In this document: positions 1 through 64,000 of the stretch, one piece after another
How the letters are laid out: each line of letters opens with the position of its first letter
Numbering within the stretch: position 1 is the stretch's first letter
From: Ancylostoma caninum
Taxonomy: Eukaryota > Nematoda > Chromadorea > Rhabditida > Ancylostomatidae
Assembly: GCA_037903475.1 (NCBI GenBank)
Contig: JBAJFG010000190.1
Coordinates: 620,001-684,000, forward strand
DNA length: 64,000 nucleotides
Direction of reading: 5' to 3'
Made by a program: the position numbers and the translations under genes
Notes under the pieces: generated by a model
What the model was told of the DNA's origin: nothing
What the model saw: the letters and a program-made list of their open reading frames with translations, nothing else
Database searches by the model: none

Positions 1-180
1 CTCTGCCCCGTAGGGACGGAAGCGTACGTATTCGACACCAATGCGAAAATGTACATCAGAGCTACAGGACGACCCCTTACATGCGTGGACCACGGGACTG
101 GATCGCCTTGGTATCAGCTACTATCATCGCCTACTCGGAACATAAGGGTGGATCATGTCAGCTGTTTCTCAGAAATTTGA
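1..180 (+). CDS. Terminal-exon-like reading frame, copy C (partial)
   Basis: The window opens inside a 59-codon frame ending at TGA 178-180. It has three cysteines (residues 2, 29 and 55) and a Trp at 37. The same frame is open in the second copy at 12776-12965. Between the two copies I count 14 codons with amino-acid changes and 4 with silent changes, no stop and no frame-breaking indel; the Cys, Trp and the VDHVSCFSE end are kept. I do not recognise the family. It could be the last exon of a secreted protein gene whose upstream exons lie left of the window, or a chance-open piece of a duplicated repeat. Confidence 0.35.
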   Translation, partial: LCPVGTEAYVFDTNAKMYIRATGRPLTCVDHGTGSPWYQLLSSPTRNIRVDHVSCFSEI

Positions 181-405
181 GTGAGAGTTTGTTGTTGTTT
201 TCTTTCTATTTTTGCTGAATCTTTTTATGTTATAGGAATTCTCCTGGGAAACTCAGGCATGATTATGTATACATTAGTGAGAGAATGTAGATTTACTGGT
301 AATTTGTTTTTTTTTTTGAATGTGAGGATTTGATGTATGTGTCAATGAGATATTTTGCCCATTACCACTTCTTTCACAGAATCTTGTCGAGTTTTTTTCT
401 TGTTG

Positions 406-880
406 CAGAGAGGGGCCTCAGTATTTCCATTCGCCAGTTTTTTTCCCCTTGGTATTCTCTACTCAGCTCTTCCTTAAGACATTTCCATATTGTCCAGCCA
501 TCCCTTCTCGAGGTCCTTATTAAAATCCATCAGGTTCGTCCATACGTTCTTCTTACAGGCTCGATACTATCAGGCTTTACATACATCGAAGCTTCAAACC
601 GTCGGAAAGCAGTGAAGTTTAGACTCAACTGACAGAACGTACTCAGACATTCGCAATCTGCAGAATGAGTGGGCACACGACCCACGCCAGCTCACGGCGG
701 GGTGGTTCGGAGTATCAATTCCAATCGCGTGGTATTCCTTGGTCGCGGGTGGATGAATGGTCGACTGCTCACAGTGGCAGCGTAATGAAAACTGCATCTG
801 CAGAACTCTTCGCAAATAAAGCTCGATCTGCTTCCAGCAGTTGCGATGTAGGGTTTTGATGAAGATAAGGATAAAGATAA
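406..880. mobile_element. Insertion of about 475 bp in copy C, GATAA-rich 3' tail
   Basis: This block is absent from the paralogous position in copy A (junction near 13187-13192), so it was inserted in copy C or deleted from A. It ends in a short GATAAGGATAAAGATAA tract, which looks like the simple tail of a retroposed element. I see no terminal inverted repeat, no long target duplication and no recognisable reading frame. Confidence 0.5.
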
Positions 881-1490
881 ATAGGAGCCTCGAGGAAATT
901 CAGATTTTTTACTATGCTTATTCAAAGAAACAGTTTTGCTGTCGTTCCTATGAGGATTTTTGTATAATCTTGAATTTATGGACTCGAGCAGAGCCGTCGC
1001 TGGCCACTTTTGAAAGAAGTCTTCAGCCACGTACAGAAAACTGCAGTCACTGAGCCCCGTTCCTCGGCTCCTCTTTGGACGATATACAATAGAAGGAAGA
1101 GGATAGGTCCAAAATGAGAATGGTGACAACGATGAGGAGACAGAGGTGGTAACTTACTCCTAATCCTTGCAAAAGGATGGGCGCGACGCATTAATCCGTT
1201 GCAAAACCTTTCACTTTCGCAATTTTCTTGAAAATAAAGACACCGAAATTTTTCTGAATAGGTGGATTTTCTTTACTACAGCGAATTGAAAGGTTCATGA
1301 ATTTTCATTATTGTTCTCAATACCTGTCAGAAGCATCACTGCAATTTCAGGCAGACCTCCCTGTACCTAACCGCCTCAATTCAGAATAATAAAAACACTG
1401 CATTTTCCAGTGGTATTTTCAGCAGTGCAAAAAGCTCAATGTTGAAGAGATTACACATATTCATATTCTCCCTAAAATGCACAATTTGGC

Positions 1491-1859
1491 ATGGAAACAA
1501 TCAAAAAAGGATGGAAAAATCCTCATCTCCATACCAACGCTACTGGAGCCAATCATCTGCGTGAAGGCAATCCAAGTAACGACACGAAACTTTCCAAGAC
1601 TCTCCGATGGTTGGAGGCCACCAGCCGCGTTACATCACATTCTGATTACCCGAGCATCCACACATTTCATCGTCACCGTTCTCATTTTTATCCAGTCCTG
1701 CACAATGATTGTAGTTTCTTTTGTATGGCTGAAGACGCAGTGATTCTTACAGCATTTCCTTACGTATAAATCAAATCTCTTCTAGCATTAAGGTATAATA
1801 ATGTCTAAATGTCGCAGAAAACTCCTATGTACATGAAAGGATTAACCGGGAACATTTGA
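1491..1859. other. Block without recognisable gene
   Basis: Unique-looking AT-rich sequence. Two overlapping frames of about 90 codons exist, but they lack any recognisable motif or splice context and I regard them as chance. Confidence 0.5.
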
Positions 1860-2078
1860 AGGCAGTGTCACCTCGTTTTGTGGAGTGTAAATATCAACAG
1901 AGTCGGGACTTTCTCGTTACTCTGGTTCCAATGAAGTACAATAAAACGCATTGAAAAAAGAAGAAAACCCTGTCTTCCGAGAGTGCTAAAGTGCAGTTCA
2001 CGGACCAATTGGGCGGAGCGGTCTCCGAGAGTGCTGGCTGCCCGCCACAGCTGCAGTGTTGGCCTACACCAGGAATGA
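1860..2078 (-). mobile_element. Truncated TTAA-type MITE
   Basis: The left end AGGCAGTGTCACCTCGTTTT follows TTGA, a one-base variant of TTAA. The interior (about 1970-2078, with the GGCGGAGCGGTC and TGGCTGCCCGCCACAG blocks) is the reverse complement of 32380-32460 in the intact element at 32152-32577. The other terminus is missing; homology stops near 2078. Confidence 0.7.
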
Positions 2079-2097
2079 GCTGATACGAGATTTCCAA

Positions 2098-2176
2098 GAC
2101 CCGGATAACGGTGCGGATAACGGATAGGCCAAAAATGACCGTATAACGGACACCGAATAACGGATAACGGATAAGT
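2098..2176. repeat. CGGATAAC short tandem cluster
   Basis: Imperfect reiterations of CGGATAAC and GGATAGGC. A related cluster lies at 3594-3665. Confidence 0.7.
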
Positions 2177-2179
2177 GAT

Positions 2180-3590
2180 CCAGATGGCACAAGACACCAC
2201 ATTCTATTGTGTTGCAAAATCGATTTCGGATTTTCGAATCACGAGCTTCGGAATAATATTTGAAGTGGAGAGTGTTTGCAAAAATTCAATTGTGGAAAGT
2301 TGGGGCGGGAGGATTTTCCGCGAATTATCCTCTGGTGTTGCACAACAGTACAGCACCACTTCGTACTCCAGTCGATGTGGAAGAAGACGCAAGTGAAAGT
2401 GTCAAGACTTTCCTTCGCATACCGTAATCGATGCTCAGTTTCCCCAAATGTAACCCCAAAACCAACCGGTAAGATGTATCTCTGAGAGGAAGAATGGGCC
2501 ATGAAAATATGTCAGCTCAAAACACTTCTGTCACCTTCGCTGGCTCAGAAAAGTGCCATTTTTGACCTAATTAAACCAAATCTTAGCTGGAACATGATGA
2601 CTACGTAATGATGCAAACTGCTACTTAATTGATAGAACAAGTTCAGCATCTGCCGCGGAATGACAATTCAGATCCAACTGTCAAAATCCGACATCGATTT
2701 AGCAACAATCTGATACAACATTAAAAATGCTAAAGATGAGATAGGACATGAATATTGGGGAGGGGAGAGCTGAAGGAGCTCCTTATTTTAACTTTTGTAG
2801 AGTTCACATAATCTTTCTAATACTCACTGACAATTATGAACGCGTTGATTCTCAAATGCTATATTTCACTAAACTAGGCCGGTGGTATAAATGTAATAGG
2901 ACCAGCGTTCACTAACAGTTTAACCTTATGACAGCAATACATAGCGTATATAATACAGTTGTATACAAAATGGCAATAGATCATAGGGAGTGATGACGTG
3001 GTGAGTTCCTTCGGTGTCCTGCGGATGGTAGTGGTCTGGCGAATGCCGTCTGCGCGGTTGGTCCGTCTCGCTCCAGCTTCGTCCCTCGGCCAATTGAATG
3101 GTTGCGCGATCATCGATTTGCCCTGAATGCATCAAGCTATCAAAACATTCCTCGATCGGCATGCAACTTAGAGTTTCTTTGGACTCTCTCACTCTCTCTC
3201 ATGGCAGCCCTGGAATGTGAGCATGGTTCTTGAGCTTACATTTCGATGAATAGCCGATATGAACCTTGCGAGGAAGAGGCACAATAAGCACTGCTCATCG
3301 GTAAGCTGCAGGGTCACAAAAGCTGCAGGGTCTTGCTTCACTTTGTTAGACTACCAGGAGAACATGAGCAAGGTCATTTCTTTTTGGGCAAATACAAGTC
3401 TGTTTTATCTGTCATACGTAATTTTCCCTACCCTGGTACAAGATTGTAAACCACTAATGACTGGGCTAGGTGGAGCAATACTTCTTGGAATGGAAGCTAA
3501 AAAATGCGTTAGATCGACCAATAGTTCTTGCAATGGAGGCTCTCCTCTGTTGAGAATTTGCGAAATAAGGCCACAATTTTCGGTCTCATC
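2180..3590. other. Block without recognisable gene
   Basis: No coding motif, splice-linked exon or terminal repeat recognised. A few frames of 60-90 codons occur on both strands with no family resemblance. Confidence 0.5.
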
Positions 3591-3593
3591 CGC

Positions 3594-3665
3594 CCTATTA
3601 TCCGGCGCTAAAAGCCCGTATATCGGTGCGGATAACTGATAGGCAAAAACTACGGATAACGGCAA
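3594..3665. repeat. Second CGGATAAC cluster
   Basis: Contains TCGGTGCGGATAACTGATAG and a second TACGGATAACGG, matching the order of motifs in the cluster at 2098-2176. Probably two remnants of one dispersed repeat. Confidence 0.6.
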
Positions 3666-3669
3666 AACC

Positions 3670-6245
3670 TGGCTCGCAAACTGTTCCAGAACTTGTCCCG
3701 AAAAATGTTTAAAAAACGGGTTTAAAGCCAGTTCGATAACATTTTATGTACACCGCTGGATTCACCGCATCAAGAAGATTCAGAATCCGCTAAAGCCTAA
3801 AACACAAGGAAGAGGTGCCTTCAACAAATTCTCCTCAGGTTTCTGAGAAGCGGCTGACATGAACCACCCGCCTTTCTAACAAGATCTAAGCTCGTTTTCT
3901 TCGCACGTATGTGGGTCATCTAAGGCTTTGACCGTTCCCTTCGCAACGGCCTTGGCAACGGCCCTACATGACAGAGGAAATTTAATCTGCAAGCAATAAA
4001 AAAATCACTCACTGAAGGCTTGAAAGTCTCTTTGTTAGTGAACTTTGCAAAAAATTATGAAATTTGAGAAAATTACATGCTTTTGCACTGAATGCTTCAC
4101 AACATTAAAGCAAGTTGTTTGTAAAAATTCCCGATTCATTTGCTAGCCGGACTATAGGGATCTCTAAAGACACGGAGTGATAAATGATTGCGAAGCGCAC
4201 AATTTTTGACAAGACGTGGATTTGTGAATTGGTAAACATTCACACATCCGCCACAGCCTTTAGAAAAACATTATTAGGGTAGTAAGAAAAATTTGAGCCG
4301 ATTTCTTGAAAGTTCCGGAACTTTCTATTATTGATCGACGCCCATGATCTACCATGTGATAGATGTAGATCACACTCGAAACTTCTCATTCCTACATTAT
4401 CATCAGCTGCAATGTTATTTTCTTTCTCAAAACAACTTTGCCATTTCTACGAGAGTGATGGCTACCCTACAAGAAACTTTCTATTTTGACAAACTCCAAA
4501 CTTCTACTTGAAAAGCATAGTTACTCTCGTGGATCTTGTCGTGGAAATGGAACGTTTTGAGACAGCACACCACTCTCAAAGGAACGAGAGCTTTAGGCGC
4601 CCCTCATGATTTTCGGACAAAGTCGGTTCAGCAGCTGTTAATGCGGAAGTGATTTAGTCATCCATCCAACGTACGTATGCAGCCAAATGGCTATTTGCGG
4701 TCAAAGGAATATCGCAAACTCGGTCACTGCGGACTGATGCAGTCCGTGGAGGCGCTTAGCTATTCGCATAGTTCTTGCTTCAATGTCTTCCCCACTACAT
4801 CTCAATGTAATAGTTCTCACTTCGATGCTACAGATAGCATTTGCTTGTTTGGCAGTGAACAATGGAGATTCTGAGCCCCCTACAACCAAACCACAAAGTA
4901 TGAGGCTTCCCAGCAGTTCAATTTCATCAGATTTATGCTGTCTGAAGCTTGGTCTGTAATTATGTCCAAGCAAAGTTCCTTTAGCTGTATGTTCCCGGTG
5001 CTCTACTCTCTATGCTCCGAACTGTAATGGATTGACAGGTCGCCACATATGTTTGACGTCTACGCAAGCGCAGGTTCATCGCACGGAGGTCGCAGGGAAG
5101 TGCATGTGAGTATTTTGCCCATATGTTTCCATTGTCTTCAAGCAGAATTACCTCTCCAGATTCAACTATACGTGTCCGGAGCCTACACATGCTAATGCTT
5201 GGGTAGCAGGCCATGGCCCAGGCCCACTTGTAATTACAGGGGAACTCCAATGTAATGCTCCTAACTATGTTTGGAGGAATGCGGACTATGGACCCATCTC
5301 GAAATTTTCCTGCATGTCAGAAGCGCGAACAAGTTGGTGCATTGTTTCTATAGTTTTATTTTCTAAATCCATATGGATTTCAAGTTGGTTATAGATTTGA
5401 GAGCAGACCGTGATAAATCGATACTTGCGATGATATTTACAATGCACTGTAAAGAAAAAACAAGACAGGCTAAACAGCTACGTGTTCCCCTTCCCAACAC
5501 ATGTTCCCGTTCCTGTCGCTGAAGATATCACATGAGTATACTGTCGTGGGACGAGCTGTTGCAATTATGCACCCGCTCTAACTTCCATGATTGAGATATT
5601 ACCGAATTCCAAGCTTTTGTGGACCTGGACCTCATATCGAATGGAGTACCATAACAAGCACACACGAGAGATTCACTAAAGCAGGCTTCTCTTGACTATC
5701 CCTCCAAACAGAAGTCTCGTATTTGTGCTAGTCACCCGCTGCGTTGTCTGGCATTTTGTCACAGCACGTAATTGGCAGATGTGGATTTGCTTTCGCGATT
5801 CGAGCTTCTTCGCATGCCAGTCATAACTCTTTGTGTTCGTTCAACATTTGTGATACTCTGACAATCTCTATCACTCTCGGTATCTACGAAATCGAAAGTT
5901 TCGAAGGGCTTCCTTTTTATGACGGCAAAAGCGTTCTAGAAATGGATATCACCTCACATTCATCATTTCTTTACCATGAATCGTTGATGTGTTTGATGCT
6001 GGAACCACAGGAAATGATATTTTTAAGGATGTGGCGGATGTGTGGACATTTACAAGCCCAAAGATCCATGCCTTGTCAACAATTGTGCGCCTCGTGATCA
6101 TGTGTCACTCTGGGTCATTAAGGATCCTGCAAACAAGAACCAATGCATGTAAGTTCACTCACGCGCAACTTTGACTTCGAGGTTTTTTCATTGAAGTGAC
6201 ACCTACATCTTTTTTCGCTGGGTGACATCTTTTGCCTGTCGCGAA
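3670..6245. other. Block without recognisable gene
   Basis: About 2.6 kb of AT-rich sequence. The longest frame (5744-6097, 117 codons) has no recognisable domain or signal peptide and no paralogue in the window. No mobile-element ends were seen. Confidence 0.5.
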
Positions 6246-6249
6246 ATAC

Positions 6250-6816
6250 ACAATACCGATCATAATTTTTGCGAAAAAACGGGTGGCGACGGATTAATCG
6301 GTAACAAACCGCCGCAGTACTGTAACTCCTTTGAAAATTAAGCTTTTGAGCACATTTTCGGATTCCTCATCGAAATGGGAGTTGAGCATTATCTAAAATT
6401 ACTTGAACTTTGACTTCAGAACATTTGTTTTTTCAAAAATTTGAAAATTTCTCAAAATTTCAGCAATCAGGTCAGAATCTGAAAAAACGTTAAAAACCGA
6501 GGAAATATTTGAGGAAAGAGGCTTCTGAGTACGATCATTGGATTTCGCTCAATTCTCGGATTTTAACATTTTTTCGGATTTTAACCTGCTTGCTGAAATT
6601 TTGAAAAATTTTGAAATTTTTGAAAAAGTAAATGTTTTGAAGTCAAAGTGCAAGTAATTTTGAATACAGTTCGATTCCAATTTCAATGAGGAATCCGAAA
6701 ACGTGCTCAGATTTCGAAAACCTTTATTTTGAAAGGAGTTACAGTACTGCGACGGCTTGTTAGCGATTAATCCGTCACCACCCGTTTTTTTTTGCAAAAA
6801 TTATGGGCGGTATTGT
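6250..6816. mobile_element. Foldback element with about 250-bp inverted arms
   Basis: The left arm (from ACAATACC, through the AAAACGGGTGG block and TACTGTAACTCCTTT, to about 6500) is the reverse complement of the right arm (about 6560 to GGTATTGT at 6816). Only about 60 bp separates the arms. Arms differ by scattered substitutions and small indels, so the element is old. No transposase frame. The target duplication is not clear. A TTCGAATA cluster begins immediately to the right. Confidence 0.85.
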
Positions 6817-6819
6817 ACA

Positions 6820-6966
6820 TTGGTATTCGAATTTTTTTCTTTCGAATATTCGAACACTCGAATAATCGAATATTTTAATTTTTCGAATAACCCGAATAAT
6901 CTAATATTACGACTTTTCAAATTATTCGAATATTCGAATAAAGAAATTTTCGAATTATTCGAATAA
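6820..6966. repeat. TTCGAATA palindrome cluster 1
   Basis: Dense short palindromes (TTCGAATAATCGAA, ATTCGAATAT) starting with TACATTGGTATTCGAA-like sequence. The same entry motif is found inverted at 10356, and a larger cluster is at 9483-9662. Confidence 0.85.
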
Positions 6967-6969
6967 ATG

Positions 6970-8065
6970 AGTGCCATGGTTTCAGAAATAGGTTTGCGAT
7001 GCATTAATTCACGGAAAATGGGTGAAACAGTCTTGTCATGTGGAGGAAATAGAAATACACGTTTTCAAACTAACACTTCTGGTGGTTTACGTAAAAAGCG
7101 ATCTTCTAAAGATATCTAAACTATCAACAAATTCCTGGTTTTCTTGATACGCTGTTCACGGAATGGTTCAAAATGCTTTTTGACCCGTCTTTCAGGACGG
7201 TGTCTCCAACACTCTGCTGAACAATGTTCTTACCCAGTCTTTAGTTTCTGTTCCGTCGTGCTTCTCCTCTGAGGTCATGAAGTAAGACAAGAATGTAAGG
7301 AGGTTACCTTTTGAATGAAGTGACAGAGTTTGTCAGTATGGACAGCGCCAGATTGGTGATAATGTGACCTGTGGCAAACGCAAGAGAACGCCCCCCCCCC
7401 CCCTCGCGAGAAAGGGTCACCGTGTTTTTGAAATCACTTTACAAAATTGATTATTTTTTAAACCATTTAGATAGAGTAATCAATATTATAATTGATATTC
7501 TCAAGTTTTTTTATTCTCCACTCGCGTCCCGAAAGTGGCGGATAGCCCAATTTTCTCCCACCCCAGTCTCGCCCAGTTTCTGCGTCCGCCACTGCTGTTC
7601 ACATAAATATAACTGTAGGTGCGAGCGTAATCAGCAATTACATTCTTTCATTCTCTTTCTCATCTTACTATAGTAGTGATTAATCGGTCTACCAGTGGAA
7701 GGAATTATCTGTAACCAAGTCGAAACAAGCACATCGCACCTATGTTCCCACCGTGTCTTAAGCAAGAAATCAACTTCATTTCTGTCCCCAAGTTCCGTGA
7801 AAGACAAAACTAATATAGTTTAGTCCACGGAGGTTGGTGACCGTTTACTTTTTCGAATTAGTGTGCCTTCACGTAAAATGGCATGGAATTTTCGACTTGT
7901 GATCTTTTTAATTTAGCCAAAGAGTAAGCACGTTATTAAAAGTTTGCAAGTGATAAGGTGAGCAACCTCTTTTGTGTAATTTGAAACAAATCAGGTCCCT
8001 CTTCTCCATAGATCTGATGAATATTGTTCAATTCAAAAAATTTTCATTAAGCAATCAAAGAAAAA
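6970..8065. other. Block without recognisable gene; C homopolymer
   Basis: A run of about 14 C lies near 7390-7403. No exon or repeat terminus recognised elsewhere in the block. Confidence 0.5.
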
Positions 8066-8067
8066 TA

Positions 8068-9344
8068 TTAGGTTGTTGCGAAAATAATTGCCGTTTCACG
8101 GTATGCTTGAAAAAAAACTTTTTTCTTGCCCAATTCAACAAATTCGAGCCAACTTGTGCAAGCTCCTGGTAGTGTGTGTTCTGCTCTTTCAGATGCTTCT
8201 TCAATAATCTGGATAGCTATTCCCTGGACTTTTTTATAGGGTCGCGAAAAATGGTGAGCCGACGCGATTTTCGAGTGATCATGTTGTACGAGTTCAAACT
8301 CAGCCATTCTGCAGCGGGAAGCAGCCCGTAATATAGCGCTTGCTTTTGGCACGGACTGGCCTTCCGAAAGGACAGTGAGATGCTGGTTCGCAAAATTCTC
8401 TTCCGGCGATTTTGATCTCGAAGTTAAACCCGGTCGTGGTCGAAGGATGTTGTTGGACGATCAAGCACTGAGAGCAGCGATGGAAACGGAACCCGATACT
8501 ACTACTCGTACGTTGGCGGCAGGCCTGGGTGTTCACATGCAACAGTTTCAAAACATTTGGCCTCCATTGGCATGGTGAGAAAAATGCAAAAGTGGACACC
8601 CCATAATCCGTCCGATGACCAGCAATCCACCCGCTACGAGATCTGTTCTAACCTCCTCGTTCGCCAGAAAAACGAGCCATTTCTTGACCGTTTAATAACT
8701 GTAGATGAAAATATTATTTAATAATAAGAAACGTGGTTATGTATGGGTAGACAAGTTCTCTACCCCTCCAAGCTCGCCAAAAGCAGATCTTCACCCTAGA
8801 AGGATTATGTTGACAGTTTGGTGGTGTTGTAAGGGTGTTATTCATTATAGCCTTCTGCAACCTGGTCAGGCTGTTACATCAGAGTCTTACTGTTGTGACT
8901 TAGACCTCATGTATGAAAAGTTGCGACAAATGTGGGCGGCAGTGGTAAACAGAGGTGGGCCTCTCCTGCTCCAGGATAACGCTAGGCCTCACACTTCAAA
9001 ACTCACGCGGCAAAAACTGACGCAGCTAGGCATCGAGGTTCTCCCTCACCCACCTTACTCTCCAGACCTCTCCCCTACCGAGTATCACTTTTTCCGGGCT
9101 CTCGAACCAAACCTGCGTCAGCAGCAGTGTCTTGATTTGGAGCATGTTGAAATTGCGTTCCAAGAGTTCCTAAAATCTTGTGATCTGAGTTTCTATTGTA
9201 AAGGTATAAATGAATTACCGGATCGTTGGCAGAGATGTGTAGAATCTGCAGAATTTTACTTGATAAATAAAGTTGAGTTTGAACAAAGTTACAGCATTTT
9301 GAACTGGTCTGTCTATTTCGGCAATTAATTTCGCAACAACCTGA
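8068..9344 (+). mobile_element. Mariner element, cecropia/Hsmar1-like ends ('bandit'-like)
   Basis: The element is 1,277 bp. Its 26-bp inverted ends (8068-8093 and 9319-9344; TTAGGTTGTTGCGAAA start versus TCAGGTTGTTGCGAAA) differ at two positions. A TA lies on each side (8066-8067 and 9345-9346), the expected mariner target duplication. From memory, the ends resemble those of Hsmar1, and size and group fit the hookworm element described as bandit. It encloses a broken transposase. Confidence 0.93.
8251..9328 (+). pseudogene. Mariner transposase, broken
   Basis: Mariner transposases cut and rejoin the element ends. The N-terminal HTH region starts at ATG 8251 and shifts frame near 8300. It continues as a frame with WFAKF, then VKPGRGRR, to a stop at 8576-8578. 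A further frame carries FLDRLITVDEN with the first catalytic Asp, stopping near 8720. The last piece, open to the stop at 9326-9328, has LLQDNARPHTS (second Asp) and HPPYSPDLSPTEYHFF. The position expected to hold the third Asp, 34 residues after the second, is Glu (TEY). At least three frame breaks make this copy inactive. The last 200 codons are uninterrupted. Confidence 0.92.
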
Positions 9345-9482
9345 TAATAAAAGAATAATGACGCATGCTTGTCGTTCGCATTCAGTCGAGATCGCTCAAA
9401 TGCTGAAGATAAATTATGATCTGTAATCCGTGAAAATTGGCAGTTTTATCCTTAAATCGATTATCCAAATCATGGGTGCTCA

Positions 9483-9662
9483 AATCTTCGAATATTCGGA
9501 TAATCGAATATTTCAACTTTTCGAATAATTCGAATACTCGAATAATATAATATTTTAACTTTTCGAATAATTGGAACATTCGAATAATCGAATATTCTAA
9601 CTTTCGAATAATTCGAATACTCGAATAACTGAATATTTTGACTTTTCGAATTATTCGAACCA
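9483..9662. repeat. TTCGAATA palindrome cluster 2
   Basis: About five imperfect units of roughly 35 bp, built from ACTTTTCGAATAATTCGAATACTCGAATAA-type modules. Each unit is itself nearly palindromic. Related to 6820-6966 and 10287-10356. Confidence 0.85.
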
Positions 9663-10084
9663 TGACTTATGATAGAGGGCTTAGTCTGTCACGTGTGTGT
9701 GGGTGTGTGTGAAACGAAACTCCCTAATTGCTCAGTGATAGTGATTGCGGGGTCAACAAGATGATAGAAACGGGTATGGTGAGGTTCAAAGAATGAAGAG
9801 AAGCTCTAAAGGATGGGAAAGTGGAGGGCAGTAAGTGGACCGTGTAGCGGTGGGTGCGCCGATCCCCAAGTAAATCACCTAGATGTACATTGTTTCTTTT
9901 CGTATCCGTGTTCTCTTCCCTTTCCGTTTGTGTCTGAATGAACCACTCCTTCCTTTCCTTTTATATACACCGGTGGACCCTTATCACTTGAATTACCACA
10001 ACAACCAGTTGAGCCTAAATCACTTCAAGATGACATTTGCACTGAATTGGTTGCACTCAATTCTTCACGGCCACTAACTTCGCT
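9663..10084. other. Block without recognisable gene
   Basis: Contains a GTGTGTGGGTGTGTGTG stretch near 9692-9711; otherwise nothing recognised. Confidence 0.5.
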
Positions 10085-10294
10085 CATATGGGAGAGCATA
10101 ATTTCGTTCATATGGGGGAAAGCTACCACCTACGGGGTCAAGGGCTTCTCAGGAGCGCGAGAGAATTGCGTGGAAGGACACAGATTTTATCAGTCCATTT
10201 ACACTTTTGTGTTTGCTTTCAACGTGCAGTATGCGAGCGAAGCGAACATCAATAGAAGTCTGGAAGTATGGCGTTAGCCGGACGGGCAGACTGG
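10085..10294 (+). repeat. Dispersed repeat ending in AGTCTGG..CAGACT hairpin
   Basis: This roughly 200-bp stretch is homologous, in reverse orientation, to 59142-59340. Its right end (10257-10294) can fold: AGTCTGGAAGT..GGCG, then GCCGGACGGGCAGACT. The end alone recurs at 20889-20926. The conserved terminal hairpin suggests a non-autonomous mobile element family. Confidence 0.7.
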
Positions 10295-10356
10295 TATTCG
10301 AATAAAGAAAACTACGAATTATTCGAATAGTTGCTCAAAAATATTCGTTCGAATAC
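10287..10356. repeat. Short TGGTATTCGAA inverted element
   Basis: About 70 bp bounded by TGGTATTCGAA and TTCGAATACCA. The outer right flank (CCAATGTA) is the reverse complement of the sequence entering cluster 1 at 6817. Possibly the smallest unit of the TTCGAATA family. Confidence 0.75.
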
Positions 10357-10379
10357 CAATGTATGCCGCGAAATCCTCT

Positions 10380-10880
10380 TATATAAATCATGGTAGTGCA
10401 ACAAAATTTTCTAGAGCGCAGGCGTAGGGGGAATAGCACGTGATCGCATGATTTAGCCCTGAGGCTCGATTATAGAGTGTGGCTCGCGAGGATGCGCAGC
10501 TGACGGGGCATCCGGCCGATGTTTTGTCATAGGTGCATAGACGTGGTCGAAGTCGGGTGCATTCGGGATTTCGCCAGCAGCTAGCGGTCTCGGGGGTTGC
10601 ACGAGATACGTTCCCCAACCACGGCCAGAACTTGCCGGGCACCGCGAGTCCTCTCGCTCTCTGCGTCTCTGATTACTAACGGGTCACTGTACTGCCTCCA
10701 CCCACCACCCCCTGTCTATGCTCTAGCCCCTCGCGGCCGCCGCAGCGCAGGTGGGGAACGTATCTCATGTAATCGGTCTCGGGCGCTCCAGGCGAGACAG
10801 TGTTTACAACGATTTGACGATGCATAGCAGCAATGTACGGAGCAGAGTAGCCCCTCTGATGGAGCTTAGTCCATAACTGC
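10380..10880. other. GC-rich block with separated inverted repeat
   Basis: More GC-rich than its surroundings. GAGATACGTTCCCCA near 10598-10612 is inverted as TGGGGAACGTATCTC near 10751-10765. No coding similarity recognised. Confidence 0.5.
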
Positions 10881-11245
10881 ACTCAATCTTGAAACGCTGG
10901 ACGTGAATCACTTCGAAAGGATGAGTGGAAGCCGTAGCGATAGGATTCACTCGGTTTCCCTATGTAAGATGTGCTCTTTGCGCTCCTCTCATTGTTGACG
11001 TCCCATGGGGGTTATGCAGGTTGAGGATCTGTTTTAAGAAGGGCAGTATAATCATATACACAGGATGAGCGAACGAAGAACACGTCATTATAAGCTGTTG
11101 TGACATTTTCTAGAACCAGTTGTGCAACCGATCAAACTTTCTAAGTATTTCCTAAGTTTCTTCCATTTTTTTCAAGATATTTACAAAGAGTGCTGGCGCA
11201 CTGATGACGGACTGATGTGCCGGAGCCCCGTAGTTCACAAAAACA
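10881..11245. other. Block without recognisable gene
   Basis: The 5' end of the Helitron-type element at 12455 should lie in or before this block, but I could not find a copy of the 5' end seen at 40104. Confidence 0.4.
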
Positions 11246-11249
11246 TCAG

Positions 11250-12455
11250 GATGGGTGTCCGCCGATCGAGATAGGGTGGCCCAGTAGTGGAGAAAACGGC
11301 AGGATACGGGTCCCTCGATGGAGACTGGGTCCGCAGGAGCCCATTGGTGGGGAAATGCCAGGGAACGAGCCCACGGATGGGGATTGGGTCCGCCGTGGCC
11401 CAATAGTGGGGAAAATGCCAGGATAGAGATCCATGAATGAAGAATGGGTCTTCCCCGGCCCAAAAGTGGGGAAAGCGCCTGGATACGGGTGCACGAAAAG
11501 AGAGTGAGTCCGCATGGTTCTCATTAGTGGAGAAAACGGCAGGATACGGGTCCCTCGATGGAGACTGGGTCCGCAGGAGCCCATTGGTGGGGAAATGCCA
11601 GGGAACGAGCCCACGGATGGGGATTGGGTCCGCCGTGGCTCAATAGTGGGGAAAATGCCAGGATAGAGATCCATGAATGAAGAATGGGTCTTCCCCGGCC
11701 CAAAAGTGGGGAAAGCGCCTGGATACGGGTGCACGAAAAGAGAGTGAGTCCGCATGGTTCTCATTAGTGGGGAAAATGCCAGGATACGGGTCCCTCGATG
11801 GAGACTGGGTCCGCAGGAGCCCATTGGTGGGCTGCCAGGGAACGAGCCCACGGATGGGGATTGGGTCCGCCATGGCCCAATAGTGGGGAAAACACCAAGA
11901 TGCACGTCACCCGGTGGAGTAGGGGCAGCTACTCGCTCATTTGTGTCTCAGTCGACCCCCTCTTCTTCCTCCCTGTACATTGAAGCAGAAGCTCATCAGT
12001 TCGACTATCTCAGCAACGTGAAGCTTGAATCATTTCAGGTGATCATTCCCACAGCATTAGTTACGCTGTGTTGTTCACAAGTACCAAAGCCATGTGAGAA
12101 ATACTCCTGCGCAGAGTTGAAAGTGGCCGCTCATAACGTGCCCATAGACATGAGACATGTGAGAAATGTGACAAAAAAATAGGTAGTATCATCGCATCGG
12201 AAATTAGCTTTACATGTAGGTGCGTTATTAAAAATTTGCAAGGAAGGCTAGGATCGCGAGAAGAATCGAAGCCTGACGAGGCGGCCAGGCCCGTGGAATA
12301 TACGCAACTCATAGGAAGGATTTTGTATTTGAGCTCAGTTAATGATTAGTTTTGCTTATTTGCTAATTTTCTAAGCATTTCACATGTGTGGTACTTTTGC
12401 ACATACCTCAAGTGGCTGCCCCACCCCACTTTCTAGCGTCCCGAAGGGGCGCTAG
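11250..12455 (+). mobile_element. Helitron-type non-autonomous element with minisatellite (copy 1)
   Basis: The last roughly 140 bp match the end of the element at 40104-41325. Both finish with a near-perfect hairpin CTAGCGTCCC-GAA-GGGGCGCTAG (here 12433-12455), closing on CTAG and followed by T, which fits the Helitron rule of a 3' hairpin plus CTRR with insertion before T. The interior is a tandem array of about 60-bp monomers shared in type with the 40-kb copy. The 5' terminus was not identified, so the left limit is approximate. No Rep/helicase gene. Confidence 0.75.
11281..11895. repeat. 60-bp minisatellite in 240-bp higher-order units
   Basis: Four diverged monomers of about 60 bp (AGTGGGGAAAATGCCAGGAT..TGGGTCCGC..GCCCA type) make a 240-bp block. 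That block repeats almost identically from 11281, 11521 and 11761; the last is partial and has a small internal deletion. Because 60 is a multiple of 3, several frames stay open on both strands (up to 219 codons on minus). These are repeat artefacts, not genes. Confidence 0.9.
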
Positions 12456-12775
12456 TTAGACTAAAATTATCCAGTTATCAAGCATTGATAAGTGCTTAGG
12501 GGGGGGGGGGGTATTGAGGTGTGGCCGAGCTCTACTCATTTACGAATATTGTATCAACAGTCACTGGTAATCTTATTGTATTCAAGTTTGAAAACTCTGC
12601 TCCTCGCGTGGCCTAAGTAATCCGGCTTTCAAATGCTTGAAAATTGTTCCTAGCTACTTAATGTCTAGTGAGATCCGAAGTATCCAGTTTTCACAGATCT
12701 GACAAGTCCACAAAATTCAACAAATTTGAAGCCTCTCATTTCCAGGGTTCATCTAAATATTTCTAATGTTTGCAG
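12456..12775. other. Block between Helitron end and terminal-exon frame
   Basis: Contains a run of 12-13 G near 12500. The polypyrimidine acceptor TTTGCAG ends at 12775, directly before the open frame. Upstream exons were not recognised. Confidence 0.4.
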
Positions 12776-12965
12776 AATGAATTTCCTCTGCCCTGTAGGG
12801 ACGGAAGCGTACGTATTCGTCACCAATGAGAAAGTGTACATCAGAGCTTCATCATTCCCGCTTGCGTGCGTGGACCACGGGCCTGGATCAGCTTGGTACC
12901 ATCTACTAACATCGCCTATTCGGAACCTAAGGGTGGATCATGTCAGCTGTTTCTCAGAAACTTGA
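12776..12965 (+). CDS. Terminal-exon-like reading frame, copy A
   Basis: After TTTGCAG (12769-12775), an open frame runs from 12776 to TGA 12963-12965. It is paralogous to bases 1-180. The frame reads NFLCPVGTEAYVF at its start and VDHVSCFSET at its end, with three cysteines and one Trp shared by both copies. An ATG at 12777 could also serve as a start, but no signal peptide follows, so I favour a last exon. The Helitron-type element ends only 320 bp upstream and may have separated it from earlier exons. Family unknown. Confidence 0.4.
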
Positions 12966-13817
12966 GCGAGAGTTTATTGTTGTTTTCTTTCTATTTTTGC
13001 TGAATCCTTCTATATTATAGTGTTAATTCTTCTGGGAAACTCAGGCATAATTATGTACACATTAGCGAAAGTATGTAGATTTATTGATAATTTATTTTTT
13101 GAATGTGAGGATTTGATGTATGTGTCAATGAAATAAGTTGCCCATTACCACTTCTTTCACAGAATCTTGTTGAGTTTTTTCTTGTTGGAAATAAGAGCCT
13201 CGAGAAAATTCAGATTTTTCACTGTGCTCATTTTATGAAAGTTTTGCTTCAATTTTCAACGATTCAAGATTATACAAAAATCCTCACAGTTCCTGTGAGG
13301 ATTTTTGTATAATCGTGAATTTATGGCCTCGCTGGCCAATTCTGAAAGAAGACTTCAGTCATGTACAGGGAACTGTAGTCATTGAGCTCCGTTCCTCGGC
13401 TCCTCTTTGGACGGTATACAATAGAGAGAAGAGGATCGGTCCAAAATGAGAATGATGACAACGATGAGGAGATAGAGGTGGTACATAGAGGTGGTACACT
13501 GCTCCTAATCTTTGCGCGACGTATTAATCCGTCGCAAAGAGCATCACTTTCGCAAGTTTATTGAAAATAAGAATACCGAAATTCCTCTGATCAGCGGATT
13601 CTCTGTACTGCAGCGAATCGAAGGGTTCATGAATTTTCATTATTGTTCTCTATACCTGTCAAAAGCATCACTGCAATTTCAGGAAGACCTCCCTGTACCT
13701 AACCGCCTCAATCCAAAATGATCAAAACACTGTATTTTCTACTGGTATTTTCAGCAGTGCAAAACGCCCAACGTTGAAAAGATTATACATATTTATATAC
13801 GTCCTGGAATGCACAAT
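12787..13817 (+). repeat. Segmental duplication unit, copy A, left part
   Basis: Homologous to 1-405 plus 881-1490 (copy C). 12990-13485 is also homologous to 19100-19530 (copy B). The unit continues after an insertion at 14430-14865 and again at 17497-18290. Confidence 0.85.
13268..13314. repeat. Perfect 22-bp hairpin specific to copy A
   Basis: Arms 13268-13289 and 13293-13314 are exact reverse complements around a 3-nt loop (TTC). Copy C at 935-975 has only the right arm (GAGGATTTTTGTATAATC), so the left arm arose in copy A, for example by template switching. Confidence 0.9.
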
Positions 13818-14429
13818 TTGACTTTCCAAGAAAAACTGGATTGGTCTCCCCTTAGGGGTGGCAGAACCTGCCAAGCCACACCCCCAAAAAATGGAAGGCA
13901 AACACTGCTGCAAAAGAAAAAAAACATTCCGACTGCTAATATCAGCTAACCCCGTGTTTCGGCTGTGTTGAGCGGGCCTGCTGCTTCACTCTTGACTGTG
14001 GTGTCGTTTAACCTGCGTTCTGCCCCTCATGTCCTGCGTTCTACCTGCTCCTTGCCACGTGGCGACCCGCCACCTGGGAGGTGTATATAAGCCTGTAGAT
14101 GAGCACCAGTCTCCGCTTCGGCGGAGGCAAGGCGAGCCCAAGCACGTACTCGTCTGGGAGTATTTTTGGGTGAGCTTGGGTAAGCATCCACATACCCAGT
14201 CATCCACATACCAAGTCTACACTAGGAACACAGCAATGCGCCCAGATTGAGCTGCGATCCTAGGTTTCAGACATGCAAACATTTCATCGCTCCCGAAATA
14301 CAGCTTTTACGGGGCGAACACAGCTCGTGGGGTGACAAAATAAGTTTTCACCTCGCGGAGTAACTGATATTCAGACGTTTTCGACTTACGTTCGCTGTTC
14401 CGGAATCTCTGAGTAAGCAGCAGCATTGT
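13818..14429 (+). mobile_element. Insertion in copy A; possible solo LTR at about 13964-14231
   Basis: Absent from copy B, where the flanks are contiguous. Inside it, TGTGTTGAGCGG (13964) and GGAACACA (ends 14231) bound about 270 bp with a TATA-like GTGTATATAAG at about 14080, followed by a short CGCTTCGGCGGAGG hairpin. This resembles an LTR (TG..CA ends, TATA). No 5-bp target duplication was found, so the LTR reading is tentative. Confidence 0.35.
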
Positions 14430-14865
14430 AGATGCTCAGACAGTCAGAGTGAAGTGTAGCGCGGGTCGGTGGCCTCGAGCAATCGAGAGGTGAACACGTG
14501 ATCAACAGGGCTGAACCAAGGCGAGTTAGGATTTAATGAGTGCTACACTATTGTGTTCGTCTGAAGCTAGGAAAATTCGTTATAGCGACGTTATCTGTTG
14601 ACTCGCTGTTGACAAAAATTAGGAGAAAAAAATTTCACTTGGAAATAAAACGAGTTGCGGATAATGGAGCAATGAATCTCTCCAAAATAGGAGATGTGCT
14701 CCCTGCTTCTCCAAAAGACACCTGCTTTCCGTTGGAGCCAACCCGTATTTAAGACGGGTATGATAACTTTCTCCTTTCTTCTATATTCTGCCGCGCTCCT
14801 TGCGAACCATGCTCTACAGAAATCCATTTTGCTGCGGTCTTTCCAAATCTTCTCATCTCTGCGTC
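14430..14865 (+). repeat. Segmental duplication unit, copy A, middle part
   Basis: Homologous to 19536-19985 in copy B (shared AACAGGGCTGAACCAAGGCG, GAGTTAGGAT, CCGTTGGAGC-type blocks). The match ends exactly where the LINE tail begins at 14866. Confidence 0.85.
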
Positions 14866-17490
14866 TATTTATTTATTTATTTATTTATTTATTTATTCAT
14901 ACACTCAGGGTGCACCAAAAAAAAAAACAGGACACCGAAACTTAGGTGGAATAACTTCATCCGCATCTACCCTTGTAATACAGTGAAGACTTGTTCCAAT
15001 CCGTGACAGGTCAACAGGCCGTTCTCCTTCTCCGGGAGGTGAAGAAGTACACTCCGAGATCCTGTTCCCATATCCTGAACGCAGTTGATGGACTACTACT
15101 ACCAGGGCTTGGACTGCCAACTTAACCCGTGAAGAACGAATTCAGCCGGGACCCTGGGCGAACGGAATGGGGGGACCTCAAGGAAGAGAGTTCACCAGCC
15201 TTCGTTCTCCTTGAACGACTATCCGCCACATCTTGAGAAACAAGGAAAAACCAGAATTTCTAATGTAGGACTAGTAGCGGAATCAGGTATCCACGTTGCT
15301 AAAAAAACCGAAATGAGTGCAAGATAGATATGCATCTGGGTGTTGTAGTGAAAGATTATGTATCTTGTAACATTGGCATATCCTGAATATCCATCTTCAG
15401 CAGGGCTCTAGTAAACGCTGTACCAGTCCTTGACCGCAGTGGGTAGAGTTTCTAGCCATTTCGAGGTTCTAGGAAAGAATGGATTAGCGAAGTAGGAAGA
15501 ACATTTTGGGCCTTTCATGCTATGACGGAAGAGGAAGCTTCCTATCCTCCTGCCACTAGGTCTAAAAACCCAATATTTGCTGGGTTTGAGTTTAACTTCA
15601 AGTCGTATTACACGGAAAGCAAAGCTGATGTCACTGATCAGCCTTTTATTCTTTAAGCTGCACAACTTAAGACAACTAAGTCGTTTCTCATAAGATGGCA
15701 ACGAATTTGGGTAATCTGAATTTGGAAAAGCCTTATAAAACGGAATGCATGTCAACGTTCTCTGTACCTTTTCAATTTTTTCTATCTGCTTTATGAAATG
15801 AGGGCTCCAAACTTGGGAGCAGTATTCTAATTGTGGTAGTACGTAGGATTTGAAGAGGCGGACTAATATTTTTGGATCATTCGTGCGAACATTGCGGAAT
15901 AAAAAGAAAAGCGTTCTCGTTGCTTTCGACACAATGGCTTCAATGTGTTCAGAAAACCTCAGTTTATGATCAGTGAGAACTCCAAGATCTTTTACCACAT
16001 CCTTACATACCAAGGGTACACGATCCACTATGTTATCTTTAGCGGGTATTTTTCCTAGATGGAGAACAGCGGTTTTTTGCAAATTCGAAGACAGTTCATT
16101 ATCATTTGACCATGTAACCATTCGGTCAATGGAATCTGACAACAGTGAATGCATCACTCCAGCATTTTCTGCATTATAACTGGCATAGATTTTGATATCG
16201 TCAGCAAATTTGATATCGTCAGCAAACATCTTAACCGAAATCTCCGTGGTCTCAAATCAGCAGTGTAGACAAGGAGAAGTGGTGGAGAAAGAACTCCTCC
16301 TTGTGGTACACCACTTGGACAGAGGTAATTTTTGGAGAAATAATTTCCAACTTTGACCGTGGAGTGCCTCTCATGCAAATATGACTCTATCCATCGTAGT
16401 AGATTACCATCCAGTCCGAAATTTTTTGAGCTTTTCGAGCATAATGCAATGATTAATTTTGTCAAATGCTTTCGAAAGGTCAAAATAGATAACGTCAATA
16501 GATTTGCCCTCATTGAGCGAGGTTGTCCAATCGTAAAGGCAATCAAGCAGTAAAGTTGTAGTGGAGGCACCAGATGTGAAGCCGTGCTGCTCTAAAGGAA
16601 TAACGTGGTGCTTTTGTAACCACTTGAGAAGCTCAGAACGTATGATTTTTTCGAGGACCTTGACTGGTGGGGGAGTGATGCTTATTGGTCTGAAGTCAGA
16701 GAGTAAGCAAGCTTTATCCTTTTTTTGGGATAGCGGTGACAATCGATTTCTTCCAGAGCTTAGGCACTTCACCATAGAATAGGGACATGTTGAAAATATG
16801 AGTTAGCGGACAAAAGAGACTGTCAGCACAGTTTTTATATATGATGTGAGGAATACCATCGAATGTTGCACTTACTGAAGGAGCAAGCATTTTCAAGTGT
16901 TTACGGACATCGTTAGGAAAAAACATATAACTCGCAGAGTCTATCCCCAGTGCAGGAAGATTCCCGAAGTTGGAAGTTTTCCACGGAGACAAAATTATTG
17001 AATACGCTGGCAAAATAGGTACCCAATGCCTGAGCTCTTTCGAATTCATCAACATACTTTTGGTTATGACTATCAACCAGAACTGATGTATTGTGAGACA
17101 ATGAATTTTTCGCACGTATGTAAGCGTACAGAAGTTTAATGTTAGATCTTGCTGCAAGGCGGCGCTTACGATTGGCAAGAAACTTTCCAATGTGAAAGTC
17201 AAGGTCTGCACAAACCTTCCTATAAGCAGCACTATCTGTGGAGTGAATGTTAGAATGAAACAATCTGTCCTTTTGTTCAAGCAGTGATCTTATGTGCGGA
17301 GGATAGCGTAGAAGGTAGGAACGTTTCTGCCAAGTGAAAGGAACAAATTTCCCCAAGGCCTCATAAAGAACACTACAAAATCTCCGGTAAATCTCGTCAA
17401 CTGTAGAATAGTTTTCGAGTCTATCGCTCCTTAACCACACCATCGAGATCTGTTTCTGCCGTGGCCCTCCCGACAGTTTGCCTAATCATT
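14866..17490 (-). mobile_element. CR1/Jockey-like LINE, 5'-truncated
   Basis: Minus-strand non-LTR retrotransposon. Its 3' tail is the TATTTATTT tract at 14866-14897 (TAAA-type repeats on the element strand). It extends through the reverse transcriptase to the linker upstream of it, near 17490. The endonuclease and ORF1 are missing, as expected for 5' truncation. The insertion splits the duplicated unit: sequence before 14866 and after 17497 matches nearly adjacent sequence of copy B (19985 and 20080). Confidence 0.92.
15408..17443 (-). pseudogene. Reverse transcriptase of the truncated LINE
   Basis: Reading from 17443 down, the frame holds the endonuclease-RT linker, then KLWKKSIVTAIPKK near 16720, DFRPISITPP and YFDLSKAFDK (16700-16440, first catalytic Asp), SGVPQGGVLSP (about 16300), the FADD catalytic box (16226-16191), and a C-terminal thumb-like region to 15408. 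The pieces lie in different frames (breaks near 16950, 16740, 16440 and 16230), so it is inactive. The FADDIK box is duplicated by an exact 18-bp tandem repeat (16191-16208 and 16209-16226), which keeps frame. This enzyme would copy the element RNA at a nicked target. Confidence 0.92.
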
Positions 17491-17496
17491 ATATAT

Positions 17497-17979
17497 TAGC
17501 GGTTGTACTAAGAAAAATTGTAATGCCTCGGCAAACTCTTCCTTACTTGATTTCCGGAACCTCCATAATTTTCCTATGAGTGCAGTCTTCGAAGTGGAGC
17601 TATAACACTGTGACTTCAAATTCTGGTGTGAAATCTCAGGTGCTCGTGATCTGCTATCATAACCCTTCTCAGTAATGTTATAATAATTTTACAGAACGTT
17701 CACATACTGTAGGAATAAATTTTCACGGTGTTTAAAAATTACAACGTACCTGTGCCGGTGATCTTCGAAGAACGAAGTCCTCATATTTGACCTCTTCCGG
17801 AGTGAGAACAAAGAACGATTGAATTCGCTGGATCAGTCTACTGATTAGTGTCTTGCCACTGCACTAGAGATCTCCGAGACAGCGCAGAAAACCAGTTCTG
17901 ATGCACTATTCTCGTTGAACAACGGGACCCGTCAGCGTATAAAAATCACTCGAAAATAGCTGAATTCCAAAAAAAAAAC
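17497..17979 (+). repeat. Segmental duplication unit, copy A, right part and gene-1 upstream region
   Basis: Homologous to 20080-20536 of copy B. Carries the upstream region of the peptide gene at 17980. Confidence 0.85.
17884..17897 (+). promoter_or_regulatory. Conserved upstream element of gene 1
   Basis: GCAGAAAACCAGTT, 83 bp before the ATG. Variant of the element found before all six family members. A TATA-like box TATAAAAAT follows at 17938-17946. Confidence 0.65.
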
Positions 17980-18183
17980 ATGTTTCGTGCTAACGTTGGT
18001 TTGTGCGTCCTTGTTCTCGTCGCTCTCGTAGGCGCAGTTCCACTAGCTGTCGTTGAACGATTCGTGCCCATTGCTGTTGATCCAAATGGAGTCCAGTGAG
18101 TATCCTTCTTTTTTGCAATGAAATTCGCCTTTTTCCAGCTAAACAGCTATGCTTCAGCTTTCACCCATTCCAAGAGACTCTAA
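17980..18183 (+). pseudogene. Secreted peptide family, member 1 (decayed exon 2)
   Basis: Exon 1 (17980-18095, 116 nt) is intact: hydrophobic signal peptide, then AVPLAVVERFVPIAVDPNGV and a GTGAGT donor. Using the AAACAG acceptor at 18141-18146, exon 2 reads a short segment ending SKRL and stops at TAA 18181-18183. Downstream in the same frame are remnants of the family peptide (FGGSCYGN, then MGFS) up to a TGA near 18286. So one stop immediately after the Lys-Arg site cuts off the mature peptide region. Other acceptors (TTCCAG 18138, TTCAG 18157) give other early stops. It is a broken member or one reduced to a short pro-peptide. Confidence 0.7.
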
Positions 18184-18289
18184 GGAACGACGTTCGGTGG
18201 GAGCTGCTACGGTAACCGGGAGGAATTCATCGAAAAAATGGGCTTCAGCGATCTACAAGTATTGCCATCAACAATGAAGGAGATGTGAT

Positions 18290-19079
18290 CTGTGTTCACT
18301 GTTTTTTTCTACTTGTTGTTAATAAAATGCTTACTCAAACAATTGGTTTTATGTCATTTCTCACTCCTAAACGGCTCGACAATTACTGTTCAGTTGGAAT
18401 GAGCGAGTGCGCGATCTTGAATCACTGGGGAAGTTTGAAGTTAAAGCATACTGCGTTTCCCACACATTCTCTTTTAAAGACAGGGGTTTACCTCATTTTC
18501 CGGTTTGAGCTACAAACACATTCTGACTCGCTGTGTGTCAACTCACTTTCATGTTCGAGTTATTTGCAGACTCTGGACCATCTCGAAACGTTGAACCCAG
18601 CGGTATCGTTAAATCTTCACGAAAAGATAGTCAACACATTGACGACAATCGACGCCTTGGCGAGTTGTGCCACGTGCGACCAGTGCGAAATATTCGCTCA
18701 CTTTCTCCACTGCAGTAGCAATAGATTTTATATTAATAAATAAATAACAAAGCTATGAAGCATAATAATGGATTATTAACATCTATTAGTATCGGTACTA
18801 TGGACAATTAACCACTGAATAACAACAACAACAATCAATTAGTAAGTGAAAGAACCAATAACACATATTGATAGTTTTTTGATAAATTGCGTTAATTGTA
18901 ATATTTGTCAAAAACATGGAAGTATAACACAGTTTGAAGTTAATTTTACAATGCATGTAAAATTAACGTATTTCTGGTGATGTATTTTTTGTTGATTTTT
19001 CAACATGAGTGATATAGTACACCTGTCAAAACCAGAAAATTTGCTTATACGGTACAAAATGGTGATCCTTTTCAACGTC
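18290..19079. other. Block without recognisable gene
   Basis: AT-rich sequence following member 1. A 152-codon frame (18285-18743) has no recognisable features and overlaps the end of the pseudogene; I treat it as chance. Confidence 0.5.
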
Positions 19080-20536
19080 CCACGTCAAAAATGGGGTTCC
19101 TGGGATCAGAATCTCACGCATGATTATGTTTACGTCAGTGAAAGAACTTTGACTGATCGGAAATTGATGTTTTAAGTGTAGGGAAATAATGTAATAATCA
19201 ATGCAATGAGTTGTCCACTATCACTGCCTTCACCGAACCTTGTTTCTTTTTGCTTGAAGACATGAGCATAGAGAGAAATATGATTCTCCACTGTGCTCAT
19301 CCTACGAAACTGTTTTGATGACGTTCGTTGGAGATTGTTGCGAAACCCAAATTCATGTCCTCAAGCATAGACGTTATTTACCAATTTTGAAAAAAGTCTT
19401 CATCTACTTGTAGTAGACTACAAACATTGAGTCCCGTTCCTCAGCACTTGTATGGACAGAGTATAATACCAAATTAGAGGATCGGTCTGAAATGGGAATG
19501 ATGACAACGATGAAGAACAAGGTAGAGATGTGTAGATGCGCAGACAATGAGAGTGAAGTATAACGCGGTTCTAGCCTCGAGCACTAGAGTATACATTGGA
19601 TGAGCACGCCTTCAACAGGGCTAAACCAAGACGAGTTAGGATATGAATGAATGTTATACCTTTATGTTTGTCTGGAACCAGAAAAATTCGTGATAGCGAA
19701 GTTGTCTGAAGTATTCGTTGTTCGATAAATGTTAGGACTAGCAAAAATACCTCTGGAAATAACACTAGTTGAAGGTAATACATGGAAGTAATGAATTCAC
19801 GTTAGTTCGACGAAAGGCGTACTCCTTGCTTCAACCAGGGAGACATCTACTTTCCGTTGATCGCAACAAAACCTAGCTCTTAAGATGGGTAAAATAACTC
19901 CCGCTCTCTTTTCTGCTTCCTGCTGCGCTCGTTGGAAACCATTCTTCATACAAATCCATTCGGCTGCCGTCTCTCCTTATCTCTTTATCACTGTTTCTCT
20001 TGCTCCTTTACCATACGATCAAGATCTCCTTCTGTTGAGGTTCTTCCAAAAGTTTGTCCAAGTGGTACTAGCGCTTGTGCTAAGCAAAAATTGTAACATT
20101 TCGACAAGCCCGTCTCTACTTTGTCATCCCAACACACTTTCCTATCAAGGAGTTTCTAAAGTGACAGTGCAGCGCATCATCGAATTTTGGTATGGAATCT
20201 CGGGTGTTTGTGGTTTGTTATCATAATTTTTTTCAGCAGTGTTATAACAATTTCTGAGAACATCAGGATAATGTAGGGACAGATTTTTCTTTCATCTTTC
20301 AGAAATTTACAGTGAACTTGTGTCGGTGATCTTTGAAACAACATGTCCGCATACTTGACCTGTTCCAGAGTGAGAACAACTAACAAATAGATTTGCTGAA
20401 TCAGTCTACTAACTGCCACCGCAATAAAGATCTCGGGATAGTGCAGAAAATCAATTCTGGTGCACAATTCTCATTGAATGGCGGGAACCGTTGGCGTGTA
20501 AAAACCACTCAAAAATAGTTTAATTTTTAAAAAACC
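19080..20536 (+). repeat. Segmental duplication unit, copy B
   Basis: Homologous in order to 12990-13485, 14430-14865 and 17497-17979 without the insertions seen there. It is the best guide to where the LINE and the other insertion entered copy A. About 65 bp (roughly 20010-20075) has no counterpart beside the LINE, suggesting a small deletion at that insertion. Confidence 0.85.
20442..20455 (+). promoter_or_regulatory. Conserved upstream element of gene 2
   Basis: TGCAGAAAATCAATT region, 82 bp before the ATG; the most diverged of the six. The TATA position reads GTGTAAAAAC (about 20493), a weakened box. Confidence 0.5.
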
Positions 20537-20810
20537 ATGTGTCTTTCTGTAGTTGCTCAGTGGTTCCTTGTTCTCGTCGCTCTCGTCGGCGTAGTTCCAC
20601 TAGCTATCGTTAAACGATTTGTGCCCATTGCTTTTGATCCAAATGGGGTCCAGTGAGTATTCCTCTTTTTTTCTCCACTCAATTATCCTTTTTTTCCAGT
20701 TAAACAGCTATGCTTCAGCTTTCACCCATTCCGTACTGTTCTGTAGCGGCTCCACAAGTGAAAAGGAAAATCAAGAAGGAAAAGGAACGCAATTCTACAT
20801 TTTCCGTTGA
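20537..20810 (+). CDS. Secreted peptide family, member 2 (diverged)
   Basis: Exon 1 (20537-20652) encodes a signal peptide and VVPLAIVKRFVPIAFDPNGV, followed by a GTGAGT donor. With the AAACAG acceptor (ends 20707), exon 2 (20708-20810) reads YASAFTHS and then about 25 unrelated residues ending YIFR, for 72 residues in all. The Lys-Arg-Gln site and the FGGSYGN, MSESMSFN and WFG blocks of the intact members are absent. It is probably a pseudogene or a member with a replaced C-terminus. It is closest to member 1, from the same duplicated unit. Confidence 0.45.
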
Positions 20811-20869
20811 TTTTCTCTCGACAAAAGCGACTAAATAACAAATTATAGTGGTGTGGACATGAGATGAAT

Positions 20870-20926
20870 TAATGTGAGCGAGCTTTAGAAGAAGTCTGGA
20901 AGTCCAGCGTCAGCCGGAGGGACAAA
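20870..20926 (+). repeat. Third copy of AGTCTGG..hairpin repeat end
   Basis: GAGCGAGC..AGAAGTCTGGAAGT..CGTCAGCCGGAGGGACAAA resembles the right end of the repeat at 10085-10294. The closing arm is mutated (GACAAAT instead of CAGACT). Confidence 0.6.
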
Positions 20927-21150
20927 TTGGTTATTCCATAATGGAAATAGATGCTCTAGAAAACTATCACAAAACCACCTCATTTGTTTCGAGAAACAGT
21001 CCAGAAATTGCTCCGTCAGGCTGTTCGAGAAGTACAAAAGCAATTTTTTATCACTTATACCGCTACTTCCAGGAGGGAAAGTTCTCCACACTTCCTTAGT
21101 AGGCCTTGGTAGCCACCGTAACTGAAAAATCGACAATCATTGACAAAAAC

Positions 21151-21220
21151 TCCTAAGAATTACAAGTACGAAGGCATTATTGGTATGTCAATAATGCCTT
21201 CGTACTTGTAATTGTTAGGA
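21151..21220. repeat. 32-bp stem, 6-nt loop hairpin
   Basis: Arms 21151-21182 and 21189-21220 pair with one mismatch around GTATGT. The stem is too perfect for a typical old microRNA precursor; a recent inverted duplication or a small hairpin-RNA locus are the alternatives. Confidence 0.85.
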
Positions 21221-21640
21221 ATATGTCAAACTGTGGATGTGAAATGAAAATTATCTTCAAAATGGTGATACAACACTTTAGTACGTCAGTAGCCCTGCGC
21301 CGTGTTCTGCCTGGAGAACGAGGGCCTCTTTTAACGAAGTCGCTGCGTCATAAGACCTCGGCACATTTTCTAAACTATTTCTTTTCTAAGGAAATTTTTT
21401 AGGACAAGAGCAAGTGACAGCCTGATAGCGTCAATTCTCAGCTACCTGAGGAATGTAAAGACGACTCACCAGCCTATTCAGACAAGCCCTCGCTCGGCAC
21501 CTACGACAATCTCGCCTTGTTTGAAATATCGATTCTATCGATTTTGATCAAGCTCACTCCCAATTTTCCTTTAAAAAATGGGAACTATTGCTGGTATAGG
21601 TTACGAATTTGACCAGTGTTGTGTATGGCAGTACACAGAG

Positions 21641-21760
21641 GTGTGCGGAATTTTCCGTTTCCCCTTTTACGCTTTCCGTTTTCTGCCCATTTTGCCTTCC
21701 GTTTTATGTTTCACATTTCACGGGTTTTTGGCCCGGAAAACGAAAAATCCCGGAAAATCA
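21641..21760. repeat. TTCCGTTTTACG-rich repeat, copy 1
   Basis: TTTTCCGTTTCCCCTTTTACGCTTTCCGTTTT..CCATTTTGCCTTCCG arrangement, repeated at 22697-22790 in the same orientation about 1.05 kb downstream. Confidence 0.75.
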
Positions 21761-22690
21761 TAAAGAGAGAGGGGTCGTTGTTTTTGGCGTCCTTCCCTAT
21801 CCTGAAGAGGGTTCTCGTGTTCCGATGCGCAGTGTACATGAGTTCGCAACAATGACATAAAAATTGGCGTCTAGACACCACGAAGCTCGAACCATTTTGT
21901 TTCTTTTTTTGTCTCAGCTGCAGGGTAAATGTCCCGTCGCGGCTTTGCTGGTCTTCATCGTAGTTCCAATTATGCCATACAAGTGCCCTGCTCTCCTCGA
22001 AATTCTCAAAAAAAAGAAAAAAAGGTTCCACAGAAGTGAGGAGTAGATTCACAGAAAATTTCCATGAAATTGTGACCTGCCATGGTGAGAGCATCAAGCA
22101 TTCTTGCGAATCAACGCATGATCTGGGCTTTCTTTCAACTTGAAAAAGCATAAGGCTACACCGTAATTGTCACTGTTTTAGTCTGACGGTGGTCCCCAGC
22201 TCTACACTGGCGCCGCTAGTGCCTGATTTCTTGCGCAATTTCGGTGCTGCTTGTGTTTCACGTTCCCCACACGCCGTTCTTCTCCTCCTTCCTCCATTGC
22301 TAACTCGCCCCAACAGGATCCGTTGTGGATAAAGTGATCCTTCTCTGATCCCAAGCCTATTAATTGCCATAGTTACCTTTTTGTCCAAATTTTGCGGAAT
22401 AGGTCTGCTCCAAGGTAGAGCAGAGAAGTCGCGCTTTTGACACCTTACAGTATGTCGTATACTTAAAAATTCAGTGATAAAGATGCTTTTCGATTATATA
22501 ACTCTGTTAATCTCTCGTAACTAGGTGAAGGATAAATACTCTACAATCTACCTATATTATAGGCGGATTGAAGTACGTACCATCAATGGGTTTGAGGTTA
22601 CTTAATTACTTGAAAGAGTCACCACTTATGCTCATCAAGAAGATGCCTAGAAAATCCAATGTTGGAGATGACTTTCAGTCAGAAACCTAT
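21761..22690. other. Block without recognisable gene
   Basis: Between the two TTCCGTTTTACG repeats. No motif-bearing frame was recognised on either strand. Confidence 0.45.
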
Positions 22691-22696
22691 GCTTGG

Positions 22697-22790
22697 GCAA
22701 AATTTTCCGTTTTCCGTTTTACGCTTTCCATTTTCCTCCCATTTTTGGCCTTCCGTTTTCCGTTTTACGTTTTACGGGATTTGAAATTTT
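22697..22790. repeat. TTCCGTTTTACG-rich repeat, copy 2
   Basis: Aligned with 21641-21760 (GGCAAAATTTTCCGTTTTCCG, CCATTTTTGGCCTTCCG). The two copies may be ends of one element or two insertions. Confidence 0.75.
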
Positions 22791-24662
22791 ACTTCCGCAC
22801 ATCCCTGGTGATGATGGGTCTGAGATAGCTCTGCACGAATTCGCACGAAAATGTTGTTGGGGACCCGTTAGGATGCTCACAAAAAAAAGAGTATCTAACA
22901 TGGTTCGTCGTGTCGTTGATGCCCTCAATCATCCTAGCATTGTTGAAAGGTTCATCAAGATCATGCCGCATGATCGAGAGCGGTGCCGACGCACAGCTGC
23001 CGAGTTCGTTCAAAGCCGAACCAGTTGGGCATGGCACTCGAGTACCGTAAGCGCTCATATCTCAGGCGGTAGTGTATGCGAAATCTGGCACGTCATCAAT
23101 GCAGTAGAACAAGTTGTGGTCGTCTAGGTTGTAACATTAAAAGAATTATGGACACATCTCTCAAGGATACTAGTTGTTTTGCATTCCTTACTGATGAGGG
23201 CAATGGTGACCTGAATTTTTTTCTCTGTAATCATAACGCACGAAACTAGAAATAAACGCTAACTTTCCTATCCACGCTATCGTCTGCTTTGCTTGATACG
23301 GTTTTGGTCGATCTATGGTGACTCACAGTGAGAAAACCGATGCTTAGCCACCAAAACAGTTTCGTTATTAATTCTTCTCCTCGCACAGGGTCACATATGT
23401 CGCCTTCATGGATTCACCGTGAAATATTATCGGCCAACCCCAAACTGACACTGCTACGATTCAATCTTTGTGTCCTGGTTTTTTGGTCATTCTGCAAAGT
23501 GTCATCTGATCTGTCATTTTGTTTTGGGAAAAAAGTGTTGACAGAACAAGGAAGAATACTCCTCGCGTAGGAAGTAGTGTGCCATCACCGTCACTTTACA
23601 CCTGTGCGCATGATCAAATTTCGCAAAATAAACCTGCACTTCGGGAGAACTTTGTCACCTGGTATCCTTTGACGTCATTTTGCAGGACGACCTTTCATAG
23701 CGATCATGACCGGTCAGGTGATTATTCCTGAAGGATGGTGGAGGAGTCATTGCTCTAAAGCAAATCTTGGAAAAAAGATCAATAAATAAGCTGATTGGCT
23801 GGATTCCAGCGTAAAGTTATCTTCTTTGGACGGATACAAAACAGCCAATGCATTTGCCGAGTGTGAAGGGTGTCCATATTTATGTGTTTGCATGTTTTGA
23901 GTTTCAACTAGAGATCAAATGGAAGAGAACGTCAGGCCACTATTTGTCGGGAATATCCCTAGTTAGTTTTACCACCGATGCAATTAGATTCATCTAAGAA
24001 ACCGATTTGATTAATAAGTTCAGTATTTTGTTGACCTATTCCAAATATCGAACATTCGAAAAAAAAAAGAGAGGCTTTGCAGCACGTGTTCTTTCTACCC
24101 CAGGTCTGTGCTGCTCCCCATTTCTCGAAAACTCAAATTTTCTACCCCTTTCAAGGTCGATGGTTCTATAGTGACAGCTACAAAAATGAACAAAAAATGC
24201 AGTCCAAAAGAGTTCGAAAAACCGCTACGAAAATTGTGTTCTATTTGAGAAAGTTGTGTATGAATTGTGTCATATATCCATGGGAATCATCCATAGGAAT
24301 TGAAAAACCTTCTGCTCCTGGTTTCACTGGGACTGCTTTTCAGCTTCTGATGCTCTCAAAAAGTTTTGTAAGCATGTTTCGTGAATACAGTCAACACTGC
24401 AAAAATGAAGCGTGCCGGAACATGAGCGCGTTAGATATGCAGGGGCGACTTAGAGTACGTGGAAGCAGGGGTAAGCCTCAAAATGGTAATGTTGTACGTG
24501 AATGGTGGAAATTAAGGTGTGAAACTATCAAATAAAAAGAAATATTCCTGGAATTGGCGGCCTGGGGAAAAATTAGAGATCTAGACGATAATTTTAGTCC
24601 ATCCTGCATGCTGTTATAGTGCCGAGCGTCAAACGTACGCATACATTTCCACAGGACTCCCC
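22791..24662. other. Block without recognisable gene
   Basis: Includes frames of 144 (22693-23127) and 152 codons (24077-24535) with no recognised motif. The second carries CxxC-like pairs but no domain I can name. Confidence 0.4.
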
Positions 24663-24728
24663 ATGAAGACCGCTCAACTCGCCATGCACATCATGCTTCT
24701 ATTCTTGTTCACACTGTCACGTGCGCGG
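24663..24728 (+). CDS. Possible signal-peptide exon
   Basis: ATG at 24663 in a CCCC-ATG-AAG context encodes MKT plus a hydrophobic run (MLLFLFTLSRA) and meets a GTGAGC donor at 24729. A Helitron-like element begins 42 bp further on. No matching second exon was identified, so this is either a gene interrupted in intron 1 or chance. Confidence 0.3.
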
Positions 24729-24770
24729 TGAGCGCAAACATCCAATAAAAATGTCCTATAACTTGCAGAT

Positions 24771-25785
24771 TCTGTACATATAAAAGTGGAAGTTTGTTTG
24801 CGTGTTTGTTTTTGTGTGTGTTTGTATGTTCCTTATAGAAATCACGGAAGATGAACCGATCTGAATCAAATTTTGCCTGTGGGTTCATCAGGGGCAGGCG
24901 GAGGCTACTTTCCACCCGAGACTGTCGATTCGCTTATCGACTTATCGATTTCATTGATTTTTCGCTATTTATGTTCAAGGAGTCGCGAGGATATGTCTAC
25001 TAGGGTTCTTCAACACGCACAGTACGAATGTGACAACCATTTCGAACGATATTATCGATTTATCGATTTTATCGACTTTCGAGATATTATCGATTTATCG
25101 ATTTTATCGACTTTCGACCGCTTTTGCTGAGGGATCGGTGACGATATGTCTACTGGATTTTCCGACACGCCGAATACGAATATGGCAACCATTGCAGGCG
25201 AAAATAATGACCTAGCGATTCTGTTATACATGGTGCGGGGAGACATGTCTACTGGGGTTCTCCAATACGCTGTACACGAACATAGTGACCATTTTGAGCG
25301 AAAGTACTAATTTATCGATTTTATTCATCATTTTTGCTCAAACGTCGATGAGAACATATCCACTGGGGTTCCAAGTGCGCCGAACACAAATATGACAAGC
25401 GTTTCCCGCGAAAGCGCCTGTTTATTGATTTATCGATTTTGATTTTTCCCTCCTTTTTCAGTGAAGACGTACCACCTGAGATCCTTGAATACGTCGAGCA
25501 CGGATGTGAGAATCACACTGTATCGGTTTGTTGATTTTTTCGCTTATGCACAAAGATGGTAGGAACACACTTGCTGGGGTTGCCGAGCACACTGAATACA
25601 GATATAACAAGCACTTTTCATGAAGGTATTATTCAAATAACTATATTAAGGTTTCGCTAATGTTATGATAAGAAGTAGTATGTTACCAAGGTTTGTTAAC
25701 ACATTGATCACAAAAATATTGTCCTCATTAGTGTGAGATAGCCGAGGTAGTAGAACACCCAAGCAAAGCCGGGTATGCCGTCTAG
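24771..25785 (+). mobile_element. Helitron-like non-autonomous element with ~100-bp internal repeats
   Basis: Starts TCTGTACATATAAAAGTGG and runs into TTTGTTTG-rich DNA. It ends AAAGCCGGGTATGCCGTCTAG, followed by T. The GCCGGGTATGC end and CTAG-T terminus fit Helitron-type 3' ends. The interior holds about six degenerate units of 90-110 bp with TTATCGATTTTATCGACTTT, then ATGTCTACTGGGGTTC and a CGAATATGGCAACCATT-type block. Related units occur at 58920-59100 and 59870-60010. No coding capacity seen. Confidence 0.65.
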
Positions 25786-25789
25786 TTAT

Positions 25790-26140
25790 ATGTAGATAAA
25801 AATAAATGTCTGTCAACACAGATGATTAAACAAAGAAAAAGAGCGCCAGCATGGATTAAGTACTTCTCCTAAGCTCCAAGAAAAATGTGCCAAATGCAAT
25901 TCTCATATAGTGTTCTAGCAGTGATTTAATCCTAAAATCATCCTCTTCGTACTGAAATTATTAGAAAAAGTATGTAAACATTTATTTCATCTCTTTCACC
26001 CGACCTGTCCTTTGTTCCTGGAAACTGGATAAGTTCCTGGAAAAGAGTTGATGTAACGCCAAAACCTTTGAGAGTGCTGCAGAGTTGAATTGTTCTGTCA
26101 GTGCATTCAACTCAGTAATGTCTAAAAAAGACCACTCCAT
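25790..26140. other. Block without recognisable gene
   Basis: AT-rich spacer between the Helitron-like element and the mariner-type element. Confidence 0.5.
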
Positions 26141-26142
26141 TA

Positions 26143-27030
26143 CAGGGTGACCCAAAAGTCTTTTGCCGACGTTAAAATGCTGCGAAAACCTTAAATGAGA
26201 ACCAATGTCAAATGTCAAATTGAGGGAGTGATTTACAAGGACAACTGCCAATAAAACTGCCCTATTCGGGTTTTAGAAGCCTGTTTCTTGTTGGTGCAGC
26301 AGAGGCGAAAACGCTCCAAAGCGGAATAGTCTCTGGACGTTTGTACGTCGTCCAAACTTTCTCTCTAGATGCCGTGCAAAGGAAGTCCGCAGGGAGGCAG
26401 TCGTGAAGTAAATTCTAGCAAGAAATTCTCTTCCAGAATCAATGGACTGCATGGTCAAAAAGATTAAACCTAGGTTGTGATAGGGCTGAAGACTAAGTGG
26501 GTTCGATTTTTCCTGATAGAATGTTCAACGCACCCATCTAGAATAATTTCAGAAACCCTGTTACCATCTAATCTCCTAAGGTCATCATGACATGATTCCA
26601 CCCTCGGAACTTCACTCCTTTTGGGTAAACGACTTCATAGACGAGCGAGAATGTCGTTCTGTTGAGGTCATTCTTCCCTTTGCTATAATCTGACTGCCAC
26701 AATAGACACTCTCAGTGATTCTTTGTTTCCTGATGTCATAGGGACATTTATGCTACAATGGGTTTTTCTCTTCAGCAGAACTCCTCATAGAAAACTTCAG
26801 AAAACTTTTGTGGGATGTGATGATGACGTGCAAATGTCCGTGGGCAACTCCGCTAGGGGATATTTCCGGCTCTGTTATACCAACAAAGAAAGGGCTCTGG
26901 AGATCGAATTAAAACCTGCTTTGCTGGAAGCACTCTTGTTAAATCACCCTCCTAGTTTGGTCACGATCGCGCCCTATATGACGTTTTTCGCGACATTTGA
27001 ACACCGGCCAAAGACTTTTGAGTCACGCTG
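26143..27030. mobile_element. Mariner-type element with TA duplication, 888 bp
   Basis: Inverted ends CAGGGTGACCCAAAAGTC (26143 on) and its near-complement ending AGTCACGCTG at 27030 match over about 27 bp with few differences. TA flanks both sides (26141-26142 and 27031-27032). There is no intact transposase; the internal frames (minus 26273-26458, plus 26723-27040) show none of the mariner catalytic motifs that I can see. Probably a deletion derivative. It sits 230 bp upstream of peptide gene 3. Confidence 0.8.
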
Positions 27031-27161
27031 TATATTTTGAAGGTGCCCTACATATTTGCCAAAAAAGTCCGGAGAATTTGCTGGATAGGTCCTTTACTCG
27101 TTCCTTAACTATAACAGTCGGTACACGACAACATCTCGTGCTCAAAGGTCTACTGAGTAGT

Positions 27162-27175
27162 GTAAAAAACAGGTT
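27162..27175 (+). promoter_or_regulatory. Conserved upstream element of gene 3
   Basis: GTAAAAAACAGGTT, 85 bp before the ATG. A TATAAAAG box lies at 27216-27223, about 37 bp before the ATG. Confidence 0.75.
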
Positions 27176-27259
27176 GTGACCGAGACGTCTTCGTTAAACA
27201 ACGTTGGTGTTCTAATATAAAAGCATTCAAAAATAGTTGAATACAACTTTCACAAAAGC

Positions 27260-27606
27260 ATGTGCCGAGTTCTAGCTGCGTTGTGCCTCCTCGCTCTAAT
27301 AGCTGTCCTCAGCGCTGTTCCTGTAGCGGTCGTTGAACGATACGTTCCGGTAGCTGTTGATCCAAATGGAGTCCCGTAAGTCATCATTTCATCAGTTTAT
27401 TATCAGTCATCATTCCATTTCTCCCTTATGTTTCTTCCCGTTCTTGTGTTTCTTTCCTTCTTTATGTGCAGCATTCCAGGCTTCACCGATATAAGAGGCA
27501 ATGGGGATTCCCATTCGGAGGCAGTTACGGTAACTCTTGGGGAATGAGCGAAAGCATGAGCTTCAACGCTTACAACACCGGCTACAACAATGGCTGGTTT
27601 GGATAA
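27260..27606 (+). CDS. Secreted peptide precursor family, member 3
   Basis: Two exons: 27260-27375 and 27480-27606, joined across a 104-nt intron (GTAAGT donor, TTCCAG acceptor). A competing AG at 27471 would shift frame. The product is 80 residues. A signal peptide occupies about residues 1-19, then AVPVAVVERYVPVAVDPNGV, then LHRYKRQ with a dibasic site. The rest is Gly/Ser/Asn/aromatic-rich with FGGSYGNSWGMSESMSFN and ends NNGWFG. If cut after Lys-Arg, the released peptide would begin with Gln and end in Gly, a usual amide donor. AATAAA lies 34 nt after the stop (27640-27645). No known family recognised; role is inference. Confidence 0.85.
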
Positions 27607-27649
27607 TGCTAGCATTCTCTTTAGTTTTCAATTGTTATGAATAAATTTT

Positions 27650-28272
27650 CTCATTTTTTAAACGTTGCACACATGAAACGTTAGTGTTGCTGAAGATCTC
27701 AAGGCATTCTGGAGTTTCTTGCTCATCTGACATGAAAACACCACTACGGGTTGCGAGGCTGACATCCCCGTTGTAGGATTCATGGTTGGTCTAGGTAACC
27801 CACCTGCAAATTGCGAAGGAACGATTCTCTCAAGTAAAATTTACCTGTAGAACAATGAACGACGGGAAAGGAGCAGGCCATATCATTTGTTGGCAGCCGC
27901 AAAAACTAACACAATTCCTCTGTGTTTTTTTGGAAGGTTGAAAGGTCTCCGTCCATGATATTTTGATTCAGTACTGAATTGTTTGCGCTATATTCGCACC
28001 ACATTCGAAAAAAAATCCCATCTAGAACGGGTAAAGAAAGTTCCAAATAGTTGTGATACCAATATGAACGCGTCTATGTATTACAGTGCAAAAAACATGG
28101 TAACTGTATCAAAAAATGTGGTAAATGTGGTAAAAATTTAAAAAATCTGCAGATATTGTGAAAATGAAAAGTGTGGTAGAATAAACTCACTGTCACTGGT
28201 CACTGGTCCATCCAATGCCTCTATCATTTTGAGATGAATTCAATTGCGTGGCTCATTCCAGAAGCGGGATTA
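27650..28272. other. Block without recognisable gene
   Basis: Contains a short ATGTGGTAAATGTGGTAAAA-type reiteration near 28110-28135. Nothing else recognised. Confidence 0.5.
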
Positions 28273-29470
28273 GTTAATTTATTTATTTATTTGTATACAC
28301 CATAAAGGTGTGCCATCACGGTGAACAGTGTGTAAAAATGATATACAATAGGGAAGCACCAAAGAAAAGGGAGAAAATGAACAAAATTAAGCCGACCAGT
28401 AACGATTAGTTAGTCACAACACAACAGTAAACATGAACGGTAAAGATAAAGGTAGCGGACCTGCATTAGTTTCTAAAAGACTTGAGCGAACGAGATAGAG
28501 CAGAATAATTTCTTCTGCATTAGGTAATTGGGGTATGCGATTCCAGGATGATTTTTCATGGGAGTAGGCGAAGTTAATATCAGAACTCTCGGAATATCCA
28601 GTGAGTATTCTTCTGTAGGTGTAGAAGGTGCGCAATTTCGTTGGATATTAGCTCAAGTTCAACAAGCATTGCTATGTCCGGTCCCTTTTCAACCAGGAAC
28701 GGTACAGATGCTACGCAACGAAGGCTGAAGACCATTGGGATCATCCTACACCGAGAACGCAACTGACAAGTCATTCAGGGGCGGTCACGGAGGCGACTCT
28801 TTGATCTGGTACGAACCCCCGGCGTAAACTCGGCTGGATACCCGCTGGATACTTCCCCTATGCAAAAGCATCACCGCAACTGGGGATAGCCTTAGCGAAG
28901 GACCTCGTTGTGTAAGAGTGGTGATCAAATGAAAGTGTTGAAAAAGATGGCATGAAAAAAAGAAGATGTGCGTATGTTTGATGGCTCAGGAGTTGGGAAC
29001 TAATGTAGGTCTTTCAGTTAGTAAACGAATCAAAACATCATATAAAACTGTTACTGACAGCATTGTGGTGGAATAAGTAAGGTGAGTAATCCAGTGAAGT
29101 GGAAAGGAAGCCGACAACCACCGCAAGCGAGGATAAGGCATCCTAACATTGAACGAAAGCATAGAATCGAAGCAGATGCTTTACACTAAGTCCGGATAGG
29201 AGTGTCGTGCTGGAGTCTGAAATCCTAAACAGATTTGTAGAAAGATTTGTAGAACATGGAGCAAATTCATCTTGGCCAATTTTCTCTTGAAAGCTGAAGA
29301 GTCATTGCTAGACATAATCTCATCAAGTAATAAACTAATCCAACGTGCTGTTCTATGAAAGAAAGAGTTAAAAACAAGCGAGTAGTGTTTCTGTCTAATT
29401 TTTGCATAGTGTATGTGGAAGCTGCCTCGACGCCCCGCAGTAGGTCGGAAAATCCAAAACTTGCTCGCTT
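28273..29470 (-). mobile_element. LINE 3' fragment, CR1/Jockey-like
   Basis: The TTTATTTATTTATTT tract at 28275-28292 is the 3' tail on the minus strand. At the other end (29465 down to about 29250) the minus strand encodes FRPTAGRRGSF..FNSFFHRTARWISLL. This aligns with the C-terminus of the LINE at 15408-17443 (VFRPSGRRIGSF..FFPRTSKWLETL). The region between is the probable 3' untranslated part, possibly with further insertions. The reverse transcriptase core is absent. Confidence 0.8.
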
Positions 29471-29474
29471 TTAA

Positions 29475-30975
29475 CTTTACCTTTTAATGCGGAAAACTTT
29501 ATCCACTTTATCCTTTTTCCCTAGTGAGGTGAAGAAGCTCATTAAGGGATAAAGTAAGGTAGATAAAAACCCCACAAATCTGCGAATTCACCTGAAAATT
29601 TTTCCCTTTAGACACATCAAGGATTGCTGCTTGCTTTGAATTTATGTACGTACCTCTACAAATTCGAGCACATCTCAGAAGTATGAAGACGAGAGACCAG
29701 ATTGCGAAGAAGCACTGAAAGCTGAGCAGCTAGCGATTACCAGCAACCTTATGGTTTTCTTATTGTTATGAGAACTAGTAGGCAACTGTGGATTGCCATG
29801 CCTAGATAATTCGATCAGTAGAACGCCGTGAGTGTCGTCTTCTACTGTGAAACTCACAATGAGAGAAAAACATTGAAAATTGAATGCAATTAGAAGGATA
29901 GGTTGCAGATTCTTGCAAACTTGAAGTATCTTTAGACCTCTGAAAACTGCGTATTATGTTAACTTTAGGCCGAACAAAGGATGCTTAATTAAGAAAGAAC
30001 CTGTATGGCAAAGCAGTTAGAATTGGTGAAAGAGGATATATTTTAGTTACTCGTCCTAGTATGTACTTCCAACACATGCTTGCGATTATTTTCAAAGCTC
30101 GCCCTGAGTACTGAATTTCTCAGGACTGCTAATGAAATACGGTGTTGAAATAGAATGAACACATAGTTATAAAATGCAGTGTACTAGATTTTCAAGCCTA
30201 CGCGGAATTTCACTGATTTGGCTTGATGCCTTGGTATTTGTCGTATCATCTGTGATGATGTGACAGTGTCATACGAGCTGTGTCATTTGATGACATTTGA
30301 CAAATCTCTCTGCTGAGAACCAAGGCAGGCATCAGTTCCATGAAATCCCACGGAAGAGCGGCTGCAGTTGTTTGCATTCTGTCTCTTTAGGAAAGGATGG
30401 TCGAGATGGAGGTTGGCAACGGAAATAGGTGGGAATTCAAGCGATTTTCATCATAAGGACAAAAGTAATTGTGAAGAGAAGAATCCTTCGTTTTACGATA
30501 TAACTCGCCCTGTTGATACATTGAAACACATCTGATTTGCGACATCTCGAGATTGCTGATGTTTTCATAGGTGCAACTGGTCAACAGTTCAGAAAGAATT
30601 ATCTGGATCATCAAAAACGTTTTGAAATGAAGTTCTCTTTCACCGAAGGCATGAGCATTCGAGATGACTTCGAGTATTCCAATACGCTCAAAAACGAGGC
30701 AGGGCACCACACATCATGGCGGGCGGTGCGGTGGCAGGACACGGAGGAGACACTGTGGGTTTACTTGGGTGGATGCCGAGGATGTCGAGTAACGCTTCGC
30801 CAGCGCCGTGTTGGTGCTCCGGTTCTCCAGGGCGTGGGAGTAGTAGCAATCGTGATTGACACTCCCTACAGCTACACAAAATCTGTAGCTAAAAAGTTGT
30901 GAGGAGGGCCGAACCACGTGGGCAGGCCGCCTGTCTACGTTGGTAGTTGAGAGTGACTGTACAGGCGATTCACCT
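29475..30975. other. Block without recognisable gene
   Basis: Frames up to 121 codons (30537-30902) without recognisable motifs. Near 29480-29560 ACTTTATCC and GGGATAAAGT form a loose inverted pair. Confidence 0.45.
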
Positions 30976-30977
30976 CG

Positions 30978-31131
30978 GAGTGAGCATCGCGTTGCATTAC
31001 GCACGCGAGCGGATCCACTCCAATAGCCCAAATTTTCAGTTAAAAGGCTACGTGCGAGCGGTCTTTTTAGCAATTCGCACGTAGTCTTTGTACTGGATCC
31101 GCAATTGCACCGATGCTCACTCCTTTCCAAA
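30978..31131. repeat. Palindromic element of about 150 bp
   Basis: The outer arms share GGAGTGAGCATCG and GCGGATCCA (left, about 30978-31018; right arm inverted at about 31097-31131). Inner arms GCTACGTGCGA and TCGCACGTAGT pair around a short loop. The whole block can fold into a long hairpin, MITE-like. No target duplication identified. Confidence 0.75.
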
Positions 31132-31893
31132 TGACATAATAGACTATTCATCCGAAAAAGAGATTGCAGGTCACGTTGCAACAATTTGCATGTGCGCGAC
31201 GACTGCGTCGCGAAGCACTGTAAACACACTAAGGAAAGGTGTAAACAATAACTAATTACTAGAAAAATCAACAGTTATCAAGAAACGCAATGCACTTCTT
31301 AAAAAACCAAGAAAAGCCTTAAAAAGCATTCAAGTATGTGTTACAGTTACAGTCAAGAGAAATATGACGAACGAACTAGAATACGAGGAAGAGATTTTCT
31401 AAAAAAAATTAAATCCGGAGGTAAAACGTGGCCGATTAGAACATTCCGAGCCGACTATGTGGAGAAACTAAATATTGAAAAAAAAACTGAATGAGCCACA
31501 ATAAACTCAAGACTGGAATCTAGTCTCGAAGTTCTCGGGCAAACTCAACTTTTCCATCAATACCTACACTCAACTGCAAACGGCTAGTTGAATACGGACG
31601 TGTACCGTATGTATTCGGCAACGCATATCAGAGAGCGTCGTCAAATTGTCGGTAGAGGAGTGCGGCAGACAGCTAGAGTGTCACTTATTCTCGGGGCTTC
31701 CAGCTGTGTGTCGCACTCCGTCTTCACCTGGCCGTTTCGAGTTGAGTGTATACAGTGAGCGTTGATGGCTGTTTCGCGGGCTTCGGAAGCACGCGACGCC
31801 AATGCACCGTACGCAATGGAGTTCTCGTAGAAACAGCAAACTATAGACGGTACCAGACGGTCTCAAAGTGTCAAGCAGTCTAAAATCACTCAG
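31131..31893. other. Block without recognisable gene
   Basis: Nothing recognised between the palindromic element and the paired MITEs. Confidence 0.5.
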
Positions 31894-31897
31894 TCAA

Positions 31898-32147
31898 GGG
31901 GCTTGCATACTTTTGTCGCAGTGGCAACGATGCCGCCGCGGCAAAAGTGGGCGCGCGGCAGAAGTTGTCGCACAGCGAAAAAATACCCCCACTGCAATCT
32001 GTTGCAGCGCTCGGCTGGGCGACGTCGCAGCAAAAAAAGTATGCAAGCTCTTATTGTCGAACCCTTGCCGAGGCGACATCGCAGCGACGTCGCTGGCCTA
32101 TGCGTAACCATGGGCGACTGTCCCCGTGGCAAAAGTCTGTAAGCCCC
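31898..32147. mobile_element. MITE, TTAA-type, member of a tandem pair
   Basis: 250 bp. Ends GGGGCTTGCATACTTTTG and its complement (CAAAAGTCTGTAAGCCCC at the right) match at all but two or three positions. Flanks are TCAA (31894-31897) and TTAA (32148-32151). The interior is GC-rich and has no gene. The right TTAA is shared with the next element. Confidence 0.8.
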
Positions 32148-32151
32148 TTAA

Positions 32152-32577
32152 AGGCAGTGTGTCACCTCGTTTTCGTGTCTGAGCGTTCACCAGATTCTGA
32201 ATATCCTCGACACGCTGAATCCAAAGGTATACCTAAAATATTACAAAAAGGTCTTTAAACCCTACTTTTGAACGTTTTTCGGGTCGGGATTTGTAACAGT
32301 TTGTCGAGCTGAGTGGACGCGTGGAGTCGTTGATCTCATCGATCGGACGTGTCTAGACGTGTTGGCCAACACTGCAGACGTGGCGGGCAGCCAGCACATT
32401 CACGGACCGCTCCGCCCAGATGGTCCGTGAACTGCACTCTGGGACCCTCCGAAAACGGGGTTTTCGTCATTTTTATGAGCTTTGACGTACATCTTCGTAC
32501 ATCTTTCGAATTAGCGTGACAAGGAGGTTTAGATCCGTTGATATCTAAAACTCACGAAACGAGCTGACACACTGCCT
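32152..32577. mobile_element. MITE, TTAA-type, AGGCAGTGTGTCA ends
   Basis: 426 bp. Left end AGGCAGTGTGTCACCTCGTT; right end is the near-complement ending TGACACACTGCCT. Flanks are TTAA and TCAA. The interior matches the truncated copy at 1860-2078 in inverse orientation. TTAA targets suggest mobilisation by a piggyBac-like transposase (inference; none is encoded here). Confidence 0.85.
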
Positions 32578-32642
32578 TCAATTCACGAAGACTAACAGGT
32601 TAAAACACGAACAACTTGTAAAGAGCACCTCTGTGCTCTCTA

Positions 32643-33867
32643 CAGGGTGCGGCATAAATACTGTGTCAAAAATATTTGTTAATAACTTTTGCCACAGAAG
32701 CTGAAACTCTAATTCCGCCTCAGTATTTGGGATATGTCTAACGTGGTCTCCTACTGCCTTCGCGACGGAGATTACACCTAAAGCATGTACGACCACTGAG
32801 GCCCGAAAAAAATTCTAGAGATTTTCTTCCTCCTTCTTTCCTGTGAGCGATCCCAGATTCGTAGCAGCAGTGGGTTAGTGAGCGCATCTCCACACCTCTA
32901 TGATTACCAGTTGACACATCCATACGATCGATGTCAAGGAAGTTTGCACACGATTCCTCTGCCGGTATGAGTTCGTGGAGTTGGTGCAACAACGATCACT
33001 TTTTCTTCTGCACCTCGTTTCTTAAAGCACTGCTGTCCTAGCGGACCCATTTTTAATAGGTGAACTAGCAGCTATACCTACTTTAGAAAACTGCCCTTTT
33101 TTCCAGCAAAGAGCTGTTTTTTCAACATTAATTCAACGTCGACCTGAGGCTTACGGTACTTTCAGAAACATCAGCTTCAATGATTATATAGGTCTGCAAG
33201 ATAGGCCTTTCCTGGTCCATGTGATTTCTTGGAGAACTGCCCTTACATGAGGCGATTTTCGCTGATAAAGCTCTGTTCCGCTTTGAAAAAAGATCATCAT
33301 CCTAAAATGCCTAACTTTTGCGGCCCTCCAAGGTAACATAACTAAATTCTGCCTTCTCTCGTGCTGATGCGCTTTGTTGTGAACATGCTGCTCCTGTTGC
33401 TTGCAGTGTTCCGTCTGGACTTCCTCAACAGCAGATGAATTAATCGTCCTCTGCGAAGATCACGGCTCTGTGTGCATCTAACTCTTCTACCTCGCATTTC
33501 TGCAACGAGTTCGTTTCTCGTTTCTTCTTTCTCGAAGATAAGAACTGCGACATCCGTGTGGCATGTATATGGGAACAGCCCTTCAACAGCAGAGCATCAT
33601 ACTGCAAATTGGACGGTGCAGTTATATTGCTGCAAAAAATAGGCGATCAAGAAAAAAGACTGTACAGTGATACTTCATAGCTCGATCTTGGTTCTTTTCA
33701 AATTTGGACTTGTTATAACGTGAAATGTTGATGTGAGGTTACGAAACGAGGAGGTAGCGCAGAAAAAGGGGTAGCAATTTCAGATATGAAATTTAAGGCA
33801 AAGAGCTTTTTTGCAATAGGGACGGAATTTGCGACAAAGTTTGACACAGTATTTAAGCCGCACCCTG
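32643..33867. mobile_element. Tc1/mariner-type element, 1,225 bp, decayed
   Basis: Inverted ends CAGGGTGCGGCATAAATACT and its near-complement at the right share about 30 bp with one or two differences. TA flanks both ends (32641-32642 and 33868-33869). The length is that of a complete mariner. Internal frames are short and broken, and I could not identify the catalytic triad, so transposase identity is unproven. A 23-codon hydrophobic frame at 33367 lies inside it and is not called. Confidence 0.8.
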
Positions 33868-33869
33868 TA

Positions 33870-34415
33870 CATAGGAGAACAAAAATTTTCGCTCCGAACA
33901 CGTTCTCTGAGGTTAAATGTGTGACTCAACACGTGAGCACTGATATTCAAATTAGCAGGTTCTTATCAAAGGATTCGCGTTCACTCACCTTCACTTCTAT
34001 CTTCCAAGCATCGTACAAGCGGTGGTAGGTGCTAATCAAATTATAACTTAGTTAAAGAAATATGCACAGTTCGTCATCTGGTGAAGTGGTTCACTACACG
34101 CAACGTTGCGAAACTTCAGCTCCTGTAACGTTGCGAAACAAAGCTGCGTGGAACTCCGAGCTTCCATGGTCCATTCAGTAACTTGTTATATTCTATTATT
34201 TATTAATAATTAATATTAATACATTCGGGGACAAGCACATGCGACGCTTTGGCTCTCGAATTGATGTTTCGGTTCAAATACTCAAGCTTGAGGTGGATCT
34301 TCCAGAAAAAGGCGTACATTGGGAGAGCGACGGTGTTGGATTGAAATCTCTCCGTTCGAACAATCGACAGCCTGATTTTTGCTCGAAATTCCGTGATCCT
34401 TGCCGTACTGCGCAC
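33870..34415. other. Block without recognisable gene
   Basis: AACGTTGCGAAAC occurs twice (about 34102 and 34128). Otherwise nothing recognised. Confidence 0.5.
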
Positions 34416-34421
34416 GATGGA

Positions 34422-34459
34422 GGAATGATTAAGGCGATCGATATCGCCTTAATCATTCC
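34422..34459. repeat. Perfect 17-bp palindrome arms, 4-nt loop
   Basis: GGAATGATTAAGGCGAT (34422-34438) and its exact complement (34443-34459) flank CGAT. Its right half is also the start of the 100-bp direct repeat described next. Confidence 0.9.
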
Positions 34460-34768
34460 CAAAAATTCCGGATAAATACGGAATTTTCTTCAAATTTCTG
34501 GAAAACTGCGAAAGAGTTCGTGAAATTTGCCGAAGAATTCTTGTGATTATGGATCCCGGCGATATCGAGGGGAATTTTCGCATGGAGCAATCGATGATTC
34601 ATAGAAGAAAGCACAGGAGTGCTACAGAAGAGAACGTAGTCCTCTAGAACTTCCTGAAGTATCCTTAATCATTCCCAAAAATTCCGGGTAAATACAGAAT
34701 TTTCTTCAAATTTCTGGAAAACTGCGAAAGAATTCGTGAAATTTGCCAAAGAATTCTTGTGATTATCC
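34448..34768. repeat. Direct repeat of about 100 bp, 215 bp apart
   Basis: 34448-34553 and 34663-34768 share AATCATTCCCAAAAATTCCG, then TTCTTCAAATTTCTGG and CGTGAAATTTGCC with few differences. The second copy lacks the palindrome at its left. Confidence 0.85.
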
Positions 34769-35180
34769 AATGATTCCTGGAGTTTTTCTCTAAAATCCCG
34801 AAAAACTAGGAAAGCTTTTCTAATGAAATCTCGAGATAACTAAGCGGATTCTTCTCGAAATTACTCGATCCCGACTAGAAAATTTTCACCTAAAATAGTA
34901 AAACATTTCCACTCCCTTTACCCTTGACTTTGGACAGCAACCAAAATGCAAGATTGTTTGAGATCAATAATAAATATTATACATCGCAAAAACGCCATGA
35001 TGAGTTGATGTACGGGTAGCAATGTGTCGAACAATGACATTCATGGATACACTTCTTTGACATGTAGAAAGGCTGCAGATTGAATGCACTTTCATGATTC
35101 ATTCAGAGCTGGTTATGTGCCTCGTGATGTGCCTGACCTTTGGTCTCTTCAGACGAATTTTATTCTGAGATTCATTCGCT
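34769..35180. other. Block without recognisable gene
   Basis: Nothing recognised upstream of the region conserved before gene 4. Confidence 0.5.
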
Positions 35181-35254
35181 AAATCAGTTCAATCGTTTCT
35201 TGGTCGCAGAGCACGCCAGACGATGACCAATACGAAGAAAATTTCCGGGGAAGT

Positions 35255-35268
35255 GCAAAAAACAGGTT
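35255..35268 (+). promoter_or_regulatory. Conserved upstream element of gene 4
   Basis: GCAAAAAACAGGTT, 86 bp before the ATG, identical to gene 5. CTTTAAAAG at about 35308-35316 is the TATA-like box. Further upstream CCAGACGATGACC (about 35216) is shared with genes 5 and, in part, 6. Confidence 0.8.
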
Positions 35269-35353
35269 ATAAGGACATCTCTTCGGTGAACTTGTTCTCG
35301 TTTCCTTCTTTAAAAGCCACTGAGAAGCAGGTGAGAGCAACATACACAATAAC

Positions 35354-35659
35354 ATGTGCCGAGTTCTAGTCGCATTGTGCCTCCTAGCCCTCGCCGCTGT
35401 CATCAGCGCTGTTCCAGTAGCAGTCATTAACCGATATGTGCCAATTGCCGTTGATCCAAATGGAGTCCCGTGAGTAATCCTTTATTATTGTGTTCTCCTT
35501 TTCCTTTGATTCTCTACTCAACTGCTTTGTTTCAGCCTTCACCGATTCAAAAGACAATTCATGCCATTTGGGAGCAGCTATGGTAATTCATTCGGAATGA
35601 GCGAAAGCATGAGCTTTAATATGTACGACACTGGGTACAGCAACAACTGGTTCGGATAA
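35354..35659 (+). CDS. Secreted peptide precursor family, member 4
   Basis: Exons 35354-35469 and 35536-35659 are joined across a 66-nt intron (GTGAGT..TTTCAG), giving 79 residues. Signal peptide, then AVPVAVINRYVPIAVDPNGV, LHRFKRQ, and a 34-residue C-terminal part with FMPFGSSYGNSFG, MSESMSFN and a NNWFG end. Differs from member 5 by one residue (Met versus Val before SESMSFN). The two genes and their upstream regions form a near-identical inverted pair 14 kb apart. Predicted secreted; cleavage at Lys-Arg and C-terminal amidation are inference. Confidence 0.9.
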
Positions 35660-36480
35660 GATCAGTGCTTTCAATAGTTTTCAATTGCTGAAAAAAAGTT
35701 CTTTCTTTACCTTGTTCTACAGGCATAAAGTATTCCTCCTGAAAAGAAATCTGCATTTGAAAACTGTTGTTCAATTGCCATGGGAGTATTACGTTCCTCT
35801 CATGTTGGGCGTTGAAAATGTAGTATCTGCATCACGTTCCATGAGCGTTCACTTCAACTCATATGCAAACCTGTGCAAATACAGGAAAGAGGAATGTCTG
35901 AATTTCAAACAGTAGAATTCACCGCAGTTGATAATGAAGGAAAAAATGTGCGAATCATGAAAAATTTCGTTGTTTCCGAGGTAAAAAAATGTCCCATCTC
36001 CCTAGTGAGTTTTTTTATTCCATTTGTTCCGGCTACAGTGAATGCATGCTCAATAAAAGCTCATGAAGTTTATTTAATAAACACTTATTTATGTACCTTT
36101 TACTCTTCTATATCATATTTAACACGTTCGCGACAATGTGCTCAACCGGCTGAAAAGCATGGTGCGACAAGTGGTACCGCGTGCTCAACCGAGTGAGCCG
36201 CTACACTCAGAGTTATACTTTTGTAAAGCAGTCATAATCAGCAAACTCCTATGAAGTGGTATACTAACAAATACTCAAGCGTTCTACACACGCATTGGGC
36301 AGAGCAGATCTTTCCACTAGCTGTTTTTAATACGTGGTTGAAATGTACAACAGAAAGAACAACACATATAAAGAAAATTACTTCAATCAGTATCAAGTGA
36401 ATGGACGACAAACATGCTCTTGCCGACAACAAACGAGAAAACGATCGGTCTCCGATTTGCTCAAATTTGGAGTATTATGT
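35660..36480. other. Block without recognisable gene
   Basis: 3' flank of gene 4 and AT-rich sequence. The GTGCTCAACCG motifs at 36135-36195 resemble parts of the MITE at 36487 and may be a decayed relative. Confidence 0.45.
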
Positions 36481-36486
36481 GGCAGA

Positions 36487-36697
36487 GGAAAAATTCCTAC
36501 CACGTGGGACCACGTGCTCAAACGGTTGAGCAGGACCCACACGCGTTCAAATGCACTGTGCCAAAAGCGTAAGGTCGTCAATTTTTTGACACGTTTGCGA
36601 CAGAGCCGATTTTGGGCGAACCGCCACGAGGAATACGCGCGCTTTTGGACGCTTGAGACCGGTCGTGCACATGGTCCCACTGGGGAGTAATTTTTCC
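36487..36697. mobile_element. MITE with GGAAAAATT ends
   Basis: 211 bp. The left end GGAAAAATTCCTACCACGTG and the inverted right end (..CCCACTGGGGAGTAATTTTTCC) match over about 32 bp with a few differences. The interior is GC-rich. A partial relative lies at 57773-57895 with the same GGAAAAATT..TACC start, and its GAGCC(G)ATTTTG block is inverted. Confidence 0.75.
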
Positions 36698-37700
36698 TTT
36701 CTATATAGAACGGCAAGTCCCTTCATAAAATTATCTGCTTGGTCGTAATTCATGACAGTACATTCACATCTCTGTTGATTATAGGCTTGTTGTTGACAGG
36801 GCGTTTCTAAAAGTTCATAGTTTATAATCTTTTAGCTGTCGCACTTCAAAATACCAATGAAGAAGTTAGAGAAAATCCCAGCTTTGCCCATTTCGTGTAT
36901 AGAGAAATTGTATGTCTGCCAGTTCACTACTACATAGGAATTAGCTAATTACGAGCGCTTCAGCATGATGTGATTTTAAAGAAGACGTGCTCGACCGGTC
37001 GTGCACGCGGTCTCACGGGGCAGACACCGCGCTGGCAAACGTGGCAGCTTCTCGATCCCCGCGTGCGTCGGCGGACTGGTCGTTTCAGACAGACTGCACC
37101 ATCGATCACAACAAATCGGTACCCTTAACTTTAGGTTGGATACACTGCTTTTGTACTTCTTCTCATGGTCAAAAGGGCAAGATTAGGCAACAGCTCTGCA
37201 ATTTGGAGAGCAACCGTTCCAATTACAGGATAACGAGTGGTCCTTCTGTTAGTATTTCTTATTGTACTCTGTTCTTTTGCTGATCAACTAATAAGTCGTG
37301 GGTAGTATCGTGAAAAAGCTGCTATTCCCCTCACTGTTATGGTCCGAGAAACGTTTGTGCAAGGCTTCCCTCTAGCTATCATTATCATAGGGCTGCCTTT
37401 CGTTGGTTGTGCTGGGTTAAGGTCAAGGATGTTCCGCCTTGCACTTTTTATGCTTGACGTAAGCTCTGTTGTTTCATTTTCTGTCCCGTCTGCACTCTTC
37501 TTTTTCAAGCAATTCCCCTCAAATCTGAATGGTGGGCGGTCGATTCATGTTCGTGCGCGTAATTTATACTCGTTCTTATTCTTGTGGACCGTCTGTGGCG
37601 GTTTGAATGCACGTGTTTAAGATGTTCGTCGTCTAGGGGCTTGACAAATATAATAAAATGGTACAACAAATGCGTGTTCATTGATGCAGTTATATCATTA
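36698..37700. other. Block without recognisable gene
   Basis: CGTGCTCGACCGGTCGTGCACGCGGTC near 36988 (a GACCGGTC palindrome) recalls the inside of the neighbouring MITE. No exon recognised. Confidence 0.45.
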
Positions 37701-37905
37701 TATCATTATCACACATTATATCCGCTGCATTGACACCGAGCGGTCGCTTGTCCGGAGCTCTTCTGGCGTTCCGACTGTTCTTCGCTGCTGACGCTTCCTG
37801 TGATTCTATCGTCCGGTTCAAGCTGTGAGAAACCTTGTGGCGGGTTTCGGAATCTATACCATCTACTCCGCCGAAAACGAAAAGCCACCTTAACAGACCA
37901 ACAGT

Positions 37906-38622
37906 ATGACTGTGGTGGAAAGCGAAGGATCCTCTGAAGGTACACCGGACGACGTCGCGAAGGCTCTCCAGCAGCTGCGTGCAGATAAGAAGACGCCGGT
38001 ATTTTCAAAAACCCTTATTAACCATGTGTTCGCTGTGCAAGATATGGTCTCTTCTGTGCTTGTGGAGAACCAGGAACTGCATCAGCAAGTTAACAGCCTG
38101 CGCGATGAGAATAATTCACTCAAGCGCGCTCTTGCTGATGCAAAGAATAAGCTGTCTTCATCGGATAGTGTTCGTAAAGTAAATTCATCGGGTCTGGTTA
38201 GTAATGTTGATGAGAAAGAACGACTGAGGTCTATTGTAATCCATGGCATCTCTGAGTCTACTTCATCCAAAGCCACTGTGAGAGCAAATGATGATTATGA
38301 TGTTATAAGTGATCTCGTTAATCATCTCGATATTGAATGTGTTCTCCAGGCAGTGTATAGACTAGGTAGGAAAGAGCCCAATAGACGCCGTCTTATTAAA
38401 GTAGTTTTCTCTTCTAGTTTTTTCCAAAAGCTGGCTATAAAAAGGGCTACTCGATTCCCTTCCACTCCTTATAAGGGTGCATTCATACGCCCCCCATTAT
38501 CCAAGGAGGAAAGAGATAGCAATAGAGAAGTTAGGCGTGCAAACCTTACCATTGTCGATGTCACCGCTTCCTCTACTCAATTTAACCAGTCTTCTCAACA
38601 TGTCAGGATGCCGGTAAACTAA
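37906..38622 (+). CDS. LINE ORF1 protein, intact frame
   Basis: 238 residues with no break. Residues about 48-85 form a likely coiled coil (VENQELHQQVNSLRDENNSL with leucine/valine heptads), as in ORF1 proteins that trimerise. The C-terminal half (SIVIHGI, YRLGRKEPNRRRLIKVVF, FIRPPLSKEERD) has the arrangement of an RRM-like fold plus basic C-terminal domain seen in CR1/L1-type ORF1s. It would bind element RNA. No gag zinc knuckle is present. Stop at 38620-38622, just before ORF2. Confidence 0.85.
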   Translation: MTVVESEGSSEGTPDDVAKALQQLRADKKTPVFSKTLINHVFAVQDMVSSVLVENQELHQQVNSLRDENNSLKRALADAKNKLSSSDSVRKVNSSGLVSNVDEKERLRSIVIHGISESTSSKATVRANDDYDVISDLVNHLDIECVLQAVYRLGRKEPNRRRLIKVVFSSSFFQKLAIKRATRFPSTPYKGAFIRPPLSKEERDSNREVRRANLTIVDVTASSTQFNQSSQHVRMPVN

Positions 38623-38636
38623 TAAGCAGTCCTCGG

Positions 38637-39338
38637 ATACTTGTCTGTCTAAATTGCTTTTCTTGCAACATCCGCTCCATCCAAAAAAATATTGTTCCGC
38701 TGAAGTTTGCCATAAGAAAACTCTATAGTGATATTACTATTCTCACAGAAACCTGGCTTACACGTTCTCATGATCTCGAGCCTATTTTGGGCGATTTGTG
38801 CGTAGATTTCAACTATGTGAGATGCGACAGAACCCATAAGAAGGGTGGTGGTGTACTGATCCTCATAAGGCGAAATATTGCTTTTGAGAATAGGTGGCTC
38901 GAGTCTGTTCAAGATGCATATGAGATCCTCTCCTGTGATCTTGAATTGCTTCAGGCGACCGTTCGCTTAACTGATATCTATAGAACGCCTTCCTGTAACT
39001 TGAGTAATACCGTGCAACTCACCAAGGTAATAAGTGACTTGTCTTCCTTTGATGGGCAACATGTCATTATCGGTGATTTCAATCTTTCTGATATAAACTG
39101 GCTTAGCAGGACCCCTTCCTGCAGTTCTGCTGGCTCAAGATACTTCATTGGTATGAGCCGGTCATGTAAACTTCGTCAACATGTCCACATTCCTACCCGT
39201 GGTGACCGCATACTAGATTTTGTCTTGAGTAGCCACGAAAACTCAATTAAAGACGTTACTGTAAATTCGCCCGTAGGAACAAGCGATCACTGTTCCATAT
39301 CTTACAACATTACCAACACGTTAGATCCGCCAGCCTAG
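38637..39338 (+). pseudogene. LINE ORF2, AP-type endonuclease part
   Basis: Open frame with ILVCLNC start, ILTETWL (catalytic Glu), GGGVLILIRRNI, VIIGDFNLSDINW (Asp/Asn) and TSDHCSISY (terminal Asp-His), all in the expected order for the endonuclease that nicks target DNA. A single TAG (39336-39338) breaks ORF2; the same frame continues beyond it. Confidence 0.88.
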
Positions 39339-40103
39339 CGACTGCGTAAGGTTTACTCCAAAGCGAACTATGATATCATCTGCCAATTCTTGTGCTCCCT
39401 AGACTGGCGTGGAATCTTTGAAGGTTTTTCGTGTTCCAACGATAAATACGAGTTTTTCCTATCGATCTTGCACTACTGCGTCCAGAACTTTGTCCCTGTT
39501 GGAAAGCAACCTGTGAGTTATGGTAATCTTCCCCCTAACTTGTCAAGGCTTTTTGAACGTAGAGAACAAGCTTGGCTAAAGTCCCAATCCGATCCTTGTC
39601 AGGAAGACGTCACCTATTTTAGAAAGGTTAGGGACAAGTTTGACCTCCTTCTCAAGAAGTATAACAAGTACGTTGAAAGAAAAGTACTCCAGAGTCCTGG
39701 GAAATCCTCGCTTCACAAACTCCTCAATTCTAGGCTGAAGCAGTCACCACACATTCCTACTCTGACGAATGATGATGGTACAACCATTAGCGGTGATTCT
39801 AAAAAAGCATCAATCTTTGCAAAGCAGTTCCAAAAGTCGTTTTCTGAGTGCTCTTCCGACGTACAATGGGACCCGCCTGAAACATCCAGTTCTACAGACT
39901 GTTCTGTATGGTTTTACAAGGAGGATATCCATGAAATGCTTTGCCGTCTACCACTGTCCTACGCTATTACTCCAGATGCAGTACCACTCTTTTTCATTCG
40001 GAAGGTTGCCGTTGCACTCGCTTATCCCTTGAGCACATTTTCAATTACAGTTTCTTGCATAGCGACATACCCAGCCGGTGGAAACACGCATTTGTCTTAC
40101 CAA
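39339..40103 (+). pseudogene. LINE ORF2, linker between endonuclease and RT
   Basis: Continues in the frame of the endonuclease (LEU/ARG-rich linker, FERREQAWLKS, KKYNKYVERKV, FAKQFQKSF). A frameshift near 40025-40035 moves the meaning to the next frame (FLHSDIPSRWKHAF), and the Helitron interrupts at 40103/40104. Confidence 0.85.
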
Positions 40104-41325
40104 TCTATTAAACAAAGCGCCGTAAGGGGGCTAGAGCGGTTAGAGATACGGGGCGGCACTCATAGACACCGCAATCTTGAGGCGCAGACTGTGTGGCGAA
40201 ATGGCCGATTTCCATGGACGCAGACACGTTCGCTTCGGGACCCGAAATTACGTCACTGCTGGCTCTCCCGCATGCACGGGATGGTGATTTCATCACCTTC
40301 GCTGGCGGTCTCGCCGCATAGGAGTGAGGGAGTGTTTACGAGCTTTCAGGCTGCACAATATACGCAGCAGGAAAACCAGCCTTCCACTGATGCGACGCTG
40401 AGTGCACTTGCAGGAAGAGATGGACGGGTGCTATGAGGGCTGCCGCGTCTCGGAAGCTCGGGAGGGTGGACCTACGCGGTCGCCTCATCTGGTGGGTGCT
40501 ATTGCCGCATCGCCTCTAACATGACATTGTATACGGATACGGGTCCACCGATGGAGAAAGGGCCCGCCGTGGCCCAGTGCTGTGGGGAACGCCATGAGGT
40601 GGGTCCAGCTATGGAGAAAAGGCCCGCTAGTGGCCCAATGGAGCGGGGGACGCCAAGATACGGGTCCACCGATGGAGAAAGGGCCCGCCGTGGCCCAGTG
40701 GTGCGAGAAACTCCATGACACGGGTCCACCGATGGAGAAAGGCCCGCCGTGGGTGTACGGGTCCACCGATGAAGGAAGGGCCCGCCGTGGCCCAGTAGTA
40801 TGGATAACACCAGGATACGGGTCCGCCAACATAGGATTGGTCCGCTGTGACTCAGTAAAGTGGAGAATACCAGGATACGGTTCAGGCCTAATGTGTGAAG
40901 ATGGCGCCAGAGTACGAGTCCACCGATGGAGGAAAGTCCGCTGCGGCCCAGTAGTGTGGAAAACACTCGGATACAATTTCGCTTTGTCCAATAATGTGGG
41001 GTACGGCAGGATACAGTTCCGCCGATGGAGAACGCGTCTGCGTTGGCCCGATAGTGAGGAATACGCACGAATACGCCATACGATGGGGAACGAACTTCTC
41101 ATCCGCACACTCAACTCATAAGAAGGACTTCATGTTTGGGCCCATTGGAAGATTTGTTCTGCTTCTCTTATACGTAACTTACAGGAAGGTTTTTGAATTT
41201 GAGCTCAGTTAATAATTAATTTTGCTTATTTGCTAATTTTCTAAGCATTTTGCACGTGTGGAGCTTTTGCACATGCCTCAAGTGGCTGCCCCACCCCACT
41301 TTCTAGCGTCCCGAAGGGGCGCTAG
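40104..41325 (+). mobile_element. Helitron-type non-autonomous element with minisatellite (copy 2), complete
   Basis: Starts TCTATTAAAC and ends with the hairpin CTAGCGTCCC-GAA-GGGGCGCTAG closing on CTAG. It lies between A (40103) and T (41326): the canonical Helitron 5'-TC, 3'-CTRR, A|T insertion. Joining the flanks restores LINE codons reading VLPIPKK. It is 1,222 bp with about 350 bp of unique 5' part, then imperfect 60-bp tandem units (about 40530-41090), then the 140-bp 3' part shared with the element ending at 12455. No Rep/helicase gene. The frames of up to 209 codons inside follow the repeat period and are not genes. Confidence 0.9.
40530..41090. repeat. 60-bp minisatellite inside the Helitron
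   Basis: About nine imperfect units of ATACGGGTCCACCGATGGAG, then AAAGGGCCCGCCGTGGCCCAG and a short variable part. More diverged and less ordered than the array at 11281-11895, without a 240-bp super-unit. Confidence 0.88.
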
Positions 41326-42308
41326 TACCCAAGAAAGCACCATTCTATCTTGCATCAAATTATCGCCCCATCAGCACCACATCTGTGTTTGCCCGAGTTT
41401 TCGAGAAAATTCTCAAGTCCACGATTGTTAAGTACGTAGAAGCTAGGACTATTCTTCCTGATGAGCAGTTTGGGTTCAGGGCCGGTTGATCTACAGAAAC
41501 TCTGATGTTGTCAGCTATGGAAGATTGGACAAAAGCACTTGATCGAGGAACCGATGTTGATGTCGTTTATTTTGACTTCGCCAAAGCTTTCGACAAGGTC
41601 CCTTTCAATGAGCTCATTCTTAAGCTCCACAAAATTGGCTTGCACCCCAGAATTACAAAATGGATGAAGAACTTCATTTCTGGTAGGTCGTTTCAGGTGA
41701 GAGTCAACGAATCATTTTCTTAAACATGTTCAGTGAAGAGCGGAGTCCCCCAGGGTGGTGTCTTATCACCTATACTTTTTATTATATACACATGCGAGAT
41801 TCCTGGCCTAGTTAGTCGTCACAATGTCTCCTGCAAAATGTTTGCTGACGACTTTAAGATATATAAAAGTATCAACTCCAGTGATGACCATGATGATCTT
41901 CAGTCAGCAATTACTGCAATTGCTGACTGGTCAGTCACATGGAAGCTTCCTTCATCTGGCCAAAAAACCAAACTATTCCATCTAGGTCAGTCAGGGGCAA
42001 GGAATGTTTATTACCTTGGTGAGACTCAATTAGACAGCACTGATTCTGTTTGCGACATGGGGTTCACTTTGAATACAAAACTTACCTTTGATGATCACTG
42101 CAACTTGATTGTAGCAACGAAAGCAGATAGAACTGTACATGATATTTTTAGATCCTTGACAACTAAGTCATCGAGTCATCTACTGCTAGCATATAAATCT
42201 TATGTGCGCCCCATTCTTGAATATGGTACTACAGTGTTTAGTCCTAAATCCAAGCGCTCCATTTCAAGACTTGAAGCTGTCCAAAATAGTTTTACTAGGA
42301 AACTGTAG
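41326..42308 (+). pseudogene. LINE ORF2, reverse transcriptase part
   Basis: One frame with PKKAPFYLASNYRPIST, VVYFDFAKAFDK (first catalytic Asp), SGVPQGGVLSPILF, KMFADDFKIY (FADD catalytic pair) and YVRPILEYGTTVFSP. Stops interrupt it at TGA 41487-41489 and TAA 41721-41723. After TAG near 42306 the protein continues in another frame for the thumb region (LHWYNYSN.., 42310-42660). Inactive copy. Confidence 0.9.
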
Positions 42309-42663
42309 ATTAGGCTGCATTGGTATAACTATTCCAACATTCCTCCGGCTTCTGCTCGTAATCTCATATTTAAAATCCTTTCCCTTGCTAGTCGTAGGAA
42401 AAAATATGACCTTGTTATGGTCTACAAAATTATTTGTGGTGATGTGAATCTCCCGCTACACAAGTCCTACTCTGTATCCTCTTCTTGTACAGAGTTGGTC
42501 CATTTAAAATTACGTTCCCTACAGCAAGAAGCTCATTGCGCTCATCTTTCTTCACGCAGAGGGCTGGATCTGATTTTCTAAGATTTTCTAAGAGTGGAAC
42601 CTACCATCTTCCCTGGCACAATTCAAAAGACTTGCGGACAAGTTCCTTAAAGAATCTCGTTAG

Positions 42664-42719
42664 AGATAATATTAATATTATTATAAATATTATTAATATT
42701 AATATTATTATAAATCCTT
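42664..42719. repeat. ATATTAATATTATTATAAAT tract
   Basis: Short AT-only reiteration in the 3' part of the LINE. Confidence 0.8.
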
Positions 42720-42904
42720 AAAGAAGCCTATTAGTTTATCGTTCCTGAATTTTTGATGAGTTTGTCGTCTTTATACACCCATTGTTTGCCTCTGATTTGA
42801 TTAACTTGTTTGTATTGCGTTTTATGTTGTTTTACATCTTTTTTGTTGGAAATTATTCATATTGCGTGGAAATAACACGTATAAATAAATAAATAAATAA
42901 ATGG

Positions 42905-43495
42905 TGGTGGTGTCATGAGAACAAAGGAAGTGAAAATCAAGTTGTTACTACGGCATGTGTAGAATGGTTAGCCGCAGAAGAGAGAAGTGCGCGCGGCCGT
43001 AGAGCACAATTTATTTTACTGCTGGATGCGAAAAGTAGCTTGAGAGAAGACCCATCCATCTTGTAAGCAAGAATCTGGGAATCAGAATCAGCCAAGATGC
43101 GGCAATCCCATCTTCCGCTGAACCTTCGTTGTAAACGATTCTGATGAATGGTAACTTTAGAACTACATTGGCCGAAAAAGGGCATAGCACATAGTAAACC
43201 GACAGATGCAGACGTTGGCTAACGAGGGGCTGCCTGAGAAGCATGGGATTAATCAAAGTTCCGTCTTCTAAAGAGTTTAGACATCACCCACCTTCCCACC
43301 TCCGCGCCTCCTCACGGTAGTGAAGAAACTCTTGATGAATTAAGGACATCAATAATCGCAAAAGGAGAGCATCAAATAGTTAACCAGTTCAGAGGGTCAT
43401 AGAATACGAATTTCTTCCTTTCAGTATTGCACTCGTCCTTTTTGCACTTTCGTTTCTTAATGGGTTGACCAATCTGTACACCGTGGGGTGTAATA
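42905..43495. other. Block without recognisable gene
   Basis: Between the LINE tail and the RTE fragment. Two overlapping minus frames of about 80 codons show no motif. Confidence 0.45.
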
Positions 43496-43499
43496 AAGG

Positions 43500-43980
43500 G
43501 AGTCTTCTTTAGCGTTTGTCCCGTTCATTGGCGGGGTCCGCTTTCCTGATCTTCTGACGCCATTATGCTCCATCGTGCGCCCGGTCTGGGTGGGCGCCCA
43601 CATGTCTTAGATCCGCATGCAGTGTGTCCAGCCACCGTTGCTTCGGCTGTCCCTTAGGCCGTTTTCCTAGTACCTTTAGATCAAGGCCTACTTAGCAGAC
43701 TGTGTTCTTGTTGGCGCGCAGAACGTGGTCGTACCATCTAAGACGGGTTTCGCGGAGCTTGTCAGCTATAGTGGTGATGCCAAACCTCTCTCGGATCTTT
43801 TCACTGCGTATGCGGTCCACATGCGTGATACAGCCATCCATCGTAACATCTTCATTTCCATCACACCCAGGCGGCATTCCACTTCCTTGGTGGCTGGCCA
43901 ACATTCTGCACCATACAGTGAGATGAGCCCAACGACTGCTCGGTACACCTTTGACGTGTTGAAACAATTTTCAAGGCATG
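43500..43980 (-). pseudogene. RTE-type retrotransposon, 3' end of reverse transcriptase ORF
   Basis: On minus, from 43948: YRAVVGLISLYGAECWPATKEVE..LGVMEMKMLRW. After a frameshift: THVDRIRSEKIRERFGI..ADKLRETRLRWYDHVLRAN. After a stop: GKRPKGQPKQRWLDTLHADL..HPDRAHDGA*WRQK. This is the conserved C-terminal tail of RTE elements, which are abundant in strongylid nematodes (established knowledge). Two frame breaks and one stop at least; the catalytic core is missing. Confidence 0.9.
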
Positions 43981-43984
43981 GCTC

Positions 43985-44405
43985 TTCAGGAGGTTTTGCT
44001 CAGAAGAGCTCGCCCTTCAAGTATACTACATTTTCGAGGAGGTTGTTGTGACATTTTTCCTCGCAAAATCCACCAAATCTTCAAGGAAAGAACTTTAGTG
44101 CTCCAAGATGTTCAAAGCAAGTGCCTGCAGTTTCCCATGAGAACCTATTATAAGAGAAACTACGGTTAGCTACTCTATGTTCTCAGTTGTAGCCAATTTT
44201 TACCCTATTTGTTCTTGAAAACTTTTCCTTGAAAAAAAAAAACACGGCATTAGCTAGTGGGGTGTAGCGACGTGAAGATTGGATCAAAATTGCTGCAAGA
44301 GTTATGTCGCCGGTTGATACCACGAAAAGACAGTATTCAACCAAATACTGGCGTGCCCTCATAACAGAATCGATGACAGACAATTGTGTGACATATACAT
44401 AGTTG
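43985..44405. other. Block without recognisable gene
   Basis: Nothing recognised beyond the RTE remnant. Confidence 0.45.
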
Positions 44406-44409
44406 TCGA

Positions 44410-44480
44410 AATAATATCCCCGCTCCCCGCTGGACCGTCTCGCCCTCCCTCCCCCCCAATTCACCAGCGGGGATATTATT
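44410..44480. repeat. Short inverted repeat AATAATATCCCCGCT
   Basis: Perfect 15-bp arms at 44410-44424 and 44466-44480 enclose a C-rich 41-bp spacer. Confidence 0.8.
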
Positions 44481-44484
44481 AGCA

Positions 44485-46200
44485 TTGATCCGCATAAATG
44501 TGTGCGGTTACCACCTTCAGATCTCGCGAATGGTGAGGGGCACTCGTGGCAGTAGTGGTCGATTCCCTCGCAGTTGTATTGTAGTTGTAGTTGTATAACA
44601 TCGTGCTTCGCTATTCGCAGATTGCTGGGATACTCTCAATAGGTGATCCTGAAAGAAACGATGATTAGATGTAACGGTCCACATCACAAGAAGTGGGCTG
44701 CTGGCCACGGGGACGGGCCCGGGTTGTCGCGCTGGTAGATCGCATGGGAACGGAACATGACTCGGACTTCCGCGGCATTATTTGTGGGGTTGATCAGGCT
44801 TCCGGAGGTAACTCCGCTAAGTAGCTTTTTGACGGTTTAGACCTCAGTTATCGAATGCTCAAAGGTTGTCGAATTGTCGAGTTTCACAAATTGCTCAAAC
44901 GGAGCCATGGACGAATCCTTCCACGATGCGCTCGTTTCCGGTGGCCGAATCCTGACTTGCGGTGGCAACGCGCACGAAATTGAGCACCGTGTTTGCAAAA
45001 GCAGTGCAGGATTCGTCACGCTCTTGCCTACAAGCTCAAAGTTTTTAACGGGCTACATATCATTGTTGCGGACTTTTGAAGTAGGCTTTAAGATGCGCCA
45101 TATCGACATCATTCTTGTCGTTATCAGACAGTTCATCCTCTTTTTCTCACGTCATCCTACCTGCATTTGGAATTTCATCGAACTTCTACTTCGGATCTTG
45201 CGTGAAGGAGTTCGGATGAGTGGTTCCTGATTGTCTGAACAAAGCAGGGCGCCCCAAATAATTCTCCTTCCTTAGCCATAGGTGCACCTGCTACAGTGGC
45301 GTTTGTAAAACTGTGATGAATCCTCCCGCCACTAGATCTCTAGCCAACTATAAAAGAGAAGCCGGAAGTTGCCTGAAGTGAACGGATATTATCCACAATA
45401 CAGTGCAATTGGAGTGGAGATACAAGTAGCCCACCACCTCCCGTGAGCTCACGAGAGTGAATGACGCCATCTAGTACTCTATGAGGAAATTGACGCGTAT
45501 CTCACTTGTAAGAGCGGATGCGCATGACATCCTCTAATGCATACTCGTGGAAAAGGACTCACTCGGAATTCTTGGTAGTAGCCGAGTTGCCTTCGTTAAC
45601 ACGGCAAGCAAGAAGAGCCGTAGTGACTCGACTGTCAGTTTATACCTGAGCAAGGGCGAGAATAGTCGCATCACAAAGCAGTTTTGCGTCCCAACCTTGC
45701 ACCGTGGCACCGTCTTCGACGTTCTCGAGCATGAGTCCAGCTATTCAGATGCCGTCGTGTCCACTTTGGGGTCTAGTAGACGGTCCCAGCCCTGATGGGA
45801 TGTTTGACTCCGCTGCGAGTCCGATCACAGAAATGACGGATGAGACGAGAGAACACTGAAAGAAAAGAAACGTAGTAGTGAAGAGGGTACCCAACCAGGT
45901 GATGAGGGGTATATGGGTCGAAGGAGATAGTGAAAATTTATGTCGTTAGAGCGAGGCGATGTGGAGAATGGGTGGTAGGAAAGGAAGGGAGGGCCAAGAA
46001 AGAAGACAGATAAAGCCTGATCAGAGGCACATGTATGTGCAGTGAAGATGTTTATGGGATAGGACATTGATAGGATGGAATGTTGATAGGATAGGATGTT
46101 GTGCAAGAATGTTCATGTAAACGCTTTTCAGGAAGAAACTTGAGTCAATGTAGTCAGAGAGAATCATCTGATAGCATAATGTTGTGAGAATTATGTTGCC
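44485..46200. other. Block without recognisable gene
   Basis: Moderate GC. Several frames of 60-118 codons on both strands (for example 44874-45230 plus and 44837-45019 minus) without recognised motifs. Low-level decayed retroelement sequence is possible but unproven. Confidence 0.4.
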
Positions 46201-46201
46201 A

Positions 46202-46564
46202 TCATATAGGAATCGTACGAGGAATTTTCAGCCTGCTAAAGAAAGTTAAACATAACATAGAAGGGACAGCGAATGCTGAAGAGAATGGGCGATAGCAGAT
46301 AAGGAAGAAATCGTAGTTATATGGACGCGTTATATGGACGTTCACTCCGCTTGAAACCGTTGCTTTACTTTTGCTGTTCTGCTCAGAAGTTGCTGACCGA
46401 GTAAGTGCATCTGGCGGTATCGAAAACCTGCACTGAATGTCTACGCGAAATTTTTTCGTCATCTCGCGAGTATCCAAGACATGCTTGTAATCCACCCCAA
46501 ATTCAGCGTTATTGATTAGAACTTGACGCGGCGAAGAAAAAAGACGAAAATAGGCCAGAGACAA
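46202..46564 (-). CDS. Unidentified 120-codon frame
   Basis: One of the longer frames outside mobile elements. The minus strand reads QVLINNAEFGVDYKHVLDTR, then a Lys/Arg- and Ser-rich middle (EMTKKFRVDIQ, SKSKATVSSGV) and a hydrophobic C-terminus. LINNAEFGV superficially recalls the NNAG box of short-chain dehydrogenases, but the surrounding sequence does not fit. No signal peptide, splice sites or paralogue seen. Probably not a gene; listed because I cannot explain it as repeat. Confidence 0.2.
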   Translation of the reverse strand: MSLAYFRLFSSPRQVLINNAEFGVDYKHVLDTREMTKKFRVDIQCRFSIPPDALTRSATSEQNSKSKATVSSGVNVHITRPYNYDFFLICYRPFSSAFAVPSMLCLTFFSRLKIPRTIPI

Positions 46565-47225
46565 TGTACAATGACTTGTGGATCACCTTATATGTATACT
46601 ACTAAAACGAGTCGAAACGCCTCTTCGCGGCGCTCTCGGACGCGTGTGCCACGTTACTTTTGGGCCATCTTCTCTCAAGAAAATCACTGTCAAAAAGCGC
46701 AGCTTCGTCGCGCTCTCAAATGACGTTTCGCGTATGACAGTGATTTCCTGCAAAGCTGCATGGCTCTCAAACGGTTGAGAGGTTAATTGTTATCATGTTT
46801 AATACAAAGAGCTTTTACATGGTTCATTGTATGAATAGCAACACACACCCTCAAGTGTTGGGACCGTCGTCATTCGTGGAAATGCTGACAGTCCAAACTT
46901 TTGTGGTTCACGCACAAATAGCTTTTAGCAGTAGAGAAAACTGTGTAAGAGCCCTATTCCTATTTCATGGACACAATATTAAACGGAGAGAATGATATGT
47001 TCTATTCAAAGCTGAATCTTGGTTATTTTCATACCTCAACACTTTGAGAGGAGTGCCATAGAAATTTCTATTCAACTCTTCTGTATTTGGGTGATTCATG
47101 ATCTAGATTGCGAAATCACGCACGCATCATCAATACTTACCCCTTTCAGGTCCAAAATATCTAAATATAGATATTTCGTTCTAGTCGAAAATTGGATGTT
47201 GGGAGTGAAGATTTCCATGTTGTAC
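46565..47225. other. Block with one small inverted pair
   Basis: GAAAATCACTGTCA (about 46679) and TGACAGTGATTTC (about 46736) are inverted around roughly 45 bp. Otherwise nothing recognised. Confidence 0.5.
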
Positions 47226-47235
47226 ACATACATAC

Positions 47236-47928
47236 AGTGGACGTGAGTGGCGGTGGCCCATCTGCGGCCTCGAAAAGTAGGCCGCGCTACCGCGCCGCGT
47301 GCTTCGCGAACGATGTTTTCTGCTGCTGTTATGCTATATCTAACAGCTTTCTATTCGATTTTTAGGAAATTGACCAAATTGGGGTGAAAGCCAGGGGGGG
47401 GATCTGCGCTTTAAGTAGAGTAAGATAGTTGTGTGCGGGCGCGGACCACATTCCACCACCTTGTCTTTGCGTTTACTAGGCTTAACGTAATGTATTACCA
47501 TGGGCAACAGTGATGATAACGATTATTAACAGATTGCTCCTACATACATCGGTTTTAGTAACGAAAGGTCTCCGTCTGTGAAGAGAATCGCGAAAGTCAC
47601 GGCATGCAAAGGTGTTGCAGAGCAGTGGAGAAACTATGATTCAACCGAGAACCGAAACCAGAAGTTTGCCTCTTTCTCAAAAAGAATTATTGTGTTGACG
47701 ACTATTCGAGACTCTCCTTCCACGTAAAGTAAAAGGTTCCATTCCCAAAGAAATCCTCATATCGATCGCATCTGAGCCGGCCACACGGCGAGCGCGTATG
47801 CGGCGCGTTTCCGCGGAAGTGCTAACGTGTTAATCACTGGCCAAATTTCTAGGGTCATATGGGCTGCCAGCGGCCATGGCCGTCAACGGCATCAGGCCTC
47901 AGATGAGCCACCGCCATTGACGCCCACT
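47236..47928. mobile_element. Inverted-repeat element, AGTGGACGT ends, 693 bp
   Basis: The left end AGTGGACGTGAGTGGCGGTG continues through CATCTGCGGCCT. The right end is its near-complement (AGGCCTCAGATGAGCCACCG..CCCACT), about 36 bp with a few differences. ATAC lies immediately outside both ends (47232-47235 and 47929-47932), a candidate 4-bp target duplication. No transposase frame. Superfamily not assigned. Confidence 0.75.
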
Positions 47929-47939
47929 ATACGTATGCC

Positions 47940-49530
47940 AATGCAGATGTTGGATTAATCTGACGCGAAACACACACAGAATTTATTTTTGGTCCGTTAA
48001 CCCTTTGACTACTTTCGTGTATTTGGCGCCTGAGACAAGAGTGCCTTTTGACCCTTGGCGGTCACATGGTTCCAGCTGGTTATATTTAAAATGCTAAAAA
48101 TAAAGCAGATCTTTATGCAAAGCGGACTCGGAATATTCCTTCTGTGGATTTGCTACCATTGTTGAAAGAAAAGAAAGATTGATCGAAACACAACTTGCAT
48201 GCTCTAGTGTTGAATTAAGCTAGCAAAACATATCCTGAGTTTTCTAAATAAAAGTGTCAAGAGTCAAAACGTTCCTATACCTCTTGTCTAACTAAGAAAG
48301 AAATGTAGGATACAGCAAACCTTTCTCAGTATGGAAAATGTGGCTTTTGCAGGGAATGTTACCTATTATGACTTAAGAAATACGAGCCTTTGGGCCTCAT
48401 TTTCGAGAAAGAACCATCTTTAACAAGGTTATTAGGACAGTAAAAAGGAAATTTTTGTCAAATCAAGGTTGATAAGACGCTACTGGAGTTATGGCATTCA
48501 TTTCATGCAGAAATGCAATAAAATGGTACGAAAATAAGGACTAATATAAACGCTTCGCAACTAAAAAACTCGGCTCACCGGTGAGCCGCGCGGTCCTCTG
48601 TGGGTTAATCGTTCTCAGCAAAACTTTCCTTTCAGGAAGTCTAAAAACCGTGTTCTATCGGTATGCATGGATTCGGTATGGATTTAGACATTGCTGATAC
48701 AGAGCACTGACTTCGGTAAACGGTGTTTTGCACGACCACTCGTGTCCTAGACGTGAAATTTGCATCTTTCAGTCTCATGCAATACACAGTTCTCAGGTTT
48801 CTTGAGCTGGTTGGATAGATGCAGAACTACGTGTGTCCATGGGGAACTCATGCATCACTTTATCCATTAGTTGGTGTATATATGGTGTGATACAAATCCG
48901 GTGCAGAACCCATGAAGACCGCACGACTTTACCAGTCTCATGCAGAAAACATACACACCTATGCAAAATACGGTTCCTAGGTTTCCTATCTCCCACATCA
49001 TTTTGGGTACCTTTTTATAGGCGGTTCAGAATGGTGTATTCACCATTGTATATCTCAGTGGTACTTTTGACACGCCGCAGAAGTTCTAGCTTGTCAGTCG
49101 TAGTGATTTGCACGACGGAACGGCTCCGGAAATGAAGAAGGGAAACATGGAATCTATCCGTCCGATCAGCCCATATTCATTCCAAATGCGAGGAGAAACA
49201 AAACAGTGGATCTTAACAAAACAGTGGTCTTATGAATCTGGCCATACTGTCAACAACATTCCTATAGGAGAGGCTCCACACAATTTTTAAACTACCTCCA
49301 TGCCTAGATCAATGTCATAACCGAATTCTTGAGTCTGATCCGTCACAAGAAGGAGAACCTTTGGAGTTGGGAATATCAGTTGTTCTATCAACTCAGTTAT
49401 AAGTATTAGCAATTATTTGATTAATTATTTGATTTTGTAGCGTCCCCTTCTTCATGCTTTTAGATGATTGTGTACCCCCGGAAACTTTTGGTGTAAATTG
49501 TTTCCCGAAGAGATTTGTATAGAACAAAAT
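47940..49530. other. Block without recognisable gene
   Basis: Includes TTAACCC near 47998 and GGGTTAA near 48602. They could be ends of another TTAA element, but the flanking bases do not form a clear inverted repeat. No coding feature recognised. Confidence 0.4.
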
Positions 49531-49584
49531 GTAGTGAGAAAATTTATTATTATCCACTTGTGGAAACTATTGAGAAAATTGGTC

Positions 49585-49894
49585 TTATCCGAACCAGTTA
49601 TTGCTGTAACCAGTGTCGTACATGTTGAAACTCATGCTTTCACTCACTCCAAATGAGTTACCGTAGCTGCTCCCAAATGGCATGAACTGTCTTTTGAATC
49701 GGTGAAGACTGAAACAAAACAGTTGAATAGAGAACCAGAAGAACAGCACAATCAATAAAGTAAGGAAAGGCTGCTCACGGGACTCCATTTGGATCAACAG
49801 CAATTGGCACATAACGGTTAATGACTGCTACTGGAACAGCGCTGATGACAGCGGCGAGGGCTAGGAGGCACAATGCGACTAATACTCGGCACAT
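49585..49894 (-). CDS. Secreted peptide precursor family, member 5
   Basis: Minus strand: exon 1 is 49894-49779, exon 2 is 49708-49585, with a 70-nt intron (GTGAGC donor, TTTCAG acceptor). 79 residues, one difference from member 4. Signal peptide, AVPVAVINRYVPIAVDPNGV, LHRFKRQ, then FMPFGSSYGNSFGVSESMSFN and a NNWFG end. An AATAAA (minus) lies at 49548-49543, 37 nt after the stop. The only member on the minus strand; with member 4 it forms an inverted duplicate. Confidence 0.9.
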
Positions 49895-49977
49895 GTTATT
49901 GTGTGTTACTCTCAGCTGCTTGTCAATGCCTTTTAAAGAAGAAATGACGGCAATGTTTAGCGAAAGAGATACCCTGA

Positions 49978-49991
49978 AACCTGTTTTTTGC
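49978..49991 (-). promoter_or_regulatory. Conserved upstream element of gene 5
   Basis: Minus strand GCAAAAAACAGGTT, identical to gene 4, 84 bp before the ATG. CTTTAAAAG box at about 49929-49937. Confidence 0.8.
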
Positions 49992-50099
49992 ACTTCCGCG
50001 GAACTTTTCTTTGTAGAGGTCATCGTCTGGCGAGCTCTGCGATTAAGCAGCGACCACCAAACCAATCCCGCGAACAAGATCATTTCCACCTCAACATAA

Positions 50100-50900
50100 A
50101 AATCAAGTGAAGATTAAATCCGGTTCTCAAAGAGAACAAAGGTTCGGTTCATGACTGAGTGTATGAGTGAAACCGCAGTTATTTCTGGTTCCTCCGGTCC
50201 CGGAAAGAAATCTGCCATTCCCTGCAAAATCAAAGTTCAAACGCGGCCCTTGATAAAGTCTTAATTTAGTAGATCGCGTCATATTTTGAAGTTTTGAGGT
50301 ACCCACACCTCGTGAATAACGATGAAATGGCGCGAAAAGCGCGAGGCAAAGCGTCCACATATCGGCGTTCTCTACATTTTTCGCAGATAGGTGGCAATTC
50401 CTGGTATTTCGCATACTGTTATGATTTTCCTGCCACTGCACGATATGCATACTACTTACTCGAGAAGTAAAACTTCACAAGAGTGCTGCTCTTTAATCAG
50501 CTAAACATATCGCTTAGCAGATGAGTAAAAAATCCCGGTTAACTACGAAAGGCACGGAAAGGTGAAGCTGCTCTACCAGTATCATATGATCAGAAAAATT
50601 TTCATTGTCATTATTTCAGTTGTCTTGAGCGGAACTTCTTAGATTTTGAAATGCTGACAATCCAGGCTTCGGCGGCAATGTTTAAAACACCGCAACCACA
50701 ATGCTCGCGCCTTTGTTGTTGCGTTGTGGTATTTCAAACACAACAACGAAGCACCCAGCTTTGCCCTCGCCCTTTGCCTTTGCTTCTTACTGCCTGCTCG
50801 ACATTCCCTCCCTCGTGCCGATCGTGACGGTGCAGTCAATACCCATCAATAGCGGCTCAGTACTCGCTGGTCATCAATTAGTAGTTGCTGTTCACTTGAT
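50100..50900. other. Block without recognisable gene
   Basis: Frames of 60-107 codons without motifs. Nothing else recognised. Confidence 0.45.
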
Positions 50901-51195
50901 GGGAACCAATAAGTTCTCTGATAACTGTGCAGCACGAGCGCAGCCCGGACACCGTATTGGTTGGAGTAAAAACTCTAGCAACAACGGTTGAAGGTTGCTG
51001 CTATCTTCCCCTCGACTGCTGCTCAAGCTTCCCCCTCCCCATTTAGCAGCAATTGCTGACGGATGGCAGCAATTGAAAGGAGGATGACAGCAACCGGGAA
51101 CCGTTGCTGCTAGGGTTTCTGCTTGAACCATTCCGCCGTACGGGCTGCGTTCGTGCTGCAGAGTTATCGGAGTTGGTCGTCGACTACCATCGTCA
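50900..51195. mobile_element. Foldback element with about 95-bp arms
   Basis: The left arm (about 50905-51000: TCTCTGATAACTGTGCAGCA, CGAGCGCAGCCCGG, AACTCTAGCAACAACGGTT) is inverted in the right arm (about 51095-51190: AACCGTTGCTGCTAGGGTT, CGGGCTGCGTTCGTGCTGCA, GAGTTATCGGAGTTGG). The roughly 95-bp centre is itself rich in GCAGCAATTG-type sequence. No target duplication determined. Confidence 0.8.
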
Positions 51196-52525
51196 ATATT
51201 CTATATTTGTGATGAACTATATAATTTCAAGTCTCTGTGTTACAGCGGCAAGTGGTGATGTGATTCAAGTCGAGCGCACGGAACGACATGAAGAGTTTTC
51301 CTAGCGATTTGAGTAAGAAACTGAAGGGTGCAACAATAGCTTAGACACTTTCAGAGCCTGAGACACTTGTACGTGACAATCTTCAAGCTAGCAATTACAT
51401 GAGGTATGAGGTAGTGAATTCTACAATTCCACCCAGATGATTTTGGAACAGCACTGGCTGACTACCTCAAAAGATCACCTGGCTTGCTTGGTGGCGCGTG
51501 GAGAGGGACAGTGAGCATCAAACATTCCTTTTGGAACAGCGGGTATCATGAAGAGACCGGGAATGTCAATGAATCTATTAGGTCGTCAAGTATGAAATGT
51601 ATGATTTTATGAGCGGTCAGTTTGACAGTCTGTATCTTCGAAAATTTACTAGATCTCTTCTCATCTTTATTTTCATTATGAAGGTACATCCTCTTCCTTT
51701 CAAAATCACTTCCTGGGTTTTCGAATTTTTGTTTGAAAGCATTTCTTGTAGAACTACTCAAAGACGAAAAATCGTGTCGTTTTGGAACATCGGTTTCATT
51801 TTTCAGCTATTAGAGCCGGGGAAGCTGGGAACATCAGGGTAGTGTTAAGGGACATTTGGCTAGTAAATGCACTGAACATCGTTTGCTTGGGAAGTTCCGC
51901 TCAGGGGGGCATAAAGCTCCAAAGTGATCCTTATGATGAACCTGGATATCGATAAGCTGGAAGCCGTAGCCGAAGCTTGTAGGAGTCAAACTAGGTAAGC
52001 GTAAGCAGCAAGGTGTGACCTTTATAATCCAATAATATTTAGGCACTCGAGGCAATATGACCATTAAAAGTGGTTCGGTAAACGAATTTTTCCCAGTTTA
52101 ACCCTTAAAAATGGGTGCCAATTTTTGACCATTTTTCACAAATCCACGCTGCTTAGGCCAGAGGAGCAGGGATGAGGACCCACCTGTCAGTCACTGTACT
52201 GAGCAATCTTGCTCTATTTGACCAACACTCCTTTCAGGGATTAGCTCACTTCTTGCTGGAGAAAATGTTCAATTTTCAACATCATGTTGGAAACGCTCTT
52301 CCTCACTTGATCGCCCATAGCTTTCCATGCTTCTAAGGTGTTGGAGCACCCAAGCCATATTTAAGATGGCAAGGCTATGGAGATAGTATAGGAGCATATT
52401 CGGATATCTTATACTGCATCTTGCTTTAGAAACAAAACTCAAAATCTTCTCATCGAAAATCAGACATTTCATGCTTGACGACCTAATACAATAGCAGCTC
52501 CCCCAGCATTAACTTCTCTTGCTGA
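51196..52525. other. Block without recognisable gene
   Basis: No motif-bearing frame or element end recognised. Confidence 0.45.
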
Positions 52526-52696
52526 CGAAAGTCACCCTACCAAGGCCACGTTTTCACTGACAACTTACATTTGACCTTACAAGGCCGAGGTACCACTAGA
52601 AACTACCCTCGAGGGCCGTGTTTCAATTGTCGGCGATGCGGCCACACTGCGACAGTATGCGGAGTCCCAAAAAATTCCAAACCGGTGGATTCGTGA
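52526..52696 (+). pseudogene. CCHC zinc-knuckle fragment, Gag-like
   Basis: A 56-codon open stretch between stops contains PCFNCRRCGHTATVC: Cys-x2-Cys-x4-His-x4-Cys (codons at 52619, 52628, 52643 and 52658), the nucleocapsid-type zinc knuckle. It follows a basic, Gly/Arg-rich stretch (GRGTTRNYPRG) and ends at TGA 52694-52696. No protease or polymerase follows, so this is most likely an isolated retroelement Gag remnant. A host CCHC exon is the alternative. Confidence 0.55.
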
Positions 52697-52699
52697 CAG

Positions 52700-53405
52700 A
52701 AAAGATCGGAAGAAAATAATTCGGCGTTTTGCCAGAAGAATTATGAAGGTGGCAAAATGATTTCTTCGAAAGCTATTTTATCAAACGCATAATCCCCGGG
52801 TTCACGTTCCAGTTTTGCGAGAAATAGTGTTGATCAAAACAGAGACACATAATATGACTCATAACATAACACTTACTGCAGTGATAGTCCGCAAGAATGA
52901 ACTTCCGATCATTTTCCGTTTCCTGATATCTTGAGGTGAGAACGAACGTTTTACAGTTAAGCACGAAGACTAAACAAGAGGTGTCAATCTTCCCAAGGAT
53001 TCTAGTTTCGCATTCCCTCCAGGGATTACCTTTCTTTTGTTCATTCTATTTGTGCACGGTGCCAGAATTCTAGTACCAGGACCTCTACTCACTTTTCACT
53101 GACCCTTGGCTTTCCATCTGTAGTAACACATGTTTAGCCTCTGCTCGTGATCTTCCTCTTCCCATTATGGTATGAGAGCGATGTTCCAGACTGTTCGCTT
53201 GGATATCTTGAGCACGGAGGCATAGATGTCCGGCATGATGCATTCAAAGTGCGTCTTGCGCTTGAACTTTGCTCCCCTAAAGTAATAACTTTCATCCTAT
53301 ATTAGCAATTGAGTAATCATCGATCTCGTTCGTCGGACCAGTTAAGAATTCGTTCTTCGGGCGCAGTGTTCGCAAGACGATGACCTTCGAGAACAGAAGC
53401 TCTTT
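52700..53405. other. Block without recognisable gene
   Basis: Upstream of gene 6. The GCAAGACGATGACC block at about 53370 is shared with the upstream regions of genes 4 and 5. Confidence 0.5.
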
Positions 53406-53411
53406 GAAAGT

Positions 53412-53425
53412 GCATAAAACAGGTT
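53412..53425 (+). promoter_or_regulatory. Conserved upstream element of gene 6
   Basis: GCATAAAACAGGTT, 88 bp before the ATG. CTATTAAAG at 53467-53475 sits at the TATA position. Confidence 0.7.
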
Positions 53426-53512
53426 TTCAGGGCATTCCTTTTGCCAAATATCGTCACCATTTCTTCTATTAAAGCCATTTACAAAGAGCTGAGCGTAAGC
53501 ACCAACAAAATC

Positions 53513-53804
53513 ATGCGTCATGCTCTGGTCTCACTATGTCTCCTAGCTCTCTTCGCTGACCTCAGCGCTGTCCCAGTTGCTGTCATTAATCGATATGTGC
53601 CATTAGTCGTTGATCCAGATAGAATCCCGTGACTAACCCTTGCTGTCTTTCATCCTCCTTTTTTCTGTTTAACTGCTTTGTTTCAGAATCCATCGGTTCA
53701 AAAGACAATTCATGCCACTTGGGAGCAGCTACTCATTTGGAGTGAACGAAAGCATGAGTTTCAACATGTACGACACAGGGTACAGCAATAGCTGGTCCGG
53801 ATAA
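53513..53804 (+). CDS. Secreted peptide precursor family, member 6
   Basis: Exons 53513-53628 and 53687-53804 (58-nt intron, TTTCAG acceptor), 77 residues. Signal peptide, AVPVAVINRYVPLVVDPDRI, IHRFKRQ, FMPLGSSYSFGVNESMSFN, and an end reading NSWSG. Two residues are missing relative to member 4, the Phe of the terminal Trp-Phe-Gly is Ser, and the donor is GTGACT rather than GTGAGT. If the donor fails, translation ends at the TGA directly after exon 1. Either a weakly spliced or a relaxing member. Confidence 0.75.
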
Positions 53805-53809
53805 CACGA

Positions 53810-55085
53810 ATGTTCTCATTAGCTTTGAATTGCTGACAGTCACGCTCTTTTCTGGTATCCGTAATCTCAAATAGATCTGGTTGATGTGCTTTTCCTCGCA
53901 TGGAAAATACTCGTCAAGGGTTGTTGAAGACTGCACACTCTCAGTTTTATTTTGCAGCAGATGATGCTTCATGATGATAGAATGATCACAGAAATACCAC
54001 AATTTATAATCCACATGAGGCTAGTGCATGAAATCTAGTTCAAACGTGTTTATCATGATGAAAACTTCTACATTTGTAGTTTGTCCTCTTTTTGCAATAC
54101 CGCTGTATGGAACTCTTACGTTGTATGTAGTTTATCAGCATTGTCATACATCTTCATAACTGGAGAGAGCACCTCTAAAAAATAAACTGTCGAATAGGAC
54201 TTTGTATGCACGAAGATATTCGTTGCTACACACCGAGCTGTAATAAAAAACTGGAAGAATTTCTAAAAGAAAGAGGGTAACGTCGCTATTACAGCGCGAA
54301 TAAACCGCTTTTCCATTTTCATTGCTTTGAGACTGCGCGAGAACTTTACAGAGTTTTCGAGATGCGCGTCAACTTTGTAGCGCTGCAGACAAGAATAACG
54401 TCTATTTGGGCCAAAGCATGGTCTGTATAAGTACGTAGAGTACTAGTCAGAAAAAGAAATTCCTTCTTGAACTTTTGTTCACAGTTTCTTTCCGGGTGAA
54501 GCTTGAAGTTTGTAATTCTGTAGCCACTCACTACGGATGCATTTAAATTACATACTAAAATCCCCATTACTCTTGATAATTTTCGCGTGAAAATTTTCCA
54601 CCTAAAAAGCTCAAAATCCCTAAACTAGTAGTACTAAACTACTGTGCAGCTTCCAGAGGTGGGATTTTCACCGAAATCCAACTTTTCCCAGCAAATGAAT
54701 TCATATCCAAGTAATGGATTGATTATGAGTTGGGAAGGAATCTTGAGATCTGCTGAGCTCAGTTGACAACACCTTGAAATTGACGTCCGCCAGTTTTAGC
54801 CATTCTGGATCTCACCTATGGCCTTGTTACGAGTTGAGACTTTTCCTGCATGATATTTCATGTGGCTCGAAATGCGAATTTTGGAACATGGCGATGTGTA
54901 CCACTGATGACGATGTCCTCGACTAGGGTATCTGGAACGTAGCGGGTCTTGCAGACCCCAGCAATATATATATATATAAAATTAGTAATGTTAGTATAGA
55001 ATTAATAAAGTGATAGCGAAAATTAAAAGAATGATTACCTAATTGCCCGTTTCGTTCGCTTACCATATACGGTTAATTAGGTTGA
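53810..55085. other. Block without recognisable gene
   Basis: AT-rich, with a TATATATATATA tract at about 54966-54978. No exon recognised. Confidence 0.45.
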
Positions 55086-55136
55086 ATGAATAAGGTCCTC
55101 CCGGGAACTCGTCAGTATGGCGAGGGGGACCTTATT
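55038..55136. repeat. Two adjacent hairpins
   Basis: CCTAATTGCCCGT (about 55038) pairs imperfectly with ACGGTTAATTAGG (about 55069). AATAAGGTCCTCCC (about 55089) pairs with GAGGGGGACCTTATT (about 55122). Possibly one mobile-element end or a structured RNA; not recognised. Confidence 0.6.
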
Positions 55137-55139
55137 GGT

Positions 55140-56190
55140 TAGAAACTAATAAGTAAAAATAATATAAAGTACCACTTGCATGGGCTGAAGTGAAATCCTT
55201 GATTCCTAGAAGTGATTCATAATTATGCAACAGTTTGAAAAGTAAAAAAAATATCCATACATAGAAACTCTAGAGTATGATGTAGGAAAACAAAACTTCG
55301 CCTACAATGGTTTTTTTTCTAGCTGGGCAATTTGTCACAAATATCAGAAAAAATTTCCTGGTAGGTGCTACTCCAGAAAACTCAAAATTCGTGAGTGATC
55401 CTATAATAAAGAAATATAGGATGTGAGAATTTTTTTTGCCCAATGCAAGAACTTTCAGAAATAATCGGAGTTGAGAACAACAGGTTAGCATGAAAGAATT
55501 TTAGGAGAGCAGGTGCGTACACAAGTTATCAGAATTATCAGCTAGATTCCATTTCACCTCCGAAAATTTTCGATCTGAAACTTCTTGCTTGCGCCTTCCA
55601 TGGGATTGCATTGTCAAGCCCAGCTAGGTATCCTAGGGAGGTTGTGTCAGGAATTTGGTGGTGCTGTAAGAGTGTGACCACTGCAGCCTTCTCCAACCTA
55701 GGCAAATGAAGGCAGCAGAGTCCTACTACTGCAACTTTGTGTTGACTCTGCTATAGATGTAGTCGGCAGTGGCGAACAAATACAAGTTTTCCCTTGCTCC
55801 AGTAGTAGAAAGAATGAATACCCGAGATGAGTCTTCACACTTCCCAACACTGTGACGATCTGCTCAGATTTCTAAAGCTTCAGACTCCTTAGTTACAAGC
55901 AAAGCGGCCACATGATGATGCCGATCTCGAGATCTCTGAATCGTCTCTGAAAACGATTCATCCAATGCAAGTGGAGATGCGGAGCAGCGACTCGGAGAAA
56001 GCGGAGATCCGTTCCAGTGGAGATGATCACTAAGCGAAACTTCAATTGGTTCAACCACAACCTTGTACGAATTAGCTTTGGAATAAAGGTAACTTGTTTT
56101 TTGAGAAGAATTAGCCCTATATTCAGGAGTGTCATAAACTTTTGTGACTACCTCGTTGGCAAGGATTACTGAAAGTTTCTGAAACACTAG
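55140..56190. other. Block without recognisable gene
   Basis: AAAACGATTCATCCAATGCA at about 55947 resembles CGAAACGATTCAGCTAGTGCA at about 57045 across the MITE that lies between. Otherwise nothing. Confidence 0.45.
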
Positions 56191-56197
56191 CTCTTAA

Positions 56198-56916
56198 AGG
56201 CAGCACCCACGATAACCTTCATGTACAAAAACTTTGAATGTTTTGGAGTCTTGTTGACAGTCCCAGTAATTCTACGCAAGTTGCACCACCGAAGGCATAG
56301 CGTTCTCAAGATTTAACTAGCTAGGCTTGGTATCCGGGTATCCGCGGGGTGAGATGTGGCGCGATCCGAATCAGCTGATTTCTGCCGCAGTCACTCAGTT
56401 TTCCTGAGATAACGTTTGCTTTCCATGCTCATTTCCAGAGGTTTTACATTGTGATGATCTTTTCTCCTGATTTACGCTCTTTCAATTGTTATTAGAGCTT
56501 ACGATCGCTATTTTTTCACAAAACTTTCAAATTTTCAATTATTATGTAAAGTTCTGTTTGTTAGGTCTTTACACCTATGCATGAGTTTTGTTTCTTTCCT
56601 CAAGGCATGTCTCTGTGGTGAACACTTTATTTCTCTTTTGTTTGTGCTTTTTCTCCTCCAGGAAAGCTGGAAAATTAGTCGATTATCTAGTTGCGCCAAG
56701 AAATTGGGTGACAATAAAGGCAGCGTCATCGACTTCCTTGATCTACTCCAACAGCGTAACTCGGCCGAATTCCTATAATGCAGCAAATTGGTAGCATCCA
56801 AAAACCATTTTAACATGAGTTCTGACAAAATTGACGTCATTATTCATGCTCCACATAGTCAGAAACCCAAGATCGCTCTAGAACCTGAGTGACAAAGTTT
56901 TTCGTGAGTGCTGCCT
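56198..56916. mobile_element. TTAA-flanked MITE, 719 bp
   Basis: Ends AGGCAGCACCCACG and CGTGAGTGCTGCCT are near-perfect inverted repeats. TTAA lies directly outside each (56194-56197 and 56917-56920). Same family as 60097-60760. Internal frames (for example 56535-56840 minus) show no transposase motifs. Confidence 0.88.
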
Positions 56917-56920
56917 TTAA

Positions 56921-58178
56921 GGTGAATTTCTATCTTCCAACACTACACTGCCCACAAATTCTAAACTTTCACACTTTCGCTTTGCAAGCGACCATGGCGA
57001 CACTTGATGCCGATTTTGGGACCTTTGAATGTGGATCGCTTTTTCGAAACGATTCAGCTAGTGCAAATGGAACTGTAAAGCACGGACGTGGAGTAGGTGG
57101 GACCCATTCTGTTGGAGGAGCTCACTTCTAGATTAGAACTTTGAAGGAGATGGCAGTGCCTGATCCGATGCTCCTACCATTTCCTAAACGGCTACTATCC
57201 TGTAAATGGTTGAAGAAAGTAGAAGGGTAATACGAGTAGATCGTCTACGTTGTACTAGTCTTGATAAGAGGATGCTCATAATAAAGCTTTCAACATTAAA
57301 TCATTAAGTAGTAAATCCCACTCTAGCATTCTTCCTTGCAAAGGAATATGCATATACTGGAAAATGCATATGAACTGTTTCCATTTGAACAAGATAAACG
57401 CTACTATCATCAGAGAAATGCAGTTCCGTGGAGTAGAGGTCCTCCGTCCGCTCATGATGCATATGTCACATTAACATATGCCATATGCCCGTGGGAGGCC
57501 GCAGGAAAAATTATTTAACACGTTCAAAACCGCGTGCATACTAGCTAATTCTTTGTAATAGTGTACTAGCAAATACATAATTGTTCTACTCATGCAGCGG
57601 ACAAAGAAGACGTTTTGTCAGAATTTTGCACTACGTATTTCGAACCGTGACAGCTAAAAAACAACAATCGTTTCGAAAAGTCATAGCAGTAGCCAATCAG
57701 TATACGCCAAACATGGAATAGCCTATCAAAAACTACGACCAAAGCGATAGATTATACAGCTTTTTACACGAAAAGGAAAAATTGCTACCTAGTGGGGCAC
57801 CGTGCTCGACCGATCGAGCATGGGACCCACGCGCGGGAAAGCGCGCGTTTCTCACGCGGCGCTACGCTCAAAATCGGCTCTGTCTCGAACTTAATAATGA
57901 GGTACTTTGTTCGTCTTGTCGACTCTGGCCGCATGTGTCCGAATTTGTCCATTGCAGAGTTTCATTCAGACTGATGCAACACACGAAAACCAGGTCTTAT
58001 TGTCCCGGGAAAATCTGGCAAAAATGGGCCTTTTTTTGATAATGTGGGCAACTTTCGTTTTCGTGAAAGGAGTTGCTGCAAAGGATGTATACCGCCGTGC
58101 CACCGCCGACAGTGTTAGTTTCACTTGATAGGTTTATTACCCGCTGTTTTGTTCTAACGCTTCGTTTTCAGATTGTCG
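56921..58178. other. Block without recognisable gene; partial MITE at 57773-57895
   Basis: 57773-57895 starts GGAAAAATTGCTACC and carries GACCCACGCG and CAAAATCGGCTCTGTC, relating it to the MITE at 36487-36697; its second end is not found. The rest shows nothing recognisable. Confidence 0.5.
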
Positions 58179-58256
58179 GCAATAGCGTGGGGTGCTGGAT
58201 ATTTCTCGATCTGGTGGATTGCGCATCCAGCGTCCGATCCAGCCCCCACGCTAGGT
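58179..58256. repeat. Inverted pair TAGCGTGGGG..CCCCCACGCTA
   Basis: Seventeen-base arms (GTGGGGTGCTGGAT and ATCCAGCCCCCAC cores) with one indel, around a spacer that also contains GGATTGCGCATCC. Confidence 0.7.
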
Positions 58257-58259
58257 GGC

Positions 58260-58915
58260 ACGGCGATATTTTCATTCGCTCTAGATATTTTGATGGTGCT
58301 ATTCATATTGTGAGTTAGTTATTCCATGTTTATGAAGTATTCTCAATTATATGTGACAACTTTATCTCTCAGGAATGGGCGTGGTCCATGTTGGAGAGGG
58401 GGGCCCCCGGCCTCGAGCCCTCCTCTCCTTAATAATTGTGTAGGAGTAGCTCCATGGTCACTCTTCTCTCCTCTCTGCCCGCCGCCGTGGAAAGATTTTT
58501 AAGTTGGTTTGATGTAGGGAATTCGAGAAAACTCAAAAGAAGAGGCTATGTTTTTATTTTGGAAGTTAGTGGGGAGGGGAAGGAAGCGAACGATAGTTTT
58601 TTTTAAATTTATTTTGTCGTTTTTTCCAATGCGCATGTATGTTGTATAATAAATAATTGCTTTGTTATGTCTATGTATATCATATGTTCATAATGTTGTG
58701 TGTGCTATATCTCGTGGCCTCTCTTGTGATAGTTATTTGTGTAAAGCCTTTTTTCTATTAAAACAAAGTTCCTGACTTCGTGGAGGTTTTTTCGTACAAA
58801 GTAAATCTTGAGGAATGCAAGTAAGAGTCGTGGCCTAGTTAGGTTGGCCAGGCCTGGCCTATCCTCTGGTCACTTCTTTTCCACACTTCTCCTCTGGAGT
58901 ATGTGACGACAAACA
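58260..58915. other. Block without recognisable gene
   Basis: Contains a G/C-homopolymer patch (GAGGGGGGCCCCCGG, about 58396). Nothing else recognised. Confidence 0.5.
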
Positions 58916-58919
58916 CGCT

Positions 58920-59100
58920 AGGGTTTCCCAATATGCTGAACATTTACTTCATTGATTTTTCGTTGTTCTGATAGAGGGAGACGGTGAGACATGTCTACTG
59001 GGGTTCAACACGCTGAGCACGGAAATGACACCGGCTTTGCATGAAAATATCGATTCTTTGGATCGATATTCCACCACTTTTCCCGGCGGTCAGTGAGGAA
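58920..59100 (+). repeat. Unit related to the 24.8-25.8 kb Helitron-like repeats
   Basis: ATTGATTTTTCGTTGTTCTG, GACATGTCTACTGGGGTTCA, ACACGCTGAGCACGG and ATCGATTCTTTGGATCGATATT match the module order of the internal units of 24771-25785. Confidence 0.7.
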
Positions 59101-59139
59101 TTGTCAAATGGGGTTTTCTCTTACGTGGAATAAGAATAC

Positions 59140-59340
59140 AGCAGTCTGGCCGTCCGGCTCACGCCGGACTTCCAGACTTTTACTAATGCTCGCTCCGCTC
59201 GCAGTCTCCACATTGGTTGCAAACAAGAATGTGAATGGGTTTGGTGAACCTTTCGCGGAATCTATCCTCCCGTGCAGACCGATCGCTCTCCTGAAAACCC
59301 AAAATCCCGTCAGCGGTAGCCTTTTTCCACATCGGCGAAG
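59140..59340 (-). repeat. Second long copy of the AGTCTGG..hairpin repeat
   Basis: Reverse complement of the 10085-10294 repeat. The end hairpin (AGTCTGGCCGTCCGGC and GCCGGACTTCCAGACT, about 59148-59180) is more perfect here than in the other copies. Confidence 0.75.
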
Positions 59341-59635
59341 CAATGTCCTATGGTAGGCCGTAGTGGGTGTGAATAATTGGGTATAACCGAATCACTGCAA
59401 ATGTCTTCGTTAAATGATTTACGTTTAGCTAGGTGTTGCGACAATTAAAGTGATAAGGATTGATGAGGATAAGTTGTATGTAAACGGATGGGAGTGGTTC
59501 ATTCAGATGCAAATGGAATGGACAGGGATTAATGGCATGGAAAGAGATAGTGTACACCTAGGTAATGTAGGTGGAAGGGACCAGCGCACCCATCATGTAA
59601 TGGACCCGACATTCTGTACTTCTGCACAATGGCGC
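59341..59635. other. Short block without recognisable gene
   Basis: Nothing recognised. Confidence 0.5.
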
Positions 59636-59800
59636 ACCGTAATCAAACCGTTGGACCAGGCGGCGTTTTCCCACTTTTGGACGCCGGCGTACCCTTATCA
59701 CACGAGGGGACCCAAGTCCAGGCGTTTCGCCCACTCTTGGACGCCGGCGCACCAAGGTGCACCCTTACCAAGGCGGTGGACCCGTTGTGGAGCATTTTCT
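59636..59800 (-). repeat. Fragment of the Helitron-associated 60-bp minisatellite
   Basis: Two to three 60-bp units (CCCACTTTTGGACGCCGGCG at about 59670, CCCACTCTTGGACGCCGGCG at about 59730). Read on minus, they match the AAAAGTGGGGAAAGCGCCTGG monomer type at 11461. The Helitron 3' hairpin is not present nearby. Confidence 0.65.
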
Positions 59801-59869
59801 TCGCTCTAGATCACGCCCCGTTATTATAAGTCATGATACTACAACCATATTACGCCCAAGTGACCGTTT

Positions 59870-60010
59870 ATCGTCTTATTGATTTTATTGACTTTTCATT
59901 ATCTCTGTCGAGAGAATCGGCGAAGATAAGTCTAGTGGGGCTTTCTAACCTACTGAACACGAGTATAGCGGCCATTTTGCACGACTCTATCGATTCAATA
60001 ATTTCGACTA
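59870..60010 (+). repeat. Another unit of the ATCGATT/TCTACTGG repeat
   Basis: TTATTGATTTTATTGACTTT, then AAGTCTAGTGGGGCTTTC, CTGAACACGAGTATAGCG and a TATCGATT end; same module order as 25040-25260. Confidence 0.7.
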
Positions 60011-60096
60011 TCATTTCCATGGTTCTGCGCAAGTAAGAACGCGCTCACTCTGCCAGTTGGAAACGCTAAATAGAGTTTCGTCGGTGCCGCCTTTAA

Positions 60097-60760
60097 AGAC
60101 AGCACTCACGATGCGTCGTCGATTTTTTCATGAAATTCTGCTCTGGAGGCTACTCCAGTGCCCATAATGGAGGAAAGACCAACAAAATAAGGCAACGTTT
60201 GCGAGAAATACTATATTGTATTTTGCCAATAATGTCCATTTGTATGAGATCTATCGCCTAAGATGGCTGCGGCCGCCGGTTTGTGGAAAGGATCACCGGC
60301 ATCCGAAAGTACTGATCGATCCCTTATCAGCTGAGAAGCACAGCCATAACGAATCAGAGAGAATGGTGTTCTGGCATTACGCCAGAACTCATTTAATTAG
60401 GGTGTAATTGGGCCACCGGACTCCGCCCTTCTGGGCGGATCTGGCTGGCCCACTGTATTGTTTGTTGCGCACAGCGCACGGTCGTTGATAAAAGGCTACC
60501 ACTGAATCATCTTTATGCACAGTATGAGCGTAATTTTCGGCCAACAGGAAAACAAGCAGGAGCCACCCTTCCGCCTATAAGTCACCGAGACAAATGGGGC
60601 AGGGTTGAGCATGGCGTGCGCATTTGTACATGCGCACGAGTTTTATTACTCGAGTAACTGCACGATTCGGGGTGATTCCTTTTGCAGTTACACTCCAATT
60701 GATGCCATCTTTAAAATGAGCACAAATGTGAGAAAACTTTTTTCAGCGTGAGTGCTGCCT
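60097..60760. mobile_element. TTAA-flanked MITE, 664 bp, left member of a pair
   Basis: Left end AGACAGCACTCACGATGC; right end is the near-complement GCGTGAGTGCTGCCT. TTAA lies outside at 60093-60096 and 60761-60764. Contains a strong internal hairpin TGGGCCACCGGACTCCGCCC / GGGCGGATCTGGCTGGCCCA (about 60410-60455). No gene. Confidence 0.87.
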
Positions 60761-60764
60761 TTAA

Positions 60765-61234
60765 AAGCGGTGTCTCAGCTCATGAATCGCGCTTGAGATT
60801 CCCATGTCCGTCGAACATACGCGAGCCGCTGAGCACAAAAATGTACTTCAAGTTTCGCAGAAACGTTGAAATCCCCATAAGTTACGATTTCTTTGGCCAA
60901 GAATTTCGAAATTCTAGGCCAGTGGACGAGAGGGTTCATTCAGCAGCAAGAGCTTGCTGAGGGTGCGGCATGGTTTTTCAACTCGGAAATGTTCGTTTGT
61001 TTGATAATAGCTGTTGCTGAGAAGTTCATTTTAATGTGCAATCTCAGCTTCTCAGCTTCGCGTTTACGAGCTCCCTAGCAAGGAAACTCGCCTGCTCCTG
61101 TGTCTAATTTTGCCTCAAATGTAGGGGTTTTTGAGGATGTTCTCTGACATCAAGTATATCATTGGAATCAGCGCCGCGAGCTGCACCCGAATCTGTGTAT
61201 ATCTCGAAACCCAACATAGGGTGAGACACTACCT
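60765..61234. mobile_element. TTAA-flanked MITE, 470 bp, right member of the pair
   Basis: Left end AAGCGGTGTCTCAGCTC; right end inverted GGGTGAGACACTACCT. It shares TTAA 60761-60764 with the element to its left and has TTAA 61235-61238 on its right. The ends are closest to the 32152-32577 type (AGGCAGTGTGTCA). Confidence 0.8.
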
Positions 61235-61238
61235 TTAA

Positions 61239-62725
61239 GATCTGCGAAATAAACGTGATGTCGCGTCGGAAACGCCATTTGCCGTACTCTGTTCACTGTG
61301 AATCTTTCATGGCGATATCACAAAAATGGAATCAGCGCACTCTGTTCTACCACATAGGTCATCCAAATTCCAAAAATCTTGGACCTTTTGCATTTTTAAT
61401 GACGTCATAGCAAGCTGGCATCAGTGACATCCTGCGCGCGTCGAGTCTCGCCCAATGGTATCCTCAGGTGCCAGCGACACCCGGCAATCTCAGAAATTCG
61501 TGAAAAGCTGGAGGTTTCTTTGGAAAGCTTCCAAATGGCTGCAAGAAGAAGAATAAAAGGAATTTTCCATGAAATCCAATATTTTGCAGAAGTCAGGTAT
61601 CAAACTTCTAATTTTCAAATTTGAAACTTTTTATAGAAATCTGCGCATGTGGGATTATGAGCAATTAGGTTACATTCACTTCCACAGTCCACGTTTTCGG
61701 GATCTCTCATGAGTTATCTGTGCTGTAATTTCTGTTTCGTGATATTTGTGATTTTTTTAAAATTTTAATCTCAAAACTCGCAGTTTCACGTGACGCACAA
61801 GTCGCTATTTTTGGCACGATATTCATCATCTGAAAAGTAATGTGAAGAGGTTGAGACGTCGTCCTCGATTTCCTTTTGTGCCCTACAGATTTCACGTATT
61901 TTTTTAGATCTTCAGGCGAGTTTCGTTTATTTTCACTCTTCAGAGATTGAAATCAGACCAGAATTTAATGAAAATCGTTTCCATGGAGGTCCACATGTCT
62001 TCGTCCGTTTGCATTATTTTTTTGCCAATTTTCCTTTAAAACCGCCAGCAATCTCTAGCAAACCTCAAAACCTCAAATCGTTGTGGGGGCCACAGCGAGA
62101 GCTTGCTAACGCGGCCCCTGCGACAGTCTGCCTGCAGGTTAACAGTGCCTAATCGATTGCAGTGTTGATCCATAGAATTCCGGTATTTGGTTACACAGTG
62201 TGTACTCTAACATTCCACATATTCTTACTCTCTGCCGAATGGTGGCGAAAAGGAAAGAGAAGTTTTTGAAAAATACTCTGTTACCCTTTTGGCGGCATAT
62301 TCTTTTACTAATACAGGCTCCGCCCATCAATGTAAACACTGGCTACATGCAACAAAATAGTGGGTTTGCCTTTCAAAGGTTGCTTCATTTGATGCTTTAT
62401 AAATATAAATCCTGTTCGATATTTTCAAGTCAGAAAGTGCACCCGTCTGTACCTCAATTGCTGAAAAAAAGGCATCACAACGGAAAATGGATCGTACTGA
62501 GTGCGTGATGTGAACGAATAATAACCCCGTTCGCAAATTTTGAGAAAATTCAGAAAAGTTCAGTGTCTCTCCTATACTTGTTGGAACACCATTAAAATGA
62601 CGTTGGGATAACAAAATAAATATCAAATTCGTAATCAGCATGTCGAATAACCCCTGGATGAATATTTTGTTTTCTAAAGTCATGTTTTTTGTTCGAAATT
62701 GAATTTCCAGTTTAATTCAAACTCA
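61239..62725. other. Block without recognisable gene
   Basis: Frames of 60-118 codons with no recognised motif on either strand. Confidence 0.45.
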
Positions 62726-62726
62726 A

Positions 62727-62930
62727 ATGTTTCGTAATGCTGGATTCATCATCTTATGCATTCTACTGGAAGCCTCGACTGTCCACGGACTCTTAGAAGG
62801 GTTTGCTGCCAGCGCTCTTCGCGTTTCTTGGCTCTCGCCAGCGTCATGGCGCTCTGCGCATCCTCATGTCTCGCCAGTGCATCGCGGCATGCGCCTCTCG
62901 CCTCTCGCTGGTGGGTGGAGCCTACTGTAG
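62727..62930 (+). CDS. Possible secreted-protein start exon
   Basis: ATG 62727 opens MFRNAGFIILCILLEASTVHG, a plausible signal peptide with a cleavage site after VHG, then LLEGF. The rest of the 67-codon frame is Arg/Ser/Pro-rich, overlaps a GC-rich segment open in other frames too, and looks non-coding. No clear donor was found. Could be the first exon of a gene interrupted by a repeat, or chance. Confidence 0.25.
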   Translation: MFRNAGFIILCILLEASTVHGLLEGFAASALRVSWLSPASWRSAHPHVSPVHRGMRLSPLAGGWSLL

Positions 62931-63009
62931 CAAAAAGCCCTTCCTCCATCGAAATGACATTTTTTGTGAGTTGGAGGCAGGAGAGATTTCCCGCGCTTCG
63001 GTTTCTCAT

Positions 63010-64000
63010 TGGAAAGATCTAGGCTCTGTAACTGTAGGAATCTGATCGTTCGATAGAATGATTCACCCTATCTGAGGGGGTGGCAACATCGGCGAGCAGT
63101 CATGGACAGAAGCCGACCGGGCTCCAGACCGGCCATGAGTCCGAGATTCCCATCGCCAACGATGATTAGGCGATGTGCCTACAAGACCCCCACCAGAATA
63201 GCCCATCTATCCTTCCGACACCGAAGAGTGATTTTCTGCTGAACGTCATTATAAAGTCTGTTATTCTTTGCGGTATTAAAGATAAAGCTATATTATTGCT
63301 ACTGTGTATTAAACATGTGGTGGGCCGAACATCCGCTCTCCAACGCGGCTACGCTTACTGGTAGCAGCGAATGGTTCACCCCTTGCTTGAAATGGGTCAA
63401 GTGAATCTTGCGGATCTCTTTCATAATGCCCCTTAGTCAGGCCCTAAAGTCTGCAACGGAGACGGCCGCTCCGCCGTCGACCTTGAGAGGGGCCCCCGCA
63501 AACACTACTTAAGTTTTAGAAAACCTTTAAAAATAAAAAGAAGCAAAAATTCGAAACTTCAGAAAAGGTAGTATTTGCGATGTTCTCTTTTTTGATTCCC
63601 GGGACCCGGCGTGGGTATAAACCGCAGAAAAGGCCGGACGGTCCGACGTCGATGTTTGTTCCATGTGGGCCGGAAGCCAGTAATTCCGCGCGAAGAAGCC
63701 AAGGCAGGGCTTGATTTGAGGCAAATGCGGTGCAGTTGAGCAATTGAGCAGTTGAGCAGCTGAGTTGAGGCACAGTCGTGCAGCCAAGCTGACGTTGTCG
63801 TCATCGATAAGTAGCAGCGAAGCAGTCGAAGTCGCTGAAGTCGTCGTTGAGCACCGCGAAGAGTATGGTCCGGACCCGCTAAAGTTGAAGTCGAGTTATG
63901 AGAAGTAATTTGAAGAAGTGAAGTAAGTTGAAATCCGCGGATAGGTATTTATTTCATTCTTGATGATCGATCGATTTACCGGAGCGGCCCAGTACGAAGC
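63010..64000. other. GC-rich end block, unidentified
   Basis: GC-rich compared with the rest of the window (GACGGCCGCTCCGCCGTCGAC at about 63459, CGGGACCCGGCG near 63600). GGGTATAAACCG at about 63612 could be a TATA box, followed by GTTGAGCA/GAAGTCG-rich reiterations. This could be the 5' end (LTR or leader) of a retroelement continuing to the right, but no LTR partner, primer site or reading frame is visible inside the window. Confidence 0.35.

Follow-up and report, generated by a model that had tools for sequence, protein, structure and literature searches.

The window, a term we use for the whole 64,000-nt stretch of DNA analysed, contains six loci that share a first exon of 116 nt. A blastn search with exon 1 of the gene at 35354 returned, besides the query itself (35354+), matches at 49894- (96.6%), 27260+ (81.9%), 53513+ (81.0% over 105 nt), 17980+ (79.8% over 94 nt) and 20537+ (78.2% over 87 nt). 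The five non-self matches have E values of 1.8e-15 to 7.5e-52, and the search detected no further exon-1 copies in the 64,000 nt. Each of the six exons opens with ATG and meets a GT donor, in phase 2, after 116 nt; the equal length and phase are as an earlier note on this DNA had described them. The features are listed below.

17980..18095, plus strand: exon 1 of a decayed member (blastn); second exon without a KRQ-to-Gly reading frame
20537..20652, plus strand: exon 1 of a decayed member (blastn); exon 2 recognisable at its start only
27168..27175, plus strand: AACNNGTT palindrome (AACAGGTT) upstream of the 27260 gene
Starting at 17890, 35261, 49978 (minus-strand gene) and 53418: equivalents of AACNNGTT
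27260..27375, plus strand: exon 1 of an intact member (blastn); putative signal peptide and the larger share of the pro-segment
27480..27606, plus strand: exon 2; carries the RYKR site and the mature peptide to WFG-stop; AATAAA 34 nt past the stop
35193..35353, plus strand: upstream block, alignable between members over about 100-160 nt
35354..35469, plus strand: exon 1 of an intact member (blastn reference query)
35536..35659, plus strand: exon 2; RFKR site and mature peptide to WFG-stop
49779..49894, minus strand: exon 1 of an intact member (blastn)
49585..49708, minus strand: exon 2; spliced product is A. caninum ANCCAN_06494 (P0001); AATAAA 37 nt past the stop
53513..53628, plus strand: exon 1 of an intact member (blastn)
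53687..53804, plus strand: exon 2; RFKR site and mature peptide to WSG-stop

Exon 2 is open and has an AG acceptor in four of the six loci – 27260, 35354, 49894 on the minus strand and 53513 – in agreement with the four intact members originally proposed. Their precursors measure 77-80 aa: 80 aa with an intron of 104 nt at 27260, 79 aa at both 35354 and 49894 (introns of 66 and 70 nt), and 77 aa with an intron of 58 nt at 53513, where no poly(A) signal was found within 200 nt past exon 2. From Gln to the end the mature segments comprise 35 (27260), 34 (35354), 34 (49894, read as P0001) and 32 aa (53513), the first three finishing in WFG-stop and the last in WSG-stop. Neither sequence reading nor tblastn revealed an intact exon 2 with a KRQ-to-Gly segment at 17980 or 20537; these two loci are decayed members. 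The earlier description of a six-member family holds for the window; intact copies number four, and another contig of the same genome carries a seventh locus, by a genome-wide count that comes from one query and may be low.

The genes of the cluster are not a product of chance, because deposited gene models yield both the 49894 product, identical in every letter to ANCCAN_06494 of A. caninum, and a counterpart of the 27260 product (P0002 of A. duodenale, 75/80 residues identical). By its 49894 product the window is DNA of Ancylostoma, in all likelihood of A. caninum; the nematode origin of the peptide genes is supported. A Pfam scan of 20 ORFs of the window returned mobile-element domains only, and neither Rfam at its gathering cut-off nor a tRNA scan gave a match anywhere in it.

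The search for homologues among nematode proteins that the earlier note had suggested found relatives (P0001-P0013) in Strongyloidea only, by a procedure that retrieves only proteins sharing exact 5-residue words; under the same requirement no Caenorhabditis protein appeared among 4, 194 and 350 scored candidates. The Necator relative matches weakly (E 0.24, not significant by itself) and differs from the remaining relatives by two Cys in the mature part. Search and alignment place these proteins in one family, P0013 by its common core and tail only. Most sources leave these proteins hypothetical or unnamed. The Haemonchus relative carries the source name 'Neuropeptide-Like Protein', and P0003 and P0004 are entered as 'Sulfur globule protein CV3', a name that looks like an artefact of composition. 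The family had not been recognised at the outset, and neither Pfam at its cut-off nor NCBIfam, a library for prokaryotes, holds a family for the precursors. A search of paper texts found no publication on the ANCCAN_06494 locus tag or the family's motif strings; nor was one found that links the sulfur-globule name with a nematode, or at least three of nlp-29, cnc-2, YGGW and amidation. Sub-threshold matches in the Pfam, NCBIfam and PDB searches (CIMIP3, GEO12453p1-like, DUF3309, SUR7, CbtB, a cobalamin-biosynthesis model and an aldehyde decarbonylase chain) were set aside as chance.

The Strongyloidea relatives are parasitic in habit, and the confinement of every relative found to this group would suit an excretory-secretory peptide of the parasitic stages that acts on the host and has no role inside the worm. 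Relatives in free-living species could, however, escape a search by 5-residue words, and we hold this explanation to be highly improbable.

That the product is secreted, as the earlier note proposed, is suggested by the look of the N-terminus: the strongest hydrophobic stretch starts at residue 4-6 in all 16 precursors. The proposed convertase-type cut before Gln is also supported: R-x-[K/R]-R occurs in 16/16 aligned sequences and Gln follows directly in 15 of them (P0013 has Trp instead); a single mature peptide per precursor is likewise supported. Among the 15 complete sequences – P0007, the 16th, stops earlier and was left out of the C-terminal counts – the C-terminal Gly is always kept; the residue before it is Trp or Phe in 14 and Ser in 53513. 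In four relatives among these 15 the stop does not follow the Gly directly, the residues in between being KR, R, RR and KR. The case for amidation is strengthened by the retention of Gly in 15/15 and by these basic tails. Exons matching PF03712, a copper-monooxygenase domain, are present in the genome (six matches over the cut-off); as evidence for amidation they are weak, because the domain is common to the amidating enzyme PHM and the dopamine/tyramine beta-hydroxylases. Judged from their sequences, the peptides are probably cut from the precursor and C-terminally amidated.

Between genera the sequence is conserved in the mature part and far less so in the pro-part, and invariant Gly, Ser and Tyr columns mark the mature core of 14 sequences (<90% identity). 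Pairwise comparison of the four intact copies (six pairs) gives whole-CDS dN/dS values of 0.02-0.19 throughout; these window paralogues are under purifying selection. Lys and Arg are absent from the mature part of 13/13 relatives once the tail is removed, and the mature charge ranges from -2.2 to -0.2 (ten sequences). An AlphaFold2 prediction of P0001 with 12 relatives (mean pLDDT 56) shows an N-terminal helix only, residues 41-79 having block means of 44-50 pLDDT. A low-complexity, predicted disordered mature part of neutral or acidic charge, released at a furin-type site, would also befit a structural or surface peptide of Gly/Ser/aromatic-rich type, belonging to the cuticle, the surface coat, the eggshell or mucus and processed at R-x-K-R by the same convertase as cuticle collagens; nematode collagens carry sites of this type. 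Yet such a role makes the amidation-type tails of four relatives hard to account for, and with a product so short and without a Pfam family at cut-off we regard it as decidedly unlikely.

A further candidate is a genuine neuropeptide or peptide hormone that would come from neurons or gland cells and signal through a G-protein-coupled receptor. The G-KR, G-R and G-RR tails of relatives, the Gln start, the single conserved peptide per precursor and the purifying selection all speak for it. Amidated neuropeptides, however, often have the C-terminal end as their best-conserved part, and here the residue pair beside the amide varies (WF, WS, FW, GW, WW, FF, GF); the window peptides are moreover long (32-35 aa before amidation) and of low complexity, and their local duplication, two of the copies having decayed, has the look of birth-and-death. 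R-x-K-R sites fit furin and the regulated pathway alike. The initial proposal of a prohormone or secreted effector is partly supported: for a putatively secreted, amidated single peptide, not for a hormone role. PMC8764417, which surveyed the NLPs of nine parasites, added nlp-85 to -98 and, in the parts covered, left out nlp-24-34; the hookworm precursors resemble the NLPs up to nlp-98 in signal-peptide-like start, basic cleavage site and C-terminal Gly, but none of the novel motifs in those parts matches the hookworm peptides. We consider a neuropeptide or hormone fairly unlikely. An A. caninum L3 EST named 'neuropeptide-like protein' (Ac_SSH_C_018, in the part of PMC2217673 covered) and the neuropeptides mentioned for Teladorsagia in the covered part of PMC3521389 are not tied to the present family.

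Clustered linear Gly/aromatic-rich peptides are also a mark of nematode skin antimicrobial peptides, and the NLP-24 to NLP-34/caenacin peptides of C. elegans have a Gln start and Trp-Gly-type ends. The hookworm genes share with them small secreted precursors, Gly-rich linear peptides and a local gene cluster; for the nlp-29 cluster the covered part of PMC2453101 counts six AMP genes within some 12 kb. They differ in their non-repetitive Ser/Asn-rich core, in a pro-segment with a furin-type site, and in charge, which is neutral or acidic as against +6 for NLP-29 and +3 for CNC-2 in the part covered of a review table (PMC8936185). Whereas the nlp-29 cluster shows adaptive divergence in the same part of PMC2453101, the hookworm paralogues show purifying selection. 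No homology to these peptides was detected in a search limited to exact shared 5-residue words.

The one publication found on 'glycine-rich secreted' peptides and hookworm, PMC10506718, profiled GRSP in 134 nematode genomes; the part covered defines them by a length of <=200 aa, a signal peptide, mature Gly >17% and a C. elegans GRSP in the top five BLASTP matches. The intact window precursors lie well under the length limit, and all 16 family sequences have a signal-peptide-like hydrophobic start. Mature Gly exceeds 17% in 27260 (22.9%) and in 12/13 database relatives, the exception being P0001, but 35354, 49894 and 53513 (14.7, 14.7 and 12.5%) fall under that cut-off. The hookworm genes may be present, unnamed, in the published GRSP gene list.

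We give an even chance to the reading that these are amidated, Gly/Ser/Asn/aromatic-rich secreted peptides of the NLP/GRSP kind, likely serving in epithelial defence and/or as a local signal. What is observed comprises the gene structure, the homology, conservation of both the cleavage site and the terminal Gly, four amidation-type tails and purifying selection; expression, actual processing, tissue and role are inferred. The family would be one of strongylid nematodes, with one peptide per precursor. Signal peptidase would take off about 19 residues and a furin/kexin-type convertase would cut after R-x-K-R; the N-terminal Gln, once freed, could cyclise. In the relatives that have them, basic residues would be trimmed, and PHM/PAL would then convert the C-terminal Gly to an amide. 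The predicted window products are cysteine-free, disordered peptides of 31-34 residues in which Gly, Ser, Asn and aromatic residues abound, with Trp-Phe-amide ends in three copies and a Trp-Ser-amide end in one. Carrying pyroGlu and the amide, they would have calculated average masses of about 3801 (35354), 3769 (49894), 3831 (27260) and 3504 Da (53513). Released from an epithelium – the epidermis is our best guess – they would act like the C. elegans NLP-24-34/caenacin peptides, as defence peptide and/or local signal. The NLP/GRSP assignment is tentative: three of the four intact window copies lie under 17% Gly, as the covered part of the GRSP study draws that line, though 12/13 database relatives lie above it; low Gly, neutral or acidic charge and purifying selection were counted against the reading, as were the missing Caenorhabditis match in the search by 5-residue words and the weak, two-Cys Necator match. 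It is possible, if on balance unlikely, that the family instead constitutes a strongylid-specific, unnamed amidated epithelial signal whose conserved Ser/Asn/aromatic core has a receptor of its own, a family that local duplication has enlarged in hookworms and that stands apart from FLP/NLP neuropeptides as well as from cationic skin antimicrobial peptides.

Were the amidated-peptide reading true, strongylid parasites would have in common a set of short amidated peptides that slip between the surveys published so far – the Gly-rich group was left out of the NLP survey and the GRSP Gly cut-off would drop 35354, 49894 and 53513 from the four intact copies, so far as the covered parts of both sources go – and the family would offer concrete candidates for peptidomics, antimicrobial assays and receptor deorphanisation.

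Upstream of the genes, a forkhead site was sought in the block alignable between members and rejected (no match, 0/7 loci). Six of the seven loci, all but 20537, carry AACNNGTT at -90 to -95, against an expectation of 0.075 per 150 nt from the window's own rate. The palindrome resembles the Grainyhead consensus; a Grainyhead-like site is a lead only, the loci being related to each other. Within the block AACNNGTT stands ~90 nt, and a TATA-like stretch ~45 nt, before the ATG.

A search of the window by blastn, with one member as query, returned six loci, named here by the start and strand of exon 1: 17980+, 20537+, 27260+, 35354+, 49894- and 53513+. The earlier note had given all six a 116-nt first exon of the same phase, and this is borne out – each has a GT donor and phase 2. 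The second exon is open in four (27260, 35354, 49894 and 53513), whose introns measure 58-104 nt. An intact mature segment is missing from both 17980 and 20537, which form a pair with ~750 nt in common (17420-18171 versus 19996-20732, 72%). Aligned pairwise with each of the remaining intact members, 35354 shows similarity that starts ~100-160 nt upstream of the ATG and stops no more than ~50 nt past the stop: the alignable unit is thus promoter plus gene.

Within that unit a palindrome, AACNNGTT, lies at -90 to -95 from the ATG in six of seven loci (the seventh being on another contig, C164), the exception being 20537; its arms are constant and its middle bases are AG in four cases, CA in one and GA in one. 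The consensus of the Grainyhead-type epidermal site resembles such a palindrome and AACNNGTT could be a candidate site of this type; as the loci are related by descent, this is no more than suggestive. A TATA-like stretch is present at -34 to -45 in 5/7 loci; 53513 has no match and 20537 has one near the ATG only. AATAAA follows the stop in 27260 and 49894, and is absent within 200 nt past the stop of 35354 and 53513.

The protein encoded at 49894 matches A. caninum ANCCAN_06494 (P0001) at every residue. A genome-wide search with one protein query (348 Mb, 638 contigs) gave 12 exon-level matches, ten of which fall in the six loci of the window. The other two lie on C164: exon 1 there is 110 nt and the intron 61 nt, and splicing gives the exact sequence of A. 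caninum ANCCAN_16526 (P0006). Both identities place the window in Ancylostoma, most likely A. caninum. From three protein searches, which scored 4, 194 and 350 candidates, came 13 relatives, P0001-P0013: three from Oesophagostomum dentatum, two each from A. caninum, A. duodenale and Cylicocyclus nassatus, and one each from Heligmosomoides polygyrus, Haemonchus contortus, Nippostrongylus brasiliensis (E 4e-5) and Necator americanus (E 0.24, admitted solely on its shared core and tail). All 13 belong to the superfamily Strongyloidea (NCBI taxonomy; seven species checked, A. duodenale via its genus). Two from Oesophagostomum, P0003 and P0004, are named 'Sulfur globule protein CV3' by their source, probably a composition artefact.

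Alignment of the relatives with three window products (the fourth intact product equals P0001) shows R-x-[K/R]-R in all 16 rows, P0012 alone having R-A-R-R, followed directly by Gln in 15 and by Trp in P0013. The mature part beyond it is kept in its core across genera, whereas the pro-segment shortens and diverges. Whole-CDS dN/dS is 0.02-0.19 in all six pairs of intact copies, although the stretches compared are short and dS is saturated or undefined in some regions. The mature part has no fold predicted by AlphaFold2, is free of Cys in the window copies and 12/13 relatives (P0013 has two) and, tail aside, lacks Lys and Arg in every relative.

Gly plus basic residues is the standard amidation signal at a peptide end. 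All 15 complete sequences have C-terminal Gly (P0007, which ends before this region, was excluded); in 11 it stands bare before the stop and in four it carries a tail (KR, R, RR, KR). Amidation of the window copies is best argued from this alternation of Gly-basic and bare Gly at one position. Exons of the copper-monooxygenase domain PF03712 gave six matches over cut-off in the genome, against zero in 14 control genomes; enzymes other than the amidating one carry this domain too, which makes the enzyme evidence for this step weaker.

In C. elegans, six nlp genes that are induced by fungus and under epidermal control form a cluster (PMC2453101), and one product, NLP-29, also acts on the neuronal receptor NPR-12 (PMC8936185). 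The hookworm set is comparable to that cluster in its size, its grouping, its composition and its probable processing. It departs from it in charge, in having a Ser/Asn core without repeats and in being under purifying selection. Glycine-rich secreted peptides (GRSPs) are defined by a length of <=200 aa, a signal peptide and mature Gly >17% (PMC10506718). Gly makes up 12.5-22.9% of the mature part in the window copies, exceeding 17% in 27260 and in none of the other three intact copies, and 14.7-40% in the relatives, 12/13 of which exceed 17%. This wider count favours a GRSP-like reading – the whole family may belong to the GRSPs as a branch in which the hookworm copies have slipped under the Gly line – and the gain roughly offsets the loss that the non-specific enzyme domain brings to the amidation step. 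An NLP survey of parasites omits nlp-24-34 (PMC8764417), and the family's absence there accordingly carries little weight; we found no description of it in the main texts of open-licence literature. We therefore file the family as a putative new form of nematode amidated secreted peptides outside any named family.

The window also holds the following elements:
6859-6967 and 9487-9660: AT-rich tandem repeats of TTCGAATA-like units
8279-9328, plus strand: fragmented Mos1/mariner-type transposase (domains HTH_48, Transposase_1, DDE_3)
11277-11892: GC-rich minisatellite, units of ~60 nt, plus 119 and 240 nt
16404-16802, minus strand: remnants of a non-LTR retrotransposon, immediately ahead of 17980
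38586-42308, plus strand: remnants of a non-LTR retrotransposon, between 35354 and 49894
40539-40752: GC-rich minisatellite, units of ~60 nt

Endonuclease/exonuclease and reverse-transcriptase domains mark the two stretches of non-LTR remnants, taken together. The two minisatellites are separated by ~29 kb and their units are similar by eye.
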